In this document: positions 1 to 52,114 of the stretch, piece after piece
How the letters are laid out: each line of letters starts with the position of its first letter
Numbering within the stretch: the first letter of the stretch is position 1
NCBI RefSeq assembly: GCF_014696355.1
Contig: NZ_JACJQA010000036.1
Coordinates: 1-52,114 of the forward strand
DNA length: 52,114 bases
Direction of reading: 5' to 3'
Origin: Pseudanabaena sp. FACHB-1998
GTDB taxonomy: Bacteria > Cyanobacteriota > Cyanobacteriia > Pseudanabaenales > Pseudanabaenaceae
Translations under genes and position numbers: made by a program
The notes under the pieces: generated by a model
Seen by the model: the letters and a program-made list of their open reading frames with translations, nothing else
What the model was told of the DNA's origin: nothing
Database searches by the model: none

Positions 1-57
1 GCGCTCAATCGCATGATTCAACTCGCTAAACCTCTTTCCTATCCTGTTACTCGTTAA
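1..57 (+). CDS. C-terminal end of an upstream protein (partial)
   Basis: Frame 1 is open from the first base and ends in TAA at 55-57, giving the tail ALNRMIQLAKPLSYPVTR. The next 116 bases up to the nucleotidyltransferase are AT-rich with no obvious gene. Eighteen residues are too few to name a family, so this is called as a gene end only because the frame is open and a plausible spacer follows. It could be a chance open frame. Confidence 0.4.
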   Translation, partial: ALNRMIQLAKPLSYPVTR

Positions 58-173
58 TTATCTATCCTAATATCCTCTTTCTTTTGCCTTCTTTTGTTTC
101 ATGCAACAAAGCCCAAGAAAGCTATAAGTAATATCTTTCTAAGTTGTCAATCTTAATTTACTAAAAATTAATT

Positions 174-983
174 ATGTCTGTTTTGTCTCATTTGCAGAAT
201 CTTGCAAGTCGCCTCAACATTGCTGAAATTGAGTCCGACAAAATTGATCGTTCTATCAATACACTTTATAACCGATTAGGAAGTTATTTCGTCAATGGAG
301 ACCTTAAAGGGAGGTTTCGGTTTGGTTCTTCAGTTCGCAAAACAATGCTACCAAGAAATGCAGACAATAATTCTGATATTGACTACATGATAGTATTTGA
401 GAATGCGAAGAGTTATAAGCCGCAAGCTTTCATATCTCGCTTGAAAAAATTTGCAGAAATATACTATTCAAGATCTGAAATTTATCAGTCTTTCCCAACA
501 GTTGTACTAGTTTTGGGACATATTAAATTTGATCTAGTGCCAAGTTATCGTAGCCCGTATTGGGGGAATCTGTACATCCCTGCACCGCGAACTTACTATA
601 CCGACTGGATGGAAACTGATCCTCTATCATTTAATATAAGGATTGATGAAGCTAATAAAAGAGAAGACTTTTTACTTAAGCCTATGATTAGATTACTAAA
701 ATATTGGAATGCTAATAATGGATACATTTATAATTCATACGATCTTGAACAGAAAATAGCAAGTATGAGTTTCTCTAATTGTGCCAATCTCAAAGACTAT
801 CTATTCTTGGCAATATACAATCTTAATGCGTTGGACTTGTCTGGCTTATCTGAATATAAGCGTCAAAGAGTTTATATAGCAAAGCAAATTGTTATTGCAA
901 TTCGTCAATATGAAATGCTCAACTGTCCTATTATGGCTGTGAAGTCAAAAAACTACTTCCAGAATTACGATAACATATGTTAA
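174..983 (+). CDS. CD-NTase-like (SMODS-type) nucleotidyltransferase, orphan
   Basis: A 269-residue protein of the polymerase-beta nucleotidyltransferase superfamily. The active site is visible: G51-S52 of the GS loop, the SDID pair D68/D70, and a third acid D120 in IKFDLVP. After it comes a helical region with an LLKPMIRLLKYWN segment, the layout seen in CBASS cyclic-oligonucleotide synthases and related SMODS enzymes. Those enzymes make cyclic di- or trinucleotides on phage infection and signal to a linked effector. No effector, Cap2/Cap3 or HORMA/TRIP13 gene is seen downstream; the next intact gene is darT. The start is ATG after an AT-rich leader without a clear ribosome site. At 269 residues it is on the short side for a CD-NTase. 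Superfamily confidence is high; a CBASS role is inference. Confidence 0.7.
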   Translation: MSVLSHLQNLASRLNIAEIESDKIDRSINTLYNRLGSYFVNGDLKGRFRFGSSVRKTMLPRNADNNSDIDYMIVFENAKSYKPQAFISRLKKFAEIYYSRSEIYQSFPTVVLVLGHIKFDLVPSYRSPYWGNLYIPAPRTYYTDWMETDPLSFNIRIDEANKREDFLLKPMIRLLKYWNANNGYIYNSYDLEQKIASMSFSNCANLKDYLFLAIYNLNALDLSGLSEYKRQRVYIAKQIVIAIRQYEMLNCPIMAVKSKNYFQNYDNIC

Positions 984-1069
984 AAAATCTATCGCAATGT
1001 ACAAGTATAACTTGTGGAAAGCGCAAACAATCTACTTAAAGGAATGCGAGTGATTGTTACCTTACTGCT

Positions 1070-1156
1070 ATGCAGACACTCCAAATAACCGTAGATTTAT
1101 CTCTACCTTTTGAAGCGATCATCGAAATGATGCGATATAAGGATATGTATAATTAA
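1070..1156 (+). pseudogene. Truncated antitoxin-like peptide directly upstream of darT
   Basis: ATG at 1070 opens 28 codons beginning MQTLQITVDLSLPFEAII and ending in TAA at 1154-1156, immediately before the darT ATG at 1157. The start resembles the N-terminus of small cyanobacterial antitoxin-like proteins (MQTLQITVDLP...FEQ), which normally run to about 70-80 residues. The frame ends after MMRYKDMYN, so this looks like a remnant cut off by the arrival of darT. If translated it would couple to darT, since its stop abuts the toxin start. The family match is from memory of such N-termini. Confidence 0.4.
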
Positions 1157-1822
1157 ATGGCATCAGTTCCTCCCAGTCCCAAGATTTATCACATTACCCA
1201 TATCGACAACCTGCCAAATATTGCAGCCAATATGGGATTGGTTTCAGATGCAACCCGCATAGCAAGAGATCTTTCTTGTTCATTAGTGGACATTCCCACT
1301 AATGAACAAGAAAGAAGACTCAAAGAGATAGAAGTCCCATGTCATCCAAAAACAATGGTTGGACAGTATGTACCTTTTTATTTCTGCCCACGTTCAATAA
1401 TGCTTTATATGCTGCACATGGGAAACCATCCAGATATTAGCTATAAAGGCGGTCAGCAACCGATAGTTCATCTGCAAGCCGACTTCCATAAAGTCATTAA
1501 TTGGGCAAACTCAAACGGCGTAAGTTGGGCTTTTAGTAATGGTAATGCAGGCTCTCGCTTGACTAACTTTTACAATCATCCCTCTAAACTTAACGAGATT
1601 GACTGGGGCGCTGTTTCTTCTTCAGATTTTCGGGACGCTAAAATCAAGGAAGGCAAACAAGCAGAGTTTTTGATGTTTAATGTCTTTCCGTGGACATTGA
1701 TCGAAAAAATTGGGATAATCAATAGTACGATGGCAACAAAGGTTAAGACGACTTTAGCAAATGTCGTACACAAACCAGTTATAGCCGTAGAACCTAATTG
1801 GTACTTTGATAGCAGACGCTAA
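1157..1822 (+). CDS. darT: DarT, DNA ADP-ribosyltransferase toxin
   Basis: A 221-residue DarT (DUF4433) family toxin, which transfers ADP-ribose from NAD+ onto single-stranded DNA and blocks replication. Family landmarks are present: the N-terminal YHITHIDNL, the central VPFYFCPRSIMLY with GGQQPIVHL after it, and the catalytic glutamate E170 in KQAEFLMFNVFPW. The protein ends in EPNWYF, typical of the family. The stop at 1820-1822 is followed five bases later by the DarG start, so the two form an operon with the toxin first. DarTG systems act as toxin-antitoxin modules and phage defence. A 20-bp perfect inverted repeat lies inside the coding sequence at 1270-1315, over residues about 38-53. 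Confidence 0.93.
   Translation: MASVPPSPKIYHITHIDNLPNIAANMGLVSDATRIARDLSCSLVDIPTNEQERRLKEIEVPCHPKTMVGQYVPFYFCPRSIMLYMLHMGNHPDISYKGGQQPIVHLQADFHKVINWANSNGVSWAFSNGNAGSRLTNFYNHPSKLNEIDWGAVSSSDFRDAKIKEGKQAEFLMFNVFPWTLIEKIGIINSTMATKVKTTLANVVHKPVIAVEPNWYFDSRR
1270..1315. repeat. 20-bp perfect inverted repeat inside darT
   Basis: Arms 1270-1289 and 1296-1315 are exact reverse complements around a 6-base spacer (ACATTC). The repeat is in frame within darT and would form a strong hairpin in its mRNA. It resembles the spacer palindromes elsewhere in the window but has a different apex. Confidence 0.85.
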
Positions 1823-1826
1823 ACCC

Positions 1827-2855
1827 ATGATTGAGCTAACTCAAGGCGACATCCTTAAAGCTGACGCTGAAGCGTTGGTTAACACCGTCAATTGTGTTGG
1901 CGTTATGGGTCGTGGTATTGCACTACAATTCCGAAAAGCTTTTCCAGAAAATTTCAAAGTTTATGAAGCCGCTTGCAAAGCTAACGAAGTGCAAGCTGGC
2001 AAAATGTTTGTATATGACCTTAATCGTTTATATGCTCCTCGCTTCATCATCAACTTTCCCACTAAGCGACACTGGAAAGGCAAAAGCCACATTGAAGATA
2101 TTAAGGCTGGGCTGAAAGATTTAATAAATGTGATACAGCAACATCAGATTCACTCGATCGCAATTCCTCCATTAGGCTGTGGTTTAGGTGGACTGAACTG
2201 GGAAGATGTGCGCCCCCTAATTATTGAAGCTTTTCAGTCCCTACCAGAAGTATCTGTTTTGCTATTTGAGCCTATAGGTGCGCCTCAAGCTAAGTCAATG
2301 GTCAAAGAGAGTAAAGTTCCCAATATGACTGTGGGACGGGCTGCTTTATTGGGACTAATGCGCCGCTACTTATCTGCCGTTATGGATCCTAGCGTTACCC
2401 TGTTAGAAGTGCATAAGCTCATGTACTTTATGCAGGAAGCTGGCGAATCGCTGCGGTTAAATTACCAAAAGGCTCCCTATGGACCTTATGCTGAAAATTT
2501 ACGCCATGTTCTCAGTTATATTGAAGGGCATTTTATTAGTGGCTACGGCGACGCTGAAGATCGCCCAGACAAGCCACTAGAGTTAATGCCTAATGCTTTT
2601 GAGCAAGCTGAAACCTTTCTTGCAGAGCATGAGTCCACAAGGCTCAGGTTTGATCGTGTTGCAGATTTGATTAAAGGATTTGAAACAACTTTTGGAATGG
2701 AGTTACTATCAACGGTGCATTGGGTTGCCACACGAGAGGAAGCGACAACAGCAGAATTAGCTGTCACCAAGATTTATGATTGGAATACTAGAAAACGTAT
2801 GTTTGAATCCCGTCATATTCATGTAGCGTGGGAACGATTACATGAGGCTGGTTAG
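1827..2855 (+). CDS. darG: DarG, DNA ADP-ribosyl glycohydrolase antitoxin
   Basis: DarG reverses DarT modification of DNA and also binds the toxin. The N-terminal macrodomain (residues about 1-155) carries QGDILKADAEALVNTVNCVG, GRGIALQF and the NFPTKRHWKGKS segment bearing the conserved lysine. The C-terminal half (from about residue 170, LMRRYLSAVMDPSVTLLEVHK with YQKAPYGPYAENL) matches the helical toxin-binding region of DarG proteins. The frame can be extended to a TTG at 1806, but that would overlap darT; ATG at 1827, five bases after the darT stop, gives the usual MIELTQGD start (342 residues). No key residue looks missing. Confidence 0.92.
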   Translation: MIELTQGDILKADAEALVNTVNCVGVMGRGIALQFRKAFPENFKVYEAACKANEVQAGKMFVYDLNRLYAPRFIINFPTKRHWKGKSHIEDIKAGLKDLINVIQQHQIHSIAIPPLGCGLGGLNWEDVRPLIIEAFQSLPEVSVLLFEPIGAPQAKSMVKESKVPNMTVGRAALLGLMRRYLSAVMDPSVTLLEVHKLMYFMQEAGESLRLNYQKAPYGPYAENLRHVLSYIEGHFISGYGDAEDRPDKPLELMPNAFEQAETFLAEHESTRLRFDRVADLIKGFETTFGMELLSTVHWVATREEATTAELAVTKIYDWNTRKRMFESRHIHVAWERLHEAG

Positions 2856-3088
2856 CTACCAGAATTCAATACTTTAAATGGGTGATATTTTGATTTATTT
2901 GGCGAGCGATCCTACTAGGGCAGTTAAATCAATTAACCGTAAAACAAGACTCCAATAATCTCTTCTAATCACAAATTAAGATGGTGATCGCATAGCGTAT
3001 ATTTTTGCTCAGTAGTCTGTGTCATAGGTTTAGAGGGGCTATTTTCTTCTTTGCTCACCATTACAACTCATCCTTACTTAACTCTACG

Positions 3089-3131
3089 GAAAGCAGAAAG
3101 TTAGTTGCGTCGCAACTAACTTTCTGCTTTC
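3089..3131. repeat. 21-bp palindrome abutting the gap1 stop codon
   Basis: Arms 3089-3109 and 3111-3131 are perfectly complementary, apex GC-GTC-GC. The structure touches the gap1 stop (3132-3134). There is no T-run on the gap1 side, so it is not a canonical Rho-independent terminator, though it may still end or protect the gap1 transcript. Confidence 0.85.
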
Positions 3132-4193
<1,062 letters not shown>

Positions 4194-4319
4194 TTATGCT
4201 AACCTAAGTTATAGGCTCAAAAAGCTGCAAAACCTTGATATGTCAGGGATTGAGCATAAAATCTACAGTAAGTTTTAAACTTTAAACCCACTTCTATTCA
4301 TAAAAATATGCTAGGAATC

Positions 4320-4358
4320 AAAACTTTTGGCGCACACTTCGCGTGCGCCAAAAGTTTT
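4320..4358. repeat. 16-bp inverted repeat with 7-base loop
   Basis: Arms 4320-4335 and 4343-4358 are perfectly complementary around ACTTCGC. It lies between divergent genes, so it is not the end of either transcript. Confidence 0.85.
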
Positions 4359-4377
4359 AAGAGAGCCTTTCGTTGCT

Positions 4378-4402
4378 CTAAGTGTTGCGAACCAACACTT
4401 AG
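4378..4402. repeat. 10-bp inverted repeat
   Basis: Arms 4378-4387 and 4393-4402 (CTAAGTGTTG / CAACACTTAG) with a 5-base loop, followed on the + strand by an A-run. It is part of the gap1/accA palindrome cluster. Confidence 0.75.
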
Positions 4403-4447
4403 AAAAAATTTCTTGATTTGGATTTAAGCCTAAAGCGCAGTAGAAAG

Positions 4448-4490
4448 TCAAAAGCAAAAGGTGGGGCAAAGCCCCACCTTTTGCTTTTGA
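4448..4490. repeat. 20-bp palindrome, apex GC-AAA-GC
   Basis: Perfect arms 4448-4467 and 4471-4490, ending about 75 bases before the accA start in a divergent promoter region. Confidence 0.88.
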
Positions 4491-4565
4491 TGGCTAACAC
4501 TAGTCCTTTGTCTGCTAATCTAAAATTTGGTATCCCTTATACATCCTTTTATACATAAATGCTCT

Positions 4566-5531
4566 ATGTCCGATCGCCAAATCCTGCTTGACTTTGAAAA
4601 GCCTATCGTTGAACTAGAAAATCGTATCTCCCAAATTCGCGATCTCGCGAACGAAAATGACGTGGATATGGTTGATCAGATTATCCTTTTGGAACAACGG
4701 GCTGAGCTTTTGCGGCGCGAGATTTTTTCGGGCTTAGGGGCAATGCAACGAATGCAAATTGCAAGGCATCCGCGCCGTCCTAGCACCCTTGACTATGTGC
4801 AGGCGATTACCGATGAGTGGATGGAGTTACATGGCGATCGCCGAGGCTATGATGATCCTGCCCTTGTTGGCGGTTTAGCGCGAATTAGCGATCGCCCTGT
4901 CGTGATTTTAGGGCATCAAAAGGGGCGGGATACGAAGGACAATATGACCCGTAACTTCGGGATGGCTTCTCCGGGGGGCTACCGCAAGGCCGCGAGATTA
5001 ATGGATCATGCCAATCGTTTTAATTTGCCAATTATTACCCTAATTGATACCCCGGGGGCATATCCGGGGGTATCAGCCGAGGAGCAAGGACAAGGGGAGG
5101 CGATCGCCGCAAATTTAAGGCAAATGTTTGGCTTGAGTGTGCCAATTATTTGTACCGTGATTGGTGAAGGCGGATCGGGCGGAGCTTTGGGGATCGGCAT
5201 CGGCGATCACATCATGATGTTTGAAAATTCAGTTTATACGGTTGCTACTCCCGAAGCTTGCGCGGCAATTCTCTGGCGCGACTCGGCAAAGGCAGGTAAA
5301 GCTGCCGAAGCTCTGAAGATCACGGCTCCAGACCTCAAACGACTAGGAATTGTGGACTATGTAATCGAAGAACCCCTCGGTGGGGCGCATCGATTGCCCT
5401 TAAAAGCAGCCGAAAATCTCAAGGCGGCTCTAGTCCAAAATCTTGACCGATTAAGTAAGCTAGCCCCTGCGGAACTACAGGAACTGCGCTATCAAAAGTT
5501 CCGCAAGATGGGCGTATTTCTCGAAGGATAA
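4566..5531 (+). CDS. accA: Acetyl-CoA carboxylase carboxyltransferase subunit alpha
   Basis: The alpha half of the carboxyltransferase that moves carboxyl from biotin on AccB to acetyl-CoA, the first step of fatty acid synthesis. The 321 residues match the usual AccA length. An N-terminal helical region ([15 protein letters not shown]) is followed by the crotonase-fold core with [30 protein letters not shown] and [22 protein letters not shown] at 4566 gives the normal [13 protein letters not shown] start; the same frame reaches a TTG at 4527 that would add 13 atypical residues. accB, accC and accD are not in the window, as is common in cyanobacteria. The TAA stop lies inside a palindrome shared with the converging iron permease gene. 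Confidence 0.95.
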
Positions 5532-5566
5532 TCAGAAAAAATGGCGTAGCCATTTTTTCTGATTAT
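5528..5566. terminator. Palindrome carrying both converging stop codons (accA / FTR1)
   Basis: Arms 5528-5545 and 5549-5566 are perfectly complementary, apex GC-GTA-GC. The left arm contains the accA TAA (5529-5531) and the right arm the complement of the FTR1 TAA (5563-5565). An A6 tract sits on one side and T6 on the other, so it can act as a terminator in both directions. Confidence 0.8.
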
Positions 5567-6468
5567 GCGGAAACATGCTTTTCCTTGAGACTTTGGAAAT
5601 AAAGCAATCCTGCTGAAATTAAAAAAGTGAAGTAAGCGATCGCTTGTCCTAGAAATAGGCGATCGCGAAATCCAAACATCGCTTTGAGCAGAATTGCGGG
5701 AAATTGATTGTCTGGAAAAATATCATGCACATCCCACACCAAGTTACCAAGTAAACAGGAATGGAACTCGGTGGTTGCGGGAAAACAAATAGAAATTTGT
5801 GATAGCTCCGCATAGGCAGCGATCGCTTTATCCAGATGCCCCATCGAACTAATGACTAACCCTGCAACAATGAGTAGCAAAAATATTCCCATTGCTTGAA
5901 AGAACACCTTAAGGTTAATCCGAATCCCAAATTGAAAGAGAGCAATCCCAATCGCTACAGCACTCACTAAACCAGCGATCGCGCCCACAATTGGCACAAT
6001 TCCCGTTTGCAATTTTGCGGAGATAAAAATCACGACTTCAAAGCCTTCGCGTAATACGGCGATCAAAATCAACACAAATACCGCCCAACCTGCATTTTCA
6101 TTAGCGATCGCCTTACCAATTTGTCCTTCGATTTCTCCCTTAAGCGCCTTAGCATTTTCGGTCATCCAAACCAGCATCCAACTGAGCATGGCGATCGCCG
6201 TAATTCCTAAAGCCCCTTGCCACAACTGACCATAAAAAGCCGCTTGCATTGGTTCTGTATTCTCCACCCGTTGAAAGAACCAATTTAATAAAATCCCCAC
6301 CGCCACACTCGCTAATAGACCAGTGCCAATGCCGCCAAACACCCAAGGATTAAGCACACTGCGATCGGCTTTTTTGAGATATGCCATCACAATTCCCACG
6401 ACAAGAGCCGCTTCGACTCCCTCCCGTAGGGTAATCGCAAAAATTGGTAAAGCACTACTAAAATCCAT
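5563..6468 (-). CDS. FTR1-family iron permease
   Basis: An integral membrane protein of the FTR1/EfeU family, which takes up iron after oxidation of ferrous to ferric. Two REGxE iron-binding motifs are visible in membrane helices: LREGVEAALVVGIVMAYL near the N-terminus and LREGFEVVIFIS in the middle. About seven hydrophobic segments are seen. A loop near the C-terminal side carries FPATTEFHSCLLGNLVWDVHDIFPD, possibly an external loop. The frame opens at 6522, but ATG at 6468 (MDFSSALPIF, 301 residues) fits the family start and has AGAG-rich sequence upstream; this is preferred. EfeO/EfeB partners are not adjacent. The gene converges on accA. Confidence 0.85.
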   Translation of the reverse strand: MDFSSALPIFAITLREGVEAALVVGIVMAYLKKADRSVLNPWVFGGIGTGLLASVAVGILLNWFFQRVENTEPMQAAFYGQLWQGALGITAIAMLSWMLVWMTENAKALKGEIEGQIGKAIANENAGWAVFVLILIAVLREGFEVVIFISAKLQTGIVPIVGAIAGLVSAVAIGIALFQFGIRINLKVFFQAMGIFLLLIVAGLVISSMGHLDKAIAAYAELSQISICFPATTEFHSCLLGNLVWDVHDIFPDNQFPAILLKAMFGFRDRLFLGQAIAYFTFLISAGLLYFQSLKEKHVSA

Positions 6469-6549
6469 ATCTAAGTTTTCTCTATAAATATTTAAACCAA
6501 GGGAATCAAATTCTTTCTGCATAGCAGAGTCACAAAGAATTTGATTTTT

Positions 6550-7116
6550 TTAAAATAAGATACCGCGATAAATCTCAGATATTGCTAACTCAATATTTAG
6601 AGAATTCAGAGAAATCGAATTCTCTAAACTATCAAAATCACTAAATATCCAACCCTCTGATTGCTTACTATAAAGTTCTACAAAAGGTTTATTTTGTCTA
6701 ACTAATAGATATTCACAAAAGCTAGGAATAGAACGATACATTCTAAATTTATTAGTACGATCATGTTCTTCAGTGGATGGCGAAAGAACTTCCACAATTA
6801 AGATGGGATTAAGAACTTCATCTTGGCGATCGCCATTGAGTTGAATAAATCCATCAAAAACCATTGCATCAGGATATACCCCACGACTATATTCAGGAAT
6901 CCAAAGCCGTAGATCACTATTTATTGGCTCAAGCTTTGTATTGCGGAGTAGAAATTTAAGAGAAGAAAAAATATTGCCACAAATACGGCTATGGTTAAGC
7001 GTTCCGCCTGTCATGGTGATAATTTCTCCATCATGGTATTCACATTTTTCAGTCGAGGTTTCAGCGATCGCTCGATATTCTTCGAGACTGTAGCGGCGCT
7101 CAGTGGTGGCAATCAT
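6550..7116 (-). CDS. Uma2-family (DUF820) PD-(D/E)XK protein
   Basis: A 188-residue member of the Uma2/DUF820 family, very abundant in cyanobacteria and built on the restriction-endonuclease fold. Visible signatures are YHDGEIITMTGGTLNHSRI, the acidic PDAMVFDG, and ILIVEVLSPSTEEHDRTNKF holding the E-x-x-S core, then the hydrophobic CEYLLVRQ strand. No biological role is established for most members; possible transposase-related or defence functions are speculative. It lies divergent to comB and is probably monocistronic. Confidence 0.85.
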   Translation of the reverse strand: MIATTERRYSLEEYRAIAETSTEKCEYHDGEIITMTGGTLNHSRICGNIFSSLKFLLRNTKLEPINSDLRLWIPEYSRGVYPDAMVFDGFIQLNGDRQDEVLNPILIVEVLSPSTEEHDRTNKFRMYRSIPSFCEYLLVRQNKPFVELYSKQSEGWIFSDFDSLENSISLNSLNIELAISEIYRGILF

Positions 7117-7180
7117 GGGGTTGTACTCTCAATTTCAAGATGACATTCAAGACAACATCTCTATTGTATACTTCCTTCCC

Positions 7181-7219
7181 CGTCGAGAATGGCAGCGCGA
7201 AGCGCTGCCATTCTCGACG
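7181..7219. repeat. 18-bp palindrome, apex GC-GAA-GC
   Basis: Perfect arms 7181-7198 and 7202-7219 between the divergent Uma2 and comB genes. No gene 3' end faces it. Confidence 0.88.
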
Positions 7220-7225
7220 AGACGT

Positions 7226-7275
7226 AGGCTTAATGAATAACAAGAGGCTTAAGCCTCTTGTTATTCATTAAGCCT
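7226..7275. repeat. Perfect 50-bp palindrome without loop
   Basis: Arms 7226-7250 and 7251-7275 are exact reverse complements meeting at CTT/AAG with no spacer. It sits seven bases from the neighbouring palindrome and about 60 bases upstream of comB. Confidence 0.9.
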
Positions 7276-7336
7276 TGCAAAACATGCGTTCATAGAGTTT
7301 AATTTATAGAAGATAGCTCAACCATTAGATCTGCCA

Positions 7337-8053
7337 ATGAAAATCTTTGTTTATCACACACCTGAATTAGTGCCTGAAACTGGAAATCCTGACTGCGCGA
7401 TCGCTGTGGACATTTTGCGGGCTACTACGACCATTGCCACGGCTTTGGCGGCGGGAGCCGAAGGAATCCAAGTATTTTCCGATCTTGATGAGTTGATGCG
7501 TGTCAGTGAGGCACATCCGCCAGAGTTACGGATTAGAGTTGGGGAACGTGGTGGTAAAACTGTCGAGGGTTGTGATCTGGGGAATTCGCCCTTTGACTTT
7601 ACGCCTGATGTGGTGAAGGGTAAGCGGATTTTTATGAGTACGACTAATGGCACGCGATCACTCCAAAAAATCCAAAATGCGAAGAGTGTATTGGCTTGCG
7701 CGATGATTAATTTGGGATCAGTATTGAGCTACCTTCGCGAAACTCAGCCTGAGACGGTATGGATTGTTGGTTCTGGCTGGGAAGGGAGCTATTCTCTCGA
7801 AGATACGACCTGTGCGGGGGCGATCGTCGCTAATCTGGAAAATGAGGCTGATTATGGCAATGATGAGGCTGTTGCTGCCGCAACTCTCTACAAGTCTTGG
7901 AAAGATGAGGTTGAGGAGCTATTTTATCAAGCAAGTCATGGTAAGCGCCTCTTAAATCTTAATGGGGCTGAAGATATTGCCTACTGTGCGAAGATTGATG
8001 TGGTTAAGGTATTACCCAAACAATCCAGTGCGGGCTTACTAGTAGCTGCTTAA
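7337..8053 (+). CDS. comB: 2-phosphosulfolactate phosphatase-family protein (ComB)
   Basis: A 238-residue ComB protein, Mg-dependent, which in methanogens dephosphorylates 2-phosphosulfolactate during coenzyme M synthesis. In cyanobacteria the family is common, but the substrate is unsettled since coenzyme M is not made. Family motifs are [40 protein letters not shown] and STTNGTRSL, then the [19 protein letters not shown] segment. Length is normal and the ATG start gives the usual MKIFVYH beginning. The upstream spacer holds two large palindromes. Confidence 0.9.
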
Positions 8054-8094
8054 CATTTAACTGTGAATTAAAAAGCAAACCCAGTAAGGATTTT

Positions 8095-8129
8095 CAAAAC
8101 ACAAAATGGCTAAGGCATTTTGTGTTTTG
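8095..8129. repeat. 14-bp inverted repeat downstream of comB
   Basis: Arms 8095-8108 and 8116-8129 (CAAAACACAAAATG / CATTTTGTGTTTTG) around a 7-base loop, about 40 bases after the comB stop. A terminator role is possible, though no T-run follows. Confidence 0.75.
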
Positions 8130-8178
8130 GTATCAATGGCAGTAGATTGGATAAGCCTTAGAATTTTTTCTTGCTGTC

Positions 8179-9057
8179 ATGCCATCGATCCTATGCTCCC
8201 CTCCGCTAAATCCCTTGGCAAAACAAGTGGTAAATATTTCTGAATCTTTAACTAAGCTAGAGCGTCTTACTCCTCCTCTGAAATGGGCGGGTGGCAAGCG
8301 TTGGCTAGTGCCATATTTACAAAAACCTTGGCAAGTTTATAGTAACTATCGTTTAGTAGAGCCTTTTTGTGGTGGGTTAGCGATCGCGTTAGGCTTACAG
8401 CCAGAAAAAGCATTGCTCAATGATATTAATCCCCATGTGGTGAACTTCTATCAATGTCTCCAAAAGGGATTGAAGTTAGATATAAAAGTTCAAAATGAGC
8501 GAGAGTTTTACTATGCTCAACGACTAGAATTTAATCGGCTAATTCAACTAGGTAAGGCAGACACACCTAAAGCTGCCCAGTTATTTTATTATCTCAATCG
8601 TACGGGCTATAATGGTTTGTGTCGCTTCAACCGTAACGGGGGCTTTAATGTTCCTTTTGGCAGACATAGAACTATTAATTACACTAAAGATTTCTCGCCT
8701 TATAAATCAGCATTTGCAGAATGGAAGTTTACCAATTTAGATTTTGCCAAGATTCCACTTACTTCCAATGACTTGATCTATGCCGATCCACCTTACGATG
8801 TTGAGTTTCGTCAATATGCCAAAAATGGTTTTGAATGGTCAGAACAAGAACGTTTAGCCCATTGGTTAGCTCAACAAAATAATCCTGCGATCGCCTCTAA
8901 TCAGGCAACTACTCGAATTCTGGAACTCTATCAAGATTTAGGATTTCAAATTCATATTCTCAATGCCCCTCGTCGGATTAGCTGCAATGGCGATCGCGTC
9001 CCTGCTAAGGAAATGCTTGCTTATAGAGGATTTGAGAAGGGGCTAGAACTATCATGA
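8179..9057 (+). CDS. DNA adenine N6-methyltransferase, D12 class
   Basis: A 292-residue methyltransferase of the Dam/DpnIIA (D12) class using S-adenosylmethionine. The SAM-binding motif is PLKWAGGKRWLVP (about residues 33-45) with EPFCGGLAIALGL after it, and the catalytic DPPY is at residues 203-206. RTGYNGLCRFNRNGGFNVPFG is the usual D12 segment near the target-recognition region. Members mostly methylate GATC or related sites; specificity cannot be read here. The stop overlaps the next gene by four bases (ATGA), so it is one half of a restriction-modification pair. The start is ATG at 8179; about 30 residues precede the first motif, slightly long, and no other ATG is available. Confidence 0.9.
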   Translation: MPSILCSPPLNPLAKQVVNISESLTKLERLTPPLKWAGGKRWLVPYLQKPWQVYSNYRLVEPFCGGLAIALGLQPEKALLNDINPHVVNFYQCLQKGLKLDIKVQNEREFYYAQRLEFNRLIQLGKADTPKAAQLFYYLNRTGYNGLCRFNRNGGFNVPFGRHRTINYTKDFSPYKSAFAEWKFTNLDFAKIPLTSNDLIYADPPYDVEFRQYAKNGFEWSEQERLAHWLAQQNNPAIASNQATTRILELYQDLGFQIHILNAPRRISCNGDRVPAKEMLAYRGFEKGLELS

Positions 9058-9473
9058 GTCTTCGGAATACGGAAACTGGTGCAGTTTTAGAACAGATGGT
9101 AGTACATTCTCTAATCTATGGGGGATATCTCTATCAATCACAGCAATATATTGGTAGTCGTCCAGGAGGAGGCAAGCACAAGATTGATGTCATTGCTAAT
9201 CGTGGCGATCGTAATGTTCTGATATCTCTCAAGTGGCAACAGGTCGGCGGAACCGCCGAACAGAAAGTCCCCTTTGAGGTAATCTGTTTGATGGATGCCA
9301 TGGAACAAAATCCCAATTATCAAAAAGCCTACTTAGTACTTGGTGGAGAAGGCTGGACATTACGAGACTTTTACATTTCAGGGGACTTGCAACAATATCT
9401 ACCCTACGGCGATCGCGTAGAGATAGTTACCCTTGAGAGATTTATCATGAAGGCAAATACAGGCAAGCTGTAA
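9054..9473 (+). CDS. PD-(D/E)XK nuclease, probable restriction endonuclease
   Basis: A 139-residue protein overlapping the methyltransferase gene by ATGA. It shows the core of a PD-(D/E)XK nuclease: E13 in the first helix (AVLEQMVVHSLIYGGY), then GGGKHKIDVIA with D45, and LISLKWQQVGG with K60, where S58 replaces the more usual acid (S-x-K). The following AEQKVPFEVICLMDA helix and AYLVLGGEGW strand complete the fold. Coupling to a D12 methyltransferase makes a type II restriction enzyme the best reading. It is short, so it may act as a dimer. I do not recognise a named restriction family. Confidence 0.75.
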   Translation: MSLRNTETGAVLEQMVVHSLIYGGYLYQSQQYIGSRPGGGKHKIDVIANRGDRNVLISLKWQQVGGTAEQKVPFEVICLMDAMEQNPNYQKAYLVLGGEGWTLRDFYISGDLQQYLPYGDRVEIVTLERFIMKANTGKL

Positions 9474-9478
9474 GATTC

Positions 9479-10117
9479 TTATCCCGTATATTTCTCGACT
9501 CTGGCTCTATATAACAACTTTTCGCCTTGCATATAGCCCACATAGCGCACGATCGCAATGTCACCCTCCGCCATATTATCCATTCCTTCCATTAACTGAT
9601 GCCGTTGCGGATCGTAGGCAACTTCTGCACCAACGGAACCAATCATTGTAATCCCCCATTTCTCCAACAGCGCATCTAGCGGACGTAGCAAAGGCAAAAT
9701 ATTTTTGGCAGGCATATTGAGATTATTCTGTGCGGCATGGGCTGCCGATGGTAACTGCAATAGCAAAGATTCCAATTGCTGAATCGTTTCCCTTTCAAAC
9801 TGCGATCGCAATTCTTGGCTTTGAAGTTCTAACTGTCGCTGTAATCTTTGATATTCTTCCCTAAGAGTAAGAACGGGGGATAAGGGAACCTCTGAATCGC
9901 TCGGCTCAATAATACATAGAGAAATCAAATCCATACTCTCAATTTCCAATACTTCCGCAACTTTTGCCAAATCTGTATATCGTAGATTTGCTGCATTGCC
10001 TTTCCGAAGGGTATCGATCGCCCTTCGGGATACGCCCGTGCGATCGCTTAGGGATTGAAAGCTAGGAATACCAACTGCTTGCATTTTTTGACGTAATATC
10101 TCGGTGCGATCGCTCAT
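9479..10117 (-). CDS. HTH protein with coiled coil and GrpE-like C-terminal domain
   Basis: A 212-residue protein. Residues 1-68 form an XRE-type helix-turn-helix (FQSLSDRTGVSRRAIDTLRKG). Residues about 80-130 are a Q/E/R-rich coiled coil. The last 65 residues align by eye with the GrpE beta domain: KWGITMIG, then YDPQRHQLM (compare DPxxHQA in GrpE), then EGDIAIVRYVGY and LLYRARVEKY. GrpE is the nucleotide-exchange factor of DnaK, so a DNA-binding protein that engages DnaK is conceivable. It converges on the nuclease gene six bases away. The domain assignment is from motif memory and needs a profile search. Confidence 0.65.
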   Translation of the reverse strand: MSDRTEILRQKMQAVGIPSFQSLSDRTGVSRRAIDTLRKGNAANLRYTDLAKVAEVLEIESMDLISLCIIEPSDSEVPLSPVLTLREEYQRLQRQLELQSQELRSQFERETIQQLESLLLQLPSAAHAAQNNLNMPAKNILPLLRPLDALLEKWGITMIGSVGAEVAYDPQRHQLMEGMDNMAEGDIAIVRYVGYMQGEKLLYRARVEKYTG

Positions 10118-10208
10118 AGGTTTCAGTTATCGTGATTTATCTGTAAAGTTTTTCTATTAAAATCAAACCCATCAAGGGTTTTAAAAGCTTGTCTAGCTTC
10201 ATAATCTA

Positions 10209-10267
10209 GGAGCTAGATAAACTTAAAAATCCCTGCTCAGCAGGGATTTTTAAGTTTATCTAGCTCC
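10209..10267. repeat. 28-bp palindrome, apex GC-TCA-GC
   Basis: Perfect arms 10209-10236 and 10240-10267, the longest looped arms in the window. It lies upstream of the HTH gene (minus strand) and downstream of the SLH gene, about 90 bases from the former. Confidence 0.9.
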
Positions 10268-10280
10268 CACATGGAGAGTT

Positions 10281-10502
10281 TTGCAATTTAATAAAGAATC
10301 CGATTTTTGATGGTGCGGCTTCGCCGCACCCTCAAAAATCGACTCTTTAGAGCGTGTTTGAGAAGTTTTTTACCCCCTCTAACTCCCCCTTTCAAGGGGG
10401 AGAATTCAGGTTTCCCCCCTTTGAAAGGGGGGATTAAGGGGGGTAAAAGCAGAAATTTATGCTAGATAGGAGACTTCTCAAACACGCTCTTATTAAATTG
10501 CA
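10281..10502. repeat. Palindrome whose right arm is interrupted by a mobile element
   Basis: The inner arms 10301-10319 and 10323-10341 pair with one mismatch, apex GC-TTC-GC. The left arm continues outward as TTGCAATTTAATAAAGA (10281-10297). Its complement is found only when the 140-bp element is removed: CTCTTTA (10343-10349) joins TTAAATTGCA (starting 10493) once one TTA copy is dropped. Confidence 0.8.
10350..10489. mobile_element. 140-bp MITE-like element, copy 1, TTA target duplication
   Basis: Ends GAGCGTGTTTGAGAAG and CTTCTCAAACACGCTC are inverted repeats, flanked by TTA at 10347-10349 and 10490-10492. Inner sequence is C/G-rich with nested CCCCCTTTCAAGGGGG-type repeats. A second copy of equal length lies at 22330-22469. 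No coding capacity. A 3-bp TNA duplication fits some IS5-family groups (inference), so mobilisation in trans is likely. Confidence 0.85.
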
Positions 10503-10553
10503 GTGAAGCTCTAAAGGATAGGTGGCGCTTTGCGTCACTCATCCTCAATTGGA

Positions 10554-11780
10554 TTAAAGCAATAAATCGGAATTCAAAGTTACTGCAAGGTCAGTATTAG
10601 GATTGACCGAAGACAATGTGACACTATCTCTTCCTAAAAACAGACCAATTAGAGTGCTGATACCAGCACCACCTAAGATTTCCTCAGTAGCGAGGGCGCG
10701 ATCGCCTGTGACCGCAGCAATGGCGGCGGCAGCAGCAGCACCAAGAGCAGCATTCTGGACGATTTTGCCAACACTTAAGCCTTTATCAACTTTCTCGGTA
10801 GTAGTCACTACTCTGGAAGTACCATTGATTGCAATTCTTCGACCATTGGCAAATACTAACTCATTAGCGAAGAACTGAGAACCACCAGATACTGTTCGCA
10901 ATTCTCCAACCACCTGAGTTCCCGAAGGAATTAAAATCATCCCTTGAGAATTGGAAATATTCTGAGCCACGCTCAAGGACAAAGGAACCTTTTCGTCGGG
11001 ACCAAGCAGGATTTTCTCCTTAGAATATTGAACCGCGATCGTATTGCCTGCGGGAATACGCACTTGATTTTGGACGGGCGGTGTTACGGACTGTCCAACG
11101 ATGTAGGGAGAGGCGATCGCTGTTACTTGCCCAGAACTAGCTAGTGCTTGGTAAATAAAAGCAGCTACCTCGGCTCTAGTAGCGGTTTGGTTGGGATTTA
11201 AAAACACGGTACTCGGGTAATTAACCACCATCCGATTTTCCGTTGCGGCCGCTACGCTATTTCGGGCATAGTTAGGAATGCTCGCTGAATCGGAATAAGC
11301 CTGTAAGATCGTTTCAGGTGCTTGGCTAGGGGCGTAATTGAGTCCATTCGCCAAGGAAACCAGAATTTGCACACGGGGAATATTTTGAGTAGGTTCAAAC
11401 ACATTTCCGGGATAGCCAGACATAAATCCAATGGTGTAGGATTTCTGAATCGCATTAGCCGCCCAATAATTTGAAGCAACGTCAACAAAGTTTACCCCCC
11501 CACGAACTGGTGCTTTATTGATTGCTTTGCTAAGCATGGCTGCAAATTGCGCCCTAGTGACGGGATCGTTTGGACGAAATCCTCCATCAGGAAATCCTTT
11601 GATAATATCTCTTGCGGCTAGCTCTTGAATAAAAGGCTGCGCCCAGTAGTTTGTGGGTACGTCATTAAATGAGGTCTGAGCAAATACAGAAGCAGTGCTA
11701 ATGAAGGGAAGCGCAGAGCTACTGACAAAGCTAACGGCGACAAGTAAGGCGGTACTAGAAAATCTAGTTTGATGTGTCAT
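10554..11780 (-). CDS. SLH-domain secreted/outer-envelope protein
   Basis: A 408-residue exported protein. An N-terminal signal peptide (about residues 1-35, ending near STASVFA) precedes three S-layer homology repeats: FNDVPTNYWAQPFIQELAAR, FVDVASNYWAANAIQKSY and a weaker third ending TRAEVAAFIYQAL. SLH domains bind cell-wall-linked polymers. The C-terminal part has beta-rich sequence and an Ala/Gly-rich hydrophobic stretch (NAALGAAAAAAIAAVTG) resembling a glycine-zipper. The start at 11780 (MTHQTRF) has AGGAG 11 bases upstream; the frame extends eight codons further to 11804, but that ATG overlaps the ribosome site region. It is not one of the large cyanobacterial SLH porins (about 500-600 residues), as no OprB-like barrel is seen. 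Confidence 0.85.
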   Translation of the reverse strand: MTHQTRFSSTALLVAVSFVSSSALPFISTASVFAQTSFNDVPTNYWAQPFIQELAARDIIKGFPDGGFRPNDPVTRAQFAAMLSKAINKAPVRGGVNFVDVASNYWAANAIQKSYTIGFMSGYPGNVFEPTQNIPRVQILVSLANGLNYAPSQAPETILQAYSDSASIPNYARNSVAAATENRMVVNYPSTVFLNPNQTATRAEVAAFIYQALASSGQVTAIASPYIVGQSVTPPVQNQVRIPAGNTIAVQYSKEKILLGPDEKVPLSLSVAQNISNSQGMILIPSGTQVVGELRTVSGGSQFFANELVFANGRRIAINGTSRVVTTTEKVDKGLSVGKIVQNAALGAAAAAAIAAVTGDRALATEEILGGAGISTLIGLFLGRDSVTLSSVNPNTDLAVTLNSDLLL

Positions 11781-12080
11781 TTTGAGTGTTTCTCCTATAT
11801 ACATTCATGCATATTTCATGAACGACTGTATATCGAAGCGAAAAGTTCCTAGAACTTGAGAGAATATTCCTCAATTAAATTTTCTAATTGGGCATAAATC
11901 CTGCTTATTTAAATCCTAAATCAAACAAATCAAACATAAATAGTCATAGTTCATACTTTTACCTCTGAAATCAATCAAATAAGTCAAACAAATCAAGCAT
12001 TTAGACTTTTTAAATCCCCAGAGAAGAAGGGCAGCCCTTCTCCTCTGGACTACTGTGTGCACGGTAGCTCCTCGGGTGGG
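11781..12080. other. Spacer between the SLH and kinase genes
   Basis: AT-rich, no gene seen. It contains a 13-bp direct repeat TCAAACAAATCAA at 11921-11933 and 11984-11996, and an imperfect hairpin at 12018-12048. Confidence 0.6.
12018..12048. repeat. 15-bp hairpin downstream of the kinase gene
   Basis: Arms 12018-12032 and 12034-12048 pair with one mismatch around a single A. It lies 33 bases beyond the kinase stop and may end that transcript; no T-run is seen. Confidence 0.7.
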
Positions 12081-13928
12081 CTATGTGCCAACCTTAGTCA
12101 AATTGGCAACTTTCCATTTTCCATTTTCAAAACGTAGCGTACAAATATAGCGATCCTTAGAAGCCTGAGACTGAGAGCGATCAATTTTGCCATTGACATA
12201 GAGAGTGGGACTTTCGGAAATTTCTACGGTCACACTAGCTTGATTGTCTTGAATCCCAAAGGAACCTGCACGCACCACACTATATTCGCCGAAGCGATAA
12301 AACGCATTATTGCTCTGCAACCAATCCATCGATCCTTTGCGCTTTTCGTAGGCTTCCCCCGTCGTTAGCTCTCCTAGCAATTGGCGATCGAAGGGTGGCG
12401 CAAATAATTGATTTTTGCTTGCCACCAAATTATTAACGATCGCCACTGCCTCAGACTCAGATAAAGGCGCGATCGGGGATGTTGTTTTTGCGGGAGATGT
12501 GGGGGTTGATGTTGGACTAGATAGAGGTGTAGGGCTAGCAGATCCCGTTTCGGAAGGAGATGGGCTGCTAGACGCGGAAGCTACAGCTTTCGGCTCCGCA
12601 ATTGCTGAAGATTTGGGTGAAGATTTTGGTGCAGGGGATTGGCTGTCATTGGCGATAGGTTGAATCGAGGGGTTGCGGGTTGCCATAACCGCACCGATCG
12701 CGATCGCTGTGGCAAATGCGCCAACCCATACCGCAATCCATAAGCCTTTATTACTAGCATTATTACTGCCATTGCTATACCCTTGAGCATTGCTAGGATC
12801 GGTCGAGGCTTGCACAGTTCGCTGGGGGAGATTTTCGTAATTAGCTGGTTCACGAGTTACGGCAACGGTCGGCTGTGGCTGGGAAATAGGAGTGGGAAGC
12901 GGTGAGACTAGGGGCTGGGGTTGAACAAATTTAGGGGTTGAGACTTGCGTGGGTGGAATTGGCGTGGAATTGCCTCTAGGCAAAACTTCTGTACCTAAAT
13001 CTCTGCTTAGATCGGAAGAATTACTACTATTTGTACTAACAATCGTGGACTGCAAACCATTTACTAAAGGTTCGTTCTGGGTATTAGGCAATGAATTAGG
13101 CAAAGATGGTTTACCTAAATTGGCTAGAACTTGGCGAACTTCGGACGCGGTTTCATAGCGATCCTTGTAGTGGTAGCGAGTCATTTTGGTTAACACATCC
13201 ACCAAGCCAGAACGGTTCGGCACAAGATGTTGCCAAATTAATTCCCCTGTTTGATAGTCTTCTTGCAATTCGCGAGGTTGCAAACCCGTCAGCGCTTGAA
13301 GGCAAATTACGCCGATCGCATAGAGATCGCTACTAGGTCGAGGCTTGCCTTGAGCTTGCTCACTTGGCATATAGCCCACAGTGCCGATCGCTACGGTGGC
13401 TTGAGTTTGCGCCTCCTGTAAAATTTGATTTTGAATCTGCTTAATCGCCCCAAAATCAATCAGCACCAATTTTCCATCGGCTTTGCGGCGAATAATATTA
13501 TCGGGCTTAAGATCACGGTGAATAACCCCGTGACTATGGATATATTCCAGAATGCTTAAGAGGTCATCTAATATTTGAATTACTTGATTTTCTGGGAGGC
13601 GATAACCACGTACTAACTCCAGTTCTAGCGATCGCCCCTCGATAAATTCTTCAACCAAATAAAATTCGCCCGCCTGATCGAAATAGGCAAGTAAGCGAGG
13701 AAGGCGATCGTGATTGCCCAACTGCGCCAGAATTTGCGCCTCACTCGTAAATAACCGACTAGCTATTTTCAGATATTCGCGATCGCTACTTGCGGGTTTA
13801 AGATGCTTAACCACACAAAGGGGTTCGTTAGGAATGCGCGTGTCATGAGCTAAATAGGTATGCCCAAAACCGCCTTCTCCTAGCTTGTTCGCAATGCGAT
13901 AGCGTCCATCAAGTAATTGACCAATCAT
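12081..13928 (-). CDS. Ser/Thr protein kinase with membrane span and ARC6/IMS-like domain
   Basis: A 615-residue Hanks-type kinase. Residues 1-270 are the catalytic domain: GEGGFG glycine loop (17-22), VVKHLK lysine (K41), HRDLKPDN and IDFG. A Pro/Ser/Thr linker follows, then one membrane helix (LWIAVWVGAFATAIAIGAVMA, about residues 395-416). A second Pro/Ser/Ala-rich linker leads to a C-terminal domain of about 130 residues. That domain has VAIVNNLVASK, LTTGEAYEKR, SPTLYVNGKIDRSQS and RFENGKWKVANL, which resemble the IMS domain of ARC6/Ftn2 cell-division proteins. The IMS part would lie outside the membrane and may sense or bind a partner. Substrates are unknown. It is divergent from the next gene. 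Confidence 0.88.
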   Translation of the reverse strand: MIGQLLDGRYRIANKLGEGGFGHTYLAHDTRIPNEPLCVVKHLKPASSDREYLKIASRLFTSEAQILAQLGNHDRLPRLLAYFDQAGEFYLVEEFIEGRSLELELVRGYRLPENQVIQILDDLLSILEYIHSHGVIHRDLKPDNIIRRKADGKLVLIDFGAIKQIQNQILQEAQTQATVAIGTVGYMPSEQAQGKPRPSSDLYAIGVICLQALTGLQPRELQEDYQTGELIWQHLVPNRSGLVDVLTKMTRYHYKDRYETASEVRQVLANLGKPSLPNSLPNTQNEPLVNGLQSTIVSTNSSNSSDLSRDLGTEVLPRGNSTPIPPTQVSTPKFVQPQPLVSPLPTPISQPQPTVAVTREPANYENLPQRTVQASTDPSNAQGYSNGSNNASNKGLWIAVWVGAFATAIAIGAVMATRNPSIQPIANDSQSPAPKSSPKSSAIAEPKAVASASSSPSPSETGSASPTPLSSPTSTPTSPAKTTSPIAPLSESEAVAIVNNLVASKNQLFAPPFDRQLLGELTTGEAYEKRKGSMDWLQSNNAFYRFGEYSVVRAGSFGIQDNQASVTVEISESPTLYVNGKIDRSQSQASKDRYICTLRFENGKWKVANLTKVGT

Positions 13929-13966
13929 GCTTGCCTACTCCAACTTTGCAATAAATATAGCAAACC

Positions 13967-14002
13967 CCAGAGAGTGGCGGCACAAGCGCCGCTACTCTCT
14001 GG
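13967..14002. repeat. Inverted repeat in the divergent kinase spacer
   Basis: CCAGAGAGT pairs with ACTCTCTGG and the inner GGCGGC/GCGCCGC partly pairs, with a small internal mismatch. It lies in the 280-base spacer upstream of the kinase. Confidence 0.7.
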
Positions 14003-14011
14003 CGAAAGAGT

Positions 14012-14050
14012 AAAGATAAATGGCGGCGCGAAGCGCCGCCATTTATCTTT
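14012..14050. repeat. 18-bp palindrome, apex GC-GAA-GC
   Basis: Perfect arms 14012-14029 and 14033-14050 between the divergent kinase gene and the 14209 gene. Confidence 0.88.
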
Positions 14051-14066
14051 TTAAGACTGACGATAG

Positions 14067-14097
14067 CGATAAAGGCTTACTAAACAAGCCTTTATCG
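14067..14097. repeat. 12-bp inverted repeat
   Basis: Arms 14067-14078 and 14086-14097 (CGATAAAGGCTT / AAGCCTTTATCG), 7-base loop. Third hairpin of the divergent kinase spacer. Confidence 0.75.
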
Positions 14098-14208
14098 AAA
14101 TTATTTGGGTTTGAGACAGCCCAAATCACAGGATAAGGACTCGTTGGTTTATGATGGTTAAGCTGTGGACTAGTAATCTACTAGCCGTTCCAGTTGTTTT
14201 GATGATTT

Positions 14209-14559
14209 ATGGCTAGATACACTCAACATTTCGTAGTTGAAATCGCTCCCGAAAACCTGCACCCAACGATTATCAAAACGTTGGAGTCTTGTAGCTTGGT
14301 AATTACCTATGAAACTGATGACTATGTGATTGCTCAAGAAATAGAGACTAATGCGTCATTTGCCAAAATGGTTACGGTAGAGGTCTTGATCCATCGTTCT
14401 GAGATTGAGGGCAATCAGGCAAAATTGACTAGCGTTACCAAAAATGCCGAACTGCCACTTCGGATTAATAATTACTGTCATGGAATCTCTGATCGTGTTT
14501 CTAAAGCATTCTGTGACAGTCCAGAATGGAAGCTATTAGAAGTTACATCAGGATATTAG
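14209..14559 (+). CDS. Conserved-looking hypothetical protein
   Basis: A 116-residue soluble protein I do not recognise. It starts MARYTQHFVVEIAPENLHP and has alternating strands (SLVITYETDDYVIAQEI, AKMVTVEVLIHRSEI) and a helix-rich C-terminus with HGISDRVSKAFCDS. There is no signal peptide, membrane span or known motif. smpB begins 20 bases after its stop, so the two are probably cotranscribed. A DUF-type cyanobacterial protein is likely; the function is unknown. Confidence 0.7.
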   Translation: MARYTQHFVVEIAPENLHPTIIKTLESCSLVITYETDDYVIAQEIETNASFAKMVTVEVLIHRSEIEGNQAKLTSVTKNAELPLRINNYCHGISDRVSKAFCDSPEWKLLEVTSGY

Positions 14560-14578
14560 ACAGTATTAATGGGAATAA

Positions 14579-15037
14579 ATGGCAAATTACTATCGTGTAC
14601 TCGCCGAAAATCGGCAAGCTAGATTTAATTACGAAATTCTCGAAACCCACGAAGCGGGAATCGAGCTACTTGGCACGGAAGTTAAATCGATCAAGGGGGG
14701 TAAGGCTAATTTACGGGATGCCTATGGCATTGTGCGGAAGGGGCAGATCATGCTGCTGAATATGTATATTTCACCGCACCATACCACTAGTGCCTACTTT
14801 AATCATGAGCCAACTCGCACCCGTCGTCTCTTGTTGCATAAGGACGAAATCCGCAAGTTGATCGTCGCCGTGCAGCAAAAGGGCTTAACCTTAGTGCCGC
14901 TTAAGGTTTATCAAAAGGATGGCTGGATTAAGGTGGACTTAGCATTAGTCCGCCAGAAAAAGCTCCACGATAAACGTGATGACATGAAAAAGCGGGACGA
15001 TAAACGCGATATCGAACGAGTCATGAAAAATCATTAA
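14579..15037 (+). CDS. smpB: SsrA-binding protein SmpB
   Basis: SmpB binds tmRNA and brings it to stalled ribosomes for trans-translation. The 152-residue protein has the family core: RFNYEILETHEAGIELLGTE, VKSIKGGKANLRDAYG and NMYISPHHTT, then RRLLLHKDEIRKL and LVPLKVYQKDGWIKVDLALVRGK-like (here ..VRQKKLHDKR). The C-terminal lysine/arginine/aspartate-rich tail (KKRDDKRDIERVMKNH) is the flexible tail that enters the ribosome. ssrA itself is not seen in the window. The stop codon lies in the left arm of a bidirectional terminator. Confidence 0.95.
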   Translation: MANYYRVLAENRQARFNYEILETHEAGIELLGTEVKSIKGGKANLRDAYGIVRKGQIMLLNMYISPHHTTSAYFNHEPTRTRRLLLHKDEIRKLIVAVQQKGLTLVPLKVYQKDGWIKVDLALVRQKKLHDKRDDMKKRDDKRDIERVMKNH

Positions 15038-15068
15038 AAAAGCGGCGCATTGCGCCGCTTTTTTAATG
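15032..15068. terminator. Bidirectional terminator with both stop codons (smpB / ABC exporter)
   Basis: Arms 15032-15048 and 15052-15068 pair perfectly, apex GC-ATT-GC, with A6 before and T6 after. The smpB TAA (15035-15037) is in the left arm and the complement of the exporter TAA (15063-15065) in the right arm. Confidence 0.88.
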
Positions 15069-16856
15069 GGTTGCCATCATTTCTAGTTGATAGAGGCTAG
15101 CGTATAAGCCTTGGTGGGCAATGAGCTGCTCATGATTGCCTGATTCTACGACCTCGCCTTGCTTTAACACCAAAATGCGATCAACATTGCGAATGGTCGA
15201 TAAACGGTGAGCGATGATGATCGTGGTGCGATCGCGTAGTAAGCGATCTAGAGCCTGTTGGATTAAAAACTCGGTGCTGACATCGAGGCTAGCAGTCGCC
15301 TCATCCAGAATTAACACACGCGGATCGCGAATCGCGGCTCTAGCAAAAGCGAGTAATTGCTTTTGTCCACCCGATAGATTTGTCCCCCGTTCGCGCACTT
15401 GCGTAGCATAGGCTTGGGGTAGCTCTTGGATAAAGCGATCGACATTCATTAACTCGGCAGCTTCAATTACCTGCTCGATCGCATAGTCTTCACCGAGCGT
15501 AATATTTTCCTTAATATCGCCCGAAAACAGGAATGCATCCTGCAAAATCACCCCCACATAGCGCCGTAACTCAGCTTGAGTAATTTCGCGAATGTCAATG
15601 CCATCAATTAAAATTCGACCCTTAGTTGGTTCATACAGGCGGGAGATTAATCGAATAATTGAACTTTTGCCTGCACCAGTAGGGCCTACAAGCGCGATTT
15701 TTTCACCAGCTTTGAGGGTGAAGTTAATATCCTTAAGCACGTACTCATCGGGCTTATAGCCAAACCACACATGATCAAAGCAAATTTCGCCATTCCCATC
15801 AAGGGGCAAGGATTTAGGATATTCAGGATCGCGGATGTCGATGGGTTCTTGCAAAATGGCATTGATCCGTTCAACTGCCGTAAATCCTGCTTGAATGGTG
15901 GTGAATTTTTCAGCTAGTTGGCGAATAGGGTCAAAAAGTCTTTGGGAGAAAAGTACAAAAGCCGATAGTTCGCCAAAGGTGAGATTGTTCTGGACAATTT
16001 TGCCCCCGCCTAGCCAGAGAACCCCAGCGATCGCCACCAGTGCAATCCATTCCAGTGTCGCTGACACTGCCGAATCATGGAAAACTGTGCGATTGACTTC
16101 ATCTACATATTGCTCATTAACCTTGAGATGTTGCTCCGAGTTAAACTTTTCGCGGCGAAATAGCTGAACGATATTTGCGCCGATAATATTTTCTTGCAAG
16201 ATCGAATTTAGTTCGGAGAGACGTTCGCGAGCCTTGAAATTCGCCTTGCGATATTCGTACTGAAAATAAACAATTAAAGCGGTGACGGGTAAAACCATGG
16301 CGACTAATAGCAAAGCTAAGTCCCACCGCAACAAAAACATAAATATAGCGATCGTGGCGATCGCCGCAAAATCGCTCAGCACACCCACAGCGCCCGTAGC
16401 AAAAACATCGCCTAACGCCTCAACATCACTAGTTAAGCGGGTAATCAGCTTACCAACGGGGGTACGATCAAAAAAGCTGGTTGATAGAGAGGTGACATGG
16501 CGAAATAAATCTTGGCGAATATCTGCCGTAATTTTTTGACCAACCTCCTGCACCAAGTAGCCCTGCCATGACTGAAACGCTAGTCGTATGGCAATAGTTA
16601 GCAATAGGACTAAGCAAATCCACCTTAAACCAAGCAAATCGCCGCCTTTAATTGGTCCATCGATCGCTTGCTGCACCAAAATTGGTTGCACAGCACTGGC
16701 GATCGATAGAGGCACAAGTAAAAGCAGCGATATCAGAAGTTTTTTAGAGTTTTGCTTTGCGTAAGGCAATAAACTCAACAGCAATCGCCAATCATTACTC
16801 TTGAGACGATTTACAGATTGAGCGTTAGCAGAGCTAGCTTTGGAGGTGTTAAACAC
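15063..16856 (-). CDS. ABC exporter, fused permease and ATPase
   Basis: A 597-residue half-transporter. Residues about 30-330 are a six-helix type I exporter domain (LLISLLLLVPLSIASAV, TRLTSDVEALGDVF coupling region). Residues about 360-597 form the ATPase with Walker A GPTGAGKSS, signature LSGGQKQLLAFARA, Walker B LILDEATASLD and switch IIAHRLSTI. It probably works as a homodimer exporting lipid, peptide or drug-like substrates; the substrate cannot be read. The start is GTG at 16856, whose G is the last base of the psbI stop (TAGTG), so the two genes overlap by one base. No better start is visible. Confidence 0.88.
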   Translation of the reverse strand: MFNTSKASSANAQSVNRLKSNDWRLLLSLLPYAKQNSKKLLISLLLLVPLSIASAVQPILVQQAIDGPIKGGDLLGLRWICLVLLLTIAIRLAFQSWQGYLVQEVGQKITADIRQDLFRHVTSLSTSFFDRTPVGKLITRLTSDVEALGDVFATGAVGVLSDFAAIATIAIFMFLLRWDLALLLVAMVLPVTALIVYFQYEYRKANFKARERLSELNSILQENIIGANIVQLFRREKFNSEQHLKVNEQYVDEVNRTVFHDSAVSATLEWIALVAIAGVLWLGGGKIVQNNLTFGELSAFVLFSQRLFDPIRQLAEKFTTIQAGFTAVERINAILQEPIDIRDPEYPKSLPLDGNGEICFDHVWFGYKPDEYVLKDINFTLKAGEKIALVGPTGAGKSSIIRLISRLYEPTKGRILIDGIDIREITQAELRRYVGVILQDAFLFSGDIKENITLGEDYAIEQVIEAAELMNVDRFIQELPQAYATQVRERGTNLSGGQKQLLAFARAAIRDPRVLILDEATASLDVSTEFLIQQALDRLLRDRTTIIIAHRLSTIRNVDRILVLKQGEVVESGNHEQLIAHQGLYASLYQLEMMATH

Positions 16857-16972
16857 TATTCGAGGTCTCTGTTACCGGGGTTACGCGATGGATCGCTGTT
16901 AAGGAAGCCAAATACAAACAAACTGATGAAAAATATGACAGTGATGTAGACCACTATTTTTAAAGTGAGCAT
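16856..16972 (-). CDS. psbI: Photosystem II reaction-centre protein I (PsbI)
   Basis: A 38-residue single-span subunit at the PSII core beside D1 and CP43. Reading from ATG at 16972 gives [18 protein letters not shown], then [20 protein letters not shown], nearly the textbook PsbI sequence (MLTLK..VY..V..F.SLF.FGFL..DP.RNPG..DLE). Length matches exactly. A GGAG lies about 12 bases upstream. The TAG stop overlaps the GTG start of the ABC exporter, so both are probably transcribed together. The gene is short and easily missed by gene finders. It is strong evidence that the organism is an oxygenic phototroph. Confidence 0.95.
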
Positions 16973-17055
16973 AAATAAATAATCTCCGTATAAATATCTA
17001 AGAATTTATCCTATGTTCAATCTTATAGGAAAAGATGGGAATTCCTTATACTTCC

Positions 17056-17100
17056 TTAAGATTGAGTATTTAAGATTGAGTATAAATACTCAATCTTAAA
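17056..17100. repeat. Tandem 14-bp repeat forming a 15-bp inverted repeat
   Basis: TTAAGATTGAGTAT occurs back-to-back at 17056-17069 and 17070-17083; the second copy pairs with ATACTCAATCTTAA (inside 17086-17100) around a 2-base loop. Either direct copy could form the left arm, giving two alternative hairpins. Confidence 0.8.
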
Positions 17101-17139
17101 AAAATGAGTGGCGATATTTCGCACTAATACTCATTTTTT
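17099..17139. repeat. 11-bp inverted repeat
   Basis: AAAAAATGAGT (17099-17109) pairs with ACTCATTTTTT (17129-17139) around a 19-base loop that can itself pair weakly. It lies upstream of psbI and ends in a T-run on the + strand. Confidence 0.65.
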
Positions 17140-17179
17140 GGATCTGAGTTTTGTGCTAAGTAACTGACGTGATTATAGA

Positions 17180-17220
17180 ACCAGAACCTATGGCGCACAG
17201 TGTACGCCATAGGTTCTGGT
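17180..17220. repeat. 16-bp hairpin downstream of the GAF gene
   Basis: Arms 17180-17195 and 17205-17220 pair perfectly with a 9-base loop; T6 follows on the + strand. The adjacent GAF gene is on the minus strand, so the T-run is on the wrong side for it. Confidence 0.75.
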
Positions 17221-17229
17221 TTTTTACAT

Positions 17230-17898
17230 TTAAACAGGAATAACTTGCCCTAAAAGTTTCGATCGCTCGATATATAAGGAAATTTGACAGGCGATCGCCA
17301 GTAATAATTTTTCTTCAAAATCTGAATAGCCAAGGGTCATTTCTTGAACATTTTGCTTTGTAAGTGAAATATCTTGAACTTTACGATTTATTAACTGAAA
17401 AACCCCAATTGTCTGTTTTTGAAAATCAAATAGCGGCACTGCCAAAACCGATCGAGTGTGATACTCAATATCGTAATCAAAAGTTTTGTGATGGCGATAT
17501 CGCGCATCGTCAGGCAAATCATGGGCATCGGAAAGGTTAAGCGTTTCGCCCGTCAGCGCCACATAGCCGACGATACTGTCTTGATTGAGGGGGACGGCAA
17601 AATTTACTAAAGAGCGATCGGGTTGAGAGTCATTTTGCGATACTTCAAAGCAAACGGTATGAATGGGAGTTGATCGATCGATCAGATAAATACTTCCCGC
17701 ATCACTATTAGTCATAGTGCGGGTGCATGTTAAAGCTAATTCTAAGAAACTTCTTAAATCACTTTGTTCAGACAGCGATAGAGACAAAAATAGTAAATTG
17801 TCCAACAAACTTTTGTGTTTTTGTAGCTGCTCTGTTAGATGCGAATTGGAGGGGGAGAGATTTTCAGATGTTTCTGGTTGCCAGCCTAAATGCGTCAT
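17230..17898 (-). CDS. Single GAF-domain protein
   Basis: A 222-residue protein made mostly of one GAF domain (residues about 45-215): LALTCTRTMTNSDAGSIYLID, then VPLNQDSIVGYVALTGETLNLSDAHDL and SVLAVPLFDFQKQTIGVFQLINR. Such domains bind small ligands or tetrapyrroles. I see no bilin-binding cysteine motif of the phytochrome type and no output domain, so it may signal through protein contact. ATG at 17898 (MTHLGWQPE) is preferred over an in-frame TTG four codons upstream. No partner gene is evident. Confidence 0.8.
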   Translation of the reverse strand: MTHLGWQPETSENLSPSNSHLTEQLQKHKSLLDNLLFLSLSLSEQSDLRSFLELALTCTRTMTNSDAGSIYLIDRSTPIHTVCFEVSQNDSQPDRSLVNFAVPLNQDSIVGYVALTGETLNLSDAHDLPDDARYRHHKTFDYDIEYHTRSVLAVPLFDFQKQTIGVFQLINRKVQDISLTKQNVQEMTLGYSDFEEKLLLAIACQISLYIERSKLLGQVIPV

Positions 17899-18113
17899 GG
17901 ATGTAGCCAATATCTTGGTAATGTCTTACTCAACCCAATTGCCTTAAAACTAAGAGGAGTTTATATACAAATTTAAATAAAGGCTTACAAAATGGGGAAA
18001 CGAAAGCTTCGCTATTTTTACAGTTTTTGCCGCTACTTAAAGTTTGAAACTTTTGCTTAGTTTTAAAATCATGATTCTATGCGAATAATACTAGCAAAAT
18101 CCTAGTAAAGCAC

Positions 18114-18166
18114 AAAAATCTAGCTGTTGCCATAGCCGAGTCGGCTATGGCAACAGCTAGATTTTT
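18114..18166. repeat. 26-bp palindrome with A5/T5 borders
   Basis: Perfect arms 18114-18139 and 18141-18166 around a single G. The A- and T-tracts at its edges make a terminator role for amt plausible. Confidence 0.85.
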
Positions 18167-18196
18167 ATAAAATCAAAAAATGAGGTTTGCTACTTT

Positions 18197-18253
18197 TTGT
18201 TAATCAAAGAATAAGGGCGGCGCTTAGCGCCGCCCTTATTCTTTGATTAACAA
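18197..18253. repeat. 27-bp palindrome, apex GC-TTA-GC
   Basis: Perfect arms 18197-18223 and 18227-18253, ending 16 bases beyond the amt stop. It is the first stem met by an amt transcript. Confidence 0.88.
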
Positions 18254-18269
18254 TAGCTAGAAATTAAAG

Positions 18270-19751
18270 TTAAACAGTACTCATAACTTCGTCTTCATCT
18301 TCATCCTCTTCTTCGTCATACTGCAAGTCGTCGATAGGATAAACATCTGGCCAAGCAGACGCGCCATGCTCGTACACATCAATACCAATGCGATCAGCTT
18401 CAGGATTTACTCGCAGTAAACCTAAAGCATTAATTGTGCCAAACATTAAAAATGAGAACACAACCACAAACATCACGATCGCTGCTTCACCCCCAATCTG
18501 TACTCCCAGTAAGTCAAATCCTCCCCCCAAGAATAAACCCGCTTTTTGATTAATGGTTAAAGCTGGATGCCCAAATAATCCCACAGCAATGATTCCTAAC
18601 ATCCCGCAAGCACCATGAACGGCAAATGCTCCTACAGGATCATCAATTTCAAACCACTCAATTACATCTACTACCACCAATACAAGCACACCTGCCACTA
18701 AACCAATTAGGGCGGCGGCCCAAGGCATCACATAGGCACAACCTGCGGTGATACCGACTAAGCCTGCTAAAGAACCATTGAGTCCGCAAAACAAGTGCCA
18801 CTGGCGAATACGAAAGTAAATATATAAAAGTGCTGATAGCGCTCCTGTAGCCGCCCCGATCGTTGTGTTCACCGCAATTAAGCCCACCAGCCCTGTATTA
18901 CTCAGGCTTAATGTCGAACCACAGTTAAACCCATACCAACCAAACCACAAAATCATGGTGCCAATTGTGGCATAGCCAAGGTTATGAGCTGGTGGAATTT
19001 GTCCCCACACACGGTTGGGTCTTGGACCCAGTAAATATGCCCCAACTAGCGAAGCCCATCCCCCTACCGAATGCACCACCGCATCCCCTGCAAAATCATG
19101 GAAACCAAGCTTATTAAGCCATCCACCACTATTCCAAACCCAATGGACAACTAGGGGATACATCACTGCGCCCATGATAAAGGCATAAATTAAATCGCCG
19201 CGAAAGTCTGTACGTTCCGCCATGGCTCCCGTGGTGATCGTACTCGCAGTAGCCGAAAAGGCAAATTGGAAAAAGAAGAGGGTAAACATACTAACTGGTG
19301 CAGTAGAGCCAGCCGCGCCAATCGTATATTCGATCGCCCCATTATTTAAACTAAGGGCATTATTTAAAAAGAATCCATCGACCCCGTAAAATCCATTGCT
19401 AGTTGAGCCAAAGGCGATCGCAAAACCTGTTGCCCACCAAGCTAAAAGCGTAATTCCTGCATCAACAAAGTTTTCAGCCAAGGTATTAACCACCCCTGTC
19501 TGCCTGACCAACCCCGCCTCAAGCATGGCAAAGCCACATTGCATAAAAAACACTAAAAAGCCTGTGATCAGCACCCAACTCGTATCAATCGATAAGCGCA
19601 GTTCACCTGTGGTTTTAGCTAAGGAATCGAGAGTAGGTTGCTCGATCGCGTGGGCGATCGTGGGCGTAAATGCTGCAAATATCGCTGCCCCGATCGCGAT
19701 CGCGCAAAACCGCGCTAAATGATTCTTTTTTTTTGTTTTTGTCATTGCCAT
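18270..19751 (-). CDS. amt: Ammonium transporter, Amt family
   Basis: A 493-residue Amt/MEP/Rh channel importing ammonium across the plasma membrane. A signal-like N-terminus (AIFAAFTPTIAHA) precedes about eleven membrane helices. Family motifs include FFMQCGFAMLEAGLVR, DFAGDAVVHSVGGWASLVGAYLLGPR (split here for length: DFAGDAVVHSVGG) and VHGACGMLGIIAVGLFG with the pore histidines. The C-terminus is very acidic (DEEEDEDEDEVMSTV), an extension I do not associate with PII docking. The upstream region holds a GTA-N8-TAC box, consistent with NtcA activation under nitrogen limitation. MAMTKTKKKNH offers two close ATGs. Confidence 0.95.
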   Translation of the reverse strand: MAMTKTKKKNHLARFCAIAIGAAIFAAFTPTIAHAIEQPTLDSLAKTTGELRLSIDTSWVLITGFLVFFMQCGFAMLEAGLVRQTGVVNTLAENFVDAGITLLAWWATGFAIAFGSTSNGFYGVDGFFLNNALSLNNGAIEYTIGAAGSTAPVSMFTLFFFQFAFSATASTITTGAMAERTDFRGDLIYAFIMGAVMYPLVVHWVWNSGGWLNKLGFHDFAGDAVVHSVGGWASLVGAYLLGPRPNRVWGQIPPAHNLGYATIGTMILWFGWYGFNCGSTLSLSNTGLVGLIAVNTTIGAATGALSALLYIYFRIRQWHLFCGLNGSLAGLVGITAGCAYVMPWAAALIGLVAGVLVLVVVDVIEWFEIDDPVGAFAVHGACGMLGIIAVGLFGHPALTINQKAGLFLGGGFDLLGVQIGGEAAIVMFVVVFSFLMFGTINALGLLRVNPEADRIGIDVYEHGASAWPDVYPIDDLQYDEEEDEDEDEVMSTV

Positions 19752-20189
19752 GATGATATCTATAACACCGTGATGGAGATTATTGAGTGTTTAACAGTTA
19801 ATGTTTTTTATCACTTTGCAACCACTTAAAACTTAAATTTTTACGATAAAAATCATTTCATAATTATTATCATCAAGAATTAATGTTCAATTAGGCAAAG
19901 CGATTCTGTATATAGCTTTACGCCTCTAAAAACTAGTAATCTTTAGAAAAAGCTCTGCGAGTTACAGAGTCTTATAGAATATAAAATTACTAGAAACTCA
20001 AAAATAAAATCTAGTAGCAAATTGACGTAAACATAGCCCTAATTTCTTATACGTTTAAGGATGACCGACAAAAGTGTCGATTAGTACAGTATTCAAGCCT
20101 AGGATTTAAAAAAGGGGTTGCGAAATAAGCCTTGTTTTAAGTCTCGACTATCACTCTATAGCTGTAACTACTGAAATGTTTACGGTGTG
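19752..20189. other. Long amt upstream region
   Basis: About 440 bases, AT-rich near amt. It holds the NtcA-type box at 19908-19921 and no gene that I can support before the small frame at 20190. Confidence 0.6.
19908..19921 (-). promoter_or_regulatory. Candidate NtcA-binding site upstream of amt
   Basis: GTATATAGCTTTAC fits the GTA-N8-TAC consensus of NtcA, the cyanobacterial nitrogen regulator, about 157 bases before the amt start. An AT-rich CATTAAT-like stretch lies about 22 bases downstream in the amt direction where a -10 box is expected. The match is exact for the six fixed bases; binding is inference. Confidence 0.5.
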
Positions 20190-20324
20190 ATGCTATCAAG
20201 AGGGAAGTATGTGATCACTGTCACAGGAGTAGTGGTTAAAGATCGCCATCTTAGGGTGAGTCTAGTCACTGCCAAACTACTCAAAAAGGAAGATACTTTG
20301 ATCACTAGCGACGTATCTACATAA
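20190..20324 (+). CDS. Possible small protein of 37-44 residues
   Basis: The frame opens at ATG 20190 (44 codons). A better start may be GTG at 20211, since AGAGGGAAG lies just upstream with 2-3 bases spacing from its end; that would give VITVTGVVVKDRHLRVSL and so on to ..LITSDVST (38 residues). The stop is six bases before a clear terminator hairpin, as expected for a real short gene. It does not match a family I know. A perfect CRP-type site (20210-20225) overlaps the second start, so the region may instead be regulatory or an sRNA. Confidence 0.4.
   Translation: MLSRGKYVITVTGVVVKDRHLRVSLVTAKLLKKEDTLITSDVST
20210..20225. promoter_or_regulatory. Perfect CRP/SyCRP1-type site TGTGA-N6-TCACA
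   Basis: TGTGATCACTGTCACA matches the cyclic-AMP receptor consensus exactly on all ten fixed bases; SyCRP1 in Synechocystis uses the same consensus. It lies in the amt/MBL divergent region, 285 bases upstream of the MBL start. No convincing -10 box is found at the standard distances, and it overlaps a small frame, so function is uncertain. Confidence 0.5.
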
Positions 20325-20329
20325 TTTCA

Positions 20330-20358
20330 CCCGCAAGAATGCCTCCTGCGGGTTTTTT
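20330..20358 (+). terminator. Rho-independent terminator
   Basis: CCCGCA and TGCGGG pair around an 11-base loop, followed by T6. It points rightward and no annotated gene on the + strand ends before it, implying a short transcript from about 20.2 kb (the 20190 frame or an sRNA). Confidence 0.8.
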
Positions 20359-20366
20359 CATGGTAT

Positions 20367-20409
20367 AAAAGCCCTATGACGCACGCTGCGCGTGCGTCAT
20401 AGGGCTTTT
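20367..20409. repeat. 20-bp palindrome, apex GC-TGC-GC
   Basis: Perfect arms 20367-20386 and 20390-20409, edged by A4/T4, about 90 bases upstream of the MBL gene. Its CACGC/GCGTG core matches the palindrome at 41154-41196. Confidence 0.88.
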
Positions 20410-20496
20410 AATTGGGTTTGAGCGCAAAGCGCTGTAGTTGATAAGAAATAATTCGTTACAATATTGGAAGGGTTTGTCACTACGGTAAGGAATTGT

Positions 20497-21276
20497 ATGT
20501 ATTTAACATGGCTAGACAGTAATTCATGGTTAATCGAGATGGGTGGCAAACGGATTCTGCTTGATCCTTGGCTTGTGGGGTCGCTTATGTTTGGCAATGC
20601 TGATTGGCTCTTTAAAGCTGAGCGCCTCACCCCTAGAGACATTCCTAGCAATATTGATTTGATTTTACTGTCGCAGGGATTGCCCGACCATGCCCATTTA
20701 CCAACCCTGCAACAACTCGATCGCCAAATTCCTGTAGTTGCTTCACCTAGTGCCGCCAAATTAGTTAAGGAGCTAGGCTACACCCAAATTACCGCCCTTG
20801 CTCATGGGGAAGCTTTTACGATTCCGCATCTTTTAGAAATTAAAGCCGTTCTCGGTTCGCCCACTGGCCCAACGACTATTGAAAATGGATATCTTTTAAA
20901 GGATTTAGTGGAAGGAACTTCTATTTACTATGAACCTCATGGCTATCATGCGCCGACGCTTGCCGAATTTGCGCCGATTGATGTAGTCATTACGCCCACT
21001 ATTGATTTGAAATTACCTCTCATTGGTACGGTAATTAAAGGTCAGCAGGGAGCCGTAAAGGTAGCTGAGCTACTTAAGCCCAAGGTAATTGTGCCAACCT
21101 CAGCAGGTGGTGACTTGACCTATAGCGGATTTTTGCTTAATTTCCTCAAGGCTGAAGGAACAGGTGACTCTCTGCGATCGCTACTTGCTGCTCAAAACCT
21201 AGAGACGCAAGTAATGGAAGTAAAACCTTGGGAAAGAGTAGAAATAAATTTTCAGCTCGCGCAAGCTTCTTCATAA
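20497..21276 (+). CDS. Metallo-beta-lactamase-fold protein with degenerate metal site
   Basis: A 259-residue protein of the UlaG/MBL-like group. It begins MYLTWLDSNSWLIEMGGKRILLDPW, the usual first strands (shown: DSNSWLIEMGGKRILLDPW). The motif where HxHxDH is expected reads LLSQGLPDHAHLPTL, so the first histidines are replaced while D-H and a following H remain. Later, YEPHGYH and VVITPTID occupy the other metal-site loops. It may bind metal differently or not at all. ATG at 20497 is preferred because TAAGG lies seven bases upstream; an earlier in-frame start at 20464 would add 11 atypical residues. Widely found in cyanobacteria; substrate unknown. Confidence 0.82.
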   Translation: MYLTWLDSNSWLIEMGGKRILLDPWLVGSLMFGNADWLFKAERLTPRDIPSNIDLILLSQGLPDHAHLPTLQQLDRQIPVVASPSAAKLVKELGYTQITALAHGEAFTIPHLLEIKAVLGSPTGPTTIENGYLLKDLVEGTSIYYEPHGYHAPTLAEFAPIDVVITPTIDLKLPLIGTVIKGQQGAVKVAELLKPKVIVPTSAGGDLTYSGFLLNFLKAEGTGDSLRSLLAAQNLETQVMEVKPWERVEINFQLAQASS

Positions 21277-21352
21277 AAGTGTTGTTACATTTTTATGAAT
21301 TGAAAATCCTTCTCATTAGATATAGCCATAGTCATTTGTATTAGGACAAATC

Positions 21353-21407
21353 AAAACCCCAATATTGTGAGGAGGCGCTTTGCGCCTCCTCACAATATTG
21401 GGGTTTT
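21353..21407. repeat. 26-bp palindrome, apex GC-TTT-GC
   Basis: Perfect arms 21353-21378 and 21382-21407 inside the composite element, between the converging MBL and Ycf23-like genes. Confidence 0.9.
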
Positions 21408-21440
21408 ATGTCTCGATCTAGCCATTCTTATTAAGACACA

Positions 21441-21491
21441 AACCCAGAAGACGAGTGGCGGCACGAAGCGCCGCCACTCGTCTTCTGGGTT
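21441..21491. repeat. 22-bp inverted repeat, 7-base loop
   Basis: Perfect arms 21441-21462 and 21470-21491 around ACGAAGC. The arm core GAAGACGAGTGGCGGC is a covariant of those at 41054-41106 and 43990-44028. Confidence 0.88.
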
Positions 21492-21532
21492 TTGATTTGT
21501 CCTAATGGCAAGTGACCACAGCTATAAATTAG

Positions 21533-22297
21533 TTAAACAACTGCTTGATGAGCAACATTGCTATTGATTGATTCTCCCATTGATTCTCTGAGAGCGCGAA
21601 CAGTAGCAATCATAGAAACTACATCGTTCAATTGATTCACAGCCGAACCAACACCAACACCCGCAGCACCAGATGCGATCGCCATCGGAGCTGTGATATT
21701 GCTCAAGCCAGAAGCGCAAAGTACAGGAATAGAAACAGCACGGCTAATGGCATGGGCAGCCGCAAGGGTAGGAGATGCCTTTTCGATCGCTCCAAGTACA
21801 CCTGCATGGGTGGGAGCCGAGCTTGTGCCACCTTCGGTTTGGATGATATCTGCTCCGATCGCTTCGAGCTTTTCCGCAAGACTAACTTGCTCATCGAGGG
21901 GCAAAGTATGAGGAACAGTTACGGAAATGGCTGTGTGAGGCAACAAGGCTCTAGTTTCTGCGGTCAAAGCAATAATTTCATCGGCAGTAAATACACGACC
22001 TTGAGCATAGAAGCTATCGTAGTTACCGATTTCCACGAGATCAGCACCACTCGCTACAGCTTCTACTAATTTGCTAGCTTCAACGGCGGAGACACATACA
22101 GGCAAAGAGCAATTAGCCTTCGCGATCGCAATTAGCTTAGCATCAGCCGCAATATCCACAAACGTAGCGCCGCCGCGATCGGCAGCTTGCACGACCATTT
22201 TCACAGAATCAGGATTGAAGTTGTGCAGACCGCTAATAATCTTAAGGGCGTTGCGGCGGCTGAAAGCAGTTGCTAAAGCAATAGGTAAACGGGACAT
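21533..22297 (-). CDS. DUF561 / Ycf23-like TIM-barrel protein
   Basis: A 254-residue protein of the DUF561 family, related to chloroplast-encoded Ycf23; its function is not known. It looks like a beta/alpha barrel: ALKIISGLHNFNPDSVKMVVQAA near the N-terminus (ALKIISGLHNF), GGATFVDIAAD, LPVCVSAVE, GADLVEIGNYDSFY, QTEGGTSSAP and ASGAAGVGVGSAVN, a phosphate-binding-like loop. ATG at 22297 (MSRLPIALAT) gives the usual distance to ALKII; ATG at 22309 is possible. The frame runs further upstream into the adjacent MITE, but that extension is an artefact of the insertion. The element sits about 30 bases before the start and may affect its promoter. Confidence 0.85.
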   Translation of the reverse strand: MSRLPIALATAFSRRNALKIISGLHNFNPDSVKMVVQAADRGGATFVDIAADAKLIAIAKANCSLPVCVSAVEASKLVEAVASGADLVEIGNYDSFYAQGRVFTADEIIALTAETRALLPHTAISVTVPHTLPLDEQVSLAEKLEAIGADIIQTEGGTSSAPTHAGVLGAIEKASPTLAAAHAISRAVSIPVLCASGLSNITAPMAIASGAAGVGVGSAVNQLNDVVSMIATVRALRESMGESINSNVAHQAVV

Positions 22298-22329
22298 AAG
22301 CTTGGTCATCCTAATAGACTTAATATTTA

Positions 22330-22469
22330 GAGCGTGTTTGAGAAGTTTTTTACCCCCTCTAACTCCCCCTTGAAAGGGGGAGGATTCAAGTTTCCCCCCT
22401 TTCAAAGGGGGGATTAAGGGGGGTAAAAGCAGAAATTTATGCTAGATAGGAGACTTCTCAAACACGCTC
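22330..22469. mobile_element. 140-bp MITE-like element, copy 2
   Basis: Same ends (GAGCGTGTTTGAGAAG / CTTCTCAAACACGCTC) and same length as copy 1, with a handful of inner differences that largely keep the nested G/C repeats. TTA flanks both sides (22327-22329 and 22470-22472). It lies immediately upstream of the Ycf23-like gene. Confidence 0.87.
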
Positions 22470-22515
22470 TTAGATGTACGAATACTTTAACGCGATTTTG
22501 TGTAAAACCAAAACC

Positions 22516-22564
22516 GAGCAAATTTTTGAAAGCTTGACAAAGCCAAGCTTTCAAAAATTTGCTC
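22516..22564. repeat. 21-bp inverted repeat touching a stop codon
   Basis: Perfect arms 22516-22536 and 22544-22564, loop ACAAAGC. The right arm includes part of the stop codon (22563-22565) of the minus-strand hypothetical gene. Confidence 0.85.
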
Positions 22565-23129
22565 AGGCTTCAGTGGTAATTCCAAAAAAATGTCGCTGAA
22601 TTATGAAGCCAAAAGTAGCGTCGCCTAAAGGAATCTGACCGTTAAGGACATATTCATGCTTCCGCCAAAGGCTTTGCAATTCCTGCTCTTTGACCTCAAT
22701 CTCGTCAGCAGGTAATCGGTTTAAATGGCGATCGTAGCTCAGCAAGTCCCTAGTGCGATTTAAATTATCCGAGGAAAAGACTGAAGTAATTTCCCAATCT
22801 TCTAATTCTCCTTCCACACATACCCACGTAGATTGACACCCATCGGACAGCCAAGTCAATTTACGCAAAACCTCGCCATCTAAGGAATGCTCATAGTCCA
22901 ATTGATCGTTACTAGTATCGATCGCTATAAAAATAACTTCACCAAAAATCTCGGATAGCTCTTGGGTCAAATATTCCTCTCCCTCAAAAGCACCGTCTAC
23001 TAAACTATCGCCAAAATCACAGACAATCCAATCCGAATTAGGAATTCTCTCAAATTGAGAAAACTTTTCTTTCAATTTGATGGGAGGCTGTTGGGTTTTC
23101 AGAAAGTAAGCGTTAAAAAATATACTCAT
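22563..23129 (-). CDS. Hypothetical protein
   Basis: A 188-residue acidic soluble protein that I do not recognise. It starts MSIFFNAYFLKTQQPPIKLK and has WIVCDFGDSLVDGAF, an EVIFIAIDTSNDQLDYEH segment and a C-terminal GDATFGFIIQRHFFGI. Cysteine and tryptophan spacing suggests no metal site. There is no signal or membrane helix. The gene is divergent from rpsD and seems monocistronic. Confidence that it is a real gene rests on length, ATG start and codon use like its neighbours. Confidence 0.7.
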   Translation of the reverse strand: MSIFFNAYFLKTQQPPIKLKEKFSQFERIPNSDWIVCDFGDSLVDGAFEGEEYLTQELSEIFGEVIFIAIDTSNDQLDYEHSLDGEVLRKLTWLSDGCQSTWVCVEGELEDWEITSVFSSDNLNRTRDLLSYDRHLNRLPADEIEVKEQELQSLWRKHEYVLNGQIPLGDATFGFIIQRHFFGITTEA

Positions 23130-23159
23130 AGCATGAAGCCTTAATCCAAGCAGTTATTT

Positions 23160-23195
23160 GGAGAGAGTAAAAGTGTAAATACGTTTACTCTCTCC
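23160..23195. repeat. 12-bp inverted repeat
   Basis: GGAGAGAGTAAA (23160-23171) pairs with TTTACTCTCTCC (23184-23195), 12-base loop, 30 bases upstream of the hypothetical gene. Confidence 0.7.
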
Positions 23196-23260
23196 AATAA
23201 CTTTTTGAATATCGAAAGGCAAGTAAACAAAATAAATTTTACAATTCATGAAAATTTAAT

Positions 23261-23353
23261 TAGGACTTACGCCAAGCTAGCGAATTTATTGGGTTTGGGG
23301 TAGATGTGTCGCGGGCAAAGCCCGCGACACATCTACCTGATCGTAAGTCCCTA
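23261..23353. mobile_element. 93-bp palindromic element with TAGGACTTACG ends
   Basis: TAGGACTTACG (23261-23271) faces CGTAAGTCCCTA (23342-23353). Between them is an 18-bp perfect palindrome (arms 23299-23316 and 23320-23337, apex GC-AAA-GC). The ends resemble MITE termini common in cyanobacteria (from memory). No coding capacity. Confidence 0.65.
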
Positions 23354-23400
23354 TTAATGCTAAATCTCTAAGTAGCGAAGCGTAATTAAAAAACACAACC

Positions 23401-23439
23401 AAAAGCTGTGAAGCACGCTTAGCGTGCGCCACAGCTTTT
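23401..23439. repeat. 18-bp near-palindrome, apex GC-TTA-GC
   Basis: Arms 23401-23418 and 23422-23439 pair except for two adjacent bases (AA against GC). Divergent spacer upstream of rpsD. Confidence 0.8.
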
Positions 23440-23494
23440 AGGGCTTGCATCTAGCTACCTAGAAGTGGTCAAGTTTATTAATCCGTAAAACCCT

Positions 23495-23533
23495 CGAAGA
23501 GAAAGGCGGCTCATCGCGCCGCCTTTCTCTTCG
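23495..23533. repeat. 16-bp inverted repeat
   Basis: CGAAGAGAAAGGCGGC (23495-23510) pairs with its complement at 23518-23533 around TCATCGC, about 100 bases upstream of rpsD. Confidence 0.82.
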
Positions 23534-23634
23534 GGGAGTTTATTCAAAAACTTCATTGCTTGGTCAATATTTTTGTCAAAATTGTCCTATACTAGGTAGG
23601 CTGTCAAGTTTTCAACAGTAACAAGGAAGGAGCT

Positions 23635-24243
23635 ATGTCCCGTTATAGAGGTCCGCGCCTCAGAATCGTCAGAAGACTAGGAGAACTACCTGGTCTCAGC
23701 CGCAAACAACCCAAGCACGCATATCCACCTGGACAACATGGACAAGACCGCAAAAAGCGTTCTGAGTATGCTGTTCGTCTCGAAGAAAAGCAAAAACTAC
23801 GTTTTAACTACGGTTTAACCGAAACTCAACTATTGCGCTATGTACGTCGCGCTAGAAGAGTTAAGGGTTCTACAGGGCTAGTATTGCTACAACTGCTAGA
23901 AATGCGTCTAGACAATACCGTTTTCAGACTCGGACTAGCGCCAACCATTCCTGCGGCACGTCAATTGGTAAATCACGGGCATGTCACTATTAATGGCAAG
24001 AGCGTAACTATTCCTAGCTACGGTGTAAAGCCTGGTGAAGTAATTAGCATCAAAGATAACGAAAAGTCTCGTAAGATCGTCGAGCGTAACCTCGAATTTC
24101 CCGGCTTGTCGAATATTCCTAGCCATTTAGAGTTTGATAAAGCAAAACTAATTGGCAAAGTCAATGGCATTGTCGAACGCGAATGGGTGGCATTGCAAGT
24201 GAACGAACTGCTGGTTATTGAGTACTACTCACGCCAAGCTTAA
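23635..24243 (+). CDS. rpsD: 30S ribosomal protein S4
   Basis: A primary 16S rRNA-binding protein of the 30S subunit. The 202 residues match cyanobacterial S4. It starts [20 protein letters not shown], followed by [20 protein letters not shown] and the S4 RNA-binding domain ([40 protein letters not shown]). AAGGAAGGAG lies five bases before the ATG. As usual in cyanobacteria, rpsD stands alone rather than with rpsM/rpsK/rpoA. Confidence 0.97.
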
Positions 24244-24393
24244 GGTTGAAGCAATCAGCTACGGGCTATCTCGCTCTTGGAATTCTTTATTTTTAAGACC
24301 AGCTCTTAGACAAGTCGCTTGTAGCTGAAAGCCTTCAAACTGGGTAAACTGCCAATTGAGTAAACTCTATAAGGTTCATCTTCACTGCGAATT

Positions 24394-24981
24394 ATGCAGT
24401 TAAATATTTCTGCTCCAGAAACCCTCGATTTAAATGTTCCTAAGGATTTTGTTAGGGGTTGTCCCCGCAGTGTCCGTATGGATATCGATCATCTGCTTCT
24501 AGCGATCGAGGCGCTGGATTTAGAAGCAGTTGAGGTCATGCTTGTTTTAGTTGATCAGTTAAACTTACAAAAGACTATTCCTAGTCGAGTAGCTTTTTGG
24601 CGGCTGCGAAATACTAATCCTTTGCGCCGTAATTATCAACGTGCAAGCCTAAGCTGGGATGAGCTAAAGGCTTTAGTAAAAATTGTCTGTACTTTAGCAA
24701 AGCAGTTAGATACTGGTTTGCGTTTGTTGCTGAGTACCCATCAACAGGTGACTGAAGGCAAGATTGAGTCACTGGGTCTACAGCAAAATCAAGCTTATTT
24801 AGAGACGTATATAGATCGCTTCAAATCGTTGTATATCGGTCGAATGCGATCGCCTTCACCTTTAAGTGATGAGGAGATTCGTGAGTTAGCCCTCCAACTA
24901 TTAACGCGATTATTGTTATGTAGTGGTGTGGCGGGAGAATTTCGCCTTTGGAATAGTCTGTTTGACGGAGCGATCGCCTAA
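24394..24981 (+). CDS. DUF3038 protein
   Basis: A 195-residue cyanobacterial DUF3038 protein, apparently soluble and mostly helical (VRMDIDHLLLAIEALDLEAV, LTRLLLCSGVAGEFRLWNSL). Its function is unknown. The stop TAA overlaps the ATG of the next gene (TAATG at 24979-24983), so the two are translationally coupled. The pairing of DUF3038 with DUF4335 is recurrent in cyanobacteria from what I recall, which supports a joint role. Confidence 0.82.
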   Translation: MQLNISAPETLDLNVPKDFVRGCPRSVRMDIDHLLLAIEALDLEAVEVMLVLVDQLNLQKTIPSRVAFWRLRNTNPLRRNYQRASLSWDELKALVKIVCTLAKQLDTGLRLLLSTHQQVTEGKIESLGLQQNQAYLETYIDRFKSLYIGRMRSPSPLSDEEIRELALQLLTRLLLCSGVAGEFRLWNSLFDGAIA

Positions 24982-25706
24982 TGATTCAGCGTAGTTATAA
25001 TTTGCCAAGTTGTACTTTGCTAATTGAGGGTATCAGTACTGGCGGGGATGTACTATCAATTTTGACGAGTTTTGGTTGTCGCTTTAATCATCAGTCTGAA
25101 CCAATTATTGGTGGGCTAGAGCTTCTCAATGCCCTAATTAAAGTGGTAGGAGCCTACGCTCAAGCCCTGAAAAGTAGCACGACCTTAACCATTCCTGAGG
25201 GCTTAGTGAGTTTGCAATCCGATGGCAAGCATGTCCATATGCTGGCGGTCAAACTTAACGAAGCCGATGCCAGTAATCCCAAAAAGTTAGAAATCAAGCT
25301 TAATACGATTCAATTGTTTGATTTGATGGAGGTTCTTGATCGCCTCTGTTGTGATCCCACCACTTTGCCAGACCTCAGACTGGTGACTAAAATTTCTGAC
25401 TACCGCACCCAGACTCAACTAAATAGCCAAGCAGTACCTGCGATCGCTGGTGTAATTAGTTTAGCGATCGCTGCCACAGTCATATATTTTATCCCCACAC
25501 CCAAGCCTCAACCTAAGCCTGCTCAGACTCTCCCTGTCCCAACTAAGGCGTTGCCGAAGGACTTAACAACACCTGCTGCTAGTCCATCACCAACTAGTAC
25601 TCCAACCAGTACAGCCAGTCCTGAAAGCTCACCAACACCTTCACCCACATCTACAAGTTCGACAAGTCCTGAAAGCTCACCAACTGCTAGTCCTAGAGCA
25701 AATTAA
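24981..25706 (+). CDS. DUF4335 protein with membrane anchor and Ser/Thr/Pro tail
   Basis: A 241-residue DUF4335 protein. Residues 1-145 are the folded domain, beginning MIQRSYNLPSCTLLIEGI and including NALIKVVGAYAQALKS. A membrane helix follows at about 153-170 (VISLAIAATVIYFIP). The tail of about 70 residues is almost only P, S, T and A and contains a repeat of SPESSPT with matching DNA repeats. The tail probably lies outside the plasma membrane. It is coupled to the DUF3038 gene. Function unknown. Confidence 0.82.
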   Translation: MIQRSYNLPSCTLLIEGISTGGDVLSILTSFGCRFNHQSEPIIGGLELLNALIKVVGAYAQALKSSTTLTIPEGLVSLQSDGKHVHMLAVKLNEADASNPKKLEIKLNTIQLFDLMEVLDRLCCDPTTLPDLRLVTKISDYRTQTQLNSQAVPAIAGVISLAIAATVIYFIPTPKPQPKPAQTLPVPTKALPKDLTTPAASPSPTSTPTSTASPESSPTPSPTSTSSTSPESSPTASPRAN

Positions 25707-25735
25707 TTACTTAATAAGTGTTGCTTATTTTTGTG

Positions 25736-25770
25736 CAGAAAAGGGAAGTGCTAAGCACTTCCCTTTTCTG
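25736..25770. repeat. 17-bp palindrome, apex GC-TAA-GC
   Basis: Perfect arms 25736-25752 and 25754-25770, 30 bases after the DUF4335 stop. TTTTC near the end gives weak terminator character. Confidence 0.82.
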
Positions 25771-25862
25771 TAGAGAGTTTCGTAGCTTTATATACATAGC
25801 TAAAGGTGGATCTGAGGCTCAATTGATATAGAGATTTTTGCGTTCTTTGTGTCTTAGGGTTG

Positions 25863-26975
25863 ATGGCTGAGTTACTCGATCCGACCAAGCTTTTATTTGA
25901 TTTACATCGCGGTACAGAAATAGCCGAAACCTTTTCTGGGTGTTTAGATCCAGAGGCGATCGCGCATCGAGTTACTGATGGCATTGTGGAGCGCTTTGAT
26001 TGTGCCTTTGCCCGTGTGTGGTTATTGGAGCCAGAACGTAATTTTTTAAAGCTTGTTGCCTCGTCGGGGATGTATACGCGCCTTGATGGGCGATTTGCCA
26101 GAGTGCCGATGGGGGCATATAAAGTGGGGAAAATTGCTCAAAATCGCGTTTCTTTTTTAAGTAATAACTTAGCGGATGAGCCTTGGGTGGGCGATCGCCA
26201 ATGGGCTATGAGCAATAATATTCGTGGATTTGCGGGATATCCTTTAGAGATCAAGGGGCGCGTCGTGGGCGTTTTGGCAGCCTTTAGTCATCGAGCGATG
26301 CCGCCTGAGTTTTTAGAATTTTTACGAATGCTCTGCACGATCGCCGCGATCGCCATTGATAGCGCCTTTAAGCACCAACAGGAAAAACAAATTTGGCAAA
26401 ATTTAAGCCAAGATTTGAATTCACTTCCTTTGGAACAGGTATCGCTGTCTGATCGCTTAGCCCATATTCTGAATTCCAATCGCTTGACATTAGTGGGTAC
26501 AGAAAGATCGCTAAATCTGAGCATTGAATATGTATTTTTGAAAGCGGCAGAAATCTTGAATCACATCGGTGGGGCTTATTGCCGTCTGATTTACAGCGAT
26601 GTGTCTATATCCCTTGAGGCAATTATTGCCAAGACCGCTAATCAGATTACCGATCCGCAAAACTGGATGCGATCGCTATTTAGGGAATTATTTTTAATCG
26701 TTTCCAGCTTGGGCGGTGCGATGAAAATTCATCCTACAGAATTACAAATTACGATTACGATTCCCTTGGCTAAAGAGTCTAATCCTCTGTCTGAGCGCGA
26801 ATTAGAGATGATGCAATTATTAACTCAAGGATTGCGCGATCGGGATATCGCTCAACAATTAATTATTAGTGAAAGCACGGTCAAGTTTCATATCAATAAT
26901 ATTTTGACCAAACTCAAGGCAAGAACACGTTTTCAGGCTTTGCATTTAGCAATGGTCAATGGTTGGCTGATTTAA
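25863..26975 (+). CDS. GAF-domain transcription regulator with LuxR-type HTH
   Basis: A 370-residue regulator. Residues about 20-165 form a GAF domain (FSGCLDPEAIAHRVTDGIVE, RVWLLEPERNFLKLVASSG, IRGFAGYPLEIKGRVVGVLA). A linker with two helical segments follows. Residues about 305-370 are a LuxR/NarL helix-turn-helix: PLSERELEMMQLLTQGLRD, then ISESTVKFHINNILTKLKA. It probably binds DNA as a dimer in response to a ligand or redox signal sensed by GAF; targets are unknown. The frame begins with a TTG at 25860, but ATG at 25863 is the likely start. No sensor kinase is adjacent. Confidence 0.85.
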   Translation: MAELLDPTKLLFDLHRGTEIAETFSGCLDPEAIAHRVTDGIVERFDCAFARVWLLEPERNFLKLVASSGMYTRLDGRFARVPMGAYKVGKIAQNRVSFLSNNLADEPWVGDRQWAMSNNIRGFAGYPLEIKGRVVGVLAAFSHRAMPPEFLEFLRMLCTIAAIAIDSAFKHQQEKQIWQNLSQDLNSLPLEQVSLSDRLAHILNSNRLTLVGTERSLNLSIEYVFLKAAEILNHIGGAYCRLIYSDVSISLEAIIAKTANQITDPQNWMRSLFRELFLIVSSLGGAMKIHPTELQITITIPLAKESNPLSERELEMMQLLTQGLRDRDIAQQLIISESTVKFHINNILTKLKARTRFQALHLAMVNGWLI

Positions 26976-27002
26976 TTACAGAGCTTGCGCTCAAATCTGA
27001 GT

Positions 27003-27051
27003 AATAAATTTTTTGAAAGTGTTGCTTCACAACACTTTCAAAAAATTTATT
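27003..27051. repeat. 22-bp inverted repeat downstream of the LuxR-type gene
   Basis: Perfect arms 27003-27024 and 27030-27051 with a CTTCA loop and A/T-rich bases; it could end the regulator transcript. Confidence 0.85.
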
Positions 27052-27131
27052 GGTTCGTTTGCTTGACGGGACGATCGCAAAAAAACAACAATGGATTAAA
27101 TCAATTTAATCAAGATCAGTCAAATTACCCT

Positions 27132-27156
27132 AAGCTAAAAGCTAAAAGCTAAAAGC
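27132..27156. repeat. Heptanucleotide tandem repeat AGCTAAA
   Basis: Just over three copies of AGCTAAA lie 20 bases upstream of aspA. Short heptamer arrays (STRR-like) are common in cyanobacteria and can vary in copy number. Confidence 0.75.
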
Positions 27157-27175
27157 CACAAGCCTTATAAAAACT

Positions 27176-28564
27176 ATGACTAGAACCGAACGCGACTCCA
27201 TGGGGGAAATGTCCCTGCCCGATGATGTTTACTATGGTATCCAAACCGTTAGGGCGATCGATAATTTTAAAATTAGTGGACTAAAGCCCCTCCCCACCTT
27301 TGTGGATGCTTGCTTGCTGATCAAAAAAGCAACTGCATTAGTTAACGCTGAACTGGGTTGTATTCCTGTCGGGATGGGCATGGCGATCGCGGCGGCGGCG
27401 GATGAAATTTTAGATGGAGCTTTGCGCGATCAATTTGTGGTGGATGTTTACCAAGCGGGGGCTGGTACATCGCATCACATGAATATTAATGAAGTACTAG
27501 CCAATCGCGCCCTTGAAATTTTAGATGATGTGAAAGGCAATTACCAAAATGTGAATCCTAATGATCACGTTAATTATGGACAATCAACAAATGATGTGAT
27601 CCCCACAGCGATTCGGATTGGCGCATTATTAGCCCTTGATCATGTGTTATTTCCTGCCTTGGCAAACCTCAACGAACAGTTACGCATTAAGGCGATCGCT
27701 TTTTCAGATATTGTTAAATCGGGACGCACCCATTTACAGGATGCCGTTCCCGTCAGACTTGGTGATGAATTTCAAGCCTATGCCCAAATCATTAGCGAGC
27801 ATGTTAAACGGATTCACCAAGCAGCGAATGATCTAAAAACCTTGGGCTTAGGGGGTAGTGCTTCAGGTACAGGGTTAAATACTCATCCCCAATATTGCGA
27901 TCGCGTTGCCGAAAAGCTGAGCGAAATTACAGGCTTTGATCTAAAGCCCGCCAGTAACCTCATGGCAGCAATGCAAAGTATGGCTCCCTTTGTGAATGTA
28001 TCAGGAGCGATTCGTAACCTTGCTCAAGATACCTGCAAAATTGCAAACGATTTGCGCTTGATGGATTCAGGACCTAAAACAGGTTTGCGGGAAATTCAGT
28101 TACCACCCGTTCAACCCGGTTCATCGATTATGCCCGGAAAATATAATCCTGTAATTGCCGAGATGACGAATATGGTCTGTTATCAGGTGATTGGTTATGA
28201 CACCGCGATCGCCTTTGCAGCACAGGCTGGTCAATTGGAATTGAATGTGATGATGCCTCTGATTGCCTATGATTTGATTCAAAGCATTGAGATTTTAGGT
28301 AAGGCGATCGATACTTTAGCGACTAAGTGCATTAGGGGGATTACTGCACAGGAAGATCGTTGTCTTGCCTATGCTGAAGGTAGTTTATCTCTAGTGACCG
28401 CGCTAAATACGCATATTGGTTATTTGAATGCTGCGGACGTGGCTAAAGAATCTTTAGCCTCTGGCAAGTCATTGCGTCAGGTTGTTTTAGATAAAGGCTT
28501 GATGACCGAAGAGAAGTTAGCTGAAGTTCTCAATCTCGAACAAATGAGTCGTCCCAATGGTTAA
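27176..28564 (+). CDS. aspA: Aspartate ammonia-lyase
   Basis: Aspartase, which reversibly splits aspartate into fumarate and ammonia, in the fumarase/aspartase superfamily. The 462-residue protein has the three conserved regions: AGAGTSHHMNINEVLANRA, VKSGRTHLQDAVPVRLG and the flexible catalytic loop GSSIMPGKYNPVIAEM. The MPGKYNPV form and NMNxNEV-like (here MNINEV) text favour aspartase over class II fumarase, though argininosuccinate lyase is excluded only by eye. The role in nitrogen and carbon balance fits a neighbourhood with amt, but no operon links them. Confidence 0.82.
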   Translation: MTRTERDSMGEMSLPDDVYYGIQTVRAIDNFKISGLKPLPTFVDACLLIKKATALVNAELGCIPVGMGMAIAAAADEILDGALRDQFVVDVYQAGAGTSHHMNINEVLANRALEILDDVKGNYQNVNPNDHVNYGQSTNDVIPTAIRIGALLALDHVLFPALANLNEQLRIKAIAFSDIVKSGRTHLQDAVPVRLGDEFQAYAQIISEHVKRIHQAANDLKTLGLGGSASGTGLNTHPQYCDRVAEKLSEITGFDLKPASNLMAAMQSMAPFVNVSGAIRNLAQDTCKIANDLRLMDSGPKTGLREIQLPPVQPGSSIMPGKYNPVIAEMTNMVCYQVIGYDTAIAFAAQAGQLELNVMMPLIAYDLIQSIEILGKAIDTLATKCIRGITAQEDRCLAYAEGSLSLVTALNTHIGYLNAADVAKESLASGKSLRQVVLDKGLMTEEKLAEVLNLEQMSRPNG

Positions 28565-28567
28565 TCC

Positions 28568-28602
28568 CAAGGCACAAAATGGCGTAGCCATTTTGTGCCT
28601 TG
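28568..28602. repeat. 16-bp palindrome, apex GC-GTA-GC
   Basis: Perfect arms 28568-28583 and 28587-28602, beginning four bases after the aspA stop. The inner AAAATGGC-GTA-GCCATTTT core is shared with the accA/FTR1 palindrome. Confidence 0.85.
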
Positions 28603-28646
28603 ATTGCAATTGCCTAAACTTGACTTGAAATTATGGCTATAGATCA

Positions 28647-29027
28647 ATGATTACTTCCATTTATGCAGCACTGTCATCGCTTTTGATTGTATGGCTGTCC
28701 TTCAATGTCGTTAAATTGCGTCAATCTGGGCGCGTCATACTGGGTGATGGCGGCAATCCTGATCTACAGGTAGCGATCCGTGCCCAAGGTAATGCCACCG
28801 AATATATTCCCATTTCGCTGATTTTACTCTTGTTATTAGAACTGAGTAAGGGTAATGCCCTGATGTTACATATTGGTGGAATCGCTTTGCTAATCGGGCG
28901 ATCGCTCCACGCCTACGGACTAACAACCAGCAATTTAAAGCTGCGGGTATCGGGAATGGCTTTCACCTTTAGCAACATCATCTATTTGGCGATCGCTAAT
29001 CTTGTGAGTCATTACTTTAGGACATAG
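28647..29027 (+). CDS. MAPEG-family membrane protein
   Basis: A 126-residue protein with four hydrophobic helices, of the MAPEG/YecN family (membrane-associated eicosanoid and glutathione metabolism proteins). The family signature region is visible: VVKLRQSGRVILGDGGNPDL, then RAQGNATEYIPISLILLLL (the R..N..E motif for glutathione contact). Bacterial members are thought to be glutathione transferases or peroxidases; substrate unknown. The stop TAG lies inside the left arm of the downstream palindrome. Confidence 0.85.
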   Translation: MITSIYAALSSLLIVWLSFNVVKLRQSGRVILGDGGNPDLQVAIRAQGNATEYIPISLILLLLLELSKGNALMLHIGGIALLIGRSLHAYGLTTSNLKLRVSGMAFTFSNIIYLAIANLVSHYFRT

Positions 29028-29061
29028 AATGGGCGGCGCTTTGCGCCGCCCATTCTATGTC
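29021..29061. repeat. 19-bp palindrome containing the MAPEG stop codon
   Basis: Perfect arms 29021-29039 and 29043-29061, apex GC-TTT-GC. The TAG at 29025-29027 is in the left arm, so the final coding base triplets are mirrored on the other side. It ends 30 bases before glmU. Confidence 0.88.
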
Positions 29062-29090
29062 TAACTTTATTAAATCAGAAAGGAGAAAAA

Positions 29091-30452
29091 ATGTTAGCAG
29101 TAGCAGTTTTAGCGGCGGGTAAGGGAACACGGATGAAGTCTGCCTTGCCAAAGGTATTACAGCCTCTTGGCGGCAAATCCTTAGTGGAGCGAGTTCTCAA
29201 TGCAACTGATGCTCTTAAAGCCGATCACCGTATTGCGATCATTGGTTATTGCAGCGATCAAGTTCGGGCGGCTCTTGCCGACTATCCCCATTTAGAATTT
29301 GCCGAACAAGCGGAACAATTGGGAACAGGTCATGCGATTCAGCAATTATTGGAACCCTTAGCAGATTTTGCAGGTGAATTGGTCGTGCTGACGGGTGACT
29401 CGCCGTTAATGCGAACGGAAACCATCCAAGCCTTAATTGATAGCCATCGACAACATAAAGCTTCGGCAACCGTACTCACCGCAATTTTACCGAACCCTAC
29501 GGGCTATGGTCGCGTATTTTGCGATCGCGACATGAAGATCGAACGCATCGTCGAGCATCGTGATTGCAATCCCGAGCAACTTCTCAATCAAAGAGTAAGT
29601 ACAGGAGTCTATTGCTTTGATTGGCAAGAATTAGCTCAAGCTTTACCCAAACTCACTACGAATAATGCTCAAAAAGAATACTATTTAACGGAAGTATTTG
29701 ATTATTTAAAATCAGTTTATGCCAGCGATTTGGAAGATCCCGATGAAAGTCTTGGTATTAATGATCGCCTTCAATTAGCCCATGCCTACGATGTTTTGCA
29801 AAAGAGAGCTAGGGAAAAATGGATGCGTGCAGGTGTGACGATGTTACTTCCTGAAACGATTACCATTGATGATGAAGTGGAACTTGCTCCCAATGTAATT
29901 ATCGAGCCACATTCCCATTTGCGCGGTAATACCAAAGTTGGCTCAGGTTCGATCATTGGTCCTTCCAGTATGCTCTCGAATAGTATTGTGGGCGAAAATA
30001 GTACGATTCAGTTTTCAGTGATTGAAGATAGTCAAATTGCGGATCACTGTCGCATTGGACCTTTTGCGAGGATTCGAGGCGAGTCAGTAGTGGGCGAAAA
30101 ATGTCGCATCGGCAACTTTGTGGAACTCAAAAATGCCAAGGTCGGCGATCGCACTAATGCCGCTCACTTGAGCTACCTCGGTGATGCGACCCTTGGCAAG
30201 CAAGTAAATATTGGGGCTGGCACGATTACCGCTAATTATGATGGCTTCAAAAAACATCAAACTATAATTGGCGATCGCAGCAAAACGGGTTCTAATTCCG
30301 TACTGGTTGCTCCGATTCATATTGGCGAAAATGTAAATATCGCCGCAGGTTCAACGCTAGTGGAAAATGTGGAAAATAATTCCTTGGCGATCGCCAGAGC
30401 CAAACAAGTGGTGAAAGCAGATTATTACGATCCAGAAGGGCGCAAAAAATAA
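29091..30452 (+). CDS. glmU: Bifunctional GlmU: GlcNAc-1-P uridyltransferase and glucosamine-1-P acetyltransferase
   Basis: Makes UDP-N-acetylglucosamine for peptidoglycan and lipopolysaccharide. The N-terminal pyrophosphorylase half has [20 protein letters not shown] and [15 protein letters not shown]. The C-terminal half (from about residue 250) is a left-handed beta helix of hexapeptide repeats with [19 protein letters not shown], and [15 protein letters not shown], which includes the catalytic region. The 453-residue length is normal. AAAGGAGAAAAA lies just before the ATG. A bidirectional terminator separates it from the converging pilC. Confidence 0.97.
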
Positions 30453-30460
30453 TATCAAAT

Positions 30461-30507
30461 CCCAAAAAAAGAGTCACGGTGCTTTACACCGTGACTCTTT
30501 TTTTGGG
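30461..30507. terminator. Bidirectional terminator between glmU and pilC
   Basis: Perfect 21-bp arms 30461-30481 and 30487-30507 with CTTTA loop. Seven A residues in one arm mirror seven T in the other, close to the stem base, so it can serve both converging transcripts. Confidence 0.85.
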
Positions 30508-30560
30508 CTTGATTAAAAAAGCTCAACAAAGTCAGCGCTTAGCTCCGACTTTGTGAGGAG

Positions 30561-31775
30561 TTATTTGATTTTGTCCATAATTGAGAAAATCGGCAGATAC
30601 ATCCCAACAATAATCGAGCCCACCATACCGCCGAGAACAACGATCATTAAAGGTTCCATTAAGCTGGTCAGAGCTTTTACCGCTTCCTCCACTTCATTCT
30701 CATAAAAGTCAGCTACCTTCATCAGCATCTTATCAATTTCACCAGTTTCTTCACCGATGCTCACCATCTGTAATGCCATCACTGGAAATACTTCTGTCTT
30801 TTCCATCGCAGGCGCAATTTGTCCACCTTCCTTTACTGCATTTCGAGCCGAATCGATCGCATTAGAAATTACCAAATTACCTGCGGTTTCCGCCGTAATT
30901 TCTAAGGAACTCAAAATCGGCACACCTGCACGGGATAGGGAACCAAAAGTACGCGCAAACCTTGCGACCGCAGTCTTAACTACGAGATCGCCAAACAAAG
31001 GCAACTTCAAAAACAAGCCATCAAAATACAGCTTGCCCGCAGGAGTTGCATAAACGCGATTGTACACAAACCCCGCTACGGAGAAAGTGATGGGAATAAT
31101 TAGTACGGCAGGACTCTTTAGGAAGTTACTGATATTAACTAAGATCTGAGTAAAGGCAGGTAACTCACCACCTAAGCTCTTAAATACCCCATCGAAAACA
31201 GGGATGATGAAAATACACATGGCTAAGAAGATTAAAACGGCGATCGAACTAACTACAATCGGATAGGTCATCGCTGATTTAATTTGGTTAGTCAATCGAG
31301 CGGAATCTTCCAATAAAGTCGCTAAACGAGCCAATACGTCATCAAGCACACCACCCGTTTCCCCAGCTTGGATCATCGCGCAATAAAGCTTATCAAAGAT
31401 CTTGGGATGTTTTCGCAAAGCATCGGAGAAGTTAGTACCCTGTTGCACATCGTCTAATACTTCCGTCAAAGCAACCTTCAACCTTGGGTTAGCACATTGA
31501 TCGCACATAACCCCCAAACCCCGCACCATTGACACACCTGCATTAACGAGAGTAGCTAATTGGCGGGAAAATAGAGCTAAGTCCTTAACGGTTACCTTTT
31601 GCATCGAAAGTGAAAAGGCGGCTGGGTCGAAACCACCTTTCACTTCCTTAATATCTTGAACGACAAAACCCTTCTGTCTCCAAGTGTCACGGGCTTCTTT
31701 GACCGATTCCGCAACCATTGTCTGTTGAACGGCTTTACCCTTCGAGTCTTTTAAATTGCCCTTAAATTTTGCCAT
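30561..31775 (-). CDS. pilC: Type IV pilus inner-membrane platform protein PilC
   Basis: A 404-residue T2SS-F/PilC protein that forms the rotating platform contacted by the PilB and PilT motors. Two T2SSF domains are seen (FSRQLATLVNAGVSMVRGLG and FARTFGSLSRAGVPILSSLE) with three membrane helices, the last near the C-terminus (PLMIVVLGGMVGSIIVGMYL). An N-terminal cytoplasmic domain precedes them. It is the last gene of pilB-pilT-pilC, all on the minus strand with gaps of 75-170 bases. Confidence 0.95.
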   Translation of the reverse strand: MAKFKGNLKDSKGKAVQQTMVAESVKEARDTWRQKGFVVQDIKEVKGGFDPAAFSLSMQKVTVKDLALFSRQLATLVNAGVSMVRGLGVMCDQCANPRLKVALTEVLDDVQQGTNFSDALRKHPKIFDKLYCAMIQAGETGGVLDDVLARLATLLEDSARLTNQIKSAMTYPIVVSSIAVLIFLAMCIFIIPVFDGVFKSLGGELPAFTQILVNISNFLKSPAVLIIPITFSVAGFVYNRVYATPAGKLYFDGLFLKLPLFGDLVVKTAVARFARTFGSLSRAGVPILSSLEITAETAGNLVISNAIDSARNAVKEGGQIAPAMEKTEVFPVMALQMVSIGEETGEIDKMLMKVADFYENEVEEAVKALTSLMEPLMIVVLGGMVGSIIVGMYLPIFSIMDKIK

Positions 31776-31849
31776 GATTGCACCTCTTTTTAGGACTTTA
31801 TTAGGATTTTTTTAGGAATTATAGATAGAAACAATGAGAGAATCACAAG

Positions 31850-33013
31850 CTAACCACTGATTGATCGCGATCTGACCATATCAGGCGATCGTAAATCACC
31901 CGCCGCAGCTTTGCGCTTCATTACAGGCGCAGGGTTAGGACCAACTACACGCAATAATTCTTCAGGTCGGGAAGTCTTAGACATGGCAGCCTCAAAGGTA
32001 ATATCACCGTCAAGATATAATTTTGCTAGTACTGACTCAAGGGTTTGCATCGATTCCTTACCGCCAGTTTGGATAAAGCCATACATCTGAGCAGTCTTAC
32101 CTTCCCGAATTAAGTTGGAAATCGCTGGGGTGACGATCATGATTTCCTGAGCCATGACTCGACCAAATTGCCCCGGTTGCGGATTGTGACGCTGAACAAG
32201 GGTTTGGCTTAACACAGCTACAAGGGAGTTAGAAAGCTGAACCCGAATTTGTCCCTGTTGCTCAGGGGGAAACACATCAACGATCCGATCTACGGTTTGC
32301 GATGCCGAGCTAGTATGTAATGTACCGAATACAAGGTGTCCTGTTTCAGCAGCAGATACCGCAAGCTGAATCGTTTCTAAATCCCGCATTTCCCCTACAA
32401 GAATTACATCGGGATCTTCGCGTAAAGCGGCTTTAAGCGCATTAGCAAAAGACTTAGTGTCCTCACCCACTTGTCGCTGGTGAATCACGCTTTTCACCGA
32501 TTCGTAGACAAACTCGATAGGATCTTCAACCGTAAGAATATGTTCGGCGCGAGTTTTGTTAATCGTTTGAATCATCGCCGCTAAGGTTGTGGTTTTGCCC
32601 GATCCCGTTGGTCCTGTTACGAGTACTAGTCCCCGAGGCTTCTCGCTTAGTTCGCGGACAATGGGAGGCAAGCTGAGATCATCCATGTCAGGAATTTTGG
32701 AAGATAGCGCCCGTAAGCAAGCAGCAATGGTTCCTCGATCTTTATATACGTTTACCCGAAATCTGGCTAAGCCCTTAACCCCATAGGAACAGTCTAGCTC
32801 CCAAGTTTGTTCCAAGGTTTTGCGCTGGTTATTGTTAAGCATTGCAAAAATCAAACGCTGACATTCTTCAGGGGACAGGGGGTCGCGATCGGTGCGCGTA
32901 AGGTGGCCATTGATCCGAATGTAAGGGGGAAGCCCTGCGGAAATGTGAAGATCTGAGCCTTTACGCTCTACCACTTCTTCCATTAAGTCTTCGATGATGT
33001 AGTCCATTACCAT
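31850..33013 (-). CDS. pilT: Type IV pilus retraction ATPase PilT
   Basis: A 387-residue hexameric ATPase that retracts pili and drives twitching and DNA uptake. It has an N-terminal PAS-like domain (RKGSDLHISAGLPPYIRING), Walker A GPTGSGKTTTLAAM, Asp box EDPIEFVYE, Walker B DPDVILVGEMRDLETI and His box GHLVFGTLHTSSA. The retraction motif AIRNLIRE appears as AISNLIREGK, one residue different. AGGAG lies 11 bases before ATG 33013, supporting that start over ATG 33007. Confidence 0.95.
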   Translation of the reverse strand: MVMDYIIEDLMEEVVERKGSDLHISAGLPPYIRINGHLTRTDRDPLSPEECQRLIFAMLNNNQRKTLEQTWELDCSYGVKGLARFRVNVYKDRGTIAACLRALSSKIPDMDDLSLPPIVRELSEKPRGLVLVTGPTGSGKTTTLAAMIQTINKTRAEHILTVEDPIEFVYESVKSVIHQRQVGEDTKSFANALKAALREDPDVILVGEMRDLETIQLAVSAAETGHLVFGTLHTSSASQTVDRIVDVFPPEQQGQIRVQLSNSLVAVLSQTLVQRHNPQPGQFGRVMAQEIMIVTPAISNLIREGKTAQMYGFIQTGGKESMQTLESVLAKLYLDGDITFEAAMSKTSRPEELLRVVGPNPAPVMKRKAAAGDLRSPDMVRSRSISG

Positions 33014-33142
33014 GGCGGTTTATTCTCCTAATCAAATCCTAATCAAATCCTTAATAAATGCATCTTTCCCTAGATCAAGCGGGAAATGTGCGTGAAGTCT
33101 AAATTTTCAATAAAATAATTAGCCCAATCAATAATCAATAAT

Positions 33143-33173
33143 TTTGAGACCTGTGTGTAGCACAGGTCTCAAA
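33143..33173. repeat. 13-bp hairpin between pilB and pilT
   Basis: TTTGAGACCTGTG (33143-33155) pairs with CACAGGTCTCAAA (33161-33173). It starts ten bases after the pilB stop and might reduce read-through into pilT. Confidence 0.75.
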
Positions 33174-33182
33174 TAATATGCA

Positions 33183-35201
33183 TTAGAAAGTTCTAGGGGT
33201 GGTGCAATAAGGACATTCCACTGTTTCGGGAGTGAGCATAGCATCACAGTTGTCACATTCCAATCCTTTGCCTCGGCGGGCGCGTTCTTCAGCTTCACGA
33301 CCTTTATCGGTATAGACTACGCGCAGGACTTCATCAAGGGTGGTCGAACCTAGTCTGACGAGATCGAAGGCATACGCCATTAAGGTTTTCATCCCTTCTT
33401 GCACAGCGATTTCCTTGATTACCTCAGTGGTGGCTCCTTTGTTGATCGCACTTTGGAGTCGCTCAGTCATTTTCATGATTTCGTAGACACCTGCACGACC
33501 TTTATATCCAGAGCCGTTACACTTTGGGCATACTCTTTGTCCGGGGAGCATTGCTTCACGGTTAACAATGTTGGCGCGATAGAAGGTTTTTTCGAGGTCG
33601 CTGCTGGGTAAGCCAAAGCGATCAAGTTCTTCTTGGTTAGGGTTGTAGGGGATACGGCAGTTGTCACAAACTTTGCGAACAAGACGCTGAGCAAGTACAC
33701 CGATAATGGCGGTGCTTGCCATGAATGGCTCGACTCCCATTTCTTCGAGACGCGCAATACAACTTGGTGCGTCGTTGGTATGGAGGGTTGTGAGAACTAG
33801 GTGACCTGTGAGCGCTGCTTCGATCGCTGTTTTAGCAGTTTCAGCGTCACGGGTTTCACCCACGAGAATTACATCAGGATCTTGACGGAGGAACGCGCGG
33901 AGAATACTGGCGAAGGTCATTCCTTTTTCGCGTAGCACTTGACATTGGGGCAAGCCTGGGAGGTTATATTCAACGGGATCTTCTGCGGTACTGATGTTAA
34001 TTCCGGGATCATTACATTCAGCAAGAGTCGAATAGAGGGTAGTGGTTTTACCTGAACCCGTTGGGCCTGTAACCAGAATTAATCCATAGGGGCGTTGAGC
34101 AAAGCTTTGCATTAACTCCAAGCTTTCAGGATCGCTGATCAGTTTATTCAGACCCAGTTGCGTATTGGAGTTGTCGAGAATTCGCAAACATACTTTTTCG
34201 CCGTTTTGGGTAGGGCAGGTATTAACGCGGAAGTCTACCCGACGACCTTGGAAGTTGCGCTTGAGCTTTCCGTCTTGAGGAACGCGCTTTTCGGCAATGT
34301 TGAGGTTAGAGATAATCTTGAATCGGGAGATAACCGCATTAACAATGTTGCGGGGTAGACGTTTGTTTTCGCTGAGGAAGAAGTATTCACGCAACACGCC
34401 GTCTTTACGTAAACGGATGCAGAGATCTTTTTCCTGTGGCTCAATGTGAATGTCTGAACATCCTTCTTTGAGAGCTTTCACAAGGATTTTATCAACAAGG
34501 CTGATGATGGGAGCGGAGTTTTCGCCGCCAACCATGAGTTCATCGCCTTGGTCAGCGTCGGTAATATCTTCATTGAAGACATCGTCTTTGATTTGGAGAT
34601 CTTCGTCGCTGATTGCGCCTTCAGCTTTGGCACTCTTATTAACTTGGAACTGCACAATACTATCAAAGACTCGGTGGAAATCTTCGCGGGCAATGACTCG
34701 ACGGCTGATCGTTATATTTTTAAGGAGGCGCGTAATCTCGTTCTGGACTTTGAAGCTATCGGGAGAGACTACAGCAAGGGTGACGCTATTCTCAGTTTTG
34801 ACTAGCGGTAATATCTCGCAGTCGCGACAAGTGGCGATGGGAATAATGTTGGAGTCAAGGAGGGCGCTGAGTGTACCGATGTCAAATTTATCAATTTCTA
34901 CATCAGGATCGATGGGTTCGATGCCATAGAGAACGCGCAGCTCAAAAAGTTGTTGCCGTTTGTAATAGCGGGTAATGTCGGGAGAGAGTTGCTGTCCTAG
35001 GATTTGCTCTAGGGCATTGATAAATGGAACATTTTGTTCTTGGCTATCCTTGACGGCTCGATCGAACTGGTCGGAGGTGGCATGTCCTGCTTGAATTAAT
35101 CGGCTCTCGAAGGGAGTGCGTCCTCCACGCTTAGCAAGAGCTTTGGTTCTGTTAGTCTTTAAGCTTGTGGCAGTAGTTGGTGCTTGATCTGATGTATTCA
35201 T
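33183..35201 (-). CDS. pilB: Type IV pilus extension ATPase PilB with C-terminal zinc ribbon
   Basis: A 672-residue GspE/PilB ATPase that powers pilus assembly. An N-terminal MshEN-like region (residues about 25-190) precedes the ATPase with GPTGSGKTTTLYSTL, EDPVEYNLPG, DPDVILVGETRDAETA and TGHLVLTTLHTNDA. The usual tetracysteine metal site is CDNCRIPYNP with CPKCNGSGYKGRAGVYEI. The protein then carries an extra C-terminal ribbon, CDNCDAMLTPETVECPYC, spacing CxxC-x10-CxxC, in its last 25 residues. The ribbon may be lineage-specific. About 400 bases separate it from the upstream gene. Confidence 0.94.
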   Translation of the reverse strand: MNTSDQAPTTATSLKTNRTKALAKRGGRTPFESRLIQAGHATSDQFDRAVKDSQEQNVPFINALEQILGQQLSPDITRYYKRQQLFELRVLYGIEPIDPDVEIDKFDIGTLSALLDSNIIPIATCRDCEILPLVKTENSVTLAVVSPDSFKVQNEITRLLKNITISRRVIAREDFHRVFDSIVQFQVNKSAKAEGAISDEDLQIKDDVFNEDITDADQGDELMVGGENSAPIISLVDKILVKALKEGCSDIHIEPQEKDLCIRLRKDGVLREYFFLSENKRLPRNIVNAVISRFKIISNLNIAEKRVPQDGKLKRNFQGRRVDFRVNTCPTQNGEKVCLRILDNSNTQLGLNKLISDPESLELMQSFAQRPYGLILVTGPTGSGKTTTLYSTLAECNDPGINISTAEDPVEYNLPGLPQCQVLREKGMTFASILRAFLRQDPDVILVGETRDAETAKTAIEAALTGHLVLTTLHTNDAPSCIARLEEMGVEPFMASTAIIGVLAQRLVRKVCDNCRIPYNPNQEELDRFGLPSSDLEKTFYRANIVNREAMLPGQRVCPKCNGSGYKGRAGVYEIMKMTERLQSAINKGATTEVIKEIAVQEGMKTLMAYAFDLVRLGSTTLDEVLRVVYTDKGREAEERARRGKGLECDNCDAMLTPETVECPYCTTPRTF

Positions 35202-35507
35202 AGCCCAAGAGTTCCTAAGAGTTCATTACCCGAATGAGTTTAAAAACACATATTTTAGAGACTTTAGCAAGCAATGTCTGTAAATTTATAGTGCTTTTTC
35301 AAGTTTTTATATATTAGTCTGCGATCGCCTAGAAGTAGAGATGTTTGGTTGGCGTTTTCTTTGCAATGATCGTAAAGAAATGTGTCAATAAGCTATTCGG
35401 TTCTACTCGATCGCTGAGCTACTTAGGGCGATCATAGCTGTTTATATAGCTACATGGGGCAAAAATACCACAACTGTTTCATAGTTTGTACAAAAAATTA
35501 AAAGAGT

Positions 35508-35532
35508 GATAGTGGCGCTTTGCGCCGCTATC
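35508..35532. repeat. 11-bp palindrome, apex GC-TTT-GC
   Basis: GATAGTGGCGC (35508-35518) pairs with GCGCCGCTATC (35522-35532) with one T/G wobble. It abuts the next palindrome without a gap. Confidence 0.78.
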
Positions 35533-35609
35533 GCTTCAAGAAATTTAAAAGTGCTGCGAAGTAGCACTTTAAAAGTGCTGCGAAGTAGCACTTTTAAATT
35601 TCTTGAAGC
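35533..35609. repeat. Palindrome with a tandemly duplicated 24-bp hairpin unit
   Basis: Outer arms 35533-35555 and 35587-35609 (23 bp) pair perfectly. Inside, the unit at 35547-35570 is repeated exactly at 35571-35594, each a small hairpin (AAAGTGCT / AGCACTTT). So it can fold as one long stem or two short ones. It ends one base before the DUF1574 gene stop. Confidence 0.85.
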
Positions 35610-35610
35610 A

Positions 35611-37713
35611 TTACTTGAGAATTTGCCAACGGATTTTGGGATTTTGAGCAAGCAGTTTTGACATGGCGATCGCCCCTTGATGATTTAAGTGGCTAGGGTC
35701 AGAAAACAACTCTGCTTGGGTTTGCAAAACTTGGGACAGATTGAGATAGGTAAACCCTTCTCTGAGGGCAAGTTCTTCCATTCGCTGATTAAATGTTCCT
35801 TCGTAACGAGTCCGAATAGGATCGAGGTAGGTGGCATGTAAAGGCATATTGACCACCAAAAGCTCGACATTATTACGGCGGCAAAAGTCTACGACATTGG
35901 CAAAAGCATCAAACTGTGCGCCAGTGGTTTCAAAATTACGATAATCAAGATCGTAGTCCCCCGGTACTTGCGGATATTTTAAGAAATAGGTGTTGGGGTC
36001 AAAGGTGACATCAAAGGCAACAAAGCCTTTAGAATCAATGGACGTAACCGTATTGGGCATCGTCGATGCAATAAGCGCTTGACTATTGCTCAGCACCGTT
36101 GTGGCGCGATCGTAGCTTTTTACTACGGAAGTTCTGACCTCTTGCCGTTTAGAGGCCGTAGCAAACAGTCCATTTAAAGCTTGGACAATTGGGGTCGGTG
36201 ATGAGTTGTTGACGGCAATATTAGATGGAATTGGTTCGGGGTTAAGCCCATTATTTTTGAGATTTTCCTGTACCTGTTTATAGCCAGAGGAGGCTGTGAT
36301 TTCGTCATAGGTAATGTCACTACGATTGCTATTAAAAGCTCTCAGTCCATCCGCCCAAATAATCATGCGAGGCAGTTGGGGACGGGACAAAATTTGGGTG
36401 AGTTGAATGTTCACCACTTTAGCGGTTGCGCCATCAATGCCAAGGTTAAATACACCAATACCTTTGTAACCCTTGCTAATCAGAGCATTTTCGAGGGTGC
36501 GCGGCTCTATCCCGCGCAAAGCTCTGGAGCTACCCACTACTAATACATCGGGCGATCGCTTTCTGTTGGTAATTTGCCAATCAATTAACGCTAATTTTTC
36601 GTTAAACAACGCAATATTAAAGTTAAGGGCAGGTTTATTGGGAGCGTTTTTATCCGTCGCTACATCTTGCACATTAATTTTAGGATCGGCAACTACCAAT
36701 TTATTGGGTTCATTAGGTTGAGCAAATTGATTAAGATTGCGATCGAGCCATATGCTTACGCCAATCCCGATCGCCAAGCTCGCAGCACATGCTGGTAGGG
36801 AAAAAGTAGCAGGCGCACTTTGTCCCAACCATTTCAACTGAATCAGCCCTTTAACAAAACCTAATAGGCGCGGATCAATGTAGTCCGATAGCCTGAGCCA
36901 AGGCTTTGCCTCCGACTCTTCCTCATAGTCCACATCAAGGCTTGGATCGGTAAAAGTTTCAGGCTCAACAACCTCTTGATTTGTAGCAGGTAAACCGATC
37001 GCTAATAGGTCAATTTCAAACGACCAATTGGGCTTCTTTTGTCCAACTACACGATTAGAGACTGTGACCGATTGAAAATATTCTGCCGATCGCACATTCC
37101 GCAAGGTATCGAGCATCGGTAAAGCCATTTCCGCTTGCAAGATCGGAGTTTCTGACTCACAGAGTAGATTGAGGCAGTTGTTTTGCAGTAATAATTTCAG
37201 TTTGGTTTGAGCAAACTTAGATTCTTGATGAAAGTTAGTCAGCAAAGTAGCGATGATTTCCGTAGCTACTAAAGCGGACTGTGCGATCGGTAATTCCACA
37301 CCTAACGCCCATAGACTACCATGCAATTTCAACCGACGGATGCCTTCGGCAAATAGCACTGAACTTTCCAAATCCTGTGTGCTAGGGGCGATCGCCTCTA
37401 AAATCTGAGTCGCGCAATTTACATCCCCATCCTTACTATATAAATATAAACAATCCCCCTTTTGTTTCGTATGCGAAAGCTTTAATCCAGACAAGCTCTC
37501 TGGCAAGTGGTCGGGCAATCTAGCGGACAAAACCTTAATTTGGCTATCTTGACGCTCTTGGATTTGAGCTTGGCTCTGCTCTTGTATCTGCTGATTTTCT
37601 TCAATATCTACCAATGGGCGAATGGGTAAACCTACGTTAGCGCTGGATGCTTCGCCTAAGTCTGGATCGGAGTCTATAGAAGATGATTTAGCATCTAAGG
37701 AGATGATTTCCAT
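35611..37713 (-). CDS. DUF1574-like SGNH-fold membrane-anchored protein
   Basis: A 700-residue protein. Residues 1-300 are cytoplasmic-looking and acidic with Gln-rich stretches; one membrane helix spans about 301-322 (FSLPACAASLAIGIGVSIWL). The rest is an SGNH/DUF1574-type domain: VLVVGSSRALRGIEP (GSS at 394-396), VFNLGIDGAT, WADG (453-456), ELLVVNMPLHATYLDP and SDPSHLNHQG (D672, H675), the usual Ser, Gly, Asp/His positions of this fold. Related domains acylate or deacylate exopolysaccharides (AlgX, DltD-like), but the substrate here is unknown. The minus-strand position between prepilin and pilB genes raises a pilus or envelope role as a guess. Confidence 0.75.
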   Translation of the reverse strand: MEIISLDAKSSSIDSDPDLGEASSANVGLPIRPLVDIEENQQIQEQSQAQIQERQDSQIKVLSARLPDHLPESLSGLKLSHTKQKGDCLYLYSKDGDVNCATQILEAIAPSTQDLESSVLFAEGIRRLKLHGSLWALGVELPIAQSALVATEIIATLLTNFHQESKFAQTKLKLLLQNNCLNLLCESETPILQAEMALPMLDTLRNVRSAEYFQSVTVSNRVVGQKKPNWSFEIDLLAIGLPATNQEVVEPETFTDPSLDVDYEEESEAKPWLRLSDYIDPRLLGFVKGLIQLKWLGQSAPATFSLPACAASLAIGIGVSIWLDRNLNQFAQPNEPNKLVVADPKINVQDVATDKNAPNKPALNFNIALFNEKLALIDWQITNRKRSPDVLVVGSSRALRGIEPRTLENALISKGYKGIGVFNLGIDGATAKVVNIQLTQILSRPQLPRMIIWADGLRAFNSNRSDITYDEITASSGYKQVQENLKNNGLNPEPIPSNIAVNNSSPTPIVQALNGLFATASKRQEVRTSVVKSYDRATTVLSNSQALIASTMPNTVTSIDSKGFVAFDVTFDPNTYFLKYPQVPGDYDLDYRNFETTGAQFDAFANVVDFCRRNNVELLVVNMPLHATYLDPIRTRYEGTFNQRMEELALREGFTYLNLSQVLQTQAELFSDPSHLNHQGAIAMSKLLAQNPKIRWQILK

Positions 37714-37801
37714 TGGATGTTAAGAGAGCGCCAGAATGAAAATTTTGCTACAAGGTTAGCACGGTCAATTCACTACATCACAAAAAGTTTCTCTTGCCTT
37801 T

Positions 37802-37846
37802 TAATAATTAGGGGTGGGCGGCTTTGCCGCTCACCCCTAATTATTA
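37802..37846. repeat. 21-bp near-palindrome, apex GC-TTT-GC
   Basis: Arms 37802-37822 and 37826-37846 pair with one G/T mismatch. It lies between the prepilin stop and the DUF1574 start, both on the minus strand. Confidence 0.82.
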
Positions 37847-37869
37847 GAGAAATCTGTCCCCCGCCTTTT

Positions 37870-38523
37870 TTAAGTCTGATTACAGGATGAACTTACTGCC
37901 GATCGCATTACCCCCAAAACTGTCGAAATAATCACACATTTTCGGCGATCGCCTACTTTAGAAGAAAAAGTAATTCGCCCTAGCTCCCCTAACCCGTCAA
38001 CATTCCCCTTAGCATCAAACTTGACCCGATAAACATCTGGCTCAGGAACAGCCGAAAGTTTAGTAAAAGTTGTCCTTGGTTGCGACTCTATATCTTCAAC
38101 AATTCTGACACCTATATCAAAACTTTCCCAAGGTAAGCCATCCCAATAAGCTGCCGTAGTATTAAAGGTAGGAGTCTTATGAACAGCATACTGAGCGCGA
38201 TTAACTGTATTCCTAAAGCTAACTTGCCAATTTAGCTGTTCTTGTTTGGACTTACTTTGTGCTAAGCGGAGAGAACTAAGCGCGATCGTTTGTGCAGAGT
38301 TCAGGCTTTGATTACTCGAAAATCCCAACCACGAAGGCGAGGCGATCGCGGTTAATATTCCCACAAAAGCTAAGGCAACTAAAAGCTCAAGCAAAGTAAA
38401 CCCCGATCCTAAGTTATGAGATCTTTTATGAAAGCGACGATGACGACGCGCAGGTGGAAGACGAGACTTTGGAGATAAATTGTTGTGCAGATATCGTAAA
38501 TATCTAGCCCTTGTTATCGGCAT
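37870..38523 (-). CDS. GspH/FimT-like type IV prepilin
   Basis: A 217-residue minor-pilin-like protein. The class III prepilin signature GFTLLELLVALAFVGILTAI has the processing Gly, the +5 Glu and the hydrophobic spine, followed by a GspH/FimT-type beta domain (AQTIALSSLRLAQSKSKQEQ, LGRITFSSKVGDRRKCVIIS). Two cysteines near the C-terminus (RRKCVI, SSCNQT) could form a disulfide. The leader is unusually long: from ATG 38523 (MPITRARY) about 40 basic residues precede GFTLLE, and the frame can be extended 35 codons further. The true start is uncertain. Confidence 0.82.
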   Translation of the reverse strand: MPITRARYLRYLHNNLSPKSRLPPARRHRRFHKRSHNLGSGFTLLELLVALAFVGILTAIASPSWLGFSSNQSLNSAQTIALSSLRLAQSKSKQEQLNWQVSFRNTVNRAQYAVHKTPTFNTTAAYWDGLPWESFDIGVRIVEDIESQPRTTFTKLSAVPEPDVYRVKFDAKGNVDGLGELGRITFSSKVGDRRKCVIISTVLGVMRSAVSSSCNQT

Positions 38524-38628
38524 AATATCTTCTATTTTTTTTGTAGGTTTTAGATGTTTCCTTTGATTGTAACGAGTTTTTCCAGTTAAAACATAGAAAT
38601 TTTCAAGATTTCTATCTATGACTACCAT

Positions 38629-38726
38629 CTACTCCCTTCCCACCGAAGAAATATGCATATGAAACCAAGAAATAGCTATGCGCGGCGAAGCCGCGCATAG
38701 CTATTTCTTGAGTGGGAAGGGAGTAG
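38629..38726. repeat. Nested palindromes, inner apex GC-GAA-GC
   Basis: Inner arms 38666-38686 and 38690-38710 (21 bp) are perfect. Outside them CTACTCCCTTCCCAC (38629-38643) pairs with GTGGGAAGGGAGTAG (38712-38726). The left stretch between the two pairings is not mirrored. Confidence 0.85.
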
Positions 38727-38763
38727 TGGCGCGAATCGTCACTAATTCTGGGATTAAAAAAAT

Positions 38764-38798
38764 AAAGCTGTGGCGCACGCGCACACAGCTTTTTTGGG
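38764..38798. repeat. 9-bp hairpin with T6 tail
   Basis: AAAGCTGTG and CACAGCTTT pair around GCGCACGCGCA, and a T-run follows on the + strand. No + strand gene ends before it. Confidence 0.65.
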
Positions 38799-38816
38799 TT
38801 TAGCTACTTGATATCC

Positions 38817-38863
38817 AACGTAAACAGAGTTAGAGCGTTTTGCGTCCTAACTCTGTTTACGTT
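38817..38863. repeat. 17-bp inverted repeat
   Basis: Perfect arms 38817-38833 and 38847-38863 with a 13-base loop, about 115 bases upstream of the SLOG-type gene. Confidence 0.82.
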
Positions 38864-38978
38864 GTTATTTCCTGACTTAAGTGGCTACAAATATAAACAG
38901 AAATAGTTAGTTTGCTTCGCTAGGGGCTAAGTGATATTGTGTAAGTATTCGTTCAAGTAATAAACGAGAGGGATTTGT

Positions 38979-39482
38979 TTGACTCAGTCAATTAATCTAC
39001 CTAAGCTAGACGACTTTTTGCAGGAACTTGCGACAATCCAGCAGCAAGGCTCGAAGCGGATTGCGTTTTTAGGCTCCCGCCATGTGCCACTTACCCACCA
39101 ACTGCTGATCGAGTTGCTAAGTTATGCCTTGGCACTATCAGGCAATACCATTATTACCTCTGGTGCAACAGGCACAAATTTTGCGGCAATTCGCGGCGCA
39201 CTAAGGGCTGATCCCAACCTATTGACCGTAATTCTGCCCCAAAGTCTCGAAAGACAACCCTATGAATCTCGTGAGCAGCTAGAAAATGTGATTCATTTAA
39301 TTGAGCATAGCGAGAATGATAGTTTGTCTTTAGCCGAGGCGAGTAGCCTCTGTAACCAAGAAATCATTTCTAAATGCCAGCAACTAATTTGTTTTGCGTT
39401 TCATGGCAGTGAAACTTTGCTGCAAACTTGCCGTGACGCTGAAGAACAGCGTAAGGTTGTAACCTTGTTTTATTTCGATTGA
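38979..39482 (+). CDS. SLOG-fold protein, DprA-like
   Basis: A 167-residue protein with a Rossmann-like SLOG domain: KRIAFLGSRHVPLTHQLLIE, then GNTIITSGATGTNFAAIRGA, LTVILPQSLERQ and the C-terminal half with CQQLICFAFHG. It resembles the nucleotide-binding core of DprA/lysine-decarboxylase-like proteins and is often labelled DNA recombination-mediator protein A in cyanobacteria (memory of annotations). It lacks the rest of DprA. The start is TTG at 38979, seven bases after AGAGGG; no ATG precedes the domain. Function unknown; nucleotide binding is inference. Confidence 0.72.
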   Translation: MTQSINLPKLDDFLQELATIQQQGSKRIAFLGSRHVPLTHQLLIELLSYALALSGNTIITSGATGTNFAAIRGALRADPNLLTVILPQSLERQPYESREQLENVIHLIEHSENDSLSLAEASSLCNQEIISKCQQLICFAFHGSETLLQTCRDAEEQRKVVTLFYFD

Positions 39483-39539
39483 TTTAAGTAGGATCAACCT
39501 ACAGCAAATTAGTCATGAGATTATTGAGTAGCAAAAATT

Positions 39540-40088
39540 ATGAGTAAGACGATTAAAGGCAAAGTATTTGTCTTGGATGACAATATTGATACTGACCAGA
39601 TTATTCCTGCGGAGTATCTTACACTTGTGCCATCAAAGCCCGATGAGTACGAGAAATTGGGGAGTTATGCATTAATCGGTTTGCCCGATCGCTACGATCG
39701 CTTTATTCCCGAAGGTGAAATGAAAACGGTGTATTCGATCATCGTGGCGGGAGAAAACTTTGGTTGTGGCTCATCCCGTGAACATGCACCGATCGCCCTT
39801 GGGGCAGCAGGGTTAGAGTCGGTAGTTGCTCAGTCCTATGCGCGGATCTTCTTCCGCAATTGCACTGCTACAGGCGAGTTATATCCTTGGGAATCGATTG
39901 ATCGCTTAGTAGATCATTTTAAAACTGGGGAAGAAGCCACCATCGATTTTGACAATAATCTAATTATTAATGAGACGACTGGTAAAACCTTTAACCTTAA
40001 GTCTCTCGGTGATGTGCGTCCTGTGATTGATGCGGGCGGCTTATTTGACTATGCCCGTCAAACAGGCATGATTCCCACTCGCGTTTAG
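39540..40088 (+). CDS. leuD: 3-isopropylmalate dehydratase small subunit
   Basis: The swivelling small subunit that with LeuC isomerises 2- to 3-isopropylmalate in leucine synthesis. The 182-residue protein starts KGKVFVLDDNIDTDQIIPAE, with the active-site loop GENFGCGSSREHAPIALGAA and IFFRNCTATGELYP. The length and text are closer to the shorter aconitase-like/archaeal-type small subunits than to E. coli LeuD (about 200 residues), so a homoaconitase-type role cannot be excluded. leuC is not in the window. The next gene begins 12 bases after its stop. Confidence 0.85.
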   Translation: MSKTIKGKVFVLDDNIDTDQIIPAEYLTLVPSKPDEYEKLGSYALIGLPDRYDRFIPEGEMKTVYSIIVAGENFGCGSSREHAPIALGAAGLESVVAQSYARIFFRNCTATGELYPWESIDRLVDHFKTGEEATIDFDNNLIINETTGKTFNLKSLGDVRPVIDAGGLFDYARQTGMIPTRV

Positions 40089-40100
40089 ATTTTTTGACCT

Positions 40101-40472
40101 ATGTCCTATCACGTTCGCATCCACGATCGCCAACAAGATAAAGTTTACGAAGCTGATATTGATAGCGATCGCTATATCCTTGATTGCCTAGAAGATCAGG
40201 GAATTAATTTGCCTTTTTCCTGTCTCAATGGGGCTTGTACGGCTTGCGCCATGCGCGTTAAGTCGGGACAAATCGACCAGCATGAGGTAATTGGTTTATC
40301 CAAAACCTTACAGGATGAGGGTTATGCGCTGATTTGTTCGAGCTATGCCTTGTCTGACTTAGACTTAGAAACTCAAGACGAAGATGAAGTCTATCGCTTA
40401 CAATTTGGCAATTTCTTTGCTAAACAAAGGCGACGCTGGTTCCAGTTTGGTATACCCCTAGATCATGACTAA
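40101..40472 (+). CDS. [2Fe-2S] plant-type ferredoxin with C-terminal extension
   Basis: A 123-residue electron carrier. Cluster ligands are seen in CLNGACTACAMRVKSG (C-x4-C-x2-C) and the fourth cysteine in YALICSSYALSD. Residues 1-90 are the usual beta-grasp fold. After that the protein has a 30-residue extension, DEDEVYRLQFGNFFAKQRRRW and FQFGIPLDHD, absent from photosynthetic PetF. It is therefore likely a special-purpose ferredoxin. The 3' end overlaps the thermonuclease start by eight bases. Confidence 0.88.
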   Translation: MSYHVRIHDRQQDKVYEADIDSDRYILDCLEDQGINLPFSCLNGACTACAMRVKSGQIDQHEVIGLSKTLQDEGYALICSSYALSDLDLETQDEDEVYRLQFGNFFAKQRRRWFQFGIPLDHD

Positions 40473-41049
40473 GATCATGAATAGGGTGAGACAATCATCC
40501 ACCAAATCTTCCAATCGTTTTGTGATTTTGGTGGTGTTGCTAATTGCCTTTTTAACGATCGCCAATATGGCGATCGCTTTTCTGCAACCCAACGATAAAG
40601 TCAATGGCGAGCTGTGGATTGTGAATCGTGTCATTAGTGGTCAAACCGTCGAAGCCTCAATTGTCAATAACCCCAACACGACTGTGCAGCGTGTGCGCTT
40701 GCTAGGAATTAGCGCTCCTCTCAAAGAACAGTCACCTTGGGGCGATCGCGCTCGTCAGCGTCTATCGGATTTGGTTAAAGAGCAGAAGGTGATTTTAGAG
40801 TTTGATATTGAGCAGAAAGATAAATCCGATCGCTTGCTTGCCTATGTTTGGAAAGATAATTTATTAGTTAATCAGTATTTAGTCTCCGAAGGTTTGGCGA
40901 TCGCTGATTCCTATGCCCCCAATGTGAAATATGACGCAAGGATCAGTCGCGCTCAATCGAAAGCAAGGCTACAAGAGCTAGGGATTTGGGATACCCAAAA
41001 TCCATTACGTCTCAGTCCTAGAGACTTTAGCCGCCAGCTAGGTAATTAA
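40465..41049 (+). CDS. Membrane-anchored thermonuclease (SNase-like)
   Basis: A 194-residue SNase/TNase-like protein. A membrane anchor or uncleaved signal lies at residues about 18-40 (FVILVVLLIAFLTIANMAIAF). The nuclease domain has VQRVRLLGISAPLKE, where the D-T-P of classical nuclease reads S-A-P, then WGDRARQRLSDLV, DKSDRLLAYVW and the substrate-contact NQYLVSEGLAIA. The substitution suggests altered or lost catalysis. It overlaps the ferredoxin gene and so is coupled to it. A role at the periplasmic or thylakoid membrane face is inference. Confidence 0.82.
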   Translation: MTKIMNRVRQSSTKSSNRFVILVVLLIAFLTIANMAIAFLQPNDKVNGELWIVNRVISGQTVEASIVNNPNTTVQRVRLLGISAPLKEQSPWGDRARQRLSDLVKEQKVILEFDIEQKDKSDRLLAYVWKDNLLVNQYLVSEGLAIADSYAPNVKYDARISRAQSKARLQELGIWDTQNPLRLSPRDFSRQLGN

Positions 41050-41124
41050 GTCAAAACCCAAGAAGCAAGTGGCGGCGCATCTCGCCGCCACTTGCTTCTT
41101 GGGTTTGGCAAGTGCCTACAGCTA
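41046..41124. mobile_element. TATAGC-type palindromic element abutting the thermonuclease stop (left end cut)
   Basis: It starts TTAAGTCAAAACCC, a match to the inner left end of the elements at 21.3 and 43.9 kb (TTAAGACACCAAACC). It ends TGGCAAGTGCCTACAGCTA, their right end. The outer left end is missing where it meets the gene, and the TAA stop falls inside the element start. The inner hairpin is 41054-41106. Confidence 0.6.
41054..41106. repeat. 24-bp inverted repeat, 5-base loop
   Basis: Perfect arms 41054-41077 and 41083-41106. The GAAGCAAGTGGCGGC core covaries with 21441-21491 and 43990-44028. Confidence 0.88.
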
Positions 41125-41153
41125 AGTAACTAGGCGAAATTAAATATAAAACT

Positions 41154-41196
41154 CCAAAGCCTATGGCGCACGCTGCGCGTGCGCCATAGGCTTTGG
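41154..41196. repeat. 20-bp palindrome, apex GC-TGC-GC
   Basis: Perfect arms 41154-41173 and 41177-41196, 30 bases from the end of the minus-strand pentapeptide gene. Confidence 0.88.
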
Positions 41197-41226
41197 GGCT
41201 GGGTTTTTAATTATGCCCAGCTATAA

Positions 41227-41691
41227 CTAATTGGCGGTAGCTAAGTTGTAACTTGTGCCAGAGAAATCTGCCCCAAATATTTGGGCATTTTTAAAAACAG
41301 TATTGTTAATATTAGCTCTGCGTAGATTGGCATGAGTCAATGACGCATTAGTAAAATTAGTCCCCTGCAAATTAGTGTCATTGAGAATCGCGTTAGTGAC
41401 AAAAGCATTGGAAAGATTAGCATTTTCCAATTTTGCCCCCGTTAGATCCGCTCCTTCAAGATTAGCTTTGCTAAGATTTGCACCCCGCAAATTTGCACCC
41501 ATTAGAGAAGCCCCGATTAAATGAGATTGACTGAGATTAGCCCCCGCAAGGTTTGCGTTAGTTAAGTCACAACCTCCACATTGCTTAGTTTGGAGTAGTT
41601 GTTGCAATTGACTTGGATCGTAAGCTTCAGCAGGCATAGCCCACCAAATAGTACAGACAACTGCGGCGATCGCGATTAATTTAGTTTTCAT
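41227..41691 (-). CDS. Secreted pentapeptide-repeat protein
   Basis: A 154-residue protein with an N-terminal signal peptide (IAIAAVVCTIWWAMPAEA) and then about 22 tandem A(N/D)Lxx pentapeptides (GANLSQSHLIGASLMGANLR and so on). These coil into a right-handed square beta helix. A CGGC at about residue 38-41 may be a disulfide or cap. Secreted into periplasm or thylakoid lumen by inference. Function unknown; the family occurs in very high copy number in cyanobacteria. Confidence 0.85.
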   Translation of the reverse strand: MKTKLIAIAAVVCTIWWAMPAEAYDPSQLQQLLQTKQCGGCDLTNANLAGANLSQSHLIGASLMGANLRGANLSKANLEGADLTGAKLENANLSNAFVTNAILNDTNLQGTNFTNASLTHANLRRANINNTVFKNAQIFGADFSGTSYNLATAN

Positions 41692-42118
41692 GATGCCCTC
41701 CTCTCTTCGAGGAATGCTATGACTTAATTATTGCTTTAATTTCTATTTGTGTCCTCATGCTTTTGTATTATTTATTACTAAAATATAGTGGCTTTATAGA
41801 AGATATCTAATAAGTTTTAATCGATCTATTTATACAGAAATGGCTTATTAAAATATCAAAAAATTGCAAATTGTTTAATATTACTATCTATAGATGTTTA
41901 GCAAAGTGACAAATTCATACAAATACATATACAATGCTTGATTTAATTAGGTTAACTCAAACTCTAAAGTAGCAATAGGAAAGCTTTTATACTCAAATCT
42001 AATTTTGGTTTATGCTATTTAATTTGTTGGATTCTTGGATGTTTTTCTTTGCCAATTAACTAAGTATAAATACCTTTCTAAAATTAGTTTGTTCCATTAA
42101 TTTACTCTGAGACGATTC
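41692..42118. other. AT-rich spacer between pentapeptide gene and miaA
   Basis: No gene, palindrome or repeat that I can support. Unlike most spacers in the window it lacks a large palindrome. Divergent promoters are expected here. Confidence 0.6.
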
Positions 42119-43069
42119 ATGAATTCTGCTCACATCTCCACAAACAAATCCGTTGGTTTAATTGTAATTTTGGGGGCAACAGCTACAGGCAAAACAAGTT
42201 TGGCGATCGCTCTGGCAAAACAACTCAACGCACCTATTTTGAGCGCTGATTCGCGCCAAGTTTATCGTTACTTAGATATTGGTACAGCCAAGCCCACTCT
42301 TGAGGAACAGCAAGGCGTACCGCATTATTTAATTGACATCGTTGAGCCTGACGCAACTTTGACGCTGGCGGACTATCAAGACCAAGCCCAAAATTTAATA
42401 GCTAAGTTTCATGCGGAGGGTATCACCCCAATTCTTGTAGGAGGGTCGGGGCTATATATCAAGGCGATCGCTTCAGGGCTAAAGATTCCGCGAGTGTCGC
42501 CACAACCAGAACTGCGATCGCAACTTGAGGAACTAGGTCAAAACTACTGCTACCAAGTATTACAACAGGTCGATCCCCTTGGGGCTACCAAAATTCATGC
42601 CAATGATCAGGTACGAACCTTACGATCGCTTGAAGTGTTTTATGTAACGGGTCAGCCTCTGTCGGCGCAGCAATACGAGCAGCCGCCCAGTTATCCCATT
42701 ATCCAAATTGGCTTAGAATGTGCCGATCTTGATACCTATCGTCAATTGGTCAGCGATCGCACTGAGCAGATGATCGAGCGTGGTTGGTTAGAGGAAATTC
42801 GCGTTCTCCAACAACACTATGGTGGGGATCTACCGCTTTTAAAAACTTTGGGCTATGGGGAAATGTCGGACTATTTAGCCACTAAAACCGACCTAGAGAC
42901 CGCCAAATTACTCACCATTACCCATACCTGTCAATTTGCCAAGCGTCAGCGCACATGGTTTCGCGGCTCTGGCAATGGCAATCTCCCGATTCATTGGCTA
43001 CCCACAGGCAGTAGTTGGCAACAGGCGATCGCTTTGATAGGTGAGGCACACGAATCGCCGCACCTATAA
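42119..43069 (+). CDS. miaA: tRNA dimethylallyltransferase MiaA
   Basis: Adds dimethylallyl to adenosine 37 in tRNAs reading codons that start with U. The 316-residue protein has the P-loop GATATGKTSLAIALAK, then SADSRQVYRYLDIGTAKP, HYLIDIVEPD, GGSGLYIKAI and KRQRTWFRG. Length normal, ATG start. It is read towards a hydroxylase gene 93 bases downstream and may be cotranscribed with it. Confidence 0.95.
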   Translation: MNSAHISTNKSVGLIVILGATATGKTSLAIALAKQLNAPILSADSRQVYRYLDIGTAKPTLEEQQGVPHYLIDIVEPDATLTLADYQDQAQNLIAKFHAEGITPILVGGSGLYIKAIASGLKIPRVSPQPELRSQLEELGQNYCYQVLQQVDPLGATKIHANDQVRTLRSLEVFYVTGQPLSAQQYEQPPSYPIIQIGLECADLDTYRQLVSDRTEQMIERGWLEEIRVLQQHYGGDLPLLKTLGYGEMSDYLATKTDLETAKLLTITHTCQFAKRQRTWFRGSGNGNLPIHWLPTGSSWQQAIALIGEAHESPHL

Positions 43070-43162
43070 TCCTTGAGTTTCAATGTCTATAGTATGGTTA
43101 TGCTTTTGTGAATTGAGATAAGCCCTAGAATATATTTATCGCGCTTAGCAAGAGCTAGCCCT

Positions 43163-43909
43163 ATGAAATTTGCGATCGCCTTCTTATCTCTTTGGTTCAT
43201 ATTTGGCATTCTCGAATGGTTATTTCCGCTCCGAAAAGAGCAGAAGCACTTTCGGCAAGGTTGGCTAACGGATGTAGCCCATTTTTTCTTTAATCATATT
43301 TTGATTAATGTGGGGACATATCTAATTGCTGTGATTCTCTATATTTTCTTTAAGGGCGCAATTTCGCCTGCATTGCAAACAGCCGTCCGAAGTCAGCCAA
43401 TTTTCTTGCAATTTGCGGAAGCATTTTTTATAGCCCAGTTATCCTTCTATTTCGTCCATCGTTTAGCCCATCAAAACTCTTGGCTATGGCGCTTTCATGC
43501 CATCCATCACAGTAGTGCCGAGCTAGACTGGTTAGCCTCCGCCAGACTCCATCCCGTAGAAATGATTGTTGTGAATCTTGCTGTAGGTGTTCCCTTATTT
43601 CTATTGGGATTCACTAGAGAAACCTTTGGAGCTTATCTAATCTTTGGCGCAGTTTTGCCAATTCTCAATCACTCAAATACTAGATTTCAATTTCCTTACC
43701 TCAATCGCATCATTGCGACCCCAGAATTCCACCATTGGCATCACAGCAACGATCGCGAAGCCCGCGATAAAAATTTTTCGGGCTTTCCGATTATCGATTT
43801 AATGTTTGGTACTTACTACCTCCCCAAAAATAAAATGCCCCAAACCTACGGAGTCGATGAGGTGATTCCTCAGACCTACTGGCAACATTTACTCTATCCT
43901 TTCAAATAA
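43163..43909 (+). CDS. Fatty acid hydroxylase / sterol desaturase family protein
   Basis: A 248-residue integral membrane di-iron enzyme. The three histidine clusters are seen: HRLAHQNSWLWRFHAIHHSS (HxxxH and HxxHH) and EFHHWHHSND. Four hydrophobic segments surround them. Members hydroxylate or desaturate lipids, carotenoids or sterols; the substrate cannot be read. The TAA stop lies in a downstream palindrome. Confidence 0.87.
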   Translation: MKFAIAFLSLWFIFGILEWLFPLRKEQKHFRQGWLTDVAHFFFNHILINVGTYLIAVILYIFFKGAISPALQTAVRSQPIFLQFAEAFFIAQLSFYFVHRLAHQNSWLWRFHAIHHSSAELDWLASARLHPVEMIVVNLAVGVPLFLLGFTRETFGAYLIFGAVLPILNHSNTRFQFPYLNRIIATPEFHHWHHSNDREARDKNFSGFPIIDLMFGTYYLPKNKMPQTYGVDEVIPQTYWQHLLYPFK

Positions 43910-43950
43910 GAATTAGAAAAGCGTTGCGAAGCAACGCTTTTCTAATTCTT
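43908..43950. repeat. 20-bp palindrome overlapping the hydroxylase stop, apex GC-GAA-GC
   Basis: Perfect arms 43908-43927 and 43931-43950; the stop (43907-43909) is split by its left edge. Its TTTTC tail gives weak terminator character. Confidence 0.87.
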
Positions 43951-43954
43951 ATTC

Positions 43955-44060
43955 TATAGCTGTTGCCATTCTTGTTAAGACACCAAACCAGAAGCGAGTT
44001 GCGGCGCTTCGTGCCACAACTCGCTTCTGAAATTTTAATTTTTAATGCAAGTGACTACAG
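43955..44060. mobile_element. TATAGC-type palindromic element, single copy
   Basis: Begins TATAGCTGTTGCCATTCTTG and ends GCAAGTGACTACAG, matching the ends of the composite at 21321-21526. The inner hairpin is at 43990-44028. It lies between the hydroxylase palindrome and the queC palindrome. Confidence 0.65.
43990..44028. repeat. 16-bp inverted repeat, one mismatch
   Basis: Arms 43990-44005 and 44013-44028 around GCTTCGT, with one C/A mismatch. AGAAGCGAGTTG pairs with CAACTCGCTTCT, a covariant of the other two family members. Confidence 0.8.
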
Positions 44061-44098
44061 ATGAACTAAAGGTCACTAAGTGACCTTTAGTTCATCTG
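44058..44098. repeat. 20-bp palindrome mirroring the 3' end of queC
   Basis: Perfect arms 44058-44077 and 44079-44098 around one base. The right arm is queC coding sequence for its last residues (through ..DELKVT) and the left arm is their inverted copy beyond the stop. Confidence 0.88.
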
Positions 44099-44753
44099 CT
44101 TCTAGAATTGCTTTATCGCGAATGCGGCAGGAATCACATACACCACAAGGAATTTCGCCGCCTTGATAACAAGACCAAGTTAGATCAATTGGTACGCCTA
44201 ACCTTCTGGCTCGCAACACAATATCCGTTTTAGAATCCATCACTAGAGGCGCAACTAACTTAGGTGCATTGCCCTCCACGCCCACCCTAGACGAGAGCGC
44301 CGCCAACTTTTGGAAAGCTTCTAAATAATCAGGACGGCAATCGGGATAACCCGAATAGTCCACCGCATTAATTCCCAAATAAATTGCTTCGGCTCCTTTG
44401 GATTCCGCTAAAGATAGGGCGATCGCAATAAATACCGTATTGCGTCCGGGAACATAGGTAATCGGAATTTCTCCCGACTTGACACCTTCTGTCGGTACAG
44501 CAATATTCTCATCGGTCAAAGCGGAACCGCCCCACTGAGCAAGATTTACATCAACTATAAAATGTTCGCTAATATTTAAGGCGGCGGCAACCTGTCGCGC
44601 CGCTAATAATTCGCGTTCATGACGCTGACCATAGCGAAACGATAGGGCGATCGCCTCATAGCCATCGGCGATCGCCTGTGCTGCTGCTGTTGCTGAGTCT
44701 AGACCACCTGACAATAAAATTACGGCTTTTTTAGTAATATCAACATTTACCAT
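44076..44753 (-). CDS. queC: 7-cyano-7-deazaguanine synthase QueC
   Basis: Converts 7-carboxy-7-deazaguanine to preQ0 with ATP and ammonia, on the path to queuosine in tRNA. The 225-residue protein has the PP-loop [42 protein letters not shown] and the zinc site [23 protein letters not shown] about ten bases upstream of ATG 44753 selects this start over ATG 44762, which sits on top of the ribosome site. It lies downstream of queE on the same strand, with a hairpin between them. The last codons lie in a palindrome. Confidence 0.95.
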
Positions 44754-44800
44754 TGCTATCATTTCCTTATTTTGCAGCGATTTGCAATCAATCGAATTTC

Positions 44801-44849
44801 AAGGCAGGTTTTAAAAGTGTTGGGTTGCAACACTCTTAAAACCTGCCTT
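44801..44849. repeat. 22-bp inverted repeat between queE and queC
   Basis: Arms 44801-44822 and 44828-44849 pair with one mismatch around GGTTG, starting five bases after the queE stop. It could attenuate queC relative to queE. Confidence 0.82.
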
Positions 44850-44854
44850 GGGAG

Positions 44855-45481
44855 TTATCTTACCCCTAATAATTTATGAGTTTGGAGGCTCACCCGCCAA
44901 TCGGAATGCTCTAATACATATTGCATGACTAAGTGCTTACTACTAGGTGTTTCCCATTCTGGTTGTAAATATTTGATTACCGTTGATGCGACCTTGGCGG
45001 CTTGTGCTTCTGCCCAAGCCAAATCTGAATGCTCCTTGACGACTACTTTCAATTCATTCGCTTCGCCATAAATGCTGTTATGGGGATGTTTGAACTGCTT
45101 GGGAGAGAAAGTTACCCAATCAAAGTGACCACTAAAAGAATGGGAACCTGATGTTTCCAGATGCACGCGCATTCCTTTCTCTTTTAACTGCTTCGTTAAC
45201 TCCGTTAAATTATGCATTAAAGGTTCGCCGCCTGTAATTACCACGATCGCAGGATTGGCGGTGATCGCTTGTTGGACGAGATCGGCGATCGCTATGGAAG
45301 GATGGCGTTTAATATTCCAAGATATTTTGGTGTCGCACCAAGAGCAACCAACATCGCAACCCGCTAAGCGGATAAAAAATGCATTAGCTCCCATCCATGT
45401 GCCTTCCCCCTGCACTGAATGGAAGGTTTCCACGATTGGGAGTTTGTCTAAAAAAGCAAGATTGCTATCGAAGTTATCCAT
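44855..45481 (-). CDS. queE: 7-carboxy-7-deazaguanine synthase QueE
   Basis: A radical-SAM enzyme that contracts CPH4 to 7-carboxy-7-deazaguanine, the step before QueC. The 208-residue protein has the start LPIVETFHSVQGEGTWMGAN, cluster cysteines in GCDVGCSWCDTK (C-x3-C-x2-C), VVITGGEPLMHNL and HLETSGSHSF. The frame runs upstream to 45535 through a palindrome arm, but those 18 residues are not family-like; ATG 45481 is preferred. The 27-bp palindrome is just upstream and so probably in the leader. Confidence 0.93.
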   Translation of the reverse strand: MDNFDSNLAFLDKLPIVETFHSVQGEGTWMGANAFFIRLAGCDVGCSWCDTKISWNIKRHPSIAIADLVQQAITANPAIVVITGGEPLMHNLTELTKQLKEKGMRVHLETSGSHSFSGHFDWVTFSPKQFKHPHNSIYGEANELKVVVKEHSDLAWAEAQAAKVASTVIKYLQPEWETPSSKHLVMQYVLEHSDWRVSLQTHKLLGVR

Positions 45482-45495
45482 GAGTAAATTGCAGA

Positions 45496-45554
45496 TTTCT
45501 GGCTCAAAATAGAGTTGTGGCATATCGTGCCACAACTCTATTTTGAGCCAGAAA
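45496..45554. repeat. 27-bp inverted repeat at the queE 5' end
   Basis: Perfect arms 45496-45522 and 45528-45554 around TATCG, beginning 15 bases upstream of the queE ATG. A transcript start inside or above it would place a strong hairpin over the ribosome site region. Confidence 0.88.
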
Positions 45555-45611
45555 GACAGTTATTAAGTCGCTGGTTTTAATGTATTGACGATCCGCATTA
45601 AGGATTCAGCA

Positions 45612-46799
45612 TCAGCGATGTCTGACAAGGAAAGATGGTAGATCAACCTTAGATGTGGGGCGAGGCGATCGCGTCATGGTTTCTCGCATATTCTCTCGCT
45701 CCGATGGGCTAGAAACATGATCAGGCTCAAATCTAGGATGGGGATGGAAATCTCCAACTTCGGCTTGGGGTGAAACTTGCGTTAAATGCTTGACGGGACG
45801 CTCTTCTAGCAATCGATCTAATGCGCCACTAAGCTGTAAAGCATGGTGCTGATGACGGACGGACTGCTCCTTCCAATGCTGAATTGCTGCTTCATATTCC
45901 GCCGTCCTAGAAGCCTGTTGCAATACCTGTTTTTGTAACTCTTCTATTTGCTGTTCTAACTCTTGCACTTTCGAGAGGTCACTCACATATTCATTTTCTA
46001 AACCACGCAAAGATTGGTGCAATTTCGCTTGATTAGAAAGATGTTGAATTAATTCTTCCTCAAATTGATCCCTTTGGGCTGTCACTTCGGTGAGCTTTGT
46101 TTGGGCGATTTCAAGGGTTTTTGTGGATTCCTTGAGCAAGATTTGGGTGGATTCTAGTTCTTCGGTGATGGTTTGTTGCGAAATCTCTAGAGCTTTGTTT
46201 TGATATTGCAATTGCTCAATTAGTTCCGATTTTTGACTGACTTCTTGCGGATATCTTTGGCTAACTTTCTCAGTTTCAATTTCTAGAGCTGTGGCAAGAC
46301 GATGCTGAAATTCTTCTTCTAGTTGCAACACATGGATTGCAAGGCGATCGCTTAACACACTCTCATCGACTACAGGATTCGCCTTTAATGCTGTAATTTG
46401 ACTTTTTAAGTCCTCTAATTGTGTATGCAGTTCTGCAACTTGCCGATCGCGATCGGTGGTAACGCCAATAATTTCCTGTTCGAGCTGATCGACATATTCA
46501 CACTCAAATTGGTGTTGCGATCGCAGGGCTTCTAATTCCTGTTGGAGGCGATCGCGATCGGCGATAACTGCCGTTATATCTGGGTTCTGAATATTATTAG
46601 CAGGAGCATCTAACGACCATTCATCGGAAAAAGCATCCAGATTATCTATATTTTCAAGAATATTAGCTATTTCGGAGATTTGGTCTTCATCAGCTAGCAC
46701 ACCTCCGCGCAAAAGAGCCTCAAGTTCATCGTCATCATTCACAGTTTCGACCTTAACTAAAACTTCTCGTAGTGCTGCTTCGCGTTTTAAATCACTCAC
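45612..46799 (-). CDS. Coiled-coil hypothetical protein
   Basis: A 395-residue protein dominated by a coiled coil from about residue 80 to 345 (DRDRLQQELEALRSQHQFEC, QLEQEIIGVTTDRDRQVAEL and many heptads). An acidic N-terminus (VETVNDDDELEALLRGGVLA) and a basic, Ser/Pro-rich C-terminus flank it. There is no membrane helix or catalytic motif; a scaffold or cytoskeletal-like role is a guess. GTG 46799 with GAGG nine bases upstream gives a natural start (VSDLKREAALREVLV). The open frame continues to 46943, but that part includes hydrophobic non-coiled sequence unlike the rest. Confidence 0.72.
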   Translation of the reverse strand: MSDLKREAALREVLVKVETVNDDDELEALLRGGVLADEDQISEIANILENIDNLDAFSDEWSLDAPANNIQNPDITAVIADRDRLQQELEALRSQHQFECEYVDQLEQEIIGVTTDRDRQVAELHTQLEDLKSQITALKANPVVDESVLSDRLAIHVLQLEEEFQHRLATALEIETEKVSQRYPQEVSQKSELIEQLQYQNKALEISQQTITEELESTQILLKESTKTLEIAQTKLTEVTAQRDQFEEELIQHLSNQAKLHQSLRGLENEYVSDLSKVQELEQQIEELQKQVLQQASRTAEYEAAIQHWKEQSVRHQHHALQLSGALDRLLEERPVKHLTQVSPQAEVGDFHPHPRFEPDHVSSPSERENMRETMTRSPRPTSKVDLPSFLVRHR

Positions 46800-46915
46800 G
46801 GATAACCTCACCCACAATACCGAGGTGTTTTTTACTAGACAAACATTACCAGACTTTGTCAAGTTTGCAAGTTTTTTAATAAATACCGTGATGCTTCGCG
46901 CCAAATCCAAAACAA

Positions 46916-46960
46916 GAAAATTTTGAAAGGTTTTGCGAAGCAAAACCTTTCAAAATTTTC
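46916..46960. repeat. 21-bp palindrome, apex GC-GAA-GC
   Basis: Perfect arms 46916-46936 and 46940-46960, eight bases beyond the menF stop. The apex and TTTTGC edge match the palindrome at 43908-43950. Confidence 0.87.
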
Positions 46961-46968
46961 CTATGGCT

Positions 46969-48492
46969 CTATATCGCGCCTAAAGCCTTTAGCAAAGCTG
47001 CAAATTTAATCGTGGTTTCACTTTGCTCATTTTCGACTTGTGAATTTGCCACAATCCCCGCCCCAGCAAAAATTCTCGCCCGATCGCCTTGAATATATCC
47101 CGCCCTAATGCCAACGGCAAAAGTACCTTCCCCCTTGCCATTCAGCCACCCAATCGGCGCAGCATACCAACCCCGATCGCAGGCTTCCCATTGCTGCATA
47201 AAGCAGACCGCCCGATCTCTCGGTTCGCCGCCCACCGCCGCCGTGGGGTGTAATTGCTGCAAAATATCGAGAGCTATCAACCAATTAGGATCATTAATCT
47301 GAGCCGTAATCGGTGTGTGTAAATGCTGCACATTGGATAATTTGAGTAAACTTGTGGTTACTTGGGGATCGAGAACCGCGCCCATACTCTGCAAGCGATC
47401 GCAAATCGAACGAATGACAATTTGATGCTCACGCATATCTTTTTCACTATTGAGCAAGCGATCGCCTAAGATCTGATCCTCCTGCACCGATTTACCACGC
47501 CCAATCGAGCCAGCAACCGCATCACTGCGTAGCCATAGGTGATCTCGCTGAGCTTGAAATTGTAAGACCACCTCTGGCGTTGCCCCCAAAAAAGTCTTTC
47601 CCACCCCACAATCCAGCAAAAAAGAAATGCATTCAGGATATTCACACCGCAAGACGTGTAAAACCTGAAAAGGATCGAAATTGCGATCAGCAAGCACATC
47701 GATCGCCCTAGCCAATACAACTTTTTCAAAATGCCCCTGATGAATGAGTGTCAAGGCGCGTTCGACAATCTCCGTCCAGATTTGCTGCCCCTGCACCTCG
47801 ACAATTTTGCTCACCTCATGGACTGTGGGCGCTTCGTAATGCGTACTTTCAAGCAAATGCGATCGCACAGCCTCGATGCACCCTCGCACTTCGTCAGCAT
47901 TGTCCCAAGGTTGAATGTAATGGTTAAGGGTTAAAGTACAAACTTGCTGACTTTGCTGTGAGTCATGCCGCACCATCCAACGGGGGATAAAAAATAGCAA
48001 AGTGGGAAACTCAATCACAGGCTGATAGTCATGAGGCGGCGAAATTTCTAGCCAATCCTTACCATTGTTATTGTCATTACTGCCGTTGCGATAAAAGGAA
48101 AAAGCCCCAAATATATGGATCGAAGTCGCCGAAGCTGAGCCAGTGCAGTCATGACTATGCGCGGTAACCGCATTGGCTAAATGTCCCTTAATAAACTTTT
48201 TTGCACAGGCAAAGCGATCGCTTGAGTCATCATTGGGGACTGATATTTCGGCAACCGAACCCGCCGCCGCCAAAACTAAATCTTCATTTGGTTGTTCCCA
48301 ATAAAATGTTGGTTGCTGAGCATCCGCCTTACTCGCCAACAACAACAAAGGATTATGGCACTCCCAATTTTGAGAGTAACTAAATAAAATCGGTGACCCT
48401 GTGATCTGCGCTTTAGCGATCGCTTTAACAATCCAATCGTGCAGAGATTTAGAATCTAAGCTGCTATAGGTGACAGTCTGACGAACTTGCAT
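46969..48492 (-). CDS. menF: Isochorismate synthase (MenF/EntC type)
   Basis: Converts chorismate to isochorismate, the entry to phylloquinone (photosystem I quinone) in cyanobacteria. The 507-residue protein has the conserved chorismate-binding half: HFEKVVLARAIDVLADRNFD, FLLDCGVGKTFLGATPEVVL, AVAGSIGRGKSVQEDQ, LHPTAAVGGEPRD, GWYAAPIGWLNGKGEGTFAV and IFAGAGIVANSQVENE. The N-terminal 200 residues are the usual divergent part. Siderophore or salicylate roles (EntC) cannot be excluded but no such genes are near. MQVRQTV is preceded by no clear ribosome site. Confidence 0.92.
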   Translation of the reverse strand: MQVRQTVTYSSLDSKSLHDWIVKAIAKAQITGSPILFSYSQNWECHNPLLLLASKADAQQPTFYWEQPNEDLVLAAAGSVAEISVPNDDSSDRFACAKKFIKGHLANAVTAHSHDCTGSASATSIHIFGAFSFYRNGSNDNNNGKDWLEISPPHDYQPVIEFPTLLFFIPRWMVRHDSQQSQQVCTLTLNHYIQPWDNADEVRGCIEAVRSHLLESTHYEAPTVHEVSKIVEVQGQQIWTEIVERALTLIHQGHFEKVVLARAIDVLADRNFDPFQVLHVLRCEYPECISFLLDCGVGKTFLGATPEVVLQFQAQRDHLWLRSDAVAGSIGRGKSVQEDQILGDRLLNSEKDMREHQIVIRSICDRLQSMGAVLDPQVTTSLLKLSNVQHLHTPITAQINDPNWLIALDILQQLHPTAAVGGEPRDRAVCFMQQWEACDRGWYAAPIGWLNGKGEGTFAVGIRAGYIQGDRARIFAGAGIVANSQVENEQSETTIKFAALLKALGAI

Positions 48493-48797
48493 GGTTATAT
48501 TTTATAGCAGTCGTCAGCACAGTTAATATCTAAATAAAATGTGAATACCCAAACACCTCCTCTGATACATCAAAAATAATCAGCTTCAGTTGATATTCTG
48601 CTATAGCTAGTTTAGCGAATTCACGCCGAAAGAATGTATTCCAAGCGGTGTCTGGGATTGCTAATTATAAAAGTCGGTTTGGTGGCAAATTTTTAGGCTA
48701 TAGTTTTTACAAATTTGCACTCTTAACTCATTAGTGCAAATTCAAGAGTGCAAATTTAAGGTTTACAAATTTATGCGGTTACTTCAGTTGCAGGAAT
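48493..48797. other. Divergent menF / higBA spacer
   Basis: About 300 bases. The higB-proximal half contains the inverted repeat at 48711-48757; nothing else is supported. Confidence 0.6.
48711..48757. promoter_or_regulatory. Candidate HigA operator
   Basis: AAATTTGCACTCTT (48711-48724) pairs with AAGAGTGCAAATTT (48744-48757). Between them AGTGCAAA (48733-48740) is a third copy of the half-site TTTGCACT. It ends 40 bases before higB, where an autorepressor site of the HigBA type would lie. Confidence 0.5.
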
Positions 48798-49085
48798 ATG
48801 CACGTTATTAGCAAAAAAATTTTGCGCCAGTTCTGGGAGAATCATCCTGATAGCCAGATCCCATTGACCAGATGGTTTAAGATTGTGGATAGACAGAGTT
48901 TTAGCAATTTTGCAAGTTTACGTTCTGTTTTTCCTAGCGTGGATCAAGTAGGTGACTTAACGGTTTTTAATATTGGTGGCAATAAGTACCGCTTAATAGC
49001 ATCAGTTCATTTTAATCGTGACAAAATTTATGTTCGATATGTATTAACTCATCGAGAATATAACAAAGGAGAATGGAAAAAATGA
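48798..49085 (+). CDS. higB: HigB-type mRNA interferase toxin
   Basis: A 95-residue RelE-superfamily toxin of the HigB group that cuts mRNA on the ribosome. It shows MHVISKKILRQFWENHPDSQ, LTRWFKIVDRQSF with the W-F pair, VFNIGGNKYRLIASVHFNRD and YVRYVLTHREYNKGEW, in which H, Y and basic residues are typical of the family. The C-terminal TGA overlaps the antitoxin ATG by four bases (ATGA). In this arrangement the toxin comes first, as in other HigBA loci. Confidence 0.88.
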   Translation: MHVISKKILRQFWENHPDSQIPLTRWFKIVDRQSFSNFASLRSVFPSVDQVGDLTVFNIGGNKYRLIASVHFNRDKIYVRYVLTHREYNKGEWKK

Positions 49086-49480
49086 GCTTATTAACAGAAG
49101 ATGTGCGGATGTCTTGGGGAGTTATTCGTCCACTTTTTTCAATTCGTAATGAAAGTGATTACGATCGCGCTATTGAGAGATTAAATGGGTTGATTGATGA
49201 AGTAGGTACAGATGAGCAAAGTCCTCTTTACGAACTATTAGATACTTTGGGGATTGTGCTTCATACATACGAGGAAAAGCATTATTCAATACCTGATAGT
49301 AATGGAGTTGAGATGATGCAGTTTCTGATGGAAGAACATCAATTAGGGTTAGCAGATTTGCCAGAGGTTGGTACGCCAGAAATGATTTCGGCAATAATCA
49401 ATGGTCAACAGGATCTGAGTGTAAAACAGCTAAAGTCTTTATCGAAAAGGTTTCAGGTATCACCCGAAATTTTTATCTAG
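49082..49480 (+). CDS. higA: HigA-type antitoxin
   Basis: A 132-residue antitoxin of the COG5499 type, which binds HigB and represses its own promoter. The C-terminal helix-turn-helix reads LADLPEVGTPEMISAIINGQ, then QLKSLSKRFQVSPEIF. The N-terminal acidic half (NESDYDRAIERLNGLIDEVG) is the likely toxin-binding part. ATG at 49082 overlaps the higB stop as ATGA and has AAAGGAG ten bases upstream. An ATG three codons upstream (49073) sits within one base of that ribosome site, so it is less likely. Confidence 0.88.
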   Translation: MSLLTEDVRMSWGVIRPLFSIRNESDYDRAIERLNGLIDEVGTDEQSPLYELLDTLGIVLHTYEEKHYSIPDSNGVEMMQFLMEEHQLGLADLPEVGTPEMISAIINGQQDLSVKQLKSLSKRFQVSPEIFI

Positions 49481-49762
49481 TAGATTTTGGCTTTCGCTAA
49501 CAACGACTTTTTTAATAAACATTGGTTTGAGTCCATTTTTAGCAATGGTGCGTTGGGCTAGTGCAGATTCGTTGTTGTCTGCATTTTGATCTTCTTCTGA
49601 CAGGGTGTTAGCGATTCTTATTGCTTCTGTTAATAGCTGTGTCATAGTTTTTAGTTGGATTTTATGTTTTTTGTTGAGGCGATCGCAACTTACTTGTGTA
49701 AAGCCATGCTCAGATAAAATTTGACAGACTACTTTTGCAGAAAGAACTCGTAGTTTACCCAA
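49460..49762 (-). pseudogene. Broken hicA fused to an antitoxin-like remnant
   Basis: The frame starts MGKLRVLSAKVVCQILSEHG, the first helix of HicA/YcfA toxins, but after HGFTQV it leaves the family: the GSHxx RNA-binding histidine loop is missing. From ATG 49645 the same frame reads MTQLLTEAIRIANTLSEEDQ, the start of another small antitoxin-like protein, then loses resemblance again and ends inside the 3' end of higA on the opposite strand. It overlaps hicB by eight bases. This is best read as gene debris from recombination between toxin-antitoxin loci. Confidence 0.6.
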
Positions 49763-49982
49763 TGGCTACCTCGATATGTGTCACATAAATTTCTGAATAC
49801 ATTCTTGCTAGAATTTCTTGCGGACTTGCCATTTCAAAAAACAATTTGATCGCTTCAATCAGGTTCTTTCTGGCTTCTTCTACTGAGTCGCCTTGACTAG
49901 CAATATCTATCTGTGGACAAAGAGATACATAGCCTTCTCCTTCACGTTCAATGATACAGGTTAGTTGTTTGAATTGTTTCAT
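49755..49982 (-). CDS. hicB: HicB-family antitoxin
   Basis: A 75-residue HicB-like protein with the partial RNase-H-like fold: LTCIIEREGEGYVSLCPQID, then ASQGDSVEEARKNLIEAIKL and a C-terminal VTHIEVAIG. It lacks a C-terminal DNA-binding helix, as do many short HicB proteins in cyanobacteria. Its normal partner toxin HicA immediately downstream is broken, so it may be an orphan antitoxin. Stop and start relations with the pentapeptide gene upstream (three bases apart) suggest cotranscription. Confidence 0.82.
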   Translation of the reverse strand: MKQFKQLTCIIEREGEGYVSLCPQIDIASQGDSVEEARKNLIEAIKLFFEMASPQEILARMYSEIYVTHIEVAIG

Positions 49983-49985
49983 GGC

Positions 49986-51941
49986 TTATAACTGTAGTAG
50001 CTTTCTCAAACTATCAGCGATCGCCTGAACAGGTGTAAGTAATTTAGCCGCTTTGCTGACAACGCCAAGAATGTTATCAATCAGTTCATCAATTCTGTGG
50101 AGATCGCCATCTTTCTTGTTGGCAATTTCGCCGATGTTATCTAGATATTTCAAGGCTTTCTGTTTATCTTTATCTGATAAATCGGGTGATTTGGCGATCG
50201 TGGTTTGTAACTGGGTGAGGAGTTCGACAAGTTGAGGTGCTTCAGGAGCATCACTGTTATGTAGTTGCTGAATGGTGACTGTCACTTGTCCATTAATATC
50301 ACGCCCAGCAATTCCTTTTTGATCTTTGCCTGCTACCCCTGAAATATTGCCAACTGCTACACCAGATACATCTCCACCTGCATTAATATCAGTCTTTTTA
50401 TTTCCAAACATAGAATCCTGCACAATTACGCTAATCAAACTGAAATTATTTCCTACCTTAGCATCTTGAGATGAAGTTTTTTTTGTGTTTGCTCTACTGA
50501 CTTCTAGGGTAGATATTTGGCGATCTTTATCTGATAGAGTTTGTTTGAGTCGTTTGATTTCACTTTCCAGTTGTTTGAAATTTTGATTCTCTCCTTTTGA
50601 AAAAAATGATTGAGCTAGTTTTTTTGTCTGTGTAAAGAAAGAATAAAGTCTAGATTTTGGAACCTGCTGCCCACCAACTACTAGACGGAGAACAATATCA
50701 CCATCACCTAAATTTTGTAGCGATCCAAACTGGATTTGAGCATCCTCATATTCACTTAGTAGTTTCTGTAGAGCAAATGTGAACGCTTTTGGATCGTCAC
50801 CATCCCGAAAGAGTAAATCTAAAGTGTCTAAGTATTGCCGAATTAGCTTAGCAAAATCTCCTTCTTGAAAAAAACCACTTGGAGGCTTGCGATCCCCCCA
50901 TGCCATGGTAACTTCTTGCTTTAAATCTTGTTCCCAAATGTTTTCATCAGACTTCATTTTGAGGAAGATATAATCGCAAGTTACTCTGTCAAAATTGGTG
51001 TCCGCATTAATTCCCCAATTTTCAATACAAGCTCCAGTAAGGTTGGCTCCTGAAAAATCTGCGCCCAAAGCTTTTACCTTGCTGAGATTAGTGTTAATTA
51101 ACGTTGCATAGCGTAGATCAGTATTATTTAGGTTTGCATTGTATAAGTTAGCATCAACTAGATCTGCTCCCACTAAACACCCTCGTTCAAAATTAATATT
51201 TTTAAAGTCTTTATTACGACCCAACTTCCTATTGGCATAAAAGTTCACAACTCCATTAGTTATAGAAGTAGAAAAATCACAGTGGTGAAGTTCAGAACCT
51301 TGCCAATCCACATAATCACAAATTGCATTAAAAAAACTAGTTTCACGGAGTTTGGAATAAACAAACTTTGTACGGGTTAAATTCGCACCTTCAAAGTGTG
51401 TTCCAATGTCCTCACTAATGCTGTTAACCATAGAAGAGATTACTGAAAAACTATATAGCAGCAAAATATAGCAAATAAAGCTCCACCCTATAACAGATGC
51501 TATATCACCTCTCAGAAAAGTCTGATATATAATCGTAATGATAGCAATAACTGCAAATACAAATGTTCCCACCACCACAGATGAAAGCGCAACTTCCTGC
51601 GTAATCATAGATGCTAAAATGGAAACAATCGCTATTACAATCGCAGAGGGAAAAACAAAAACAAATGTACTTGTATCCCCAGCCATAAATGCAATAATAC
51701 CTAAAACTACAAAAGCAAATGCTACTGTAACTAAGCCCACAATAAAAACTACAATTATGGTCAAATTCACTAGCTGCTTTCGACTTTTTCCAGTAATCAC
51801 TGCTGTAAAATTTGCCCCCTCAAGAATTGCATCTCGAAAATCACAACCGCGTAGATTTGCGCCTGTAAAATCTGCATCCGTCAAGTCTTGTCCACGAAAA
51901 GAGCGATCGCTTAAATTTTGATTGACAAAAGATTTCGCCAT
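49986..51941 (-). CDS. Pentapeptide-repeat membrane protein with a Gly/Asn-rich C-terminal module
   Basis: A 651-residue multi-part protein. Residues 5-50 and 195-330 are pentapeptide repeats (ADFTGANLRGCDFRDAILEG; ANLYNANLNNTDLRYATLIN). Residues about 57-175 hold four membrane helices. The middle has GFFQEGDFAKLIRQYLDTLD and a regulatory-looking helical domain. A coiled coil follows (FKQLESEIKRLKQTLSDKDR). Near residue 540 comes a Gly/Asp/Asn stretch, INAGGDVSGVAVGNISGVAG then KDQKGIAGRDINGQVTVTIQ. The protein ends in a helical domain with LTQLQTTIAKSPDLSDKDKQ. The last two parts recur at the ends of large cyanobacterial conflict-type proteins (memory). Function unknown. It lies directly upstream of hicB. 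Confidence 0.78.
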   Translation of the reverse strand: MAKSFVNQNLSDRSFRGQDLTDADFTGANLRGCDFRDAILEGANFTAVITGKSRKQLVNLTIIVVFIVGLVTVAFAFVVLGIIAFMAGDTSTFVFVFPSAIVIAIVSILASMITQEVALSSVVVGTFVFAVIAIITIIYQTFLRGDIASVIGWSFICYILLLYSFSVISSMVNSISEDIGTHFEGANLTRTKFVYSKLRETSFFNAICDYVDWQGSELHHCDFSTSITNGVVNFYANRKLGRNKDFKNINFERGCLVGADLVDANLYNANLNNTDLRYATLINTNLSKVKALGADFSGANLTGACIENWGINADTNFDRVTCDYIFLKMKSDENIWEQDLKQEVTMAWGDRKPPSGFFQEGDFAKLIRQYLDTLDLLFRDGDDPKAFTFALQKLLSEYEDAQIQFGSLQNLGDGDIVLRLVVGGQQVPKSRLYSFFTQTKKLAQSFFSKGENQNFKQLESEIKRLKQTLSDKDRQISTLEVSRANTKKTSSQDAKVGNNFSLISVIVQDSMFGNKKTDINAGGDVSGVAVGNISGVAGKDQKGIAGRDINGQVTVTIQQLHNSDAPEAPQLVELLTQLQTTIAKSPDLSDKDKQKALKYLDNIGEIANKKDGDLHRIDELIDNILGVVSKAAKLLTPVQAIADSLRKLLQL

Positions 51942-52114
51942 ATATTAGGACAAGGTATTTTCTAGGGTGATTTTAATCAAATCATAACTTTTTGATAGCT
52001 GATATAGCAATCCTAAATGAGTTGTGGAAAAAAGCCATACTTAAAAATCTTCTCAAAGCAAAAGACTTGAAGATGAGTGACTAACTCAAATAACCTCTTC
52101 ACATTGTCAAAGTT

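Follow-up and report, generated by a model that had tools for sequence, protein, structure and literature searches.

Copies in the window

The window, the whole 52,114-nt stretch of DNA analysed here, contains repeats at three places, all of them between convergent reading frames. The repeats are real non-autonomous mobile elements, or miniature inverted-repeat transposable elements (MITEs), of about 115 bp. They have the termini TATAGC...GCTATA, between which lies a hairpin of about 25 bp (Table 1). The hairpins of the window copies are stable, with folding z scores from -5.8 to -9.9, and 0 of 200 shuffled sequences folded equally well.

The initial annotation had described three copies with shared ends. 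Related hairpins do lie at all three places, but the ends are less uniform than claimed. The copy at 41046 has no left end and lacks a stretch beside the hairpin foot, and the right end of the copy at 43955 reads ACAGATGAA where ACAGCTATA is expected. The first place (21321-21526) had been interpreted as one element nested within another. Profile matches show instead two abutting elements that adjoin on opposite strands, which rules out nesting.

Table 1. Elements and hairpins in the window.
Feature	Position	Strand	Details
MITE copy	21321..21423	-	Profile model positions 25-115; intact right end, truncated left end
Hairpin of first MITE copy	21353-21407	-	Perfect arms of 26 nt
MITE copy next to the first, inverted relative to it	21417..21526	+	Profile score 103.9 bits
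Hairpin of 21417..21526 copy	21440-21492	+	Perfect arms of 23 nt; folding z -9.3
Truncated MITE copy (hairpin and right end only)	41046..41124	+	44.2 bits, model positions 20-113
Hairpin of 41046..41124 copy	41054-41106	+	Perfect arms of 24 nt
MITE copy with intact left end and altered final bases of right end	43955..44065	+	96.2 bits; sequence reading
Hairpin of 43955..44065 copy	about 43989-44029	+	Reverse self-match

The element family

As MITEs, the elements are short (about 115 nt), carry no transposase gene and occur in many copies, 97 of which could be read at both ends in this genome. Their ends are long and asymmetric, and their core is hypervariable yet self-complementary. A sequence-only profile built from 33 copies finds at least 152 genomic matches at E <= 0.001, where 150 of 3,689 first-look candidates were scored and some places were counted on both strands. 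The best E-value among the matches listed is 7.5e-36, and the abundance of the repeat is far above chance.

Filtering of 142 unique matches left the 97 copies with both ends, and 92 after removal of five deletion derivatives. Per-position stem counts use the 78 of these 92 copies that have a 3-nt loop.

The family is found in 17 of 17 other genomes of the genus, which appears to be Pseudanabaena, and in 0 of 11 genomes outside it; most of the assemblies compared are drafts. No title or abstract opening among the papers listed describes the family, although a description may exist in print.

Relation to IS630-type insertion sequences

The transposase domain PF13358 has 11 matches in the genome. 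Ends of the TATAGC...TTAGGAC type occur at nine of these loci, five in a first form (two being the same place) and four in a second form; the other two loci lack such ends. One insertion sequence (IS) copy of 953 bp carries the domains HTH_Tnp_IS630 (1.5e-14) and DDE_3 (8.9e-28), sits in a TA dinucleotide and has ends that match the element. Its two domains lie in separate frames, so that no intact transposase frame is seen in it, and both transposase pieces fall below the NCBIfam IS630 cut-off. The end of the IS630-type IS in this genome (G000) is identical to that of an element in a congener (G014) at 27 of 27 nt, and matches the consensus element ends of this genome at 21 and 22 of 27. The MITEs have ends in common with a putatively autonomous IS630-type element.

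One clean filled and empty pair, in which the element is present in the congener G003 and absent from G014, records an insertion into TA with duplication of the TA. It is the single clean element copy among seven short insertion differences. A second insertion with element ends gave no clean TA pair. TA is found at both outer edges in 66 of the 97 copies. Judged from these sequences, the elements were most likely moved by an IS630-type transposase.

Covariation of the hairpin arms

Covariation is usually taken as evidence of functional RNA. The initial annotation had reported homologous stems with compensating changes in a dispersed family, and had proposed that copies be collected across the genome and tested for covariation. 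The family and its compensating changes hold up. Across the 13 stem positions of the 78 copies, 917 cells are unchanged, 51 show a one-sided change, 44 a paired double change and 2 an unpaired double change, while shuffled arms would yield 7.8 paired doubles. The covariation score of the 33-copy alignment is 0.067, compared with 0.034 +/- 0.006 for shuffled alignments, and 0 of 500 shuffles reach it. The covariation is thus real and well beyond chance.

Pairing is nevertheless imperfect. One-sided changes outnumber paired doubles, and 25 of the 78 copies have an unpaired position among the 13. The annotation had named as its own refutation a set of copies with as many unpaired as paired changes, and by the letter of that rule (53 against 44) it is refuted. 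The covariation stands all the same, because chance gives 7.8 paired doubles.

RNAalifold missed the lower stem in the 33 copies, an omission probably due to insertions and deletions between the arm forms; the arms were therefore compared directly. The arms come in two forms, A and B, which are combined as A/B, A/A or B/B on almost identical ends.

The loops vary as well. They occur as exact reverse complements, GAA in 40 and TTC in 29 of the 78 copies, and in 29 of 69 cases the copy most similar in its ends has the loop of the other orientation. Selection on pairing does not predict such loops; copying of DNA from one arm to the other does. Loop orientation showed no significant association with arm state (A/B hybrids, 9 GAA and 2 TTC; A/A and B/B together, 9 and 8; p 0.23).

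Sites shared between congeners

Changes at a single site can be followed between other species of the genus. The alignment of G014 with G003 covers 73,145 bases with 5.3% substitutions and contains 35 shared hairpins; one poorly aligned hairpin was left out. A stretch of 267 bases from G019 was also omitted, as was the pair L446/L458, which is a repeat rather than a shared site.

In the 35 hairpins, 604 pairs are unchanged, 62 are changed on one side, and 26 paired and 4 unpaired doubles are seen. One-sided changes again exceed paired doubles, of which 0.65-2.3 would be expected. The loop is the same in 11 hairpins, exactly inverted in 6, inverted in its core in 3 and otherwise different in 15. 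A double change and an inversion occur together in four. Three of the hairpins are doubtful, since they may compare different insertions; the remaining 32 have 16 doubles, 8 inverted loops and 3 cases with both. A second pair of genomes, G007 and G009, adds an ACC/GGT loop with one mirrored and one unpaired change, and a TTT/AAA loop with one mirrored change.

Mirrored multi-base changes of the arms and inversion of the loop, the marks of template switching, are therefore both present. The clean shared-site inversions lie in hairpins unmatched by the element profile: among six clean shared element hairpins, two loops are the same, four are otherwise different and none is exactly inverted.

Another process that could alter both arms at once is ectopic gene conversion or recombination between dispersed copies, by which a whole hairpin would be replaced from another perfect copy. 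The loci L474 and L463 share their ends and differ in the hairpin at four mirrored pairs and the loop, subfamilies alike in their ends have different forms of the whole stem, and the conserved apex and ends could act as recombination arms. Where stems are otherwise identical, however, a single mirrored change (L447/L454, L450/L457 and L448/L455) needs no donor, nor do inversions in hairpins outside the family, and we regard such exchange as quite improbable.

An artefact, in which short-read assembly or fold-back during library preparation misorients loops and smooths arms, is very improbable. The drafts do consist of many contigs, several of which end at elements. Stem changes and inversions nevertheless recur in several independent assemblies (G000; G003/G014; G007/G009), and the decayed copies with an unpaired position were assembled too.

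Functional RNA or copied DNA

The compensating changes had also been read as a sign that pairing is maintained. The excess over chance upholds the covariation itself, while a selected RNA, such as a bidirectional terminator, an mRNA stabiliser or a small RNA whose compensations are kept by selection, is unlikely. Such an RNA would fit the very stable folds on both strands, the T-rich tract that flanks the foot of the hairpin on either side in the consensus, and the position of the elements nearer to the 3' ends of genes (median 58 bp, n 81) than to the 5' ends (121 bp, n 101). It would also fit the 62 one-sided changes in shared hairpins, which do not exceed the 70 predicted from the genome-wide substitution rate and fall below the 125 predicted from the local flank rate.

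Against it, stem mismatches show no excess of G-T over A-C (26 against 39, p 0.14; 15 against 20 in the 78-copy set), and relative to tandem genes the elements are oriented at random (of 55, 29 in the same direction and 26 opposite). No Rfam match reaches gathering scores in the window, loops occur in reverse-complement forms, and double changes at shared sites are about ten to forty times more frequent than independent substitutions would produce. A terminator of convergent genes was considered and rejected: convergent pairs flank all three window places but only 13 of 91 sites genome-wide, and control gaps of 100 bp or more gave 4 of 48. The arrangement in the window therefore appears fortuitous. 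(The 91 sites are those of the 97 copies with a usable flanking frame pair, which six lack.) A bidirectional terminator predicts no strand bias either, and is therefore possible as an added role.

The matching changes of the hairpin look like DNA copied from arm to arm rather than like selected RNA, and the strong covariation of the family is better explained by a DNA mutation process.

Proposed mechanism

The elements are probably IS630-derived MITEs, moved in trans into TA, whose hairpin arms and loops are rewritten by template switching during replication. In this model, the MITEs carry the ends of an IS of the IS630 (Tc1/mariner) type, and its transposase would move them in trans into TA dinucleotides. 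Next, one arm of the inner hairpin would mutate. Replication would occasionally switch template within the folded hairpin, copying one arm onto the other, and the loop would often be copied along in inverted form. The sequence of the stem would thereby change while its self-complementarity is retained. The family, its IS630-type ends, the insertion that duplicated TA, the covarying arms, the reverse-complement loops and the mirrored changes at shared sites are observed; from them we infer that this IS630 transposase moves the elements and that the arms are copied by template switching, not in some other way.

More tentatively, and with not quite an even chance of being right, very many mobile hairpins and hairpins at gene ends in Pseudanabaena may be rewritten by frequent template switching, such that their sequence drifts and pairing is restored by copying without selection. 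If so, compensation together with an inverted loop, a combination extremely rare in rRNA, would be commonplace in Pseudanabaena. If switching is indeed this frequent, the numerous shared hairpins of the genus would allow its rate, direction and tract length to be determined. For covariation tests, the family serves as a caution and might provide a calibration set.

Comparison with known systems

REP sequences and REPINs are recognised by a RAYT transposase and by a GTAG or CGTC tag located at the foot of the hairpin. Like the REPINs of Pseudomonas, the elements are mobile, dispersed hairpins whose outer parts are conserved. REPINs are associated with RAYT transposases, whereas the ends here match an IS630-type element.

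The MITEs called ERIC (PMC10969869) and Nezha are described as short intergenic inverted-repeat elements of bacteria, including cyanobacteria. The likeness to them is one of description, not of sequence comparison.

A further parallel is ISY100 of Synechocystis, which has 947 bp and imperfect terminal repeats of 24 bp and duplicates the target TA (PMC2170065). The IS found here is 953 bp long with matching ends in TA, and one element insertion duplicates TA. Compared with MITEs of the IS630/Tc1-mariner group, the element differs in combining its long asymmetric ends with a hypervariable self-complementary core.

The mechanism is already known, and the present example is unusually rich. Template switching between the arms of inverted repeats is described as leaving homogenised arms and inverted spacers (PMC8604942). 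In RNA genes it is credited with multiple compensatory changes and loop inversions; compensation with loop inversion is called extremely rare in rRNA, with six cases, in the same source (PMC8794818). In contrast, both signs occur here in 4 of 35 shared hairpins, or 3 of 32 without the doubtful ones, although the two counts use different criteria. The equalised arms and inverted loops of the present hairpins are the known signature of template switching in replication.

Element copies in the window and in the genus

The consensus of the element is 115 nt long and consists of TATAGCTGTTGCCATTCTTGTTAGGACACAAAACC, the inner hairpin, and then GGGTTTTGATTTGTCCTAATGCAAGTGACCACAGCTATA. A profile was built from 33 copies without pairing information. 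In the window's own genome, with scoring of 150 out of 3,689 first-look candidates, it gave at least 152 matches at E <= 0.001, some places being counted on both strands. The fetched stretches hold 142 unique matches, among them 114 with at least 60 bits and 97 with both ends. A single window copy used as query matched 18 of 29 genomes, namely its own and all 17 others of the genus, and none of the 11 outside it. We infer that the genus is Pseudanabaena: most of the 13 top-ranking named relatives of a window protein come from it (84-92% identity), the first of the 13 being a Phormidium tenue record, and the protein's own record is not among them.

The left place in the window had been described in the initial annotation as a nested composite. 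It is instead a reversed copy abutting a forward one. The accompanying claim that the copies share both ends holds nearly at the right place, where the last bases of the right end are changed, and fails at the middle one.

Copies of the element and other repeats in the window
Feature	Position	Orientation	Remark	Basis
Element copy, left end cut short	21321 to ~21423	reversed	left place	sequence read directly
Element copy abutting the reversed one	21417-21526	forward	left place	sequence read directly
Truncated element copy, right end only			middle place	sequence read directly
Element copy, nearly complete	43955-44065		right place	sequence read directly
147-bp repeat, TTTTACCCCCTCTAACTCCCCC type	22327-22473			
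Hairpin element of a second kind, AATTAAATATAAAAC...GCGCACGCTGCGCGTGCGC...TTAATTATGCCCAGCTA	41127-41223		immediately after the truncated copy	
Perfect hairpin, 23-nt arms	43905-43953		contains stop codon of gene 43163-43909	

In one other genome of the genus (G003), many contigs start or stop at an element copy, so the family seems to break up draft assemblies.

Relationship to IS630

The element is very probably a MITE of an IS630-type element. The window's genome has 11 matches to PF13358 (IS630-type DDE), and related ends are found at nine of these loci: at five the end is TATAGCTGTCGCCAAGTGTATTAGGAC or a variant of it, with one place counted twice among the five, and at four it is a second form, TATAGCAAAGAAAGAGATAGTTAGGACAAAT. 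The other two have neither form. One IS copy spans 953 bp and contains HTH_Tnp_IS630 and DDE_3 domains. These lie in two separate frames and both pieces fall below the NCBIfam IS630 cut-off, so no intact transposase was found in this copy. By eye, this copy appears to split another reading frame at a TA. The 27-nt IS end is identical to the left end of an element in a congener (L386), and agrees with the consensus element ends of the window's genome at 21 and 22 of 27 positions. In the genomes G007 and G009, a second family of hairpin elements has ends similar to the second IS end form.

A second element family, with TATAGCAA... ends and the same hairpin plan, was seen at loci L184-L190 and L230-L235. 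Its ends resemble those of a second IS630 lineage, present at L243-L245 and L248.

Both outer edges are TA in 66 of 97 element copies. Seven short insertion differences were compared between two congeners. One is a clean element copy flanked by a TA duplication, another bears element ends but lacks a clean TA pair, and the remaining five are other sequences. We infer that the element is mobilised by an IS630-type system.

Covariation of the stem

The compensating changes reported in the initial annotation are borne out, and the covariation of the element stems is real. At 13 stem positions in 78 copies, 917 cells are unchanged, 51 show one-sided changes, 44 show double changes that keep the pair and 2 show doubles that break it, while 7.8 paired doubles are expected with shuffled arms. 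The count on the 33-copy alignment is consistent with this result. Arm similarity inside a copy is 33.8 compared with 27.8 +/- 0.38 for shuffled arms, above all 20,000 shuffles. A copy's own partner arm matches at least as well as the arms of its five nearest relatives (by ends) in 55 of the 78 copies, and is strictly best in 35.

The arms occur in two forms, A (AGCAGAAGAC, reading outward) and B (AGCGAAGAAC). The combinations A/B, A/A, and B/B are all present on near-identical ends. G007 and G009 have different stems on related ends, nearly all perfectly paired. Most copies examined remain asymmetric in their outer parts (GATTTG to the right, ACA or ACAT to the left), so equalisation of the arms looks restricted to the inner hairpin.

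The loop is GAA in 40 of the 78 copies and TTC in 29. In 29 of 69 comparisons of a copy with its nearest relative by ends, the two loops are opposite. The apex of many copies contains GCGAAGC or GCTTCGC. GCGAAGC is an unusually stable DNA mini-hairpin, which might help single-stranded DNA to fold.

RNA or DNA

Selection of one strand as RNA predicts a higher tolerance of G-U than of A-C. No G-T excess is found in 92 copies (26 G-T, 39 A-C and 37 other mismatches; p = 0.14 for G-T against A-C) or at the 13 stem positions (G-T 15, A-C 20). Orientation shows no bias relative to tandem genes (29 to 26), and the window has no Rfam match. These results do not support a selected RNA.

Flanking frames of the 97 copies are tandem in 55 cases, divergent in 23, and convergent in 13; three copies lie within a frame and three lack two flanking frames. 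Control gaps of at least 100 bp number 30, 14, and 4, respectively. The median distance of elements is 58 bp from gene 3' ends and 121 bp from 5' ends, so an influence on transcripts is possible.

Hairpins at shared sites

Element covariation was most likely made by copying of one DNA arm from the other, and template switching is the probable route. Here a polymerase would switch between the inverted-repeat arms of a hairpin, equalising them and inverting the loop. PMC8604942 describes such switching between short inverted repeats, with homogenised arms and inverted spacers as its products.

Two genomes of the genus, G014 and G003, were compared over 73,145 aligned bases in 38 collinear pieces (5.3% substitutions; 241/2529 in hairpin flanks). 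In 35 shared hairpins (one more was skipped), 604 pairs are unchanged, 62 are changed on one side, and doubles are paired in 26 cases and unpaired in 4. If substitutions were independent, between 0.65 (rate 5.3%) and 2.3 (rate 10%) paired doubles would be expected. The loop is unchanged in 11 hairpins, shows an exact inversion in 6 and a core inversion in 3, and differs in other ways in 15; four hairpins combine a double with an inversion. Three of the 35 may compare different insertions, and the remaining 32 have 16 doubles and 8 inversions, with both in 3.

Among hairpins outside the element, the best example is L448/L455, with a GTA to TAC loop, one mirrored change, and zero unpaired. Between G007 and G009, one case has ACC/GGT loops together with a mirrored change and an unpaired one, and a further one has TTT/AAA loops with one mirrored change. 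Six clean shared hairpins match the element profile; together they contain 6 paired doubles, 12 changes on one side, and a single unpaired double. Among element copies, L447/L454 is a good case with one mirrored change, and L450/L457 another with one mirrored and one unpaired. None of the six is exactly loop-inverted, which counts against template switching; at shared sites, clean inversions were all seen in other, non-element hairpins. Conversion between element copies may add to the mirrored changes, as the pair L474/L463 suggests.

A wider reading is that frequent template switching rewrites the hairpins of the genus, restoring self-complementarity without selection for pairing. Its chances are put a shade under even, slightly down from even, because no clean shared element hairpin is exactly loop-inverted.

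A hairpin-rich genus

The family is one component of a hairpin-rich genus. Stretches sampled from ten genus genomes contain 1.0-6.1 perfect hairpins (arms of 15 bp or more) per 10 kb, and those from eight genomes outside the genus 0-0.5 per 10 kb, a several-fold to many-fold difference. One shuffle per stretch left none. Several of these hairpins are located at the 3' ends of genes, in some cases with the stop codon inside the hairpin.

Gene-end hairpins resembling that of the window are found at many 3' ends across the genus. The 147-bp repeat recurs with 84-96% identity in many places in other genus genomes (many in G002, for instance), and relatives of the second kind of hairpin element occur among the G014 versus G003 insertion differences.

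Comparison with known systems

Compensatory changes in mobile hairpins were observed earlier in REPINs, according to PMC3116915. For rRNA, PMC8794818 expected compensation together with loop inversion to be the strongest support for template switching, and describes the combination as extremely rare, with six cases. Here the two occur jointly in a small sample.
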